The notes under the pieces are model-generated. The model did no database searches. It saw only the letters and a program-made list of their open reading frames with translations, and had not been told where the DNA came from. Both the position numbers and the translations under genes were made by a program. This document shows, piece after piece, positions 1 through 64,000 of a DNA stretch of 64,000 nt. Each line of letters opens with the position of its first letter. The stretch's first letter is position 1. Origin of the DNA: Loxodes magnus (lineage: Eukaryota; Ciliophora; Karyorelictea; Loxodida; Loxodidae); the NCBI GenBank assembly GCA_946699065.1, contig CAMPDV010000021.1, forward strand, positions 620,001-684,000. The letters are read 5' to 3'.

Positions 1-2990
1 ACCGTATAATCTGAACTTCCCGATACGATGAACTCTGAATCACTGGATATAGCCACAGATGATACTCAATCTGTTTGACCACTCATGGTCTTACAAGTAC
101 CTGTCTTGAAGTCCCATAGTCTTACCGTATAATCTGCACTTCCCGATACGATGAACTCTGAGTCACTGGATATAGCCACAGATCTTACATAATCTGTGTG
201 ACCACTCATGGTCTTTCCTGTCTTGACGTCCCATAGTCTCACCGTATTATCATAACTTCCCGATACGATGAACTCTGAATCACTGGATATAGCCACAGCA
301 TTTACATAACTAGTGTGATCACTCATGGTCTTACAGGTACCTGTCTTGACGTCCCATAGTCTTACCGTATAATCTGCACTTCCCGATACAATGAACTCTG
401 AATAACTGGATATAGCCACAGCATATACATAACTAGTGTGATCACTCATGGTCTTACAGGTACCTGTCTTGACGTCCCATAGTCTCACCGTATAATCTGA
501 ACTTCCCGATACGATGAACTCTGAATCACTGGATATAGCCACAGATCTTACAGAATAAGTGTGATCACTCATGGTCTTACAGGTACCTGTCTTGACGTCC
601 CATAGTCTTACCGTATAATCTGCACTTCCCGATACAATGAACTCTGAATAACTGGATATAGCCACAGCATATACATAACTAGTGTGATCACTCATGGTCT
701 TACAGGTACCTGTCTTGACGTCCCATAGTCTCACCGTATAATCATCACTTCCCGATACGATGAACTCTGAATCACTGGATATAGCCACAGATGATACTTA
801 ATCTGTGTGACCACTCATGGTCTTACAGGTACCTGTCTTGACGTCCCATAGTCTTACCGTATAATCATCACTTCCCGATACGATGAACTCTGAATCACTG
901 GATATAGCCACAGCATATACAACATTTGTGTGACCACTCATGGTCTTACAGGTACCTGTCTTGACGTCCCATAGTCTTACCGTATAATCTGAACTTCCCG
1001 ATACGATGAACTCTGAATCACTGGATATAGCCACAGATCTTACAGAATAAGTGTGATCACTCATGGTCTTACAGGTACCTGTCTTGACGTCCCATAGTCT
1101 CACCGTATAATCTGAACTTCCCGATACGATGAACTCTGAATCACTGGATATAGCCACAGATCTTACAGAATAAGTGTGATCACTCATGGTCTTACAGGTA
1201 CCTGTCTTGACGTCCCATAGTCTTACCGTATAATCTGCACTTCCCGATACAATGAACTCTGAATAACTGGATATAGCCACAGCATATACATAACTAGTGT
1301 GATCACTCATGGTCTTACAGGTACCTGTCTTGACGTCCCATAGTCTCACCGTATAATCATCACTTCCCGATACGATGAACTCTGAATAACTGGATATAGC
1401 CACAGATGATACTTAATCTGTGTGACCACTCATGGTCTTACAGGTACCTGTCTTGAAGTCCCATAGTCTTACCGTATAATCTGCACTTCCCGATACGATG
1501 AACTCTGAATCACTGGATATAGCCACAGATTTTACATAATCTGTGTGACCACTCATGGTCTTACAGGTACCTGTCTTGACGCCCATAGTCTTACCGTCTT
1601 ATCATCACTTCCCGATACGATGAACTCTGAATCACTGGATATAGCCACAGATCTTACAGAATAAGTGTGATCACTCATGGTCTTACAAGTACCTGTCTTG
1701 ACGTCCCATAGTCTCACCGTATAATCTGCACTTCCCGATACGATGAACTCTGAATCACTGGATATAGCCACAGCATATACATAACTAGTGTGACCACTCA
1801 TGGTCTTACAGGTACCTGTCTTGACGTCCCATAGTCTCACCGTATAATCTGAACTTCCCGATACGATGAACTCTGAATCACTGGATATAGCCACAGATCT
1901 TACAGAATAAGTGTGATCACTCATGGTCTTACAGGTACCTGTCTTGACGTCCCATAGTCTCACCGTATAATCATCACTTCCCGATACGATGAACTCTGAA
2001 TCACTGGATATAGCCACAGATGATACTTAATCTGTGTGACCACTCATGGTCTTACAGGTACCTGTCTTGACGTCCCATAGTCTTACCGTATAATCATCAC
2101 TTCCCGATACGATGAACTCTGAATCACTGGATATAGCCACAGATCTTACAGAATAAGTGTGATCACTCATGGTCTTACAGGTACCTGTCTTGACGTCCCA
2201 TAGTCTCACCGTATAATCTGCACTTCCCGATACGATGAACTCTGAATCACTGGATATAGCCACAGATCTTACAGAATAAGTGTGATCACTCATGGTCTTA
2301 CAGGTACCTGTCTTGACGTCCCATAGTCTTACCGTATAATCTGCACTTCCCGATACGATGAACTCTGAGTCACTGGATATAGCCACAGATAATACATGAT
2401 CTGTTTAACCACTCATGGTCTTACAAGTACCTGTCTTGAAGTCCCATAGTCTTACCGTATAATCTGCACTTCCCGATACGATGAACTCTGAATCACTGGA
2501 TATAGCCACAGATCTTACAGAATAAGTGTGATCACTCATGGTCTTACAGGTACCTGTCTTGACGTCCCATAGTCTCACCGTCTTATCTGCACTTCCCGAT
2601 ACGATGAACTCTGAGTCACTGGATATAGCCACAGATAATACATGATCTGTTTGACCACTCATGGTCTTACAAGTACCTGTCTTGAAGTCTCATAGTCTTA
2701 CCGTATAATCTGCACTTCCCGATACGATGAACTCTGAATCACTGGATATAGCCACAGCATATACAGAATCTGTGTGACCACTCATGGTCTTACAGGTACC
2801 TGTCTTGAAGTCCCATAGTCTTACCGTCTTATCTCCACTTCCCGATACGATGAACTCTGAATCACTGGATATAGCCACAGATGATACTCAATCTGTGTGA
2901 CCACTCATGGTCTTACAGGTACCTGTCTTGACGTCCCATAGTCTTACCGTATAATCTGCACTTCCCGATACGATGAACTCTGAGTCACTG
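1..2990 (-). repeat. Array region 1, left flank: DHT-type WD40 units
   Basis: About 24 units mix the cassettes DHTYSVRS, DHTSYVYA, GHTDYVRS and GQTDHVLS at residues 1-8, with A, S, D, Y or G at residue 23. Synonymous alleles typical of this end are ATT for I18 (plus-strand gatacaatg) and GTA for V27 (plus-strand cttaccg). Open segments of 240, 201, 154, 119, 85 and 62 codons end at stops near 66, 798, 1413, 1553 (after the frameshift), 2027, 2405 and 2690. The TAA near 2405 replaces Gln at codon 2 of a GQTDHVLS unit, and the TGA near 2690 replaces the Trp of WD. One unit near 210 carries the 6-bp deletion that turns KTGTCKT into KTGKT. Confidence 0.85.
1575..1590 (-). other. Single-base deletion shifting the WD40 frame
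   Basis: Across the array the plus strand reads cttgacgtcccatag at the WDVK motif. Here it reads cttgacgcccatag, lacking one T after position 1581. On the minus strand this moves the frame by one base, so the open segment 1553-2017 leaves the WD40 consensus after RLW and ends in an unrelated short tail. Stops on the left side (66, 798, 1413) lie in a different coordinate phase from every later stop (1553 to 63179), which confirms the shift. It is the only frameshift I found in about 520 units. It could be a real mutation or a base-calling error. Confidence 0.85.
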
Positions 2991-3002
2991 GATATAGCCA
3001 CA

Positions 3003-6000
3003 GATAATACATGATCTGTTTGACCACTCATGGTCTTACAAGTACCTGTCTTGAAGTCCCATAGTCTTACCGTATAATCTGCACTTCCCGATACGATGAA
3101 CTCTGAATCACTGGATATAGCCACAGATCTTACAGAATAAGTGTGATCACTCATGGTCTTACAGGTACCTGTCTTGACGTCCCATAGTCTTACCGTATAA
3201 TCTGCACTTCCCGATACAATGAACTCTGAATAACTGGATATAGCCACAGCATATACATAATCTTTGTGACCACTCATGGTCTTACAGGTACCTGTCTTGA
3301 CGTCCCATAGTCTCACCGTATAATCTGAACTTCCCGATACGATGAACTCTGAATCACTGGATATAGCCACAGATCTTACAGAATAAGTGTGATCACTCAT
3401 GGTCTTACAGGTACCTGTCTTGACGTCCCATAGTCTTACCGTATAATCTGCACTTCCCGATACAATGAACTCTGAATAACTGGATATAGCCACAGCATAT
3501 ACATAACTAGTGTGACCACTCATGGTCTTACAAGTACCTGTCTTGACGTCCCATAGTCTCACCGTCTTATCTCCACTTCCCGATACGATGAACTCTGAAT
3601 CACTGGATATAGCCACAGATGATACTTAATCTGTGTGACCACTCATGGTCTTACAGGTACCTGTCTTGACGTCCCATAGTCTCACCGTCTTATCATCACT
3701 TCCCGATACGATGAACTCTGAATCACTGGATATAGCCACAGCATATACAACATTTGTGTGACCACTCATGGTCTTACAGGTACCTGTCTTGACGTCCCAT
3801 AGTCTTACCGTATAATCTGAACTTCCCGATACGATGAACTCTGAATCACTGGATATAGCCACAGATCTTACAGAATAAGTGTGATCACTCATGGTCTTAC
3901 AGGTACCTGTCTTGACGTCCCATAGTCTTACCGTATAATCATCACTTCCCGATACGATGAACTCTGAATAACTGGATATAGCCACAGCATATACATAATC
4001 TTTGTGACCACTCATGGTCTTACAAGTACCTGTCTTGACGTCCCATAGTCTCACCCTATAATCTGCACTTCCCGATACGATGAACTCTGAATAACTGGAT
4101 ATAGCCACAGCATATACATAATCTTTGTGACCACTCATGGTCTTTCCTGTCTTGACGTCCCATAGTCTCACCGTATAATCATCACTTCCCGATACGATGA
4201 ACTCTGAATCACTGGATATAGCCACAGATAATACTCAATCTGTTTGACCACTCATAGTCTTACAGGTACCTGTCTTGAAGTCCCATAGTCTTACCGTATA
4301 ATCTGAACTTCCCGATACGATGAACTCTGAATCACTGGATATAGCCACAGCATATACAACATTTGTGTGACCACTCATGGTCTTACAGGTACCTGTCTTG
4401 ACGTCCCATAGTCTTACCGTATAATCATCACTTCCCGATACGATGAACTCTGAATCACTGGATATAGCCACAGCATATACAACATTTGTGTGACCACTCA
4501 TGGTCTTACAGGTACCTGTCTTGACGTCCCATAGTCTCACCGTCTTATCTGCACTTCCCGATACGATGAACTCTGAATCACTGGATATAGCCACAGATCT
4601 TACATAATCTTTGTGACCACTCATGGTCTTACAAGTACCTGTCTTGACGTCCCATAGTCTCACCGTCTTATCATAACTTCCCGATACGATGAACTCTGAA
4701 TCACTGGATATAGCCACAGATCTTACAGAATAAGTGTGATCACTCATGGTCTTACAGGTACCTGTCTTGACGTCCCATAGTCTCACCGTATAATCTGCAC
4801 TTCCCGATACGATGAACTCTGAATAACTGGATATAGCCACAGCATATACATAATCTTTGTGACCACTCATGGTCTTACAAGTACCTGTCTTGACGTCCCA
4901 TAGTCTCACCGTCTTATCATAACTTCCCGATACGATGAACTCTGAGTCACTGGATATAGCCACAGCATATACAACATTTGTGTGACCACTCATGGTCTTA
5001 CAGGTACCTGTCTTGACGTCCCATAGTCTTACCGTATAATCTGCACTTCCCGATACGATGAACTCTGAATCACTGGATATAGCCACAGAATATACCTAAC
5101 CGTTGTGACCACTCATGGTCTTACAAGTACCTGTCTTGACGTCCCATAGTCTCACCGTATAATCTGCACTTCCCGATACGATGAACTCTGAATAACTGGA
5201 TATAGCCACAGCATATACATAATCTTTGTGACCACTCATGGTCTTACAAGTACCTGTCTTGACGTCCCATAGTCTTACCTTATAATCTGCACTTCCCGAT
5301 ACGATGAACTCTGAATCACTGGATATAGCCACAGCATATACATAATCTTTGTGACCACTCATGGTCTTACAAGTACCTGTCTTGACGTCCCATAGTCTCA
5401 CCGTCTTATCATCGCTTCCCGATACGATGAACTCTGAATCACTGGATATAGCCACAGATAATACATGATTTGTTTGACCACTAATGGTCTTACAAGTACC
5501 TGTCTTGAAGTCCCATAGTCTCACCGTCTTATCTCCACTTCCCGATACAATGAACTCTGAATCACTGGATATAGCCACAGATCTTACATAATCTGTGTGA
5601 CCACTCATAGTCTTACAAGTACCTGTCTTGACGTCCCATAGTCTCACCGTATAATCATCACTTCCCGATACGATGAACTCTGAATCACTGGATATAGCCA
5701 CAGATAATACTCAATCTGTTTGACCACTCATAGTCTTACAGGTACCTGTCTTGAAGTCCCATAGTCTTACCGTATAATCTGAACTTCCCGATACGATGAA
5801 CTCTGAATCACTGGATATAGCCACAGCATATACAACATTTGTGTGACCACTCATGGTCTTACAGGTACCTGTCTTGACGTCCCATAGTCTTACCGTATAA
5901 TCATCACTTCCCGATACGATGAACTCTGAATCACTGGATATAGCCACAGCATATACAACATTTGTGTGACCACTCATGGTCTTACAGGTACCTGTCTTGA

Positions 6001-7910
6001 CGTCCCATAGTCTTACCGTATAATCTGAACTTCCCGATACGATGAACTCTGAATCACTGGATATAGCCACAGATCTTACAGAATAAGTGTGATCACTCAT
6101 GGTCTTACAGGTACCTGTCTTGACGTCCCATAGTCTCACCGTATAATCTGCACTTCCCGATACAATGAACTCTGAATAACTGGATATAGCCACAGCATAT
6201 ACATAACTAGTGTGATCACTCATGGTCTTACAAGTACCTGTCTTGAAGTCCCATAGTCTTACCGTATAATCTGCACTTCCCGATACGATGAACTCTGAAT
6301 CACTGGATATAGCCACAGCATATACATAACTAGTGTGATCACTCATGGTCTTACAGGTACCTGTCTTGACGTCCCATAGTCTTACCGTATAATCATCACT
6401 TCCCGATACGATGAACTCTGAATCACTGGATATAGCCACAGCATATACATAACTAGTGTGATCACTCATGGTCTTACAGGTACCTGTCTTGACGTCCCAT
6501 AGTCTCACCGTATAATCATCACTTCCCGATACGATGAACTCTGAATCACTGGATATAGCCACAGCATATACATAACTAGTGTGATCACTCATGGTCTTAC
6601 AGGTACCTGTCTTGACGTCCCATAGTCTTACCGTATAATCTGCACTTCCCGATACGATGAACTCTGAATAACTGGATATAGCCACAGCATATACATAATC
6701 TGTGTGACCACTCATGGTCTTACAGGTACCTGTCTTGACGTCCCATAGTCTTACCGTATAATCTGCACTTCCCGATACGATGAACTCTGAGTCACTGGAT
6801 ATAGCCACAGATAATACATGATCTGTTTGACCACTCATGGTCTTACAAGTACCTGTCTTGAAGTCCCATAGTCTTACCGTATAATCTGCACTTCCCGATA
6901 CGATGAACTCTGAATCACTGGATATAGCCACAGATGATACTCAATCTGTTTGACCACTCATAGTCTTACAGGTACCTGTCTTGAAGTCCCATAGTCTTAC
7001 CGTATAATCTGAACTTCCCGATACGATGAACTCTGAATCACTGGATATAGCCACAGATCTTACAGAATAAGTGTGATCACTCATGGTCTTACAGGTACCT
7101 GTCTTGACGTCCCATAGTCTCACCGTATAATCATCACTTCCCGATACGATGAACTCTGAATAACTGGATATAGCCACAGCATATACATAATCTGTGTGAC
7201 CACTCATGGTCTTACAAGTACCTGTCTTGAAGTCCCATAGTCTTACCGTATAATCTGCACTTCCCGATACGATGAACTCTGAATCACTGGATATAGCCAC
7301 AGATCTTACAGAATAAGTGTGATCACTCATGGTCTTACAGGTACCTGTCTTGACGTCCCATAGTCTTACCGTATAATCTGCACTTCCCGATACAATGAAC
7401 TCTGAATAACTGGATATAGCCACAGCATATACATAATCTTTGTGACCACTCATGGTCTTACAAGTACCTGTCTTGACGTCCCATAGTCTCACCGTATAAT
7501 CTGAACTTCCCGATACGATGAACTCTGAATCACTGGATATAGCCACAGATCTTACAGAATAAGTGTGATCACTCATGGTCTTACAGGTACCTGTCTTGAC
7601 GTCCCATAGTCTTACCGTATAATCTGCACTTCCCGATACAATGAACTCTGAATAACTGGATATAGCCACAGCATATACATAACTAGTGTGACCACTCATG
7701 GTCTTACAAGTACCTGTCTTGACGTCCCATAGTCTCACCGTCTTATCTCCACTTCCCGATACGATGAACTCTGAATCACTGGATATAGCCACAGATCATA
7801 CATAACTAGTGTGACCACTCGAGGTCTTTCCTGTCTTGACGTCCCATAGTCTCACCGTATAATCATCACTTCCCGATACGATGAACTCTGAATCACTGGA
7901 TATAGCCACA
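3003..7910 (-). repeat. 40-unit higher-order repeat (4,908 bp), copy 1
   Basis: The order of variant units here recurs 4,908 bp downstream. Matching pairs include the open segments starting at 4235 and 9143 (283 codons each), 5096 and 10004 (201 codons) and 5711 and 10619. Shared rare marks include the HNG-stop unit near 5096/10004, the TISGQ variant near 5490/10398 and the ADYK variant near 5280/10188. The length is 40 units minus 12 bp, fitting two 6-bp-deleted units per copy. Block edges are judged by eye from where the unit order stops matching, so they are accurate only to about one unit. Confidence 0.85.
5711..6931 (-). CDS. Open WD40 segment, 406 codons (~10 blades)
   Basis: This is the longest open stretch of the first 11 kb. 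It has about ten blades dominated by DHTSYVYA units, then a DHTYSVRS and two GHTNVVYA units, and ends in GQTD followed by TGA at codon 5. W30, D31, D24 and the SGS strand are kept in the blades. It has enough blades for one complete seven-bladed propeller with extra blades. The upstream limit is only another stop (TGA at codon 5 near 6941). The first frame-compatible GTG is codon 9 of the next unit and the first ATG is codon 40, so no convincing initiation site exists. It is probably a fragment of the broken array frame rather than a gene. Confidence 0.35.
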   Translation of the reverse strand: MAISSDSEFIVSGSADYTVRLWDFKTGTCKTMSGQTDHVLSVAISSDSEFIVSGSADYTVRLWDVKTGTCKTMSGHTDYVYAVAISSYSEFIVSGSADYTVRLWDVKTGTCKTMSDHTSYVYAVAISSDSEFIVSGSDDYTVRLWDVKTGTCKTMSDHTSYVYAVAISSDSEFIVSGSDDYTVRLWDVKTGTCKTMSDHTSYVYAVAISSDSEFIVSGSADYTVRLWDFKTGTCKTMSDHTSYVYAVAISSYSEFIVSGSADYTVRLWDVKTGTCKTMSDHTYSVRSVAISSDSEFIVSGSSDYTVRLWDVKTGTCKTMSGHTNVVYAVAISSDSEFIVSGSDDYTVRLWDVKTGTCKTMSGHTNVVYAVAISSDSEFIVSGSSDYTVRLWDFKTGTCKTMSGQTD

Positions 7911-10900
7911 GATAATACATGATCTGTTTGACCACTCATGGTCTTACAAGTACCTGTCTTGAAGTCCCATAGTCTTACCGTATAATCTGCACTTCCCGAT
8001 ACGATGAACTCTGAATCACTGGATATAGCCACAGATCTTACAGAATAAGTGTGATCACTCATGGTCTTACAGGTACCTGTCTTGACGTCCCATAGTCTTA
8101 CCGTATAATCTGCACTTCCCGATACAATGAACTCTGAATAACTGGATATAGCCACAGCATATACATAATCTTTGTGACCACTCATGGTCTTACAAGTACC
8201 TGTCTTGACGTCCCATAGTCTCACCGTATAATCTGAACTTCCCGATACGATGAACTCTGAATCACTGGATATAGCCACAGATCTTACAGAATAAGTGTGA
8301 TCACTCATGGTCTTACAGGTACCTGTCTTGACGTCCCATAGTCTTACCGTATAATCTGCACTTCCCGATACAATGAACTCTGAATAACTGGATATAGCCA
8401 CAGCATATACATAACTAGTGTGACCACTCATGGTCTTACAAGTACCTGTCTTGACGTCCCATAGTCTCACCGTCTTATCTCCACTTCCCGATACGATGAA
8501 CTCTGAATCACTGGATATAGCCACAGATGATACTTAATCTGTGTGACCACTCATGGTCTTACAGGTACCTGTCTTGACGTCCCATAGTCTCACCGTCTTA
8601 TCATCACTTCCCGATACGATGAACTCTGAATCACTGGATATAGCCACAGCATATACAACATTTGTGTGACCACTCATGGTCTTACAGGTACCTGTCTTGA
8701 CGTCCCATAGTCTTACCGTATAATCTGCACTTCCCGATACGATGAACTCTGAATAACTGGATATAGCCACAGCATATACATAATCTGTGTGACCACTCAT
8801 GGTCTTACAGGTACCTGTCTTGACGTCCCATAGTCTTACCGTATAATCTGCACTTCCCGATACGATGAACTCTGAATAACTGGATATAGCCACAGCATAT
8901 ACATAATCTTTGTGACCACTCATGGTCTTACAAGTACCTGTCTTGACGTCCCATAGTCTCACCCTATAATCTGCACTTCCCGATACGATGAACTCTGAAT
9001 AACTGGATATAGCCACAGCATATACATAATCTTTGTGACCACTCATGGTCTTTCCTGTCTTGACGTCCCATAGTCTCACCCTATAGACTGCACTTCCCGA
9101 TACGATGAACTCTGAATCACTGGATATAGCCACAGATGATACTCAATCTGTTTGACCACTCATAGTCTTACAGGTACCTGTCTTGAAGTCCCATAGTCTT
9201 ACCGTATAATCTGAACTTCCCGATACGATGAACTCTGAATCACTGGATATAGCCACAGATCTTACAGAATAAGTGTGATCACTCATGGTCTTACAGGTAC
9301 CTGTCTTGACGTCCCATAGTCTCACCGTATAATCATCACTTCCCGATACGATGAACTCTGAATAACTGGATATAGCCACAGCATATACATAATCTTTGTG
9401 ACCACTCATGGTCTTACAGGTACCTGTCTTGACGTCCCATAGTCTCACCGTCTTATCTGCACTTCCCGATACGATGAACTCTGAATCACTGGATATAGCC
9501 ACAGATCTTACATAATCTTTGTGACCACTCATGGTCTTACAAGTACCTGTCTTGACGTCCCATAGTCTCACCGTCTTATCATAACTTCCCGATACGATGA
9601 ACTCTGAATCACTGGATATAGCCACAGATCTTACAGAATAAGTGTGATCACTCATGGTCTTACAGGTACCTGTCTTGACGTCCCATAGTCTCACCGTATA
9701 ATCTGCACTTCCCGATACGATGAACTCTGAATAACTGGATATAGCCACAGCATATACATAATCTTTGTGACCACTCATGGTCTTACAAGTACCTGTCTTG
9801 ACGTCCCATAGTCTCACCGTCTTATCATAACTTCCCGATACGATGAACTCTGAGTCACTGGATATAGCCACAGCATATACAACATTTGTGTGACCACTCA
9901 TGGTCTTACAGGTACCTGTCTTGACGTCCCATAGTCTTACCGTATAATCTGCACTTCCCGATACGATGAACTCTGAATCACTGGATATAGCCACAGAATA
10001 TACCTAACCGTTGTGACCACTCATGGTCTTACAAGTACCTGTCTTGACGTCCCATAGTCTCACCGTATAATCTGCACTTCCCGATACGATGAACTCTGAA
10101 TAACTGGATATAGCCACAGCATATACATAATCTTTGTGACCACTCATGGTCTTACAAGTACCTGTCTTGACGTCCCATAGTCTTACCTTATAATCTGCAC
10201 TTCCCGATACGATGAACTCTGAATCACTGGATATAGCCACAGCATATACATAATCTTTGTGACCACTCATGGTCTTACAAGTACCTGTCTTGACGTCCCA
10301 TAGTCTCACCGTCTTATCATCGCTTCCCGATACGATGAACTCTGAATCACTGGATATAGCCACAGATAATACATGATTTGTTTGACCACTAATGGTCTTA
10401 CAAGTACCTGTCTTGAAGTCCCATAGTCTCACCGTCTTATCTCCACTTCCCGATACAATGAACTCTGAATAACTGGATATAGCCACAGATCTTACATAAT
10501 CTGTGTGACCACTCATAGTCTTACAAGTACCTGTCTTGACGTCCCATAGTCTCACCGTATAATCATCACTTCCCGATACGATGAACTCTGAATCACTGGA
10601 TATAGCCACAGATAATACTCAATCTGTTTGACCACTCATAGTCTTACAGGTACCTGTCTTGAAGTCCCATAGTCTTACCGTATAATCTGAACTTCCCGAT
10701 ACGATGAACTCTGAATCACTGGATATAGCCACAGCATATACAACATTTGTGTGACCACTCATGGTCTTACAGGTACCTGTCTTGACGTCCCATAGTCTTA
10801 CCGTATAATCATCACTTCCCGATACGATGAACTCTGAATCACTGGATATAGCCACAGCATATACAACATTTGTGTGACCACTCATGGTCTTACAGGTACC

Positions 10901-11270
10901 TGTCTTGACGTCCCATAGTCTTACCGTATAATCTGAACTTCCCGATACGATGAACTCTGAATCACTGGATATAGCCACAGATCTTACAGAATAAGTGTGA
11001 TCACTCATGGTCTTACAGGTACCTGTCTTGACGTCCCATAGTCTCACCGTATAATCATCACTTCCCGATACGATGAACTCTGAATCACTGGATATAGCCA
11101 CAGCATATACATAACTAGTGTGATCACTCATGGTCTTACAAGTACCTGTCTTGAAGTCCCATAGTCTTACCGTATAATCTGCACTTCCCGATACGATGAA
11201 CTCTGAATAACTGGATATAGCCACAGCATATACATAACTAGTGTGATCACTCATGGTCTTACAAGTACCT
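7911..11270 (-). repeat. 40-unit higher-order repeat, copy 2 (partial)
   Basis: This follows copy 1 directly and matches it at an offset of 4,908 bp until about 11.27 kb, where the unit order changes and region-2 units begin. The copies are not identical. Between about 8.7 and 9.1 kb several units carry different residue 1-8 and 23 alleles from their partners at 3.8-4.2 kb, for example GHTDYVYA in place of DHTYSVRS. The unit near 9080 has an AVYR turn where the partner has DDYT. Such patchy differences suggest short gene-conversion tracts after the block duplication. Confidence 0.8.
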
Positions 11271-13744
11271 GTCTTGACGTCCCATAGTCTTACCGTATAA
11301 TCTGCACTTCCCGATACAATGAACTCTGAATAACTGGATATAGCCACAGATGATACTTAATCTGTGTGACCACTCATGGTCTTACAGGTACCTGTCTTGA
11401 CGTCCCATAGTCTTACCGTATAATCATCACTTCCCGATACGATGAACTCTGAATCACTGGATATAGCCACAGATGATACTCAATCTGTGTGACCACTCAT
11501 GGGCTTACAAGTACCTGTCTTGACGTCCCATAGTCTCACCGTCTTATCATCACTTCCCGATACGATGAACTCTGAATCACTGGATATAGCCACAGATCTT
11601 ACATAATCTTTGTGACCACTCATGGTCTTACAAGTACCTGTCTTGACGTCCCATAGTCTCACCCTATAATCTGCACTTCCCGATACGATGAACTCTGAAT
11701 CACTGGATATAGCCACAGCATTTACATAACTAGTGTGACCACTCATGGTCTTACAGGTACCTGTCTTGACGTCCCATAGTCTCACCGTATAATCATCACT
11801 TCCCGATACGATGAACTCTGAATCACTGGATATAGCCACAGAATATGCATAACTAGTGTGATCACTCATGGTCTTACAAGTACCTGTCTTGAAGTCCCAT
11901 AGTCTCACCGTCTTATCTGCACTTCCCGATACGATGAACTCTGAGTCACTGGATATAGCCACAGATCTTACATAATCTGTGTGACCACTCATGGTCTTAC
12001 AGATACCTGTCTTGACGTCCCATAGTCTCACCGTCTTATCTCCACTTCCCGATACGATGAACTCTGAATCACTGGATATAGCCACAGATGATACTTAATC
12101 TGTGTGACCACTCATGGTCTTACAGGTACCTGTCTTGACGTCCCATAGTCTCACCGTCTTATCTGCACTTCCCGATACGATGAACTCTGAATAACTGGAT
12201 ATAGCCACAGCATATACAACATTTGTGTGACCACTCATGGTCTTACAGGTACCTGTCTTGACGTCCCATAGTCTCACCGTATAATCATAACTTCCCGATA
12301 CGATGAACTCTGAATCACTGGATATAGCCACAGCTTATACATAACTAGTGTGACCACTCATGGTCTTTCCTGTCTTGACGTCCCATAGTCTCACCGTCTT
12401 ATCATAACTTCCCGATACGATGAACTCTGAATCACTGGATATAGCCACAGCATATACAACATTTGTGTGACCACTCATGGTCTTACAGGTACCTGTCTTG
12501 ACGTCCCATAGTCTCACCGTATAATCTGCACTTCCCGATACGATGAACTCTGAGTCACTGGATATAGCCACAGATAATACTTAATCTGTGTGACCACTCA
12601 TGGTCTTACAGGTACCTGTCTTGAAGTCCCATAGTCTCACCGTCTAATCATAACTTCCCGATACGATGAACTCTGAATCACTGGATATAGCCACAGATCT
12701 TACATAATCTGTGTGACCACTCATGGTCTTACAGGTACCTGTCTTGACGTCCCATAGTCTTACCGTCTTATCATCACTTCCCGATACGATGAACTCTGAA
12801 TCACTGGATATAGCCACAGATCTTACATAATCTGTGTGACCACTCATGGTCTTACAGGTACCTGTCTTGAAGTCCCATAGTCTCACCGTATTATCATAAC
12901 TTCCCGATACGATGAACTCTGAATCACTGGATATAGCCACAGCATTTACATAACTAGTGTGACCACTCATGGTCTTACAGGTACCTGTCTTGACGTCCCA
13001 TAGTCTCACCGTATAATCTGCACTTCCCGATACGATGAACTCTGAATAACTGGATATAGCCACAGCATATACATAATCTTTGTGACCACTCATGGTCTTA
13101 CAGGTACCTGTCTTGACGTCCCATAGTCTCACCGTATAATCTGCACTTCCCGATACGATGAACTCTGAGTCACTGGATATAGCCACAGATCTTACATAAT
13201 CTGTGTGACCACTCATGGTCTTACAGATACCTGTCTTGACGTCCCATAGTCTCACCGTCTTATCTCCACTTCCCGATACGATGAACTCTGAATCACTGGA
13301 TATAGCCACAGATGATACTTAATCTGTGTGACCACTCATGGTCTTACAGGTACCTGTCTTGACGTCCCATAGTCTCACCGTATAATCTCCACTTCCCGAT
13401 ACGATGAACTCTGAATCACTGGATATAGCCACAGCTTATACATAACTAGTGTGACCACTCATGGTCTTTCCTGTCTTGACGTCCCATAGTCTCACCGTCT
13501 TATCATAACTTCCCGATACGATGAACTCTGAATCACTGGATATAGCCACAGCATATACAACATTTGTGTGACCACTCATGGTCTTACAGGTACCTGTCTT
13601 GACGTCCCATAGTCTCACCGTATAATCTGCACTTCCCGATACGATGAACTCTGAGTCACTGGATATAGCCACAGATCTTACATAACTAGTGTGACCACTC
13701 ATGGTCTTACAGGTACCTGTCTTGAAGTCCCATAGTCTCACCGT

Positions 13745-14971
13745 CTAATCATAACTTCCCGATACGATGAACTCTGAATCACTGGATATAGCCACAGATC
13801 TTACATAATCTGTGTGACCACTCATGGTCTTACAGGTACCTGTCTTGACGTCCCATAGTCTTACCGTCTTATCATCACTTCCCGATACGATGAACTCTGA
13901 ATCACTGGATATAGCCACAGATCTTACATAATCTGTGTGACCACTCATGGTCTTACAGGTACCTGTCTTGAAGTCCCATAGTCTCACCGTATTATCATAA
14001 CTTCCCGATACGATGAACTCTGAATCACTGGATATAGCCACAGCATTTACATAACTAGTGTGACCACTCATGGTCTTACAGGTACCTGTCTTGACGTCCC
14101 ATAGTCTCACCGTATAATCTGCACTTCCCGATACGATGAACTCTGAATAACTGGATATAGCCACAGCATTTACATAACTAGTGTGACCACTCATGGTCTT
14201 ACAGGTACCTGTCTTGACGTCCCATAGTCTCACCGTATAATCATCACTTCCCGATACGATGAACTCTGAATCACTGGATATAGCCACAGATCTTACATAA
14301 TCTGTGTGACCACTCATGGTCTTACAGATACCTGTCTTGACGTCCCATAGTCTCACCGTCTTATCTCCACTTCCCGATACGATGAACTCTGAGTCACTGG
14401 ATATAGCCACAGATCTTACATAATCTGTGTGACCACTCATGGTCTTACAGATACCTGTCTTGACGTCCCATAGTCTCACCGTATAATCTGCACTTCCCGA
14501 TACGATGAACTCTGAATAACTGGATATAGCCACAGCATATACAACATTTGTGTGACCACTCATGGTCTTACAGGTACCTGTCTTGACGTCCCATAGTCTC
14601 ACCGTATAATCTGCACTTCCCGATACGATGAACTCTGAATCACTGGATATAGCCACAGCATTTACAACATTTGTGTGACCACTCATGGTCTTACAGGTAC
14701 CTGTCTTGACGTCCCATAGTCTCACCGTATAATCTGCACTTCCCGATACGATGAACTCTGAATCACTGGATATAGCCACAGCATTTACATAACTAGTGTG
14801 ACCACTCATGGTCTTACAGGTACCTGTCTTGACGTCACATAGTCTCACCGTATAATCTGCACTTCCCGATACGATGAACTCTGAATCACTGGATATAGCC
14901 ACAGCATTTACATAACTAGTGTGACCACTCATGGTCTTACAGGTACCTGTCTTGACGTCCCATAGTCTCAC
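13745..14971 (-). CDS. Open WD40 segment, 408 codons (~10 blades)
   Basis: About ten blades lie between two TAG stops at codon 25 of SYD units. Reading along the minus strand it has SYVNA units, one with the WD Trp changed to Cys (RLCDV, near 14836), a rare GHTNVVNA unit, two KTGIC units, GHTSYVNA, and GHTDYVRS units with DNT and DDK turns. The Trp-to-Cys blade would lose one tetrad residue. Start and end are set only by stop alleles that recur elsewhere in the array, so this is more likely an accident of stop spacing than an independent gene. Confidence 0.3.
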   Translation of the reverse strand: MRLWDVKTGTCKTMSGHTSYVNAVAISSDSEFIVSGSADYTVRLCDVKTGTCKTMSGHTSYVNAVAISSDSEFIVSGSADYTVRLWDVKTGTCKTMSGHTNVVNAVAISSDSEFIVSGSADYTVRLWDVKTGTCKTMSGHTNVVYAVAISSYSEFIVSGSADYTVRLWDVKTGICKTMSGHTDYVRSVAISSDSEFIVSGSGDKTVRLWDVKTGICKTMSGHTDYVRSVAISSDSEFIVSGSDDYTVRLWDVKTGTCKTMSGHTSYVNAVAISSYSEFIVSGSADYTVRLWDVKTGTCKTMSGHTSYVNAVAISSDSEFIVSGSYDNTVRLWDFKTGTCKTMSGHTDYVRSVAISSDSEFIVSGSDDKTVRLWDVKTGTCKTMSGHTDYVRSVAISSDSEFIVSGSYD

Positions 14972-15343
14972 CGTCTAATCATAACTTCCCGATACGATGA
15001 ACTCTGAATAACTGGATATAGCCACAGCATATACAACATTTGTGTGACCACTCATGGTCTTACAGGTACCTGTCTTGACGTCCCATAGTCTCACCGTATA
15101 ATCTGCACTTCCCGATACGATGAACTCTGAATAACTGGATATAGCCACAGCATATACAACATTTGTGTGACCACTCATGGTCTTACAGGTACCTGTCTTG
15201 ACGTCCCATAGTCTCACCGTATAATCTGCACTTCCCGATACGATGAACTCTGAATCACTGGATATAGCCACAGCATTTACATAACTAGTGTGACCACTCA
15301 TGGTCTTACAGGTACCTGTCTTGACGTCCCATAGTCTCACCGT

Positions 15344-16075
15344 CTAATCATAACTTCCCGATACGATGAACTCTGAATAACTGGATATAGCCACAGCATA
15401 TACAACATTTGTGTGACCACTCATGGTCTTACAGGTACCTGTCTTGACGTCCCATAGTCTCACCGTATAATCTGCACTTCCCGATACGATGAACTCTGAA
15501 TAACTGGATATAGCCACAGCATATACAACATTTGTGTGACCACTCATGGTCTTACAGGTACCTGTCTTGACGTCCCATAGTCTCACCGTATAATCTGCAC
15601 TTCCCGATACGATGAACTCTGAATCACTGGATATAGCCACAGCATATACAACATTTGTGTGACCACTCATGGTCTTACAGGTACCTATCTTGACGTCCCA
15701 TAGTCTCACCGTATAATCATCACTTCCCGATACGATGAACTCTGAATCACTGGATATAGCCACAGATCATACATAACTAGTGTGACCACTCATGGTCTTA
15801 CCTGTCTTGACGTCACATAGTCTCACCGTATAATCTGCACTTCCCGATACGATGAACTCTGAATCACTGGATATAGCCACAGATAATACTTAATCTGTGT
15901 GACCACTCATGGTCTTACAGGTACCTGTCTTGACGTCCCATAGTCTCACCGTATAATCTGCACTTCCCGATACGATGAACTCTGAATCACTGGATATAGC
16001 CACAGCATTTACATAACTAGTGTGACCACTCATGGTCTTACAGGTACCTGTCTTGACGTCCCATAGTCTCACCGT
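15344..16075 (-). repeat. 732-bp direct duplication, copy 1
   Basis: This is six units minus one 6-bp deletion. It contains the rare T34I variant (VKIGTC, plus-strand gtacctatcttg near 15685) and the short unit with RLCDVKTGKT near 15800. Both recur exactly 732 bp later. The two copies give identical 139-codon open segments. Confidence 0.85.
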
Positions 16076-16650
16076 CTAATCATAACTTCCCGATACGATG
16101 AACTCTGAATAACTGGATATAGCCACAGCATATACAACATTTGTGTGACCACTCATGGTCTTACAGGTACCTGTCTTGACGTCCCATAGTCTCACCGTAT
16201 AATCTGCACTTCCCGATACGATGAACTCTGAATAACTGGATATAGCCACAGCATATACAACATTTGTGTGACCACTCATGGTCTTACAGGTACCTGTCTT
16301 GACGTCCCATAGTCTCACCGTATAATCTGCACTTCCCGATACGATGAACTCTGAATCACTGGATATAGCCACAGCATATACAACATTTGTGTGACCACTC
16401 ATGGTCTTACAGGTACCTATCTTGACGTCCCATAGTCTCACCGTATAATCATCACTTCCCGATACGATGAACTCTGAATCACTGGATATAGCCACAGATC
16501 ATACATAACTAGTGTGACCACTCATGGTCTTACCTGTCTTGACGTCACATAGTCTCACCGTATAATCTGCACTTCCCGATACGATGAACTCTGAATCACT
16601 GGATATAGCCACAGCATATACAACATTTGTGTGACCACTCATGGTCTTAC
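16076..16650 (-). repeat. 732-bp direct duplication, copy 2
   Basis: It adjoins copy 1 and carries the same T34I mark near 16417 and the same RLCDVKTGKT short unit near 16530. The match fades after about 16.6 kb, where a GHTNVVYA unit replaces the SYVNA unit seen in copy 1. Immediate adjacency and shared rare marks indicate recent unequal exchange by six units. Confidence 0.8.
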
Positions 16651-17716
16651 AGGTACCTGTCTTGACGTCCCATAGTCTCACCGTCTAATCATAACTTCCC
16701 GATACGATGAACTCTGAATCACTGGATATAGCCACAGCATATACAACATTTGTGTGACCACTCATGGTCTTACAGGTACCTGTCTTGACGTCCCATAGTC
16801 TCACCGTATAATCATAACTTCCCGATACGATGAACTCTGAATCACTGGATATAGCCACAGATCATACATAACTAGTGTGACCACTCGAGGTCTTTCCTGT
16901 CTTGACGTCCCATAGTCTCACCGTCTTATCATCACTTCCCGATACGATGAACTCTGAATCACTGGATATAGCCACAGATCTTACATAATCTGTGTGACCA
17001 CTCATGGTCTTACAGGTACCTGTCTTGAAGTCCCATAGTCTCACCGTATTATCATAACTTCCCGATACGATGAACTCTGAATCACTGGATATAGCCACAG
17101 CATTTACATAACTAGTGTGACCACTCATGGTCTTACAGGTACCTGTCTTGACGTCCCATAGTCTCACCGTATAATCTGCACTTCCCGATACGATGAACTC
17201 TGAATCACTGGATATAGCCACAGATCTTACATAATCTGTGTGACCACTCATGGTCTTACAGGTACCTGTCTTGACGTCCCATAGTCTCACCGTCTTATCT
17301 CCACTTCCCGATACGATGAACTCTGAATAACTGGATATAGCCACAGCATATACAACATTTGTGTGACCACTCATGGTCTTACAGGTACCTGTCTTGACGT
17401 CCCATAGTCTCACCGTATAATCATCACTTCCCGATACGATGAACTCTGAATCACTGGATATAGCCACAGATCATACATAACTAGTGTGACCACTCGAGGT
17501 CTTTCCTGTCTTGACGTCCCATAGTCTCACCGTCTTATCATAACTTCCCGATACGATGAACTCTGAATCACTGGATATAGCCACAGCATATACAACATTT
17601 GTGTGACCACTCATGGTCTTACAGATACCTGTCTTGACGTCCCATAGTCTCACCGTCTTATCATCGCTTCCCGATACGATGAACTCTGAATCACTGGATA
17701 TAGCCACAGATGATAC

Positions 17717-20035
17717 TTAATCTGTGTGACCACTCATGGTCTTACAGGTACCTGTCTTGACGTCCCATAGTCTCACCGTATAATCTGCACTTCCCGATAC
17801 GATGAACTCTGAATAACTGGATATAGCCACAGATCATACATAACTAGTGTGACCACTCATGGTCTTTCCTGTCTTGACGTCCCATAGTCTCACCGTCTTA
17901 TCATAACTTCCCGATACGATGAACTCTGAATCACTGGATATAGCCACAGCATATACAACATTTGTGTGACCACTCATGGTCTTACAGGTACCTGTCTTGA
18001 CGTCCCATAGTCTCACCGTATAATCTGCACTTCCCGATACGATGAACTCTGAATCACTGGATATAGCCACAGCATTTACATAACTAGTGTGACCACTCAT
18101 GGTCTTACAGGTACCTGTCTTGACGTCCCATAGTCTCACCGTCTAATCATAACTTCCCGATACGATGAACTCTGAATCACTGGATATAGCCACAGCATAT
18201 ACAACATTTGTGTGACCACTCATGGTCTTACAGGTACCTGTCTTGACGTCCCATAGTCTCACCGTATAATCATAACTTCCCGATACGATGAACTCTGAAT
18301 CACTGGATATAGCCACAGATCATACATAACTAGTGTGACCACTCATGGTCTTTCCTGTCTTGACGTCCCATAGTCTCACCGTCTTATTTTAACTTCCCGA
18401 TACGATGAACTCTGAATCACTGGATATAGCCACAGCATATACAACATTTGTGTGACCACTCATGGTCTTACAGGTACCTGTCTTGACGTCCCATAGTCTC
18501 ACCGTATAATCTGCACTTCCCGATACGATGAACTCTGAATCACTGGATATAGCCACAGCATTTACATAACTAGTGTGACCACTCATGGTCTTACAGGTAC
18601 CTGTCTTGACGTCCCATAGTCTCACCGTCTAATCATAACTTCCCGATACGATGAACTCTGAATCACTGGATATAGCCACAGATCTTACATAATCTGTGTG
18701 ACCACTCATGGTCTTACAGGTACCTGTCTTGACGTCCCATAGTCTTACCGTCTTATCATCACTTCCCGATACGATGAACTCTGAATCACTGGATATAGCC
18801 ACAGATCTTACATAATCTGTGTGACCACTCATGGTCTTACAGGTACCTGTCTTGAAGTCCCATAGTCTCACCGTATTATCATAACTTCCCGATACGATGA
18901 ACTCTGAATCACTGGATATAGCCACAGCATTTACATAACTAGTGTGACCACTCATGGTCTTACAGGTACCTGTCTTGACGTCCCATAGTCTCACCGTATA
19001 ATCTGCACTTCCCGATACGATGAACTCTGAATAACTGGATATAGCCACAGATGATACTTAATCTGTGTGACCACTCATAGTCTTACAGGTACCTGTCTTG
19101 AAGTCCCATAGTCTCACCGTCTTATCATAACTTCCCGATACGATGAACTCTGAATCACTGGATATAGCCACAGCATATACAACATTTGTGTGACCACTCA
19201 TGGTCTTACAGGTACCTGTCTTGACGTCCCATAGTCTCACCGTATAATCTGCACTTCCCGATACGATGAACTCTGAATCACTGGATATAGCCACAGCATT
19301 TACATAACTAGTGTGACCACTCATGGTCTTACAGGTACCTGTCTTGACGTCCCATAGTCTCACCGTCTAATCATAACTTCCCGATACGATGAACTCTGAA
19401 TCACTGGATATAGCCACAGATCTTACATAATCTGTGTGACCACTCATGGTCTTACAGGTACCTGTCTTGACGTCCCATAGTCTCACCGTCTTATCTCCAC
19501 TTCCCGATACGATGAACTCTGAATAACTGGATATAGCCACAGCATATACAACATTTGTGTGACCACTCATGGTCTTACAGGTACCTGTCTTGACGTCCCA
19601 TAGTCTCACCGTATAATCATAACTTCCCGATACGATGAACTCTGAATCACTGGATATAGCCACAGATCATACATAACTAGTGTGACCACTCGAGGTCTTT
19701 CCTGTCTTGACGTCCCATAGTCTCACCGTCTTATCATAACTTCCCGATACGATGAACTCTGAATCACTGGATATAGCCACAGCATATACAACATTTGTGT
19801 GACCACTCATGGTCTTACAGGTACCTGTCTTGACGTCCCATAGTCTCACCGTATAATCTGCACTTCCCGATACGATGAACTCTGAATCACTGGATATAGC
19901 CACAGATCTTACATAATCTGTGTGACCACTCATGGTCTTACAGATACCTGTCTTGACGTCCCATAGTCTCACCGTCTTATCTCCACTTCCCGATACGATG
20001 AACTCTGAATCACTGGATATAGCCACAGATGATAC
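17717..20035 (-). repeat. 19-unit higher-order repeat (2,319 bp), copy 1
   Basis: It starts and ends at TAA stops of HTD units (17717 and 20036). It includes the rare mark plus-strand cttattttaac near 18385, which makes codon 23 a TAA and codon 24 Asn. The same mark recurs near 20704, an offset of 2,319 bp (19 units minus three 6-bp deletions). The paired stops 17834/20153, 18389/20708 and 18629/20948 share this offset. Confidence 0.85.
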
Positions 20036-21366
20036 TTAATCTGTGTGACCACTCATGGTCTTACAGGTACCTGTCTTGACGTCCCATAGTCTCACCGTAT
20101 AATCTGCACTTCCCGATACGATGAACTCTGAATAACTGGATATAGCCACAGATCATACATAACTAGTGTGACCACTCATGGTCTTTCCTGTCTTGACGTC
20201 CCATAGTCTCACCGTCTTATCATAACTTCCCGATACGATGAACTCTGAATCACTGGATATAGCCACAGCATATACAACATTTGTGTGACCACTCATGGTC
20301 TTACAGGTACCTGTCTTGACGTCCCATAGTCTCACCGTATAATCTGCACTTCCCGATACGATGAACTCTGAATCACTGGATATAGCCACAGCATTTACAT
20401 AACTAGTGTGACCACTCATGGTCTTACAGGTACCTGTCTTGACGTCCCATAGTCTCACCGTATTATCATAACTTCCCGATACGATGAACTCTGAATCACT
20501 GGATATAGCCACAGCATATACAACATTTGTGTGACCACTCATGGTCTTACAGGTACCTGTCTTGACGTCCCATAGTCTCACCGTATAATCATAACTTCCC
20601 GATACGATGAACTCTGAATCACTGGATATAGCCACAGATCATACATAACTAGTGTGACCACTCATGGTCTTTCCTGTCTTGACGTCCCATAGTCTCACCG
20701 TCTTATTTTAACTTCCCGATACGATGAACTCTGAATCACTGGATATAGCCACAGCATATACAACATTTGTGTGACCACTCATGGTCTTACAGGTACCTGT
20801 CTTGACGTCCCATAGTCTCACCGTATAATCTGCACTTCCCGATACGATGAACTCTGAATCACTGGATATAGCCACAGCATTTACATAACTAGTGTGACCA
20901 CTCATGGTCTTACAGGTACCTGTCTTGACGTCCCATAGTCTCACCGTCTAATCATAACTTCCCGATACGATGAACTCTGAATCACTGGATATAGCCACAG
21001 ATCTTACATAATCTGTGTGACCACTCATGGTCTTACAGGTACCTGTCTTGACGTCCCATAGTCTTACCGTCTTATCATCACTTCCCGATACGATGAACTC
21101 TGAATCACTGGATATAGCCACAGATCTTACATAATCTGTGTGACCACTCATGGTCTTACAGGTACCTGTCTTGAAGTCCCATAGTCTCACCGTATTATCA
21201 TAACTTCCCGATACGATGAACTCTGAATCACTGGATATAGCCACAGCATTTACATAACTAGTGTGACCACTCATGGTCTTACAGGTACCTGTCTTGACGT
21301 CCCATAGTCTCACCGTATAATCTGCACTTCCCGATACGATGAACTCTGAATAACTGGATATAGCCA
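20036..21366 (-). repeat. 19-unit higher-order repeat, copy 2 (partial)
   Basis: It matches copy 1 at +2,319 bp up to about 21.36 kb. There copy 1 goes to an HTD-stop unit (19058) while this copy continues into GHKDYVYA. The 221-codon open segment 20948-21613 that spans this break reads the same as 12644-13309, so the same multi-unit haplotype sits at sites more than 8 kb apart. Confidence 0.75.
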
Positions 21367-22540
21367 CAGCATATACATAATCTTTGTGACCACTCATGGT
21401 CTTACAGGTACCTGTCTTGACGTCCCATAGTCTCACCGTATAATCTGCACTTCCCGATACGATGAACTCTGAGTCACTGGATATAGCCACAGATCTTACA
21501 TAATCTGTGTGACCACTCATGGTCTTACAGATACCTGTCTTGACGTCCCATAGTCTCACCGTCTTATCTCCACTTCCCGATACGATGAACTCTGAATCAC
21601 TGGATATAGCCACAGATGATACTTAATCTGTGTGACCACTCATGGTCTTACAGGTACCTGTCTTGACGTCCCATAGTCTCACCGTATAATCTGCACTTCC
21701 CGATACGATGAACTCTGAATAACTGGATATAGCCACAGCATATACAACATTTGTGTGACCACTCATGGTCTTACAGGTACCTGTCTTGACGTCCCATAGT
21801 CTCACCGTATAATCATAACTTCCCGATACGATGAACTCTGAATCACTGGATATAGCCACAGATCTTACATAATCTGTGTGACCACTCATGGTCTTACAGG
21901 TACCTGTCTTGACGTCCCATAGTCTCACCGTCTTATCTCCACTTCCCGATACGATGAACTCTGAATCACTGGATATAGCCACAGCATATACAACATTTGT
22001 GTGACCACTCATGGTCTTACAGGTACCTGTCTTGACGTCCCATAGTCTCACCGTATAATCTGCACTTCCCGATACGATGAACTCTGAATAACTGGATATA
22101 GCAACAGATAATGCAGAATATGTGTGACCACTCATGGTCTTACAGGTACCTGTCTTGACGTCCCATAGTCTCACCGTATAATCTGCACTTCCCGATACGA
22201 TGAACTCTGAATCACTGGATATAGCCACAGCATATACAACATTTGTGTGACCACTCATGGTCTTACAGGTACCTGTCTTGACGTCCCATAGTCTCACCGT
22301 ATAATCATCACTTCCCGATACGATGAACTCTGAATCACTGGATATAGCCACAGATCATACATAACTAGTGTGACCACTCATGGTCTTACCTGTCTTGACG
22401 TCACATAGTCTCACCGTATAATCTGCACTTCCCGATACGATGAACTCTGAATCACTGGATATAGCCACAGCATTTACATAACTAGTGTGACCACTCATGG
22501 TCTTACAGGTACCTGTCTTGACGTCCCATAGTCTCACCGT

Positions 22541-24136
22541 CTAATCATAACTTCCCGATACGATGAACTCTGAATCACTGGATATAGCCACAGCATATAC
22601 AACATTTGTGTGACCACTCATGGTCTTACAGGTACCTGTCTTGACGTCCCATAGTCTCACCGTATAATCTGCACTTCCCGATACGATGAACTCTGAATCA
22701 CTGGATATAGCCACAGATAATACAGAATAAGTGTGACCACTCATGGTCTTACAGGTACCTGTCTTGACGTCCCATAGTCTCACCGTCTTATCTGCACTTC
22801 CCGATACGATGAACTCTGAATCACTGGATATAGCCACAGATAATACAGAATAAGTGTGACCACTCATGGTCTTACAGGTACCTGTCTTGACGTCCCATAG
22901 TCTTACCGTCTTATCATCACTTCCCGATACGATGAACTCTGAATCACTGGATATAGCCACAGATCTTACATAATCTGTGTGACCACTCATGGTCTTACAG
23001 GTACCTGTCTTGAAGTCCCATAGTCTCACCGTATTATCATAACTTCCCGATACGATGAACTCTGAATCACTGGATATAGCCACAGCATTTACATAACTAG
23101 TGTGACCACTCATGGTCTTACAGGTACCTGTCTTGACGTCCCATAGTCTCACCGTATAATCTGCACTTCCCGATACGATGAACTCTGAATAACTGGATAT
23201 AGCCACAGCATATACATAATCTTTGTGACCACTCATGGTCTTACAGGTACCTGTCTTGACGTCCCATAGTCTCACCGTATAATCTGCACTTCCCGATACG
23301 ATGAACTCTGAGTCACTGGATATAGCCACAGATCTTACATAATCTGTGTGACCACTCATGGTCTTACAGATACCTGTCTTGACGTCCCATAGTCTCACCG
23401 TCTTATCTCCACTTCCCGATACGATGAACTCTGAATCACTGGATATAGCCACAGCATATACAACATTTGTGTGACCACTCATGGTCTTACAGGTACCTGT
23501 CTTGACGTCCCATAGTCTCACCGTATAATCTGCACTTCCCGATACGATGAACTCTGAATCACTGGATATAGCCACAGCATTTACATAACTAGTGTGACCA
23601 CTCATGGTCTTACAGGTACCTGTCTTGACGTCCCATAGTCTCACCGTATAATCTGCACTTCCCGATACGATGAACTCTGAATCACTGGATATAGCCACAG
23701 ATCTTACATAATCTGTGTGACCACTAATGGTCTTACAGGTACCTGTCTTGAAGTCCCATAGTCTCACCGTATTATCATAACTTCCCGATACGATGAACTC
23801 TGAATCACTGGATATAGCCACAGATCTTACATAATCTGTGTGACCACTCATGGTCTTACAGGTACCTGTCTTGACGTCCCATAGTCTCACCGTATAATCA
23901 TCACTTCCCGATACGATGAACTCTGAATCACTGGATGTAGCCACAGAATATACATAACTAGTGTGATCACTCATGGTCTTACAAGTACCTGTCTTGAAGT
24001 CCCATAGTCTTACCGTATAATCTGCACTTCCCGATACGATGAACTCTGAATCACTGGATATAGCCACAGCATTTACATAACTAGTGTGACCACTCATGGT
24101 CTTACAGGTACCTGTCTTGACGTCCCATAGTCTCAC
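22541..24136 (-). CDS. Open WD40 segment, 531 codons (~13 blades)
   Basis: This is the second longest open stretch, bounded on both sides by TAG at codon 25 of SYD units. It has about thirteen blades in mixed order: two GHTYSVLS units (the YSVLS form is rare), GHTSYVNA, GHTDYVRS, GHKDYVYA, KTGIC and DHTSYVYS cassettes. One blade has I11T (SVATSS, near 23936) and one has M40I (KTISGH, near 23725). The tetrad residues look complete in most blades, and thirteen blades would nearly fill two seven-bladed propellers. No start context, amino-terminal domain or promoter-like sequence can be seen, so translation is uncertain. Confidence 0.38.
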   Translation of the reverse strand: MRLWDVKTGTCKTMSGHTSYVNAVAISSDSEFIVSGSADYTVRLWDFKTGTCKTMSDHTSYVYSVATSSDSEFIVSGSDDYTVRLWDVKTGTCKTMSGHTDYVRSVAISSDSEFIVSGSYDNTVRLWDFKTGTCKTISGHTDYVRSVAISSDSEFIVSGSADYTVRLWDVKTGTCKTMSGHTSYVNAVAISSDSEFIVSGSADYTVRLWDVKTGTCKTMSGHTNVVYAVAISSDSEFIVSGSGDKTVRLWDVKTGICKTMSGHTDYVRSVAISSDSEFIVSGSADYTVRLWDVKTGTCKTMSGHKDYVYAVAISSYSEFIVSGSADYTVRLWDVKTGTCKTMSGHTSYVNAVAISSDSEFIVSGSYDNTVRLWDFKTGTCKTMSGHTDYVRSVAISSDSEFIVSGSDDKTVRLWDVKTGTCKTMSGHTYSVLSVAISSDSEFIVSGSADKTVRLWDVKTGTCKTMSGHTYSVLSVAISSDSEFIVSGSADYTVRLWDVKTGTCKTMSGHTNVVYAVAISSDSEFIVSGSYD

Positions 24137-25915
24137 CGTCTAATCATAACTTCCCGATACGATGAACTCTGAATCACTGGATATAGCCACAGCATTTACA
24201 TAACTAGTGTGACCACTCATGGTCTTACAGGTACCTGTCTTGACGTCCCATAGTCTCACCGTATAATCTGCACTTCCCGATACGATGAACTCTGAATAAC
24301 TGGATATAGCCACAGCATATACATAACTAGTGTGACCACTCATGGTCTTACAGGTACCTGTCTTGACGTCCCATAGTCTCACCGTCTTATCTCCACTTCC
24401 CGATACGATGAACTCTGAATCACTGGATATAGCCACAGATGATACTTAATCTGTGTGACCACTCATGGTCTTACAGGTACCTGTCTTGACGTCCCATAGT
24501 CTCACCGTATAATCTGCACTTCCCGATACGATGAACTCTGAATCACTGGATATAGCTACAGCATATACAGAATCTGTGTGACCACTCATGGTCTTACAGG
24601 TACCTGTCTTGAAGTCCCATAGTCTCACCGTATTATCATAACTTCCCGATACGATGAACTCTGAATCACTGGATATAGCCACAGCATATACAACATTTGT
24701 GTGACCACTCATGGTCTTACAGGTACCTGTCTTGACGTCCCATAGTCTCACCGTATAATCTGCACTTCCCGATACGATGAACTCTGAATCACTGGATATA
24801 GCCACAGCATATACAGAATCTGTGTGACCACTCATGGTCTTACAGGTACCTGTCTTGACGTCCCATAGTCTCACCGTCTTATCTCCACTTCCCGATACGA
24901 TGAACTCTGAATCACTGGATATAGCCACAGCATATACAACATTTGTGTGACCACTCATGGTCTTACAAGTACCTGTCTTGACGTCCCATAGTCTCACCGT
25001 ATAATCTGCACTTCCCGATACGATGAACTCTGAATAACTGGATATAGCCACAGCATATACAACATTTGTGTGACCACTCATGGTCTTACAGGTACCTGTC
25101 TTGACGTCCCATAGTCTCACCGTATAATCATAACTTCCCGATACGATGAACTCTGAATCACTGGATATAGCCACAGCTTATACATGACTAGTGTGACCAC
25201 TCATGGTCTTACAGGTTCCTGTCTTGACGTCCCATAGTCTCACCGTATTATCTGCACTTCCCGATACGATGAACTCTGAATCACTGGATATAGCTACAGC
25301 ATATACAGAATCTGTGTGACCACTCATGGTCTTACAGGTACCTGTCTTGACGTTCCATAGTCTCACCGTATTATCTGCACTTCCCGATACGATGAACTCT
25401 GAATCACTGGATATAGCCACAGATCATACATAATGTGTGTGACCACTCATGGTCTTACAGGTACCTGTCTTGACGTCCCATAGTCTCACCGTATTATCTG
25501 CACTTCCCGATACGATGAACTCTGAATCACTGGATATAGCCACAGATCTTACATAATCTGTGTGACCACTCATGGTCTTACAGGTACCTGTCTTGAAGTC
25601 CCATAGTCTCACCGTATTATCATAACTTCCCGATACGATGAACTCTGAATCACTGGATATAGCCACAGCATTTACATAACTAGTGTGACCACTCATGGTC
25701 TTACAGGTACCTGTCTTGACGTCCCATAGTCTCACCGTCTTATCTCCACTTCCCGATACGATGAACTCTGAATCACTGGATATAGCCACAGCATATACAA
25801 CATTTGTGTGACCACTCATGGTCTTACAGGTACCTGTCTTGACGTCCCATAGTCTCACCGTATTATCTGCACTTCCCGATACGATGAACTCTGAATCACT
25901 GGATATAGCCACAGA

Positions 25916-28126
25916 TCATACATAATCTGTGTGACCACTCATGGTCTTACAGGTACCTGTCTTGACGTCCCATAGTCTCACCGTCTTATCATCACTTCCC
26001 GATACGATGAACTCTGAATCACTGGATATAGCCACAGCATATACAACATTTGTGTGACCACTCATGGTCTTACAGGTACCTGTCTTGACGTCCCATAGTC
26101 TTACCGTATAATCTGAACTTCCCGATACGATGAACTCTGAATCACTGGATATAGCCACAGATCTTACAGAATAAGTGTGATCACTCATGGTCTTACAGGT
26201 ACCTGTCTTGACGTCCCATAGTCTCACCGTATAATCATCACTTCCCGATACGATGAACTCTGAATCACTGGATATAGCCACAGCATATACATAACTAGTG
26301 TGATCACTCATGGTCTTACAAGTACCTGTCTTGAAGTCCCATAGTCTTACCGTATAATCTGCACTTCCCGATACAATGAACTCTGAATAACTGGATATAG
26401 CCACAGCATATACATAACTAGTGTGATCACTCATGGTCTTACAAGTACCTGTCTTGACGTCCCATAGTCTTACCGTATAATCTGCACTTCCCGATACAAT
26501 GAACTCTGAATCACTGGATATAGCCACAGATCTTACATAACTAGTGTGATCACTCATGGTCTTACAGGTACCTGTCTTGAAGTCCCATAGTCTCACCGTC
26601 TTATCATAACTTCCCGATACGATGAACTCTGAATAACTGGATATAGCCACAGCATATACATAACTAGTGTGATCACTCATGGTCTTACAGGTACCTGTCT
26701 TGACGTCCCATAGTCTTACCGTATAATCTGCACTTCCCGATACAATGAACTCTGAATAACTGGATATAGCCACAGAATATACATAACTAGTGTGATCACT
26801 CATGGTCTTACAAGTACCTGTCTTGACGTCCCATAGTCTCACCGTATAATCATCACTTCCCGATACGATGAACTCTGAATCACTGGATATAGCCACAGCA
26901 TATACATAACTAGTGTGATCACTCATGGTCTTACAAGTACCTGTCTTGAAGTCCCATAGTCTCACCGTATAATCTGCACTTCCCGATACAATGAACTCTG
27001 AATAACTGGATATAGCCACAGCATATACATAACTAGTGTGATCACTCATGGTCTTACAAGTACCTGTCTTGACGTCCCATAGTCTTACCGTATAATCTGC
27101 ACTTCCAGATACAATGAACTCTGAGTCACTGGATATAGCCACAGATCTTACATAACTAGTGTGATCACTCATCGTCTTACAGGTACCTGTCTTGACGTCC
27201 CATAGTCTCGCCGTCTTATCTCCACTTCCCGATACGATGAACTCTGAATAACTGGATATAGCCACAGCATATACATAACTAGTGTGATCACTCATGGTCT
27301 TACAGGTACCTGTCTTGACGTCCCATAGTCTTACCGTATAATCTGCACTTCCCGATACAATGAACTCTGAATAACTGGATATAGCCACAGCATATACATA
27401 ACTAGTGTGATCACTCATGGTCTTACAGGTACCTGTCTTGACGTCCCATAGTCTCACCGTATAATCATCACTTCCCGATACGATGAACTCTGAATCACTG
27501 GATATAGCCACAGCATATACATAACTAGTGTGATCACTCATGGTCTTACAAGTACCTGTCTTGAAGTCCCATAGTCTTACCGTATAATCTGCACTTCCCG
27601 ATACGATGAACTCTGAATAACTGGATATAGCCACAGCATATACATAACTAGTGTGATCACTCATGGTCTTACAAGTACCTGTCTTGACGTCCCATAGTCT
27701 TACCGTATAATCTGCACTTCCCGATACAATGAACTCTGAATAACTGGATATAGCCACAGCATTTACATAACTAGTGTGACCACTCATGGTCTTACAGGTA
27801 CCTGTCTTGACGTCCCATAGTCTCACCGTATAATCTGCACTTCCCGATACGATGAACTCTGAATAACTGGATATAGCCACAGCATATACATAATCTTTGT
27901 GACCACTCATGGTCTTACAGGTACCTGTCTTGACGTCCCATAGTCTCACCGTATAATCTGCACTTCCCGATACGATGAACTCTGAGTCACTGGATATAGC
28001 CACAGATCTTACATAATCTGTGTGACCACTCATGGTCTTACAGATACCTGTCTTGACGTCCCATAGTCTCACCGTCTTATCTCCACTTCCCGATACGATG
28101 AACTCTGAATCACTGGATATAGCCAC
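25916..28126 (-). CDS. Longest open WD40 segment, 736 codons (~18 blades)
   Basis: Eighteen consecutive blades are open, the longest uninterrupted stretch in the window. The upstream part (toward 28126) has region-2 blades (GDK turn, KTGIC, GHTDYVRS, GHKDYVYA, GHTSYVNA). The middle is a run of DHTSYVYA and DHTSYVRS blades otherwise typical of the first 11 kb. The end returns to GHTNVVYA and stops at TGA, codon 7. Residue 1 is Asp instead of Gly in the middle blades. One blade has T26A (GDKTARL, near 27209). There is no visible initiator beyond a GTG at codon 9 and ATG at codon 40. Its length owes more to the stop-free imported middle than to any gene boundary I can see. If any segment is translated, this is the best candidate. 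Confidence 0.42.
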   Translation of the reverse strand: MAISSDSEFIVSGSGDKTVRLWDVKTGICKTMSGHTDYVRSVAISSDSEFIVSGSADYTVRLWDVKTGTCKTMSGHKDYVYAVAISSYSEFIVSGSADYTVRLWDVKTGTCKTMSGHTSYVNAVAISSYSEFIVSGSADYTVRLWDVKTGTCKTMSDHTSYVYAVAISSYSEFIVSGSADYTVRLWDFKTGTCKTMSDHTSYVYAVAISSDSEFIVSGSDDYTVRLWDVKTGTCKTMSDHTSYVYAVAISSYSEFIVSGSADYTVRLWDVKTGTCKTMSDHTSYVYAVAISSYSEFIVSGSGDKTARLWDVKTGTCKTMSDHTSYVRSVAISSDSEFIVSGSADYTVRLWDVKTGTCKTMSDHTSYVYAVAISSYSEFIVSGSADYTVRLWDFKTGTCKTMSDHTSYVYAVAISSDSEFIVSGSDDYTVRLWDVKTGTCKTMSDHTSYVYSVAISSYSEFIVSGSADYTVRLWDVKTGTCKTMSDHTSYVYAVAISSYSEFIVSGSYDKTVRLWDFKTGTCKTMSDHTSYVRSVAISSDSEFIVSGSADYTVRLWDVKTGTCKTMSDHTSYVYAVAISSYSEFIVSGSADYTVRLWDFKTGTCKTMSDHTSYVYAVAISSDSEFIVSGSDDYTVRLWDVKTGTCKTMSDHTYSVRSVAISSDSEFIVSGSSDYTVRLWDVKTGTCKTMSGHTNVVYAVAISSDSEFIVSGSDDKTVRLWDVKTGTCKTMSGHTDYV
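26100..27760 (-). repeat. Island of region-1-type units with a 615-bp sub-repeat
   Basis: About 13-14 units with the DHT cassette, ATT at I18 and GTA at V27 (plus-strand gtgatcac, gatacaatg, cttaccg) sit inside region 2, more than 14 kb from their relatives in the first 11 kb. Internally a five-unit order (ADY-V, ADY-F, DDY-V, ADY-V, then a GDK or YDK unit) repeats with 615-bp spacing. The GDK unit near 27209 and the YDK unit near 26594 mark it. The island has no in-frame stop. It looks like a block copied in from region 1 and then locally duplicated. Confidence 0.75.
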
Positions 28127-29236
28127 AGATGATACTTAATCTGTGTGACCACTCATGGTCTTACAGGTACCTGTCTTGACGTCCCATAGTCTCACCGTAT
28201 AATCTGCACTTCCCGATACGATGAACTCTGAATAACTGGATATAGCCACAGCATATACAACATTTGTGTGACCACTCATGGTCTTACAGGTACCTGTCTT
28301 GACGTCCCATAGTCTCACCGTATAATCATAACTTCCCGATACGATGAACTCTGAATCACTGGATATAGCCACAGATGATACTTAATCTGTGTGACCACTC
28401 ATGGTCTTACAGGTACCTGTCTTGACGTCCCATAGTCTCACCGTATAATCATCACTTCCCGATACGATGAACTCTGAATCACTGGATATAGCCACAGATC
28501 ATACATAACTAGTGTGACCACTCATGGTCTTACCTGTCTTGACGTCACATAGTCTCACCGTATAATCTGCACTTCCCGATACGATGAACTCTGAATCACT
28601 GGATATAGCCACAGCATTTACATAACTAGTGTGACCACTCATGGTCTTACAGGTACCTGTCTTGACGTCCCATAGTCTCACCGTCTAATCATAACTTCCC
28701 GATACGATGAACTCTGAATCACTGGATATAGCCACAGCATTTACATAACTAGTGTGACCACTCATGGTCTTACAGGTACCTGTCTTGACGTCCCATAGTC
28801 TCACCGTCTAATCATAACTTCCCGATACGATGAACTCTGAATCACTGGATATAGCCACAGATCTTACATAATCTGTGTGACCACTCATGGTCTTACAGGT
28901 ACCTGTCTTGACGTCCCATAGTCTCACCGTCTTATCATAACTTCCCGATACGATGAACTCTGAATCACTGGATATAGCCACAGATCTTACATAACTAGTG
29001 TGATCACTCATGGTCTTACAGGTACCTGTCTTGAAGTCCCATAGTCTCACCGTCTTATCATAACTTCCCGATACGATGAACTCTGAATCACTGGATATAG
29101 CCACAGATAATACATAACTAGTGTGACCACTCATGGTCTTACAGGTACCTGTCTTGACGTCCCATAGTCTCACCGTCTTATCTGCACTTCCCGATACGAT
29201 GAACTCTGAATAACTGGATATAGCCACAGATGATAC

Positions 29237-31327
29237 TTAATCTGTGTGACCACTCATAGTCTTACAGGTACATGTCTTGAAGTCCCATAGTCTCACCGTC
29301 TTATCTGCACTTCCCGATACGATGAACTCTGAATAACTGGATATAGCCACAGCATATACAACATTTGTGTGACCACTCATGGTCTTACAGGTACCTGTCT
29401 TGACGTCCCATAGTCTCACCGTATAATCTGCACTTCCCGATACGATGAACTCTGAATCACTGGATATATCCACAGCAGATACATACCATGTGTGACCACT
29501 CATGGTCTTACAGGTACCTGTCTTGACGTCCCATAGTCTCACCGTATAATCTGCACTTCCCGATACGATGAACTCTGAATAACTGGATATAGCCACAGAT
29601 CTTACATAACTAGTGTGATCACTCATGGTCTTACAGGTACCTGTATTGAAGTCCCATAGTCTCACCGTCTTATCATAACTTCCCGATACGATGAACTCTG
29701 AATCACTGGATATAACCACAGATGATACATAACTAGTGTGACCACTCATGGTCTTACAGGTACCTGTCTTGACGTCCCATAGTCTCACCGTCTTATCTGC
29801 ACTTCCCGATACGATGAACTCTGAATAACTGGATATAGCCACAGATGATACTTAATCTGTGTGACCACTCATAGTCTTACAGGTACCTGTCTTGACGTCC
29901 CATAGTCTCACCGTCTTATCTGCACTTCCCGATACGATGAACTCTGAATCACTGGATATAGCCACAGCATATACAACATTTGTGTGACCACTCATGGTCT
30001 TACAGGTACCTGTCTTGACGTCCCATAGTCTCACCGTATAATCTGCACTTCCCGATACGATGAACTCTGAATCACTGGATATATCCACAGCAGATACATA
30101 CCATGTGTGACCACTCATGGTCTTACAGGTACCTGTCTTGACGTCCCATAGTCTCACCGTATAATCTGCACTTCCCGATACGATGAACTCTGAATAACTG
30201 GATATAGCCACAGATCTTACATAACTAGTGTGATCACTCATGGTCTTACAGGTACCTGTCTTGAAGTCCCATAGTCTCACCGTCTTATCATAACTTCCCG
30301 ATACGATGAACTCTGAATCACTGGATATAGCCACAGATCTTACATAACTAGTGTGATCACTCATGGTCTTACAGGTACCTGTCTTGACGTCCCATAGTCT
30401 CACCGTATAATCTGCACTTCCCGATACGATGAACTCTGAATAACTGGATATAGCCACAGCATATACAACATTTGTGTGACCACTCATGGTCTTACAGGTA
30501 CCTGTCTTGACGTCCCATAGTCTCACCGTATAATCATAACTTCCCGATACGATGAACTCTGAATCACTGGATATAGCCACAGCTTATACATGACTAGTGT
30601 GACCACTCATGGTCTTACAGGTACCTGTCTTGAAGTCCCATAGTCTTACCGTATAATCTGCACTTCCCGATACGATGAACTCTGAATAACTGGATATAGC
30701 CACAGATGATACATAATCTGTGTGACCACTCATAGTCTTACAGGTACCTGTCTTGACGTCCCATAGTCTCACCGTCTTATCTGCACTTCCCGATACGATG
30801 AACTCTGAATCACTGGATATAGCCACAGATAATACAGAATCTGTGTGACCACTCATGGTCTTACAGGTACCTGTCTTGACGTCCTATAGTCTCACCGTAT
30901 AATCTGCACTTCCCGATACGATGAACTCTGAATAACTGGATATAGCCACATCATATACAACATTTGTGTGACCACTCATGGTCTTACAGGTACCTGTCTT
31001 GACGTCCCATAGTCTCACCGTATAATCTGCACTTCCCGATACGATGAACTCTGAATAACTGGATATAGCCACAGATGATACTTAATCTGTGTGACCACTC
31101 ATAGTCTTACAGGTACCTGTCTTGAAGTCCCATAGTCTCACCGTCTTATCTGCACTTCCCGATACGATGAACTCTGAATAACTGGATATAGCCACAGATG
31201 ATACTTAATCTGTGTGACCACTCATAGTCTTACAGGTACCTGTCTTGACGTCCCATAGTCTCACCGTCTTATCTGCACTTCCCGATACGATGAACTCTGA
31301 ATAACTGGATATAGCCACAGATGATAC
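29237..31327 (-). repeat. 17-unit higher-order repeat (2,091 bp), copy 1
   Basis: It contains three rare marks that recur 2,091 bp downstream: G35C (VRLWDFKTCTC, near 29270 and 31361), K33N (near 29643 and 31734) and A10V (near 29713 and 31804). The 201-codon open segments 29237-29842 and 31328-31933 read identically. Confidence 0.85.
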
Positions 31328-32330
31328 TTAATCTGTGTGACCACTCATAGTCTTACAGGTACATGTCTTGAAGTCCCATAGTCTCACCGTCTTATCTGCA
31401 CTTCCCGATACGATGAACTCTGAATAACTGGATATAGCCACAGCATATACAACATTTGTGTGACCACTCATGGTCTTACAGGTACCTGTCTTGACGTCCC
31501 ATAGTCTCACCGTATAATCTGCACTTCCCGATACGATGAACTCTGAATCACTGGATATATCCACAGCAGATACATACCATGTGTGACCACTCATGGTCTT
31601 ACAGGTACCTGTCTTGACGTCCCATAGTCTCACCGTATAATCTGCACTTCCCGATACGATGAACTCTGAATAACTGGATATAGCCACAGATCTTACATAA
31701 CTAGTGTGATCACTCATGGTCTTACAGGTACCTGTATTGAAGTCCCATAGTCTCACCGTCTTATCATAACTTCCCGATACGATGAACTCTGAATCACTGG
31801 ATATAACCACAGATGATACATAACTAGTGTGACCACTCATGGTCTTACAGGTACCTGTCTTGACGTCCCATAGTCTCACCGTCTTATCTGCACTTCCCGA
31901 TACGATGAACTCTGAATAACTGGATATAGCCACAGATGATACTTAATCTGTGTGACCACTCATAGTCTTACAGGTACCTGTCTTGACGTCCCATAGTCTC
32001 ACCGTCTTATCTGCACTTCCCGATACGATGAACTCTGAATCACTGGATATAGCCACAGCATATACAACATTTGTGTGACCACTCATGGTCTTACAGGTAC
32101 CTGTCTTGACGTCCCATAGTCTCACCGTATAATCTGCACTTCCCGATACGATGAACTCTGAATCACTGGATATATCCACAGCAGATACATACCATGTGTG
32201 ACCACTCATGGTCTTACAGGTACCTGTCTTGACGTCCCATAGTCTCACCGTATAATCTGCACTTCCCGATACGATGAACTCTGAATAACTGGATATAGCC
32301 ACAGATCTTACATAACTAGTGTGATCACTC
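31328..32330 (-). repeat. 17-unit repeat, copy 2 (partial), with 738-bp re-duplication
   Basis: It matches copy 1 at +2,091 bp through about 32.3 kb. The K33N and A10V marks then occur a third time near 32472 and 32542, 738 bp (six units) after the second, so a smaller duplication was layered on the larger one. Together the two offsets give 2,829 bp. That is why the stops at 29852/32681 and 30884/33713 are also paired. Confidence 0.75.
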
Positions 32331-32680
32331 ATGGTCTTACAGGTACCTGTCTTGACGTCCCATAGTCTCACCGTATAATCTGCACTTCCCGATACGATGA
32401 ACTCTGAATAACTGGATATAGCCACAGATCTTACATAACTAGTGTGATCACTCATGGTCTTACAGGTACCTGTATTGAAGTCCCATAGTCTCACCGTCTT
32501 ATCATAACTTCCCGATACGATGAACTCTGAATCACTGGATATAACCACAGATGATACATAACTAGTGTGACCACTCATGGTCTTACAGGTACCTGTCTTG
32601 ACGTCCCATAGTCTCACCGTCTTATCTGCACTTCCCGATACGATGAACTCTGAATAACTGGATATAGCCACAGATGATAC

Positions 32681-33685
32681 TTAATCTGTGTGACCACTCA
32701 TAGTCTTACAGGTACCTGTCTTGACGTCCCATAGTCTCACCGTCTTATCTGCACTTCCCGATACGATGAACTCTGAATCACTGGATATAGCCACAGCATA
32801 TACAACATTTGTGTGACCACTCATGGTCTTACAGGTACCTGTCTTGACGTCCCATAGTCTCACCGTATAATCTGCACTTCCCGATACGATGAACTCTGAA
32901 TCACTGGATATATCCACAGCAGATACATACCATGTGTGACCACTCATGGTCTTACAGGTACCTGTCTTGACGTCCCATAGTCTCACCGTATAATCTGCAC
33001 TTCCCGATACGATGAACTCTGAATAACTGGATATAGCCACAGATCTTACATAACTAGTGTGATCACTCATGGTCTTACAGGTACCTGTCTTGAAGTCCCA
33101 TAGTCTCACCGTCTTATCATAACTTCCCGATACGATGAACTCTGAATCACTGGATATAGCCACAGATCTTACATAACTAGTGTGATCACTCATGGTCTTA
33201 CAGGTACCTGTCTTGACGTCCCATAGTCTCACCGTATAATCTGCACTTCCCGATACGATGAACTCTGAATAACTGGATATAGCTACATCATATACAACAT
33301 TTGTGTGACCACTCATGGTCTTACAGGTACCTGTCTTGACGTCCCATAGTCTCACCGTATAATCTGCACTTCCCGATACGATGAACTCTGAATAACTGGA
33401 TATATCCACAGCAGATACATACCATGTGTGACCACTCATGGTCTTACAGGTACCTGTCTTGAAGTCCCATAGTCTTACCGTATAATCTGCACTTCCCGAT
33501 ACGATGAACTCTGAATAACTGGATATAGCCACAGATGATACATAATCTGTGTGACCACTCATAGTCTTACAGGTACCTGTCTTGACGTCCCATAGTCTCA
33601 CCGTCTTATCTGCACTTCCCGATACGATGAACTCTGAATCACTGGATATAGCCACAGATAATACAGAATCTGTGTGACCACTCAT
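32681..33685 (-). CDS. Open WD40 segment, 334 codons (~8 blades)
   Basis: It begins with ATG at codon 40 of a unit, 27 bases after a TAG at the Trp of WD, and runs for about eight blades to a TAA at codon 5. The blades are GHTDSVLS, GHTDYVSS, GHTWYVSAVD (twice), GHTNVVYD, DHTSYVRS (twice) and GHTNVVYA. Eight blades could close one propeller. The ATG is present in every unit, so it is not evidence of a real start. Confidence 0.33.
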   Translation of the reverse strand: MSGHTDSVLSVAISSDSEFIVSGSADKTVRLWDVKTGTCKTMSGHTDYVSSVAISSYSEFIVSGSADYTVRLWDFKTGTCKTMSGHTWYVSAVDISSYSEFIVSGSADYTVRLWDVKTGTCKTMSGHTNVVYDVAISSYSEFIVSGSADYTVRLWDVKTGTCKTMSDHTSYVRSVAISSDSEFIVSGSYDKTVRLWDFKTGTCKTMSDHTSYVRSVAISSYSEFIVSGSADYTVRLWDVKTGTCKTMSGHTWYVSAVDISSDSEFIVSGSADYTVRLWDVKTGTCKTMSGHTNVVYAVAISSDSEFIVSGSADKTVRLWDVKTGTCKTMSGHTD

Positions 33686-36600
33686 GGTCTTACAGGTACC
33701 TGTCTTGACGTCCTATAGTCTCACCGTATAATCTGCACTTCCCGATACGATGAACTCTGAATAACTGGATATAGCCACATCATATACAACATTTGTGTGA
33801 CCACTCATGGTCTTACAGGTACCTGTCTTGACGTCCCATAGTCTCACCGTATAATCTGCACTTCCCGATACGATGAACTCTGAATAACTGGATATAGCCA
33901 CAGATGATACTTAATCTGTGTGACCACTCATAGTCTTACAGGTACCTGTCTTGAAGTCCCATAGTCTCACCGTCTTATCATCGCTTCCCGATACGATGAA
34001 CTCTGAATCACTGGATATAGCCACAGATGATACTTAATCTGTGTGACCACTCATAGTATTACAAGTACCTGTCTTGATGTCCCATAGTCTCACCGTCTTA
34101 TCTGCACTTCCCGATACGATGAACTCTGAATAACTGGATATAGCCACAGATGATACTTAATCTGTGTGACCACTCATAGTCTTACAGGTACCTGTCTTGA
34201 AGTCCCATAGTCTCACCGTCTTATCTGCACTTCCCGATACGATGAACTCTGAATAACTGGATATAGCCACAGATGATACATAATCTGTGTGACCACTCAT
34301 AGTCTTACAGGTACCTGTCTTGACGTCCCATAGTCTCACCGTCTTATCTGCACTTCCCGATACGATGAACTCTGAATCACTGGATATAGCCACAGATAAT
34401 ACAGAATCTGTGTGACCACTCATGGTCTTACAGGTACCTGTCTTGACGTCCTATAGTCTCACCGTATAATCTGCACTTCCCGATACGATGAACTCTGAAT
34501 AACTGGATATAGCCACATCATATACAACATTTGTGTGACCACTCATGGTCTTACAGGTACCTGTCTTGACGTCCCATAGTCTCACCGTCTTATCATAACT
34601 TCCCGATACGATGAACTCTGAATCACTGGATATAGCCACAGATAATACATAACTAGTGTAACCACTCATGGTCTTACAGGTACCTGTCTTGACGTCCCAT
34701 AGTCTCACCGTCTTATCATCGCTTCCCGATACGATGAACTCTGAATCACTGGATATAGCCACAGATGATACTTAATCTGTGTGACCACTCATAGTATTAC
34801 AAGTACCTGTCTTGATGTCCCATAGTCTCACCGTCTTATCATAACTTCCCGATACGATGAACTCTGAATCACTGGATATAGCCACAGCATATACAACATT
34901 TGTGTGACCACTCATGGTCTTACAGGTACCTGTCTTGACGTCCCATAGTCTCACCGTCTTATCTGCACTTCCCGATACGATGAACTCTGAATCACTGGAT
35001 ATAGCCACAGATGATACATAACTAGTGTGACCACTCATGGTCTTACAGGTACCTGTCTTGACGTCCCATAGTCTCACCGTCTTATCATCACTTCCCGATA
35101 CAATGAACTCTGAATCACTGGATATAGCCACAGATGATACTTAATCTGTGTGACCACTCATAGTCTTACAAGTACCTGTCTTGATGTCCCATAGTCTCAC
35201 CGTATAATCTGAACTTCCCGATACGATGAACTCTGAATCACTGGATATAGCCACAGATGATACTTAATCTGTGTGACCACTCATGGTCTTACAGGTACCT
35301 GTCTTGACGTCCCATAGTCTCACCGTCTAATCTGCACTTCCCGATACGATGAACTCTGAATCACTGGATATAACCACAGATGATACTCAATCTGTGTGAC
35401 CACTCATGGTCTTACAAGTACCTGTCTTGACGTCCCATAGTCTCACCGTCTTATCATAACTTCCCGATACGATGAACTCTGAATCACTGGATATAGCCAC
35501 AGATAATACATAACTAGTGTGACCACTCATGGTCTTACAGGTACCTGTCTTGAAGTCCCATAGTCTCACCGTCTTATCATCGCTTCCCGATACGATGAAA
35601 TCTGAATCACTGGATATAGCCACAGATAATACATAATCTGTGTGACCACTCATGGTCTTACAGGTACCTGTCTTGACGTCCCATAGTCTCACCGTCTTAT
35701 CTCAACTTCCCGATACGATGAACTCTGAATCACTGGATATAGCCACAGATAATACATAACTAGTGTGACCACTCATGGTCTTACAGGTACCTGTCTTGAC
35801 GTCCCATAGTCTCACCGTCTTATCATAACTTCCCGATACGATGAACTCTGAATCACTGGATATAGCCACAGATAATACATAACTAGTGTGACCACTCATG
35901 GTCTTACAGGTACCTGTCTTGACGTCCTATAGTCTCACCGTCTTATCATCACTTCCCGATACGATGAACTCTGAATCACTGGATATAGCCACATCATATA
36001 CAACTCTTGTGTGACCACTCATGGTCTTACAGGTACCTGTCTTGACGTCCCATAGTCTCACCGTATAATCTGCACTTCCCGATACGATGAACTCTGAATA
36101 ACTGGATATAGCCACAGATAATACATAACTAGTGTGACCACTCATGGTCTTACAGGTACCTGTCTTGATGTCCCATAGTCTCACCGTCTTATCATAACTT
36201 CCCGATACGATGAACTCTGAATCACTGGATATAGCCACAGATCTTACATAACTAGTGTGATCACTCATGGTCTTACAGGTACCTGTCTTGACGTCCCATA
36301 GTCTCACCGTCTAATCATAACTTCCCGATACGATGAACTCTGAATCACTGGATATAGCCACAGCATATACAACATTTGTGTGACCACTCATGGTCTTACA
36401 GGTACCTGTCTTGACGTCCCATAGTCTTACCGTCTTATCATCACTTCCCGATACGATGAACTCTGAATCACTGGATATAGCCACAGCAGATACATACCAT
36501 GTGTGACCACTCATGGTCTTACAGGTACCTGTCTTGAAGTCCCATAGTCTTACCGTATAATCTGCACTTCCCGATACGATGAACTCTGAATAACTGGATA

Positions 36601-37471
36601 TAGCCACAGATGATACTTAATCTGTGTGACCACTCATAGTCTTACAGGTACCTGTCTTGAAGTCCCATAGTCTCACCGTCTTATCTGCACTTCCCGATAC
36701 GATGAACTCTGAATAACTGGATATAGCCACAGATAATACATAATCTGTGTGACCACTCATGGTCTTACAGGTACCTGTCTTGACGTCCTATAGTCTCACC
36801 GTCTTATCATCACTTCCCGATACGATGAACTCTGAATCACTGGATATAGCCACAGATCATACATAACTAGTGTGACCACTCATGGTCTTACAGGTACCTG
36901 TCTTGACGTCCCATAGTCTCACCGTCTTATCATCACTTCCCGATACGATGAACTCTGAATAACTGGATATAGCCACATCATATACAACATTTGTGTGACC
37001 ACTCATGGTCTTACAGGTACCTGTCTTGACGTCCCATAGTCTCACCGTATAATCTGCACTTCCCGATACGATGAACTCTGAATAACTGGATATAGCCACA
37101 GATAATACATGATCTGTTTGACCACTCATGGTCTTACAAGTACCTGTCTTGAAGTCCCATAGTCTTACCGTATAATCTGCACTTCCCGATACGATGAACT
37201 CTGAATAACTGGATATAGCCACAGATGATACTTAATCTGTGTGACCACTCATAGTCTTACAGGTACCTGTCTTGAAGTCCCATAGTCTCACCGTCTTATC
37301 TGCACTTCCCGATACGATGAACTCTGAATAACTGGATATAGCCACAGATAATACATAATCTGTGTGACCACTCATGGTCTTACAGGTACCTGTCTTGACG
37401 TCCTATAGTCTCACCGTCTTATCATCACTTCCCGATACGATGAACTCTGAATCACTGGATATAGCCACAGA

Positions 37472-38452
37472 TCATACATAACTAGTGTGACCACTCATGG
37501 TCTTACAGGTACCTTTCTTGACGTCCCATAGTCTCACCGTCTTATCATCACTTCCCGATACGATGAACTCTGAATAACTGGATATAGCCACATCATATAC
37601 AACATTTGTGTGACCACTCATGGTCTTACAGGTACCTGTCTTGACGTCCCATAGTCTCACCGTATAATCTGCACTTCCCGATACGATGAACTCTGAATAA
37701 CTGGATATAGCCACAGCATATACAACATTTGTGTGACCACTCATGGTCTTACAGGTACCTGTCTTGAAGTCCCATAGTCTTACCGTATAATCTGCACTTC
37801 CCGATACGATGAACTCTGAATCACTGGATATATCCACAGCAGATACATACCATGTGTGACCACTCATGGTCTTACAGGTACCTGTCTTGAAGTCCCATAG
37901 TCTTACCGTATAATCTGCACTTCCCGATACGATGAACTCTGAGTCACTGGATATAGCCACAGATCTTACATAACTAGTGTGATCACTCATGGTCTTACAG
38001 GTACCTGTCTTGACGTCCCATAGTCTCACCGTCTTATCATAACTTCCCGATACGATGAACTCTGAATCACTGGATATAGCCACAGATAATACATACCATG
38101 TGTGACCACTCATGGTCTTACAGGTACCTGTCTTGAAGTCCCATAGTCTTACCGTATAATCTGCACTTCCCGATACGATGAACTCTGAATCACTGGATAT
38201 AGCCACAGATCTTACATAACTAGTGTGATCACTCATGGTCTTACAGGTACCTGTCTTGACGTCCCATAGTCTCACCGTCTTATCATAACTTCCCGATACG
38301 ATGAACTCTGAATCACTGGATATAGCCACAGATAATACATAACTAGTGTGACCACTCATGGTCTTACAGGTACCTGTCTTGACGTCCCATAGTCTCACCG
38401 TCTTATCTGCACTTCCCGATACGATGAACTCTGAATAACTGGATATAGCCAC
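37472..38452 (-). CDS. Open WD40 segment, 326 codons (~8 blades)
   Basis: About eight blades combine DHTSYVRS, GHTWYVLS, GHTWYVSAVD, GHTNVVYA and GHTNVVYD cassettes, ending at TGA in codon 7. A T34K change (VKKGTC, plus-strand gtacctttcttg near 37510) is the only one I saw in the window. The segment lies just left of the 44-unit repeat and shares much of its unit order, so it may be an ancestor or fragment of that block. Confidence 0.33.
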   Translation of the reverse strand: MAISSYSEFIVSGSADKTVRLWDVKTGTCKTMSGHTSYVLSVAISSDSEFIVSGSYDKTVRLWDVKTGTCKTMSDHTSYVRSVAISSDSEFIVSGSADYTVRLWDFKTGTCKTMSGHTWYVLSVAISSDSEFIVSGSYDKTVRLWDVKTGTCKTMSDHTSYVRSVAISSDSEFIVSGSADYTVRLWDFKTGTCKTMSGHTWYVSAVDISSDSEFIVSGSADYTVRLWDFKTGTCKTMSGHTNVVYAVAISSYSEFIVSGSADYTVRLWDVKTGTCKTMSGHTNVVYDVAISSYSEFIVSGSDDKTVRLWDVKKGTCKTMSGHTSYV

Positions 38453-39685
38453 AGATGATACTTAATCTGTGTGACCACTCATAGTCTTACAGGTACCTGT
38501 CTTGAAGTCCCATAGTCTCACCGTCTTATCTGCACTTCCCGATACGATGAACTCTGAATAACTGGATATAGCCACAGCATATACAACATTTGTGTGACCA
38601 CTCATGGTCTTACAGGTACCTGTCTTGACGTCCCATAGTCTCACCGTATAATCTGCACTTCCCGATACGATGAACTCTGAATCACTGGATATATCCACAG
38701 CAGATACATACCATGTGTGACCACTCATGGTCTTACAGGTACCTGTCTTGACGTCCCATAGTCTCACCGTCTTATCATCACTTCCCGATACAATGAACTC
38801 TGAATCACTGGATATAGCCACAGATGATACTTAATCTGTGTGACCACTCATAGTCTTACAGGTACCTGTCTTGACGTCCCATAGTCTCACCGTCTTATCA
38901 TAACTTCCCGATACGATGAACTCTGAATCACTGGATATAGCCACAGATAATACATAATCTGTGTGACCACTCATGGTCTTACAGGTACCTGTCTTGACGT
39001 CCCATAGTCTTACCGTATAATCTGAACTTCCCGATACGATGAACTCTGAATAACTGGATATAGCCACATCATATACAACATTTGTGTGACCACTCATGGT
39101 CTTACAGGTACCTGTCTTGACGTCCCATAGTCTCACCGTATAATCTGCACTTCCCGATACGATGAACTCTGAATAACTGGATATAGCCACAGCATATACA
39201 ACATTTGTGTGACCACTCATGGTCTTACAGGTACCTGTCTTGAAGTCCCATAGTCTTACCGTATAATCTGCACTTCCCGATACGATGAACTCTGAATCAC
39301 TGGATATATCCACAGCAGATACATACCATGTGTGACCACTCATGGTCTTACAGGTACCTGTCTTGAAGTCCCTTAGTCTTACCGTATAATCTGCACTTCC
39401 CGATACGATGAACTCTGAGTCACTGGATATAGCCACAGATAATACATGATCTGTTTGACCACTCATGGTCTTACAAGTACCTGTCTTGAAGTCCCATAGT
39501 CTTACCGTATAATCTGCACTTCCCGATACGATGAACTCTGAATAACTGGATATAGCCACAGATAATACATACCATGTGTGACCACTCATGGTCTTACAGG
39601 TACCTGTCTTGAAGTCCCATAGTCTTACCGTATAATCTGCACTTCCCGATACGATGAACTCTGAATCACTGGATATAGCCACAGA

Positions 39686-40666
39686 TCATACATAACTAGT
39701 GTGACCACTCATGGTCTTACAGGTACCTGTCTTGACGTCCCATAGTCTCACCGTCTTATCATCACTTACCGATACGATGAACTCTGAATAACTGGATATA
39801 GCCACATCATATACAACATTTGTGTGACCACTCATGGTCTTACAGGTACCTGTCTTGACGTCCCATAGTCTCACCGTATAATCTGCACTTCCCGATACGA
39901 TGAACTCTGAATAACTGGATATAGCCACAGCATATACAACATTTGTGTGACCACTCATGGTCTTACAGGTACCTGTCTTGAAGTCCCATAGTCTTACCGT
40001 ATAATCTGCACTTCCCGATACGATGAACTCTGAATCACTGGATATATCCACAGCAGATACATACCATGTGTGACCACTCATGGTCTTACAGGTACCTGTC
40101 TTGACGTCCCATAGTCTCACCGTATAATCTGCACTTCCCGATACGATGAACTCTGAATAACTGGATATAGCCACAGCATATACAACATTTGTGTGACCAC
40201 TCATGGTCTTACAGGTACCTGTCTTGAAGTCCCATAGTCTTACCGTATAATCTGCACTTCCCGATACGATGAACTCTGAATCACTGGATATATCCACAGC
40301 AGATACATACCATGTGTGACCACTCATGGTCTTACAGGTACCTGTCTTGAAGTCCCATAGTCTTACCGTATAATCTGCACTTCCCGATACGATGAACTCT
40401 GAGTCACTGGATATAGCCACAGATAATACATGATCTGTTTGACCACTCATGGTCTTACAAGTACCTGTCTTGAAGTCCCATAGTCTTACCGTATAATCTG
40501 CACTTCCCGATACGATGAACTCTGAATAACTGGATATAGCCACAGATAATACATACCATGTGTGACCACTCATGGTCTTACAGGTACCTGTCTTGAAGTC
40601 CCATAGTCTTACCGTATAATCTGCACTTCCCGATACGATGAACTCTGAATCACTGGATATAGCCAC
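39686..40666 (-). CDS. Open WD40 segment, 326 codons, 44-mer copy 1
   Basis: About eight blades lie between TGA stops at codon 7. The order is ADY with GHTWYVLS, GQTDHVLS, GHTWYVSAVD, GHTNVVYA, a second WYVSAVD/NVVYA pair, GHTNVVYD, then a DDK blade whose SGS strand is SVS (G21V). Loss of that Gly in the tight strand might disturb the last blade. The same segment reads identically at 45098-46078 and nearly so at 50516-51490. Confidence 0.35.
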   Translation of the reverse strand: MAISSDSEFIVSGSADYTVRLWDFKTGTCKTMSGHTWYVLSVAISSYSEFIVSGSADYTVRLWDFKTGTCKTMSGQTDHVLSVAISSDSEFIVSGSADYTVRLWDFKTGTCKTMSGHTWYVSAVDISSDSEFIVSGSADYTVRLWDFKTGTCKTMSGHTNVVYAVAISSYSEFIVSGSADYTVRLWDVKTGTCKTMSGHTWYVSAVDISSDSEFIVSGSADYTVRLWDFKTGTCKTMSGHTNVVYAVAISSYSEFIVSGSADYTVRLWDVKTGTCKTMSGHTNVVYDVAISSYSEFIVSVSDDKTVRLWDVKTGTCKTMSGHTSYV

Positions 40667-40669
40667 AGA

Positions 40670-42142
40670 TCATACATAACTAGTGTGACCACTCATGGTC
40701 TTACAGGTACCTGTCTTGACGTCCCATAGTCTTACCGTATAATCTGCACTTCCCGATACGATGAACTCTGAATAACTGGATATAGCCACATCATATACAA
40801 CATTTGTGTGACCACTCATGGTCTTACAGGTACCTGTCTTGACGTCCCATAGTCTCACCGTATAATCTGCACTTCCCGATACGATGAACTCTGAATAACT
40901 GGATATAGCCACAGCATATACAACATTTGTGTGACCACTCATGGTCTTACAGGTACCTGTCTTGAAGTCCCATAGTCTTACCGTATAATCTGCACTTCCC
41001 GATACGATGAACTCTGAATCACTGGATATATCCACAGCAGATACATACCATGTGTGACCACTCATGGTCTTACAGGTACCTGTCTTGAAGTCCCATAGTC
41101 TTACCGTATAATCTGCACTTCCCGATACGATGAACTCTGAGTCACTGGATATAGCCACAGATAATACATGATCTGTTTGACCACTCATGGTCTTACAAGT
41201 ACCTGTCTTGAAGTCCCATAGTCTTACCGTATAATCTGCACTTCCCGATACGATGAACTCTGAATAACTGGATATAGCCACAGATAATACATACCATGTG
41301 TGACCACTCATGGTCTTACAGGTACCTGTCTTGAAGTCCCATAGTCTTACCGTATAATCTGCACTTCCCGATACGATGAACTCTGAATAACTGGATATAG
41401 CCACATCATATACAACATTTGTGTGACCACTCATGGTCTTACAGGTACCTGTCTTGACGTCCCATAGTCTCACCGTATAATCTGCACTTCCCGATACGAT
41501 GAACTCTGAATCACTGGATATATCCACAGCAGATACATACCATGTGTGACCACTCATGGTCTTACAGGTACCTGTCTTGACGTCCCATAGTCTCACCGTA
41601 TAATCTGCACTTCCCGATACGATGAACTCTGAATAACTGGATATAGCCACAGCATATACAACATTTGTGTGACCACTCATGGTCTTACAGGTACCTGTCT
41701 TGAAGTCCCATAGTCTTACCGTATAATCTGCACTTCCCGATACGATGAACTCTGAATCACTGGATATATCCACAGCAGATACATACCATGTGTGACCACT
41801 CATGGTCTTACAGGTACCTGTCTTGAAGTCCCATAGTCTTACCGTATAATCTGCACTTCCCGATACGATGAACTCTGAGTCACTGGATATAGCCACAGAT
41901 AATACATGATCTGTTTGACCACTCATGGTCTTACAAGTACCTGTCTTGAAGTCCCATAGTCTTACCGTATAATCTGCACTTCCCGATACGATGAACTCTG
42001 AATAACTGGATATAGCCACAGATAATACATACCATGTGTGACCACTCATGGTCTTACAGGTACCTGTCTTGAAGTCCCATAGTCTTACCGTATAATCTGC
42101 ACTTCCCGATACGATGAACTCTGAATCACTGGATATAGCCAC
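40670..42142 (-). CDS. Open WD40 segment, 490 codons, 44-mer copy 1
   Basis: Twelve blades lie between TGA stops at codon 7. A WYVLS, QTDHVLS, WYVSAVD, NVVYA series occurs, is followed by a WYVSAVD and NVVYD pair, and then the series occurs a second time, so this is itself an internal duplication of about six to seven units. In both QTDHVLS blades the tetrad His (residue 2) is Gln and a His appears at residue 5. An identical copy is at 46082-47554. Confidence 0.38.
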   Translation of the reverse strand: MAISSDSEFIVSGSADYTVRLWDFKTGTCKTMSGHTWYVLSVAISSYSEFIVSGSADYTVRLWDFKTGTCKTMSGQTDHVLSVAISSDSEFIVSGSADYTVRLWDFKTGTCKTMSGHTWYVSAVDISSDSEFIVSGSADYTVRLWDFKTGTCKTMSGHTNVVYAVAISSYSEFIVSGSADYTVRLWDVKTGTCKTMSGHTWYVSAVDISSDSEFIVSGSADYTVRLWDVKTGTCKTMSGHTNVVYDVAISSYSEFIVSGSADYTVRLWDFKTGTCKTMSGHTWYVLSVAISSYSEFIVSGSADYTVRLWDFKTGTCKTMSGQTDHVLSVAISSDSEFIVSGSADYTVRLWDFKTGTCKTMSGHTWYVSAVDISSDSEFIVSGSADYTVRLWDFKTGTCKTMSGHTNVVYAVAISSYSEFIVSGSADYTVRLWDVKTGTCKTMSGHTNVVYDVAISSYSEFIVSGSADYTVRLWDVKTGTCKTMSGHTSYV

Positions 42143-42766
42143 AGATCATACATAACTAGTGTGACCACTCATGGTCTTACAGGTACCTGTCTTGACGTCC
42201 CATAGTCTTACCGTATAATCTGCACTTCCCGATACGATGAACTCTGAATAACTGGATATAGCCACATCATATACAACATTTGTGTGACCACTCATGGTCT
42301 TACAGGTACCTGTCTTGACGTCCCATAGTCTCACCGTATAATCTGCACTTCCCGATACGATGAACTCTGAATAACTGGATATAGCCACAGCATATACAAC
42401 ATTTGTGTGACCACTCATGGTCTTACAGGTACCTGTCTTGAAGTCCCATAGTCTCACCGTCTTATCTGCACTTCCCGATACGATGAACTCTGAATAACTG
42501 GATATAGCCACAGCATATACAACATTTGTGTGACCACTCATGGTCTTACAGGTACCTGTCTTGACGTCCCATAGTCTCACCGTATAATCTGCACTTCCCG
42601 ATACGATGAACTCTGAATCACTGGATATATCCACAGCAGATACATACCATGTGTGACCACTCATGGTCTTACAGGTACCTGTCTTGAAGTCCCATAGTCT
42701 TACCGTATAATCTGCACTTCCCGATACGATGAACTCTGAATAACTGGATATAGCCACAGATGATAC

Positions 42767-43987
42767 TTAATCTGTGTGACCACTCATAGTCTTACAGGTA
42801 CCTGTCTTGAAGTCCCATAGTCTCACCGTCTTATCTGCACTTCCCGATACGATGAACTCTGAATAACTGGATATAGCCACAGCATATACAACATTTGTGT
42901 GACCACTCATGGTCTTACAGGTACCTGTCTTGAAGTCCCATAGTCTTACCGTATAATCTGCACTTCCCGATACGATGAACTCTGAATCACTGGATATATC
43001 CACAGCAGATACATACCATGTGTGACCACTCATGGTCTTACAGGTACCTGTCTTGACGTCCCATAGTCTCACCGTATAATCTGCACTTCCCGATACGATG
43101 AACTCTGAATAACTGGATATAGCCACAGCATATACAACATTTGTGTGACCACTCATGGTCTTACAGGTACCTGTCTTGAAGTCCCATAGTCTCACCGTCT
43201 TATCTGCACTTCCCGATACGATGAACTCTGAATAACTGGATATAGCCACAGCATATACAACATTTGTGTGACCACTCATGGTCTTACAGGTACCTGTCTT
43301 GACGTCCCATAGTCTCACCGTATAATCTGCACTTCCCGATACGATGAACTCTGAATCACTGGATATATCCACAGCAGATACATACCATGTGTGACCACTC
43401 ATGGTCTTACAGGTACCTGTCTTGAAGTCCCATAGTCTTACCGTATAATCTGCACTTCCCGATACGATGAACTCTGAGTCACTGGATATAGCCACAGATA
43501 ATACATGATCTGTTTGACCACTCATGGTCTTACAAGTACCTGTCTTGAAGTCCCATAGTCTTACCGTATAATCTGCACTTCCCGATACGATGAACTCTGA
43601 ATAACTGGATATAGCCACAGATAATACATACCATGTGTGACCACTCATGGTCTTACAGGTACCTGTCTTGAAGTCCCATAGTCTCACCGTCTTATCTGCA
43701 CTTCCCGATACGATGAACTCTGAATAACTGGATATAGCCACAGCATATACAACATTTGTGTGACCACTCATGGTCTTACAGGTACCTGTCTTGAAGTCCC
43801 ATAGTCTTACCGTATAATCATCACTTCCCGATACGATGAACTCTGAATAACTGGATATAGCCACATCATATACAACATTTGTGTGACCACTCATGGTCTT
43901 ACAGGTACCTGTCTTGACGTCCCATAGTCTTACCGTATAATCTGCACTTCCCGATACGATGAACTCTGAATCACTGGATATAGCCAC
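42767..43987 (-). CDS. Open WD40 segment, 406 codons, 44-mer copy 1
   Basis: About ten blades rich in V32F (WDFK) and ADK turns, ending with TAA at codon 5. It contains one WYVLS-QTDHVLS-WYVSAVD series plus several GHTNVVYA blades and a DDY blade. Just beyond its upstream stop is the odd two-blade segment 43997-44233, with DHTYSVRS, SAALSS and V32M. An identical copy is at 48179-49399. Confidence 0.35.
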   Translation of the reverse strand: MAISSDSEFIVSGSADYTVRLWDVKTGTCKTMSGHTNVVYDVAISSYSEFIVSGSDDYTVRLWDFKTGTCKTMSGHTNVVYAVAISSYSEFIVSGSADKTVRLWDFKTGTCKTMSGHTWYVLSVAISSYSEFIVSGSADYTVRLWDFKTGTCKTMSGQTDHVLSVAISSDSEFIVSGSADYTVRLWDFKTGTCKTMSGHTWYVSAVDISSDSEFIVSGSADYTVRLWDVKTGTCKTMSGHTNVVYAVAISSYSEFIVSGSADKTVRLWDFKTGTCKTMSGHTNVVYAVAISSYSEFIVSGSADYTVRLWDVKTGTCKTMSGHTWYVSAVDISSDSEFIVSGSADYTVRLWDFKTGTCKTMSGHTNVVYAVAISSYSEFIVSGSADKTVRLWDFKTGTCKTMSGHTD

Positions 43988-45097
43988 AGATGATACTTAA
44001 TCTGTGTGACCACTCATAGTCTTACAAGTACCTGTCATGACGTCCCATAGTCTTACCGTATAATCTGAACTTCCCGATACGATGAACTCTGAATCACTGG
44101 ATAAAGCCGCAGATCTTACAGAATAAGTGTGATCACTCATGGTCTTACAGGTACCTGTCTTGACGTCCCATAGTCTCACCGTCTTATCATCACTTCCCGA
44201 TACAATGAACTCTGAATCACTGGATATAGCCACAGATGATACTTAATCTGTGTGACCACTCATAGTCTTACAGGTACCTGTCTTGACGTCCCATAGTCTC
44301 ACCGTCTTATCATAACTTCCCGATACGATGAACTCTGAATCACTGGATATAGCCACAGATAATACATAATCTGTGTGACCACTCATGGTCTTACAGGTAC
44401 CTGTCTTGACGTCCCATAGTCTTACCGTATAATCTGAACTTCCCGATACGATGAACTCTGAATAACTGGATATAGCCACATCATATACAACATTTGTGTG
44501 ACCACTCATGGTCTTACAGGTACCTGTCTTGACGTCCCATAGTCTCACCGTATAATCTGCACTTCCCGATACGATGAACTCTGAATAACTGGATATAGCC
44601 ACAGCATATACAACATTTGTGTGACCACTCATGGTCTTACAGGTACCTGTCTTGAAGTCCCATAGTCTTACCGTATAATCTGCACTTCCCGATACGATGA
44701 ACTCTGAATCACTGGATATATCCACAGCAGATACATACCATGTGTGACCACTCATGGTCTTACAGGTACCTGTCTTGAAGTCCCTTAGTCTTACCGTATA
44801 ATCTGCACTTCCCGATACGATGAACTCTGAGTCACTGGATATAGCCACAGATAATACATGATCTGTTTGACCACTCATGGTCTTACAAGTACCTGTCTTG
44901 AAGTCCCATAGTCTTACCGTATAATCTGCACTTCCCGATACGATGAACTCTGAATAACTGGATATAGCCACAGATAATACATACCATGTGTGACCACTCA
45001 TGGTCTTACAGGTACCTGTCTTGAAGTCCCATAGTCTTACCGTATAATCTGCACTTCCCGATACGATGAACTCTGAATCACTGGATATAGCCACAGA

Positions 45098-46078
45098 TCA
45101 TACATAACTAGTGTGACCACTCATGGTCTTACAGGTACCTGTCTTGACGTCCCATAGTCTCACCGTCTTATCATCACTTACCGATACGATGAACTCTGAA
45201 TAACTGGATATAGCCACATCATATACAACATTTGTGTGACCACTCATGGTCTTACAGGTACCTGTCTTGACGTCCCATAGTCTCACCGTATAATCTGCAC
45301 TTCCCGATACGATGAACTCTGAATAACTGGATATAGCCACAGCATATACAACATTTGTGTGACCACTCATGGTCTTACAGGTACCTGTCTTGAAGTCCCA
45401 TAGTCTTACCGTATAATCTGCACTTCCCGATACGATGAACTCTGAATCACTGGATATATCCACAGCAGATACATACCATGTGTGACCACTCATGGTCTTA
45501 CAGGTACCTGTCTTGACGTCCCATAGTCTCACCGTATAATCTGCACTTCCCGATACGATGAACTCTGAATAACTGGATATAGCCACAGCATATACAACAT
45601 TTGTGTGACCACTCATGGTCTTACAGGTACCTGTCTTGAAGTCCCATAGTCTTACCGTATAATCTGCACTTCCCGATACGATGAACTCTGAATCACTGGA
45701 TATATCCACAGCAGATACATACCATGTGTGACCACTCATGGTCTTACAGGTACCTGTCTTGAAGTCCCATAGTCTTACCGTATAATCTGCACTTCCCGAT
45801 ACGATGAACTCTGAGTCACTGGATATAGCCACAGATAATACATGATCTGTTTGACCACTCATGGTCTTACAAGTACCTGTCTTGAAGTCCCATAGTCTTA
45901 CCGTATAATCTGCACTTCCCGATACGATGAACTCTGAATAACTGGATATAGCCACAGATAATACATACCATGTGTGACCACTCATGGTCTTACAGGTACC
46001 TGTCTTGAAGTCCCATAGTCTTACCGTATAATCTGCACTTCCCGATACGATGAACTCTGAATCACTGGATATAGCCAC
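45098..46078 (-). CDS. Open WD40 segment, 326 codons, 44-mer copy 2
   Basis: Duplicate of 39686-40666, with the same order of eight blades, the same G21V mark near 45180 and the same TGA stop alleles on both sides. I see no residue difference between the two. Confidence 0.35.
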   Translation of the reverse strand: MAISSDSEFIVSGSADYTVRLWDFKTGTCKTMSGHTWYVLSVAISSYSEFIVSGSADYTVRLWDFKTGTCKTMSGQTDHVLSVAISSDSEFIVSGSADYTVRLWDFKTGTCKTMSGHTWYVSAVDISSDSEFIVSGSADYTVRLWDFKTGTCKTMSGHTNVVYAVAISSYSEFIVSGSADYTVRLWDVKTGTCKTMSGHTWYVSAVDISSDSEFIVSGSADYTVRLWDFKTGTCKTMSGHTNVVYAVAISSYSEFIVSGSADYTVRLWDVKTGTCKTMSGHTNVVYDVAISSYSEFIVSVSDDKTVRLWDVKTGTCKTMSGHTSYV

Positions 46079-46081
46079 AGA

Positions 46082-47554
46082 TCATACATAACTAGTGTGA
46101 CCACTCATGGTCTTACAGGTACCTGTCTTGACGTCCCATAGTCTTACCGTATAATCTGCACTTCCCGATACGATGAACTCTGAATAACTGGATATAGCCA
46201 CATCATATACAACATTTGTGTGACCACTCATGGTCTTACAGGTACCTGTCTTGACGTCCCATAGTCTCACCGTATAATCTGCACTTCCCGATACGATGAA
46301 CTCTGAATAACTGGATATAGCCACAGCATATACAACATTTGTGTGACCACTCATGGTCTTACAGGTACCTGTCTTGAAGTCCCATAGTCTTACCGTATAA
46401 TCTGCACTTCCCGATACGATGAACTCTGAATCACTGGATATATCCACAGCAGATACATACCATGTGTGACCACTCATGGTCTTACAGGTACCTGTCTTGA
46501 AGTCCCATAGTCTTACCGTATAATCTGCACTTCCCGATACGATGAACTCTGAGTCACTGGATATAGCCACAGATAATACATGATCTGTTTGACCACTCAT
46601 GGTCTTACAAGTACCTGTCTTGAAGTCCCATAGTCTTACCGTATAATCTGCACTTCCCGATACGATGAACTCTGAATAACTGGATATAGCCACAGATAAT
46701 ACATACCATGTGTGACCACTCATGGTCTTACAGGTACCTGTCTTGAAGTCCCATAGTCTTACCGTATAATCTGCACTTCCCGATACGATGAACTCTGAAT
46801 AACTGGATATAGCCACATCATATACAACATTTGTGTGACCACTCATGGTCTTACAGGTACCTGTCTTGACGTCCCATAGTCTCACCGTATAATCTGCACT
46901 TCCCGATACGATGAACTCTGAATCACTGGATATATCCACAGCAGATACATACCATGTGTGACCACTCATGGTCTTACAGGTACCTGTCTTGACGTCCCAT
47001 AGTCTCACCGTATAATCTGCACTTCCCGATACGATGAACTCTGAATAACTGGATATAGCCACAGCATATACAACATTTGTGTGACCACTCATGGTCTTAC
47101 AGGTACCTGTCTTGAAGTCCCATAGTCTTACCGTATAATCTGCACTTCCCGATACGATGAACTCTGAATCACTGGATATATCCACAGCAGATACATACCA
47201 TGTGTGACCACTCATGGTCTTACAGGTACCTGTCTTGAAGTCCCATAGTCTTACCGTATAATCTGCACTTCCCGATACGATGAACTCTGAGTCACTGGAT
47301 ATAGCCACAGATAATACATGATCTGTTTGACCACTCATGGTCTTACAAGTACCTGTCTTGAAGTCCCATAGTCTTACCGTATAATCTGCACTTCCCGATA
47401 CGATGAACTCTGAATAACTGGATATAGCCACAGATAATACATACCATGTGTGACCACTCATGGTCTTACAGGTACCTGTCTTGAAGTCCCATAGTCTTAC
47501 CGTATAATCTGCACTTCCCGATACGATGAACTCTGAATCACTGGATATAGCCAC
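46082..47554 (-). CDS. Open WD40 segment, 490 codons, 44-mer copy 2
   Basis: Duplicate of 40670-42142, with twelve blades, two internal WYVLS-QTDHVLS-WYVSAVD series and TGA at codon 7 at both limits. It reads the same as its partner. Confidence 0.38.
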   Translation of the reverse strand: MAISSDSEFIVSGSADYTVRLWDFKTGTCKTMSGHTWYVLSVAISSYSEFIVSGSADYTVRLWDFKTGTCKTMSGQTDHVLSVAISSDSEFIVSGSADYTVRLWDFKTGTCKTMSGHTWYVSAVDISSDSEFIVSGSADYTVRLWDFKTGTCKTMSGHTNVVYAVAISSYSEFIVSGSADYTVRLWDVKTGTCKTMSGHTWYVSAVDISSDSEFIVSGSADYTVRLWDVKTGTCKTMSGHTNVVYDVAISSYSEFIVSGSADYTVRLWDFKTGTCKTMSGHTWYVLSVAISSYSEFIVSGSADYTVRLWDFKTGTCKTMSGQTDHVLSVAISSDSEFIVSGSADYTVRLWDFKTGTCKTMSGHTWYVSAVDISSDSEFIVSGSADYTVRLWDFKTGTCKTMSGHTNVVYAVAISSYSEFIVSGSADYTVRLWDVKTGTCKTMSGHTNVVYDVAISSYSEFIVSGSADYTVRLWDVKTGTCKTMSGHTSYV

Positions 47555-48178
47555 AGATCATACATAACTAGTGTGACCACTCATGGTCTTACAGGTACCT
47601 GTCTTGACGTCCCATAGTCTTACCGTATAATCTGCACTTCCCGATACGATGAACTCTGAATAACTGGATATAGCCACATCATATACAACATTTGTGTGAC
47701 CACTCATGGTCTTACAGGTACCTGTCTTGACGTCCCATAGTCTCACCGTATAATCTGCACTTCCCGATACGATGAACTCTGAATAACTGGATATAGCCAC
47801 AGCATATACAACATTTGTGTGACCACTCATGGTCTTACAGGTACCTGTCTTGAAGTCCCATAGTCTCACCGTCTTATCTGCACTTCCCGATACGATGAAC
47901 TCTGAATAACTGGATATAGCCACAGCATATACAACATTTGTGTGACCACTCATGGTCTTACAGGTACCTGTCTTGACGTCCCATAGTCTCACCGTATAAT
48001 CTGCACTTCCCGATACGATGAACTCTGAATCACTGGATATATCCACAGCAGATACATACCATGTGTGACCACTCATGGTCTTACAGGTACCTGTCTTGAA
48101 GTCCCATAGTCTTACCGTATAATCTGCACTTCCCGATACGATGAACTCTGAATAACTGGATATAGCCACAGATGATAC

Positions 48179-49399
48179 TTAATCTGTGTGACCACTCATA
48201 GTCTTACAGGTACCTGTCTTGAAGTCCCATAGTCTCACCGTCTTATCTGCACTTCCCGATACGATGAACTCTGAATAACTGGATATAGCCACAGCATATA
48301 CAACATTTGTGTGACCACTCATGGTCTTACAGGTACCTGTCTTGAAGTCCCATAGTCTTACCGTATAATCTGCACTTCCCGATACGATGAACTCTGAATC
48401 ACTGGATATATCCACAGCAGATACATACCATGTGTGACCACTCATGGTCTTACAGGTACCTGTCTTGACGTCCCATAGTCTCACCGTATAATCTGCACTT
48501 CCCGATACGATGAACTCTGAATAACTGGATATAGCCACAGCATATACAACATTTGTGTGACCACTCATGGTCTTACAGGTACCTGTCTTGAAGTCCCATA
48601 GTCTCACCGTCTTATCTGCACTTCCCGATACGATGAACTCTGAATAACTGGATATAGCCACAGCATATACAACATTTGTGTGACCACTCATGGTCTTACA
48701 GGTACCTGTCTTGACGTCCCATAGTCTCACCGTATAATCTGCACTTCCCGATACGATGAACTCTGAATCACTGGATATATCCACAGCAGATACATACCAT
48801 GTGTGACCACTCATGGTCTTACAGGTACCTGTCTTGAAGTCCCATAGTCTTACCGTATAATCTGCACTTCCCGATACGATGAACTCTGAGTCACTGGATA
48901 TAGCCACAGATAATACATGATCTGTTTGACCACTCATGGTCTTACAAGTACCTGTCTTGAAGTCCCATAGTCTTACCGTATAATCTGCACTTCCCGATAC
49001 GATGAACTCTGAATAACTGGATATAGCCACAGATAATACATACCATGTGTGACCACTCATGGTCTTACAGGTACCTGTCTTGAAGTCCCATAGTCTCACC
49101 GTCTTATCTGCACTTCCCGATACGATGAACTCTGAATAACTGGATATAGCCACAGCATATACAACATTTGTGTGACCACTCATGGTCTTACAGGTACCTG
49201 TCTTGAAGTCCCATAGTCTTACCGTATAATCATCACTTCCCGATACGATGAACTCTGAATAACTGGATATAGCCACATCATATACAACATTTGTGTGACC
49301 ACTCATGGTCTTACAGGTACCTGTCTTGACGTCCCATAGTCTTACCGTATAATCTGCACTTCCCGATACGATGAACTCTGAATCACTGGATATAGCCAC
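48179..49399 (-). CDS. Open WD40 segment, 406 codons, 44-mer copy 2
   Basis: Duplicate of 42767-43987 with about ten blades, followed on its upstream side by the same two-blade DHTYSVRS/SAALSS/V32M segment (49409-49645). Confidence 0.35.
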   Translation of the reverse strand: MAISSDSEFIVSGSADYTVRLWDVKTGTCKTMSGHTNVVYDVAISSYSEFIVSGSDDYTVRLWDFKTGTCKTMSGHTNVVYAVAISSYSEFIVSGSADKTVRLWDFKTGTCKTMSGHTWYVLSVAISSYSEFIVSGSADYTVRLWDFKTGTCKTMSGQTDHVLSVAISSDSEFIVSGSADYTVRLWDFKTGTCKTMSGHTWYVSAVDISSDSEFIVSGSADYTVRLWDVKTGTCKTMSGHTNVVYAVAISSYSEFIVSGSADKTVRLWDFKTGTCKTMSGHTNVVYAVAISSYSEFIVSGSADYTVRLWDVKTGTCKTMSGHTWYVSAVDISSDSEFIVSGSADYTVRLWDFKTGTCKTMSGHTNVVYAVAISSYSEFIVSGSADKTVRLWDFKTGTCKTMSGHTD

Positions 49400-49554
49400 A
49401 GATGATACTTAATCTGTGTGACCACTCATAGTCTTACAAGTACCTGTCATGACGTCCCATAGTCTTACCGTATAATCTGAACTTCCCGATACGATGAACT
49501 CTGAATCACTGGATAAAGCCGCAGATCTTACAGAATAAGTGTGATCACTCATGG

Positions 49555-51540
49555 TCTTACAGGTACCTGTCTTGACGTCCCATAGTCTCACCGTCTTATC
49601 ATCACTTCCCGATACAATGAACTCTGAATCACTGGATATAGCCACAGATGATACTTAATCTGTGTGACCACTCATAGTCTTACAGGTACCTGTCTTGACG
49701 TCCCATAGTCTCACCGTCTTATCATAACTTCCCGATACGATGAACTCTGAATCACTGGATATAGCCACAGATAATACATAATCTGTGTGACCACTCATGG
49801 TCTTACAGGTACCTGTCTTGACGTCCCATAGTCTTACCGTATAATCTGAACTTCCCGATACGATGAACTCTGAATAACTGGATATAGCCACATCATATAC
49901 AACATTTGTGTGACCACTCATGGTCTTACAGGTACCTGTCTTGACGTCCCATAGTCTCACCGTATAATCTGCACTTCCCGATACGATGAACTCTGAATAA
50001 CTGGATATAGCCACAGCATATACAACATTTGTGTGACCACTCATGGTCTTACAGGTACCTGTCTTGAAGTCCCATAGTCTTACCGTATAATCTGCACTTC
50101 CCGATACGATGAACTCTGAATCACTGGATATATCCACAGCAGATACATACCATGTGTGACCACTCATGGTCTTACAGGTACCTGTCTTGAAGTCCCTTAG
50201 TCTTACCGTATAATCTGCACTTCCCGATACGATGAACTCTGAGTCACTGGATATAGCCACAGATAATACATGATCTGTTTGACCACTCATGGTCTTACAA
50301 GTACCTGTCTTGAAGTCCCATAGTCTTACCGTATAATCTGCACTTCCCGATACGATGAACTCTGAATCACTGGATATATCCACAGATAATACATACCATG
50401 TGTGACCACTCATGGTCTTACAGGTACCTGTCTTGAAGTCCCATAGTCTTACCGTATAATCTGCACTTCCCGATACGATGAACTCTGAATAACTGGATAT
50501 AGCCACAGATGATACTTAACTAGTGTGACCACTCATGGTCTTACAGGTACCTGTCTTGACGTCCCATAGTCTCACCGTCTTATCATCACTTACCGATACG
50601 ATGAACTCTGAATAACTGGATATAGCCACATCATATACAACATTTGTGTGACCACTCATGGTCTTACAGGTACCTGTCTTGACGTCCCATAGTCTCACCG
50701 TATAATCTGCACTTCCCGATACGATGAACTCTGAATAACTGGATATAGCCACAGCATATACAACATTTGTGTGACCACTCATGGTCTTACAGGTACCTGT
50801 CTTGAAGTCCCATAGTCTTACCGTATAATCTGCACTTCCCGATACGATGAACTCTGAATCACTGGATATATCCACAGCAGATACATACCATGTGTGACCA
50901 CTCATGGTCTTACAGGTACCTGTCTTGACGTCCCATAGTCTCACCGTATAATCTGCACTTCCCGATACGATGAACTCTGAATAACTGGATATAGCCACAG
51001 CATATACAACATTTGTGTGACCACTCATGGTCTTACAGGTACCTGTCTTGAAGTCCCATAGTCTTACCGTATAATCTGCACTTCCCGATACGATGAACTC
51101 TGAATCACTGGATATATCCACAGCAGATACATACCATGTGTGACCACTCATGGTCTTACAGGTACCTGTCTTGAAGTCCCATAGTCTTACCGTATAATCT
51201 GCACTTCCCGATACGATGAACTCTGAGTCACTGGATATAGCCACAGATAATACATGATCTGTTTGACCACTCATGGTCTTACAAGTACCTGTCTTGAAGT
51301 CCCATAGTCTTACCGTATAATCTGCACTTCCCGATACGATGAACTCTGAATAACTGGATATAGCCACAGATAATACATACCATGTGTGACCACTCATGGT
51401 CTTACAGGTACCTGTCTTGAAGTCCCATAGTCTTACCGTATAATCTGCACTTCCCGATACGATGAACTCTGAATCACTGGATATAGCCACAGATCATACA
51501 TAACTAGTGTGACCACTCATGGTCTTACAGGTACCTGTCT
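49555..51540 (-). repeat. 44-unit higher-order repeat, copy 3 (partial)
   Basis: A third copy runs for about 16 units at +5,412 bp and then breaks near 51.5 kb. It differs from copy 2 in places: the unit near 50370 has A10D with D14 where the partners have A10 and Y14, and the stop near 50516 is TAA at codon 5 instead of TGA at codon 7. After the break, the G21V unit recurs only 984 bp (eight units) later, near 51576, showing a rearranged continuation. Confidence 0.82.
50516..51490 (-). CDS. Open WD40 segment, 324 codons, 44-mer copy 3
   Basis: Nearly the same as 39686-40666 and 45098-46078 but ended by a TAA at codon 5 rather than the TGA at codon 7, so it lacks the last two residues. About eight blades with the G21V mark at ~50592. 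Confidence 0.33.
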   Translation of the reverse strand: MAISSDSEFIVSGSADYTVRLWDFKTGTCKTMSGHTWYVLSVAISSYSEFIVSGSADYTVRLWDFKTGTCKTMSGQTDHVLSVAISSDSEFIVSGSADYTVRLWDFKTGTCKTMSGHTWYVSAVDISSDSEFIVSGSADYTVRLWDFKTGTCKTMSGHTNVVYAVAISSYSEFIVSGSADYTVRLWDVKTGTCKTMSGHTWYVSAVDISSDSEFIVSGSADYTVRLWDFKTGTCKTMSGHTNVVYAVAISSYSEFIVSGSADYTVRLWDVKTGTCKTMSGHTNVVYDVAISSYSEFIVSVSDDKTVRLWDVKTGTCKTMSGHTS

Positions 51541-52114
51541 TGACGTCCCATAGTCTCACCGTCTTATCATCACTTACCGATACGATGAACTCTGAATAAC
51601 TGGATATAGCCACATCATATACAACATTTGTGTGACCACTCATGGTCTTACAGGTACCTGTCTTGACGTCCCATAGTCTCACCGTATAATCTGCACTTCC
51701 CGATACGATGAACTCTGAATAACTGGATATAGCCACAGCATATACAACATTTGTGTGACCACTCATGGTCTTACAGGTACCTGTCTTGAAGTCCCATAGT
51801 CTCACCGTCTTATCTGCACTTCCCGATACGATGAACTCTGAATAACTGGATATAGCCACAGCATATACAACATTTGTGTGACCACTCATGGTCTTACAGG
51901 TACCTGTCTTGACGTCCCATAGTCTCACCGTATAATCTGCACTTCCCGATACGATGAACTCTGAATCACTGGATATATCCACAGCAGATACATACCATGT
52001 GTGACCACTCATGGTCTTACAGGTACCTGTCTTGAAGTCCCATAGTCTTACCGTATAATCTGCACTTCCCGATACGATGAACTCTGAATAACTGGATATA
52101 GCCACAGATGATAC

Positions 52115-53365
52115 TTAATCTGTGTGACCACTCATAGTCTTACAGGTACCTGTCTTGAAGTCCCATAGTCTCACCGTCTTATCTGCACTTCCCGATACGA
52201 TGAACTCTGAATAACTGGATATAGCCACAGCATATACAACATTTGTGTGACCACTCATGGTCTTACAGGTACCTGTCTTGAAGTCCCATAGTCTTACCGT
52301 ATAATCTGCACTTCCCGATACGATGAACTCTGAATCACTGGATATATCCACAGCAGATACATACCATGTGTGACCACTCATGGTCTTACAGGTACCTGTC
52401 TTGACGTCCCATAGTCTCACCGTATAATCTGCACTTCCCGATACGATGAACTCTGAATAACTGGATATAGCCACAGCATATACAACATTTGTGTGACCAC
52501 TCATGGTCTTACAGGTACCTGTCTTGAAGTCCCATAGTCTTACCGTATAATCTGCACTTCCCGATACGATGAACTCTGAATCACTGGATATATCCACAGC
52601 AGATACATACCATGTGTGACCACTCATGGTCTTACAGGTACCTGTCTTGAAGTCCCATAGTCTTACCGTATAATCTGCACTTCCCGATACGATGAACTCT
52701 GAGTCACTGGATATAGCCACAGATAATACATGATCTGTTTGACCACTCATGGTCTTACAAGTACCTGTCTTGAAGTCCCATAGTCTTACCGTATAATCTG
52801 CACTTCCCGATACGATGAACTCTGAATAACTGGATATAGCCACAGATAATACATACCATGTGTGACCACTCATGGTCTTACAGGTACCTGTCTTGAAGTC
52901 CCATAGTCTCACCGTCTTATCTGCACTTCCCGATACGATGAACTCTGAATAACTGGATATAGCCACAGCATATACAACATTTGTGTGACCACTCATGGTC
53001 TTACAGGTACCTGTCTTGAAGTCCCATAGTCTTACCGTATAATCTGCACTTCCCGATACGATGAACTCTGAATCACTGGATATATCCACAGCAGATACAT
53101 ACCATGTGTGACCACTCATGGTCTTACAGGTACCTGTCTTGAAGTCCCATAGTCTTACCGTATAATCTGCACTTCCCGATACGATGAACTCTGAGTCACT
53201 GGATATAGCCACAGATAATACATGATCTGTTTGACCACTCATGGTCTTACAAGTACCTGTCTTGAAGTCCCATAGTCTCACCGTCTTATCTGCACTTCCC
53301 GATACGATGAACTCTGAATAACTGGATATAGCCACAGATAATACATAATCTGTGTGACCACTCAT
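52115..53365 (-). CDS. Open WD40 segment, 416 codons (~10 blades)
   Basis: It begins at ATG codon 40 just after a TAG at the Trp of WD and ends with TAA at codon 5. It contains two QTDHVLS blades, three WYVSAVD blades and several NVVYA blades, mostly WDFK at residues 30-33. The His-to-Gln change at residue 2 affects both QTDHVLS blades. No initiation context distinguishes this ATG from those in other units. Confidence 0.33.
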   Translation of the reverse strand: MSGHTDYVLSVAISSYSEFIVSGSADKTVRLWDFKTGTCKTMSGQTDHVLSVAISSDSEFIVSGSADYTVRLWDFKTGTCKTMSGHTWYVSAVDISSDSEFIVSGSADYTVRLWDFKTGTCKTMSGHTNVVYAVAISSYSEFIVSGSADKTVRLWDFKTGTCKTMSGHTWYVLSVAISSYSEFIVSGSADYTVRLWDFKTGTCKTMSGQTDHVLSVAISSDSEFIVSGSADYTVRLWDFKTGTCKTMSGHTWYVSAVDISSDSEFIVSGSADYTVRLWDFKTGTCKTMSGHTNVVYAVAISSYSEFIVSGSADYTVRLWDVKTGTCKTMSGHTWYVSAVDISSDSEFIVSGSADYTVRLWDFKTGTCKTMSGHTNVVYAVAISSYSEFIVSGSADKTVRLWDFKTGTCKTMSGHTD

Positions 53366-54499
53366 GGTCTTACAGGTACCTGTCTTGACGTCCTATAGTC
53401 TCACCGTCTTATCATCACTTCCCGATACGATGAACTCTGAATAACTGGATATAGCCACAGCATATACAACATTTGTGTGACCACTCATGGTCTTACAGGT
53501 ACCTGTCTTGACGTCCCATAGTCTCACCGTATAATCTGCACTTCCCGATACGATGAACTCTGAATCACTGGATATATCCACAGCAGATACATACCATGTG
53601 TGACCACTCATGGTCTTACAGGTACCTGTCTTGAAGTCCCATAGTCTTACCGTATAATCTGCACTTCCCGATACGATGAACTCTGAATAACTGGATATAG
53701 CCACAGATGATACTTAATCTGTGTGACCACTCATAGTCTTACAGGTACCTGTCTTGAAGTCCCATAGTCTCACCGTCTTATCTGCACTTCCCGATACGAT
53801 GAACTCTGAATAACTGGATATAGCCACAGATAATACATAATCTGTGTGACCACTCATGGTCTTACAGGTACCTGTCTTGACGTCCCATAGTCTCGCCGTC
53901 TTATCATCACTTCCCGATACGATGAACTCTGAATCACTGGATATAGCCACAGATCTTACATAACTAGTGTGATCACTCATGGTCTTACAGGTACCTGTCT
54001 TGACGTCCCATAGTCTCACCGTCTTATCATAACTTCCCGATACGATGAACTCTGAATCACTGGATATAGCCACAGATCATACATAACTAGTGTGACCACT
54101 CATGGTCTTACAGGTACCTGTCTTGACGTCCCATAGTCTCACCGTCTTATCATCACTTCCCGATACGATGAACTCTGAATCACTGGATATAGCCACAGAT
54201 AATACATGATCTGTTTGACCACTCATGGTCTTACAAGTACCTGTCTTGAAGTCCCATAGTCTTACCGTATAATCTGCACTTCCCGATACGATGAACTCTG
54301 AATAACTGGATATAGCCACAGATGATACTTAATCTGTGTGACCACTCATAGTCTTACAGGTACCTGTCTTGAAGTCCCATAGTCTCACCGTCTTATCTGC
54401 ACTTCCCGATACGATGAACTCTGAATAACTGGATATAGCCACAGATAATACATAATCTGTGTGACCACTCATGGTCTTACAGGTACCTGTCTTGACGTC

Positions 54500-55948
54500 C
54501 TATAGTCTCACCGTCTTATCATCACTTCCCGATACGATGAACTCTGAATCACTGGATATAGCCACAGCATATACAACATTTGTGTGACCACTCATGGTCT
54601 TACAGGTACCTGTCTTGAAGTCCCATAGTCTTACCGTATAATCTGCACTTCCCGATACGATGAACTCTGAATCACTGGATATATCCACAGCAGATACATA
54701 CCATGTGTGACCACTCATGGTCTTACAGGTACCTGTCTTGAAGTCCCATAGTCTTACCGTATAATCTGCACTTCCCGATACGATGAACTCTGAATAACTG
54801 GATATAGCCACAGCATATACAACATTTGTGTGACCACTCATGGTCTTACAGGTACCTGTCTTGAAGTCCCATAGTCTTACCGTATAATCTGCACTTCCCG
54901 ATACGATGAACTCTGAATCACTGGATATATCCACAGCAGATACATACCATGTGTGACCACTCATGGTCTTACAGGTACCTGTCTTGAAGTCCCATAGTCT
55001 TACCGTATAATCTGCACTTCCCGATACGATGAACTCTGAGTCACTGGATATAGCCACAGATAATACATGATCTGTTTGACCACTCATGGTCTTACAGGTA
55101 CCTGTCTTGACGTCCCATAGTCTCACCGTATAATCTGCACTTCCCGATACGATGAACTCTGAATAACTGGATATAGCCACAGCATTTACATAACTAGTGT
55201 GACCACTCATGGTCTTACAGGTACCTGTCTTGAAGTCCCATAGTCTTACCGTATAATCTGCACTTCCCGATACGATGAACTCTGAGTCACTGGATATAGC
55301 CACAGATAATACATGATCTGTTTGACCACTCATGGTCTTACAGGTACCTGTCTTGACGTCCCATAGTCTCACCGTATAATCTGCACTTCCCGATACGATG
55401 AACTCTGAATAACTGGATATAGCCACAGCATTTACATAACTAGTGTGACCACTCATGGTCTTACAGGTACCTGTCTTGACGTCCCATAGTCTCACCGTAT
55501 AATCTGCACTTCCCGATACGATGAACTCTGAATAACTGGATATAGCCACAGCATATACAACATTTGTGTGACCACTCATGGTCTTACAGGTACCTGTCTT
55601 GAAGTCCCATAGTCTTACCGTATAATCTGCACTTCCCGATACGATGAACTCTGAATCACTGGATATATCCACAGCAGATACATACCATGTGTGACCACTC
55701 ATGGTCTTACAAGTACCTGTCTTGAAGTCCCATAGTCTCACCGTCTTATCATAACTTCCCGATACGATGAACTCTGAATAACTGGATATAGCCACAGATA
55801 ATACATAACTAGTGTGACCACTCATGGTCTTACAGGTACCTGTCTTGACGTCCCATAGTCTCACCGTCTTATCTGCACTTCCCGATACGATGAACTCTGA
55901 ATAACTGGATATAGCCACAGATAATACATAATCTGTGTGACCACTCAT
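54500..55948 (-). CDS. Open WD40 segment, 482 codons (~12 blades)
   Basis: It starts at an ATG (codon 40) following a WD-to-stop unit and ends at TAG in place of the Trp of another WD (near 54500). It contains GHTDYVLS, GHTSYVLS, two WYVSAVD-NVVYA pairs and alternating GHTSYVNA and GQTDHVLS blades. Its last blade is cut before W30. Confidence 0.35.
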   Translation of the reverse strand: MSGHTDYVLSVAISSYSEFIVSGSADKTVRLWDVKTGTCKTMSGHTSYVLSVAISSYSEFIVSGSYDKTVRLWDFKTGTCKTMSGHTWYVSAVDISSDSEFIVSGSADYTVRLWDFKTGTCKTMSGHTNVVYAVAISSYSEFIVSGSADYTVRLWDVKTGTCKTMSGHTSYVNAVAISSYSEFIVSGSADYTVRLWDVKTGTCKTMSGQTDHVLSVAISSDSEFIVSGSADYTVRLWDFKTGTCKTMSGHTSYVNAVAISSYSEFIVSGSADYTVRLWDVKTGTCKTMSGQTDHVLSVAISSDSEFIVSGSADYTVRLWDFKTGTCKTMSGHTWYVSAVDISSDSEFIVSGSADYTVRLWDFKTGTCKTMSGHTNVVYAVAISSYSEFIVSGSADYTVRLWDFKTGTCKTMSGHTWYVSAVDISSDSEFIVSGSADYTVRLWDFKTGTCKTMSGHTNVVYAVAISSDSEFIVSGSDDKTVRL

Positions 55949-57171
55949 GGTCTTACAGGTACCTGTCTTGACGTCCTATAGTCTCACCGTCTTATCATCA
56001 CTTCCCGATACGATGAACTCTGAATCACTGGATATAGCCACAGATCATACATAACTAGTGTGACCACTCATGGTCTTACAGGTACCTGTCTTGACGTCCC
56101 ATAGTCTCACCGTCTTATCATAACTTCCCTATACGATGAACTCTGAATCACTGGATATAGCCACAGATAATACATAACTAGTGTGACCACTCATGGTCTT
56201 ACAGGTACCTGTCTTGACGTCCCATAGTCTCACCGTCTTATCATCACTTCCCGATACGATGAACTCTGAATCACTGGATATAGCCACAGATCTTACATAA
56301 CTAGTGTGATCACTCATGGTCTTACAGGTACCTGTCTTGACGTCCCATAGTCTCACCGTCTTATCATAACTTCCCGATACGATGAACTCTGAATCACTGG
56401 ATATAGCCACAGATAATACATAACTAGTGTGACCACTCATGGTCTTACAGGTACCTGTCTTGACGTCCCATAGTCTCACCGTCTTATCTGCACTTCCCGA
56501 TACGATGAACTCTGAGTCACTGGATATAGCCACAGATCATACATAACTAGTGTGACCACTCATGGTCTTACAGGTACCTGTCTTGACGTCCCATAGTCTC
56601 ACCGTCTTATCATCACTTCCCGATACGATGAACTCTGAATCACTGGATATAGCCACAGATAATACATAACTAGTGTGACCACTCATGGTCTTACAGGTAC
56701 CTGTCTTGACGTCCCATAGTCTCACCGTCTTATCATAACTTCCCGATACGATGAACTCTGAATCACTGGATATAGCCACAGATAATACATAATCTGTGTG
56801 ACCACTCATGGTCTTACAGGTACCTGTCTTGACGTCCCATAGTCTCACCGTATAATCTGCACTTCCCGATACGATGAACTCTGAATAACTGGATATAGCC
56901 ACAGCATATACAACATTTGTGTGACCACTCATGGTCTTACAGGTACCTGTCTTGACGTCCCATAGTCTCACCGTATAATCTGCACTTCCCGATACGATGA
57001 ACTCTGAATAACTGGATATAGCCACATCATATACAACATTTGTGTGACCACTCATGGTCTTACAGGTACCTGTCTTGACGTCCCATAGTCTCACCGTATA
57101 ATCTGCACTTCCCGATACGATGAACTCTGAATAACTGGATATAGCCACAGATAATACATAATCTGTGTGAC

Positions 57172-60000
57172 CACTCATGGTCTTACAGGTACCTGTCTTG
57201 ACGTCCTATAGTCTTACCGTATAATCTGCACTTCCCGATACGATGAACTCTGAATCACTGGATATATCCACAGCAGATACATACCATGTGTGACCACTCA
57301 TGGTCTTACAGGTACCTGTCTTGAAGTCCCATAGTCTTACCGTATAATCTGCACTTCCCGATACGATGAACTCTGAATAACTGGATATAGCCACAGCATA
57401 TACAACATTTGTGTGACCACTCATGGTCTTACAGGTACCTGTCTTGACGTCCCATAGTCTCACCGTCTTATCATAACTTCCCGATACGATGAACTCTGAA
57501 TCACTGGATATAGCCACAGATCATACATAACTAGTGTGACCACTCATGGTCTTACAGGTACCTGTCTTGACGTCCCATAGTCTCACCGTCTTATCATCAC
57601 TTCCCGATACGATGAACTCTGAATCACTGGATATAGCCACAGATCTTACATAACTAGTGTGATCACTCATGGTCTTACAGGTACCTGTCTTGACGTCCCA
57701 TAGTCTCACCGTCTTATCATAACTTCCCGATACGATGAACTCTGAATCACTGGATATAGCCACAGATAATACATAACTAGTGTGACCACTCATGGTCTTA
57801 CAGGTACCTGTCTTGACGTCCCATAGTCTCACCGTCTTATCTGCACTTCCCGATACGATGAACTCTGAGTCACTGGATATAGCCACAGCATTTACATAAC
57901 TAGTGTGACCACTCATGGTCTTACAGGTACCTGTCTTGAAGTCCCATAGTCTCACCGTATAATCTGCACTTCCCGATACGATGAACTCTGAATAACTGGA
58001 TATAGCCACATCATATACAACATTTGTGTGACCACTCATGGTCTTACAGGTACCTGTCTTGACGTCCCATAGTCTCACCGTATAATCTGCACTTCCCGAT
58101 ACGATGAACTCTGAATAACTGGATATAGCCACAGCATTTACATAACTAGTGTGACCACTCATGGTCTTACAGGTACCTGTCTTGACGTCCCATAGTCTCA
58201 CCGTATAATCTGCACTTCCCGATACGATGAACTCTGAATAACTGGATATAGCCACATCATATACAACATTTGTGTGACCACTCATGGTCTTACAGGTACC
58301 TGTCTTGAAGTCCCATAGTCTCACCGTATAATCTGCACTTCCCGATACGATGAACTCTGAGTCACTGGATATAGCCACAGCATTTACATAACTAGTGTGA
58401 CCACTCATGGTCTTACAGGTACCTGTCTTGACGTCCCATAGTCTCACCGTATAATCTGCACTTCCCGATACGATGAACTCTGAATAACTGGATATAGCCA
58501 CATCATATACAACATTTGTGTGACCACTCATGGTCTTACAGGTACCTGTCTTGACGTCCCATAGTCTCACCGTATAATCTGCACTTCCCGATACGATGAA
58601 CTCTGAATAACTGGATATAGCCACAGCATATACAACATTTGTGTGACCACTCATGGTCTTACAGGTACCTGTCTTGAAGTCCCATAGTCTTACCGTATAA
58701 TCTGCACTTCCCGATACGATGAACTCTGAATCACTGGATATATCCACAGATAATACATGATCTGTTTGACCACTCATGGTCTTACAAGTACCTGTCTTGA
58801 AGTCCCATAGTCTCACCGTCTTATCATAACTTCCCGATACGATGAACTCTGAATAACTGGATATAGCCACAGATAATACATAACTAGTGTGACCACTCAT
58901 GGTCTTACAGGTACCTGTCTTGACGTCCCATAGTCTCACCGTCTTATCTGCACTTCCCGATACGATGAACTCTGAATAACTGGATATAGCCACAGATAAT
59001 ACATAATCTGTGTGACCACTCATGGTCTTACAGGTACCTGTCTTGACGTCCTATAGTCTCACCGTCTTATCTGCACTTCCCGATACGATGAACTCTGAAT
59101 AACTGGATATAGCCACAGCATATACAACATTTGTGTGACCACTCATGGTCTTACAGGTACCTGTCTTGACGTCCCATAGTCTCACCGTATAATCTGCACT
59201 TCCCGATACGATGAACTCTGAATAACTGGATATAGCCACATCATATACAACATTTGTGTGACCACTCATGGTCTTACAGGTACCTGTCTTGACGTCCCAT
59301 AGTCTCACCGTCTTATCATCGCTTCCCGATACGATGAACTCTGAATCACTGGATATAGCCACAGATAATACAGAATCTGTGTGACCACTCATGGTCTTAC
59401 AGGTACCTGTCTTGAAGTCCCATAGTCTCACCGTATAATCTGCACTTCCCGATACGATGAACTCTGAATCACTGGATATAGCCACAGATAATACATGATC
59501 TGTTTGACCACTCATGGTCTTACAGGTACCTGTCTTGACGTCCCATAGTCTTACCGTATAATCTGCACTTCCCGATACAATGAACTCTGAATCACTGGAT
59601 ATAGCCACAGATCTTACATAACTAGTGTGATCACTCATGGTCTTACAGGTACCTGTCTTGACGTCCCATAGTCTCACCTTCTTATCATCGCTTCCCGATA
59701 CGATGAACTCTGAATCACTGGATATAGCCACAGATAATACAGAATCTGTGTGACCACTCATGGTCTTACAGGTACCTGTCTTGACGTCCCATAGTCTCAC
59801 CGTCTTATCATAACTTCCCGATACGATGAACTCTGAATCACTGGATATAGCCACAGATAATACATAATCTGTGTGACCACTCATGGTCTTACAGGTACCT
59901 GTCTTGACGTCCCATAGTCTCACCGTATAATCTGCACTTCCCGATACGATGAACTCTGAATAACTGGATATAGCCACAGATAATACATACCATGTGTGAC
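57172..60000 (-). repeat. 23-unit higher-order repeat (2,829 bp), copy 1
   Basis: The block is exactly 23 x 123 bp. Marks recurring at +2,829 bp include T26K (DDKKVRL, plus-strand caccttctt near 59686 and 62515), SVDISS after GQTDHVL (near 58742 and 61571) and TAG at the Trp of WD (near 57204, 60033 and 62862). Cassettes are NVVYD, SYVNA, SYVLS, DHTSYVRS and DSVLS. Confidence 0.92.
57521..59023 (-). CDS. Open WD40 segment, 500 codons, 23-mer copy 1
   Basis: About twelve blades from ATG codon 40 (27 bases past a WD-to-TAG unit) to TGA at codon 7. The middle alternates GHTSYVNA and GHTNVVYD three times, a two-unit sub-repeat. One blade joins GQTDHVLS to A10D. Identical at 60350-61852. Confidence 0.38.
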   Translation of the reverse strand: MSGHTDYVLSVAISSYSEFIVSGSADKTVRLWDVKTGTCKTMSGHTSYVLSVAISSYSEFIVSGSYDKTVRLWDFKTGTCKTMSGQTDHVLSVDISSDSEFIVSGSADYTVRLWDFKTGTCKTMSGHTNVVYAVAISSYSEFIVSGSADYTVRLWDVKTGTCKTMSGHTNVVYDVAISSYSEFIVSGSADYTVRLWDVKTGTCKTMSGHTSYVNAVAISSDSEFIVSGSADYTVRLWDFKTGTCKTMSGHTNVVYDVAISSYSEFIVSGSADYTVRLWDVKTGTCKTMSGHTSYVNAVAISSYSEFIVSGSADYTVRLWDVKTGTCKTMSGHTNVVYDVAISSYSEFIVSGSADYTVRLWDFKTGTCKTMSGHTSYVNAVAISSDSEFIVSGSADKTVRLWDVKTGTCKTMSGHTSYVLSVAISSDSEFIVSGSYDKTVRLWDVKTGTCKTMSDHTSYVRSVAISSDSEFIVSGSDDKTVRLWDVKTGTCKTMSGHTSYV

Positions 60001-60007
60001 CACTCAT
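59051..60007 (-). CDS. Open WD40 segment, 318 codons, 23-mer copy 1
   Basis: About eight blades from ATG codon 40 to TAG at the next WD. It has GHTWYVLS, GHTDYVLS, GHTDSVLS with the rare DDKKVRL turn, DHTSYVRS, GQTDHVLS and NVV blades. Identical at 61880-62836. The short segment 57206-57517 lies between stops on its downstream side. Confidence 0.33.
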   Translation of the reverse strand: MSGHTWYVLSVAISSYSEFIVSGSADYTVRLWDVKTGTCKTMSGHTDYVLSVAISSDSEFIVSGSYDKTVRLWDVKTGTCKTMSGHTDSVLSVAISSDSEFIVSGSDDKKVRLWDVKTGTCKTMSDHTSYVRSVAISSDSEFIVSGSADYTVRLWDVKTGTCKTMSGQTDHVLSVAISSDSEFIVSGSADYTVRLWDFKTGTCKTMSGHTDSVLSVAISSDSEFIVSGSDDKTVRLWDVKTGTCKTMSGHTNVVYDVAISSYSEFIVSGSADYTVRLWDVKTGTCKTMSGHTNVVYAVAISSYSEFIVSGSADKTVRL

Positions 60008-62829
60008 GGTCTTACAGGTACCTGTCTTGACGTCCTATAGTCTTACCGTATAATCTGCACTTCCCGATACGATGAACTCTGAATCACTGGATATATCCAC
60101 AGCAGATACATACCATGTGTGACCACTCATGGTCTTACAGGTACCTGTCTTGAAGTCCCATAGTCTTACCGTATAATCTGCACTTCCCGATACGATGAAC
60201 TCTGAATAACTGGATATAGCCACAGCATATACAACATTTGTGTGACCACTCATGGTCTTACAGGTACCTGTCTTGACGTCCCATAGTCTCACCGTCTTAT
60301 CATAACTTCCCGATACGATGAACTCTGAATCACTGGATATAGCCACAGATCATACATAACTAGTGTGACCACTCATGGTCTTACAGGTACCTGTCTTGAC
60401 GTCCCATAGTCTCACCGTCTTATCATCACTTCCCGATACGATGAACTCTGAATCACTGGATATAGCCACAGATCTTACATAACTAGTGTGATCACTCATG
60501 GTCTTACAGGTACCTGTCTTGACGTCCCATAGTCTCACCGTCTTATCATAACTTCCCGATACGATGAACTCTGAATCACTGGATATAGCCACAGATAATA
60601 CATAACTAGTGTGACCACTCATGGTCTTACAGGTACCTGTCTTGACGTCCCATAGTCTCACCGTCTTATCTGCACTTCCCGATACGATGAACTCTGAGTC
60701 ACTGGATATAGCCACAGCATTTACATAACTAGTGTGACCACTCATGGTCTTACAGGTACCTGTCTTGAAGTCCCATAGTCTCACCGTATAATCTGCACTT
60801 CCCGATACGATGAACTCTGAATAACTGGATATAGCCACATCATATACAACATTTGTGTGACCACTCATGGTCTTACAGGTACCTGTCTTGACGTCCCATA
60901 GTCTCACCGTATAATCTGCACTTCCCGATACGATGAACTCTGAATAACTGGATATAGCCACAGCATTTACATAACTAGTGTGACCACTCATGGTCTTACA
61001 GGTACCTGTCTTGACGTCCCATAGTCTCACCGTATAATCTGCACTTCCCGATACGATGAACTCTGAATAACTGGATATAGCCACATCATATACAACATTT
61101 GTGTGACCACTCATGGTCTTACAGGTACCTGTCTTGAAGTCCCATAGTCTCACCGTATAATCTGCACTTCCCGATACGATGAACTCTGAGTCACTGGATA
61201 TAGCCACAGCATTTACATAACTAGTGTGACCACTCATGGTCTTACAGGTACCTGTCTTGACGTCCCATAGTCTCACCGTATAATCTGCACTTCCCGATAC
61301 GATGAACTCTGAATAACTGGATATAGCCACATCATATACAACATTTGTGTGACCACTCATGGTCTTACAGGTACCTGTCTTGACGTCCCATAGTCTCACC
61401 GTATAATCTGCACTTCCCGATACGATGAACTCTGAATAACTGGATATAGCCACAGCATATACAACATTTGTGTGACCACTCATGGTCTTACAGGTACCTG
61501 TCTTGAAGTCCCATAGTCTTACCGTATAATCTGCACTTCCCGATACGATGAACTCTGAATCACTGGATATATCCACAGATAATACATGATCTGTTTGACC
61601 ACTCATGGTCTTACAAGTACCTGTCTTGAAGTCCCATAGTCTCACCGTCTTATCATAACTTCCCGATACGATGAACTCTGAATAACTGGATATAGCCACA
61701 GATAATACATAACTAGTGTGACCACTCATGGTCTTACAGGTACCTGTCTTGACGTCCCATAGTCTCACCGTCTTATCTGCACTTCCCGATACGATGAACT
61801 CTGAATAACTGGATATAGCCACAGATAATACATAATCTGTGTGACCACTCATGGTCTTACAGGTACCTGTCTTGACGTCCTATAGTCTCACCGTCTTATC
61901 TGCACTTCCCGATACGATGAACTCTGAATAACTGGATATAGCCACAGCATATACAACATTTGTGTGACCACTCATGGTCTTACAGGTACCTGTCTTGACG
62001 TCCCATAGTCTCACCGTATAATCTGCACTTCCCGATACGATGAACTCTGAATAACTGGATATAGCCACATCATATACAACATTTGTGTGACCACTCATGG
62101 TCTTACAGGTACCTGTCTTGACGTCCCATAGTCTCACCGTCTTATCATCGCTTCCCGATACGATGAACTCTGAATCACTGGATATAGCCACAGATAATAC
62201 AGAATCTGTGTGACCACTCATGGTCTTACAGGTACCTGTCTTGAAGTCCCATAGTCTCACCGTATAATCTGCACTTCCCGATACGATGAACTCTGAATCA
62301 CTGGATATAGCCACAGATAATACATGATCTGTTTGACCACTCATGGTCTTACAGGTACCTGTCTTGACGTCCCATAGTCTTACCGTATAATCTGCACTTC
62401 CCGATACAATGAACTCTGAATCACTGGATATAGCCACAGATCTTACATAACTAGTGTGATCACTCATGGTCTTACAGGTACCTGTCTTGACGTCCCATAG
62501 TCTCACCTTCTTATCATCGCTTCCCGATACGATGAACTCTGAATCACTGGATATAGCCACAGATAATACAGAATCTGTGTGACCACTCATGGTCTTACAG
62601 GTACCTGTCTTGACGTCCCATAGTCTCACCGTCTTATCATAACTTCCCGATACGATGAACTCTGAATCACTGGATATAGCCACAGATAATACATAATCTG
62701 TGTGACCACTCATGGTCTTACAGGTACCTGTCTTGACGTCCCATAGTCTCACCGTATAATCTGCACTTCCCGATACGATGAACTCTGAATAACTGGATAT
62801 AGCCACAGATAATACATACCATGTGTGAC
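60001..62829 (-). repeat. 23-unit higher-order repeat, copy 2
   Basis: It adjoins copy 1, with every stop and rare mark at +2,829 bp and open segments that read the same (103, 500 and 318 codons). I see no residue difference from copy 1, so it is very young, under active homogenisation, or an assembly duplication. Confidence 0.92.
60350..61852 (-). CDS. Open WD40 segment, 500 codons, 23-mer copy 2
   Basis: Duplicate of 57521-59023: twelve blades, three SYVNA/NVVYD alternations, ATG codon 40 start and TGA codon 7 end. It reads the same as its partner. Confidence 0.38.
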   Translation of the reverse strand: MSGHTDYVLSVAISSYSEFIVSGSADKTVRLWDVKTGTCKTMSGHTSYVLSVAISSYSEFIVSGSYDKTVRLWDFKTGTCKTMSGQTDHVLSVDISSDSEFIVSGSADYTVRLWDFKTGTCKTMSGHTNVVYAVAISSYSEFIVSGSADYTVRLWDVKTGTCKTMSGHTNVVYDVAISSYSEFIVSGSADYTVRLWDVKTGTCKTMSGHTSYVNAVAISSDSEFIVSGSADYTVRLWDFKTGTCKTMSGHTNVVYDVAISSYSEFIVSGSADYTVRLWDVKTGTCKTMSGHTSYVNAVAISSYSEFIVSGSADYTVRLWDVKTGTCKTMSGHTNVVYDVAISSYSEFIVSGSADYTVRLWDFKTGTCKTMSGHTSYVNAVAISSDSEFIVSGSADKTVRLWDVKTGTCKTMSGHTSYVLSVAISSDSEFIVSGSYDKTVRLWDVKTGTCKTMSDHTSYVRSVAISSDSEFIVSGSDDKTVRLWDVKTGTCKTMSGHTSYV

Positions 62830-62836
62830 CACTCAT
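61880..62836 (-). CDS. Open WD40 segment, 318 codons, 23-mer copy 2
   Basis: Duplicate of 59051-60007, including the DDKKVRL blade near 62515 and the terminal TAG at the Trp of WD. Confidence 0.33.
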   Translation of the reverse strand: MSGHTWYVLSVAISSYSEFIVSGSADYTVRLWDVKTGTCKTMSGHTDYVLSVAISSDSEFIVSGSYDKTVRLWDVKTGTCKTMSGHTDSVLSVAISSDSEFIVSGSDDKKVRLWDVKTGTCKTMSDHTSYVRSVAISSDSEFIVSGSADYTVRLWDVKTGTCKTMSGQTDHVLSVAISSDSEFIVSGSADYTVRLWDFKTGTCKTMSGHTDSVLSVAISSDSEFIVSGSDDKTVRLWDVKTGTCKTMSGHTNVVYDVAISSYSEFIVSGSADYTVRLWDVKTGTCKTMSGHTNVVYAVAISSYSEFIVSGSADKTVRL

Positions 62837-64000
62837 GGTCTTACAGGTACCTGTCTTGACGTCCTATAGTCTTACCGTATAATCTGCACTTCCCGATACG
62901 ATGAACTCTGAATCACTGGATATATCCACAGCAGATACATACCATGTGTGACCACTCATGGTCTTACAGGTACCTGTCTTGAAGTCCCATAGTCTTACCG
63001 TATAATCTGCACTTCCCGATACGATGAACTCTGAATAACTGGATATAGCCACAGCATATACAACATTTGTGTGACCACTCATGGTCTTACAGGTACCTGT
63101 CTTGACGTCCCATAGTCTCACCGTCTTATCATAACTTCCCGATACGATGAACTCTGAATCACTGGATATAGCCACAGATCATACATAACTAGTGTGACCA
63201 CTCATGGTCTTACAGGTACCTGTCTTGACGTCCCATAGTCTCACCGTCTTATCATCACTTCCCGATACGATGAACTCTGAATCACTGGATATAGCCACAG
63301 ATCTTACATAACTAGTGTGATCACTCATGGTCTTACAGGTACCTGTCTTGACGTCCCATAGTCTCACCGTCTTATCATAACTTCCCGATACGATGAACTC
63401 TGAATCACTGGATATAGCCACAGATAATACATAACTAGTGTGACCACTCATGGTCTTACAGGTACCTGTCTTGACGTCCCATAGTCTCACCGTCTTATCT
63501 GCACTTCCCGATACGATGAACTCTGAGTCACTGGATATAGCCACAGCATTTACATAACTAGTGTGACCACTCATGGTCTTACAGGTACCTGTCTTGAAGT
63601 CCCATAGTCTCACCGTATAATCTGCACTTCCCGATACGATGAACTCTGAATAACTGGATATAGCCACATCATATACAACATTTGTGTGACCACTCATGGT
63701 CTTACAGGTACCTGTCTTGACGTCCCATAGTCTCACCGTATAATCTGCACTTCCCGATACGATGAACTCTGAATAACTGGATATAGCCACAGCATTTACA
63801 TAACTAGTGTGACCACTCATGGTCTTACAGGTACCTGTCTTGACGTCCCATAGTCTCACCGTATAATCTGCACTTCCCGATACGATGAACTCTGAATAAC
63901 TGGATATAGCCACATCATATACAACATTTGTGTGACCACTCATGGTCTTACAGGTACCTGTCTTGAAGTCCCATAGTCTCACCGTATAATCTGCACTTCC
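62830..64000 (-). repeat. 23-unit higher-order repeat, copy 3 (cut by window edge)
   Basis: The third copy matches copies 1 and 2 from its left edge to the end of the window, about nine and a half units. The array therefore continues to the right, and the number of 23-unit copies is unknown. Confidence 0.88.
63179..63982 (-). CDS. Open WD40 segment, at least 267 codons, cut by edge
   Basis: Third-copy equivalent of 57521-59023 and 60350-61852, open to the window edge on its upstream side. By comparison with its partners it should extend to about 500 codons if the copy stays intact beyond the window. Confidence 0.33.
   Translation of the reverse strand: MRLWDFKTGTCKTMSGHTNVVYDVAISSYSEFIVSGSADYTVRLWDVKTGTCKTMSGHTSYVNAVAISSYSEFIVSGSADYTVRLWDVKTGTCKTMSGHTNVVYDVAISSYSEFIVSGSADYTVRLWDFKTGTCKTMSGHTSYVNAVAISSDSEFIVSGSADKTVRLWDVKTGTCKTMSGHTSYVLSVAISSDSEFIVSGSYDKTVRLWDVKTGTCKTMSDHTSYVRSVAISSDSEFIVSGSDDKTVRLWDVKTGTCKTMSGHTSYV

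Follow-up and report, generated by a model that had tools for sequence, protein, structure and literature searches.

Is a 64-kb stretch of DNA that consists of nothing but one protein-coding repeat still a gene, or is it a satellite that was once part of one? This question is raised by the window, i.e., the whole 64-kb stretch analyzed here, which corresponds to C21:620001-684000 of the karyorelict ciliate Loxodes magnus. Both satellites and WD40 proteins of a highly repetitive kind have been described before. We consider it likely, with a probability of roughly 0.7, that this locus is a gene-derived satellite, which came from a recognition-type WD40 gene and is now neutral in the sampled copies.

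The repeat unit and its reading frame

Tandem Repeats Finder reported the window as a single repeat row from 1 to 64000, with a period of 123, 521.2 copies, 92% matches and 1% indels. We aligned 520 near-complete units, which showed a mean identity of 94.2% to the consensus MSGHTNYVISVAISSDSEFIVSGSADYTVRLWDVKTGTCKT; their length was 123 bp in 502 cases, 117 bp in 17 and 122 bp in one. Along the whole window, the minus strand encoded 41-residue WD40 blades with the consensus MSGHT...LWD, i.e., the GH ... WD pattern. Moreover, both of the seven-blade segments searched contained seven stretches above the cut-off of Pfam WD40 (PF00400), and the original prediction that a 123-bp WD40-blade unit occupies all of the window was thereby upheld, as was the higher-order structure that it described: exact recurrence of units peaked at lags of 44, 6 and 23 units, and the longest exact repeats in the window were 6,234 bp and 4,008 bp long. 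The coordinates are collected in Table 1.

Table 1. Features of the window, in window positions.
Feature	Position	Strand	Remarks
Tandem array of 123-bp WD40-blade units, 521 copies, unbroken	1..64000	-	Tandem Repeats Finder and unit alignment; belongs to the array of ~670 kb on contig C21
Unit with frame-breaking -1 deletion, sole 122-bp unit in the window	1552..1584	-	Variant also matched at C21:621,552-621,584
Single-frame part of the array, 62,413 bases	1587..64000	-	49 TAA and 33 TAG (glutamine, inferred code), 39 TGA (tryptophan or stop)
Seven-blade segment, example	27665..28525	-	287 aa by table 27; 7 Pfam WD40 stretches; nearest solved structure by sequence, 2ymu
44-unit higher-order repeat (5,412 bp)	38722..50367	-	Exact repeat of 6,234 bp from 38,722, second copy 5,412 bp on
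23-unit higher-order repeat (2,829 bp)	57164..64000	-	Exact repeat of 4,008 bp from 57,164, second copy 2,829 bp on

The meaning of the in-frame TAA, TAG and TGA was approached with a PP1 gene located on C21, where TAA or TAG aligned to glutamine of PP1-alpha at five of seven positions. Since these codons stand at PP1 glutamines, the in-frame TAA and TAG of the array are sense codons, and both encode glutamine; the standard-code view, which took them as pseudogene stops, was abandoned for this reason. The account of the L. magnus genome describes a code with no obligatory stop (PMC11441545). Internal TGA may encode tryptophan, and at locus L027 one 6.8-kb frame held seven TGA, with no family match by which the residues could be checked.

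The claim of a complete 41-residue blade in frame held for the blade and for 62.4 kb of the window, but not at a -1 deletion near 1,584, which breaks the frame. This variant had 183 occurrences, and 60 among the 100 places listed were on C21. Frame-breaking units amounted to 32 of 1,725 on C21 and 12 of 524 on other contigs, and the 117-bp units stayed in frame (17 in the window, 40 on C21). A single 670-kb giant ORF was ruled out because units on C21 break the frame in this proportion and the -1 deletion recurs at least 60 times along the contig. In addition, the structural tryptophan codon was TAG in 14 of the 520 window units.

Extent and abundance of the array

On C21, the array covered ~670 kb, about ten times the window, and its orientation was constant wherever it was sampled: the 15 ten-kb loci taken from C21:100,001 to 704,000 were all array in a single orientation. 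A search of the genome for the 123-bp unit, as the original prediction had proposed, returned at least 387,793 units by exact-pattern count, on many contigs besides C21, equivalent to ~48 Mb or 6.8% of the 705,730,643 bases of the assembly. The three exact patterns used gave lower bounds of 374,649, 384,409 and 387,793 units, and the reversed-pattern controls gave 0. Neither the minus strand and the in-frame TAA, TAG and TGA nor the reach of the array to about ten window lengths had been mentioned in the prediction.

Of 269 distinct units taken from 12 contigs other than C21, only three were also among the 783 distinct units of C21, indicating array-specific homogenisation; 69 exact units recurred inside C21. 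The locus showed what is expected of a satellite: its units follow one another head to tail over long arrays, the copy number is very high, homogenisation is array-specific and higher-order repeats are present. Rfam and tRNA scans of five loci (L009 and L025-L028) returned no match. One array flank, on contig C2816, which we took to be akin to a LINE endonuclease, had no Pfam match in three frames, and one frame compared with PDB matched three chains of a single unrelated protein (sorting nexin-11, E ~1); the LINE reading is not claimed.

Variable surface codons and a neutral framework

When the 41 codons of the distinct units were ranked by amino-acid entropy, the top eight were 9, 25, 7, 6, 27, 10, 34 and 5, and the variable codons were identical on C21 and the 12 other contigs. 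The piN/piS was 2.1-2.3 across codons 5, 6, 7, 9, 10, 25 and 27, and the ancestor was probably under diversifying selection. The mutual information between the variable blocks was 1.71 bits versus 1.42 when shuffled, which corresponds to partial reshuffling. Seven positions of high dN/dS are reported for the HNWD repeats of Podospora anserina (PMC12222747, PMC1805685), and seven of our top eight codons coincided with them, given an inferred register shift of 5; in fungi, these residues serve self/non-self recognition. Codons 7, 9, 25 and 27 held entropy ranks 3, 1, 2 and 5 of 41. The chance of finding these four within the top five of 41 was 4.9e-5, and that of seven within the top eight was 3.6e-7, both figures assuming codon independence and depending on the inferred register to the fungal numbering. 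The location of the variation in the blade strongly implies a coding ancestor behind the satellite.

The selection and entropy tables were built from 2,162 of 2,249 units from 37 sources; they contained 123-bp units only, with 87 other-length and partial end units excluded, and left out the C21 loci L001-L006 and L035. Among the framework variants, 22 were synonymous versus 21.0 expected, giving an omega of 0.94 (0.58-1.60), and the values in eight other subsets were 0.90-1.10. Weighted by abundance, the framework piN/piS was 0.38-0.59 in frame 0, and 0.60-0.78, once 1.55, in the shifted frames. The frame-0 values speak against a satellite; however, the purifying selection that they suggested fell when variants were counted by type (omega 0.94). 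The array does not seem to be maintained as coding sequence, which holds for the units sampled and not for each array. The present-day selection of a live HNWD gene was not found in these units, as their framework was neutral.

Origin of the array and known systems

The gene-derived satellite would have started from the gene of an ancestral protein made of near-identical WD40 repeats, in which the surface residues of each blade had diversified as in the fungal HNWD receptors. A multi-blade piece of this gene, with many surface variants already aboard, may have multiplied through unequal exchange and gene conversion, until many contigs carried arrays of tens to hundreds of kilobases. Within the blade, the two variable blocks would have undergone partial reshuffling, homogenisation would have gone array by array, and the sampled copies would now evolve as a neutral satellite, with no synonymous bias in the framework and with recurrent frame-breaking units. 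This is the probable order of events, and most array copies are probably untranslated. The original prediction had offered two possibilities, and the one of a WD40 exon turned satellite was supported, for a WD40 coding source in general, by the homogenisation, the abundance, the neutral framework and the -1 deletion recurring on C21, whereas the other, an extraordinary gene family locus, gained no support from the copies sampled beyond the strongly implied coding ancestor. The steady unit length speaks against the satellite reading: a second, 83-bp satellite on C21 had its modal length in only 52 of 119 units, versus 502 of 520 for the 123-bp unit.

Standard-code open frames of 2,839 aa on C626 and 1,816 aa on C6009 also count against a satellite, and they would fit live giant genes, in which the arrays are open with TAA and TAG as glutamine and TGA as tryptophan and are translated to very large WD40 proteins. 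The code with no obligatory stop (PMC11441545), the single frame of the window, the in-frame 117-bp units and the receptor-like variation at surface codons are in agreement with such genes. Nevertheless, they are very unlikely, given the framework omega of ~1, the off-frame units and recurring deletion on C21, and the TAG in place of the structural tryptophan in 14 of the window units. The same two open frames would suit a mixed system, in which most arrays are silent satellite but swap blades, by gene conversion, with a live remainder of arrays or linked genes, so that the satellite acts as a donor library for a recognition protein. The codons shared between contigs as variable sites and the partial reshuffling of the blocks favor it, as do loci with no frameshift and few TAA, TAG or TGA, such as L037 (26 units, 0 frameshifts, 1 TAG), and for P. 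anserina an exchange between pseudogene repeats and the active loci has been suggested (PMC1805685). However, no live WD40 gene was found, searches for NACHT and NB-ARC were empty on C21, with the 31 NACHT and two NB-ARC matches all on other contigs, and the array-specific units argue against frequent exchange between contigs, so that we regard a mixed system as rather unlikely. NLR linkage was rejected: C2 and C3 each combine a NACHT match with small WD40 patches, but among the places listed the two lie at least ~1 Mb from each other. It is doubtful that the hundreds of thousands of mostly silent blades form a binding-surface library feeding a few expressed recognition proteins by gene conversion, and just as doubtful that such proteins are used in self/non-self or mating discrimination.

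Least probable of all is a shorter array inflated in copy number and length by misassembly. The genome was assembled with Falcon from HiFi data of about 20-30x coverage, and its authors blame misassembled low-complexity repeats for the size difference between the MIC and MAC assemblies (PMC11441545). Against this, the unit was found on many contigs, its variants were array-specific with 1,049 distinct sequences in the 2,162 units, and exact repeats in the window reached at most 6.2 kb. HiFi reads are usually long enough to span this length. The exact array length remains exposed to misassembly.

A gene-derived satellite of this kind would directly exemplify how a coding repeat of the receptor type can turn into a major satellite, with one coding blade making up at least ~7% of the genome assembly and still bearing the surface variability of a recognition receptor. 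A code with no obligatory stops can mask the loss of coding constraint, and the donor-library role of such arrays becomes testable; if true, the blade library would exceed the fungal HNWD genes in scale thousands of times over. For the L. magnus MAC assembly of 706 Mbp, 231 Mbp of low-complexity tandem repeats are reported, in a passage that gives no repeat unit (PMC11441545), and WD40 is named nowhere in the main text of that paper, supplements apart. We found no printed description of WD40 tandem repeats of Loxodes or karyorelicts in the open-access papers searched, again supplements apart.

The HNWD genes of P. anserina (het-d, het-e and het-r) are described as carrying 126-bp near-identical WD40 repeats under concerted evolution, with 69 repeats in one strain and with HET and NACHT domains (PMC1805685, PMC2873952, PMC12222747). 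Our array resembles them in its near-identical blades (123 versus 126 bp), in concerted evolution, and in variation centered on codons 7, 9, 25 and 27, which flank the conserved codons 8 and 26; it differs in its at least 387,793 units versus 69, in the neutral framework and in having no NACHT match on C21. In highly repetitive WD40 propellers, new ones are reported to be amplified from single blades, some are broken by frameshifts or stops, and the largest surveyed has 47 blades (PMC9218822). Amplification of a blade, with some copies frame-broken, is common to the array and these propellers (including 2ymu, by sequence), but here thousands of blades in one array reach satellite scale. The Sat1 and Sat2 satellites of Paramecium caudatum, of 332 and 449 bp, are described as micronuclear in text that does not mention coding (PMC8354472); they share the massive satellite growth in a ciliate but not the 123-bp blade-coding unit. 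Lastly, WD40 repeats are named among the MAC-destined tandem repeats of Paramecium tetraurelia (PMC5405496), where all kinds together amount to 0.49 Mb, versus ~48 Mb for the single blade unit here.

The WD40 array in the window and on its contig

The window was occupied from end to end by a single tandem array, with 521.2 copies of the 123-bp unit at 92% matches, and each unit, when aligned and read on the minus strand, gave a 41-residue WD40 blade. Seven stretches matched Pfam WD40 in each of the two seven-blade segments tested, and the top solved-structure match, by sequence, was 2ymu, a WD-40 repeat protein. Among 520 units, 502 measured 123 bp, 17 measured 117 bp, and one 122 bp. Exact units recurred with peaks at lags of 44, 6, and 23 units, and the longest exact repeats were 6,234 and 4,008 bp. 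These results confirmed the original prediction of about 520 near-identical units filling 64 kb, each a complete blade, with higher-order structure.

The assembly contains 705,730,643 bases in 7,843 contigs. On C21, the contig of the window, the array was found in uniform orientation in all 15 ten-kb loci read between 100,001 and 704,000; five loci beyond the array region were without it. The GC content was 43-44% across the former, whereas it was 24-30% across the latter. The array edges were bracketed with twenty 300-base probes (see table). The distance between them is about 670 kb, which corresponds arithmetically to 5,440-5,510 units; this extent comes from sampling, with about one third of the sequence read, and the suspicion of the authors of PMC11441545, whose assembly this probably is, that such repeats are misassembled bears on the length.

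Positions of the features described in the Loxodes magnus assembly
Feature	Contig	Position	Observation
Window	C21	620,001-684,000	
Left array edge	C21	50.3-58.0 kb	Narrowed by a unit at 54,896
Right array edge	C21	724.3-728.0 kb	
AT-rich satellite	C21	1-10,000 (L009); probes at 18, 26, 34 kb (L049-L051)	Unrelated; ~83 bp; at contig start
Interspersed repeat (L064)	C21	728,001-728,300	Within 4 kb of right array edge; 811 first-look genome candidates; identity of 80-83% among 40 scored, self-match excluded; a translated search links it to pieces of loci L025 and L026
PP1-alpha ORF	C21	L028:9160-9999 (~1.11 Mb)	Match to the phosphatase PP1-alpha, E 3.3e-176; extends past locus end; adjoins a broken, partly duplicated copy
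Long frame	C21	L027:2500-9300 (~0.90 Mb)	~6.8 kb; 7 TGA, 115 TAA/TAG, 41 TGG codons
Array end	C2816	35,598 (L031:757)	Adjoins a dispersed repeat
Shorter WD40 array	C4	2,225,722-2,243,341	Some adjacent units spaced 125 bp, indicating another frame-breaking variant
WD40 array	C626	22,828-23,103	Standard-code open frame, 2,839 aa
WD40 array	C6009	18,422-18,697	Standard-code open frame, 1,816 aa
NB-ARC match	C10	523,845-524,462	One of the genome's only two; also NACHT; in-frame TAA/TAG
NB-ARC match	C9	314,778-315,332	The other; also NACHT; in-frame TAA/TAG

Abundance and spread in the genome

A genome search for the unit, suggested along with the original prediction, returned at least 387,793 occurrences: three unit-specific patterns matched 374,649, 384,409, and 387,793 times, and the reversed control of each gave 0 matches. 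At 123 bp per match, the highest count sets a minimum of 47.7 Mb, equal to 6.8% of the assembly. The last two patterns each recovered about 75% of the units from 12 other contigs (379 and 381 of 509), so the actual total may be nearer 500,000 units, as an estimate. The L. magnus MAC assembly is described as 706 Mbp, with tandem repeats making up 231 Mbp (PMC11441545). We found no published account of this WD40 satellite in the main texts of the open-access papers searched.

The window and other C21 loci had 69 distinct exact units in common; among the units from other contigs, only 3 of 269 distinct ones (9 of 509 copies) were also present on C21. This exact sharing within the contig, and hardly beyond it, indicated that homogenisation is array-specific. 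The dispersed repeat adjoining the array end on C2816 gave 507 first-look candidates, and of 40 scored copies, including that on C2816, 14 ran across the junction and 26 did not. Five of the 13 other crossing copies were read: each ended in WD40, which was degenerate in two cases. WD40 was found in none of five non-crossing copies read, showing that an array edge itself was multiplied.

Reading frame and coding status

Five of the seven in-frame TAA/TAG codons of the PP1-alpha ORF aligned with glutamine, showing that TAA/TAG encodes this residue. L. magnus is reported to use table 27, with UGA as stop or tryptophan (PMC11441545). Together, these data make the 82 TAA/TAG codons of the window frame sense and its 39 TGA codons ambiguous; TGA as tryptophan is consistent with our data. 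The long frame at ~0.90 Mb had no Pfam match above the cut-off; if TGA is sense, it would encode a large protein. Since this code has no obligatory stop codon, the open frame of the array is no proof of coding.

Four results indicate that the WD40 units are mostly no longer coding. Rare framework variants (in at most 5 of 2,162 units) comprised 22 synonymous changes versus 21.0 expected and 75 non-synonymous ones. The resulting omega was 0.94, with an interval of 0.58-1.60, and values of 0.90-1.10 were obtained for the eight remaining subsets; weak selection is possible, given the wide omega intervals. The frame was broken in 32 of 1,725 units on C21, where 40 in-frame 117-bp units were also found, and in 12 of 524 units elsewhere, with three in-frame 117-bp units. 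One -1 deletion occurred 183 times, at least 60 of them on C21 between 54,896 and 696,514 among the 100 places listed; it either spread within the C21 array or arose repeatedly. In addition, the structural tryptophan read TAG in 14 of 520 window units.

It is possible that some copies are live and translated, as suggested by an abundance-weighted framework piN/piS of 0.38-0.59 in frame 0, a unit length much steadier than that of the 83-bp satellite at the C21 start (modal in 52 of 119), and standard-code open frames of up to 2,839 aa on other contigs. However, shifted frames gave piN/piS values of 0.60-0.78 and once 1.55. The arrays on C626 and C6009, with their standard-code open frames, are candidates for live genes.

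Blade variation, proposed origin, and the fungal HNWD repeats

Among 1,049 distinct 123-bp units, the top eight codons by amino-acid variability were 9, 25, 7, 6, 27, 10, 34, and 5, and 63% of the nucleotide diversity was in codons 6, 7, 9, 10, 25, and 27. Codon 16 replaced 5 when only the window was considered, and codon 33 replaced 34 in the other contigs. Codons 5, 6, 7, 9, 10, 25, and 27 showed a piN/piS of 2.13 in distinct units and 2.10-2.32 in other sets. Reshuffling has partly separated the variable blocks within the blade: in distinct units, codons 3-10 shared 1.71 bits of mutual information with codons 25-27, versus 1.42 in shuffled data, and blocks 25-27 and 28-41 were more tightly linked (1.31 versus 0.90).

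Most likely, the source was a recognition-type WD40 gene with already diversified blades, which would have given a multi-blade founder; this would have expanded to satellites through unequal exchange and conversion, the satellites retaining the surface diversity of the founder while the framework drifts. Both the ancestral selection and the sequence of events are what we infer. Alternatively, silent arrays may still feed live receptors.

In the WD40 repeats of the Podospora anserina HNWD genes (het-d, het-e, het-r), positive selection is reported to be strong at codons 7, 9, 25, and 27, which flank conserved 8 and 26, with the selected residues at the top of the propeller (PMC1805685); a later paper gives positions 10, 11, 12, 14, 30, 32, and 39 (PMC12222747). 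With a numbering shift of 5, inferred from the equivalence of 7/9/25/27 and 12/14/30/32, the later positions become 5, 6, 7, 9, 25, 27, and 34, which are seven of the top eight variable codons found here.
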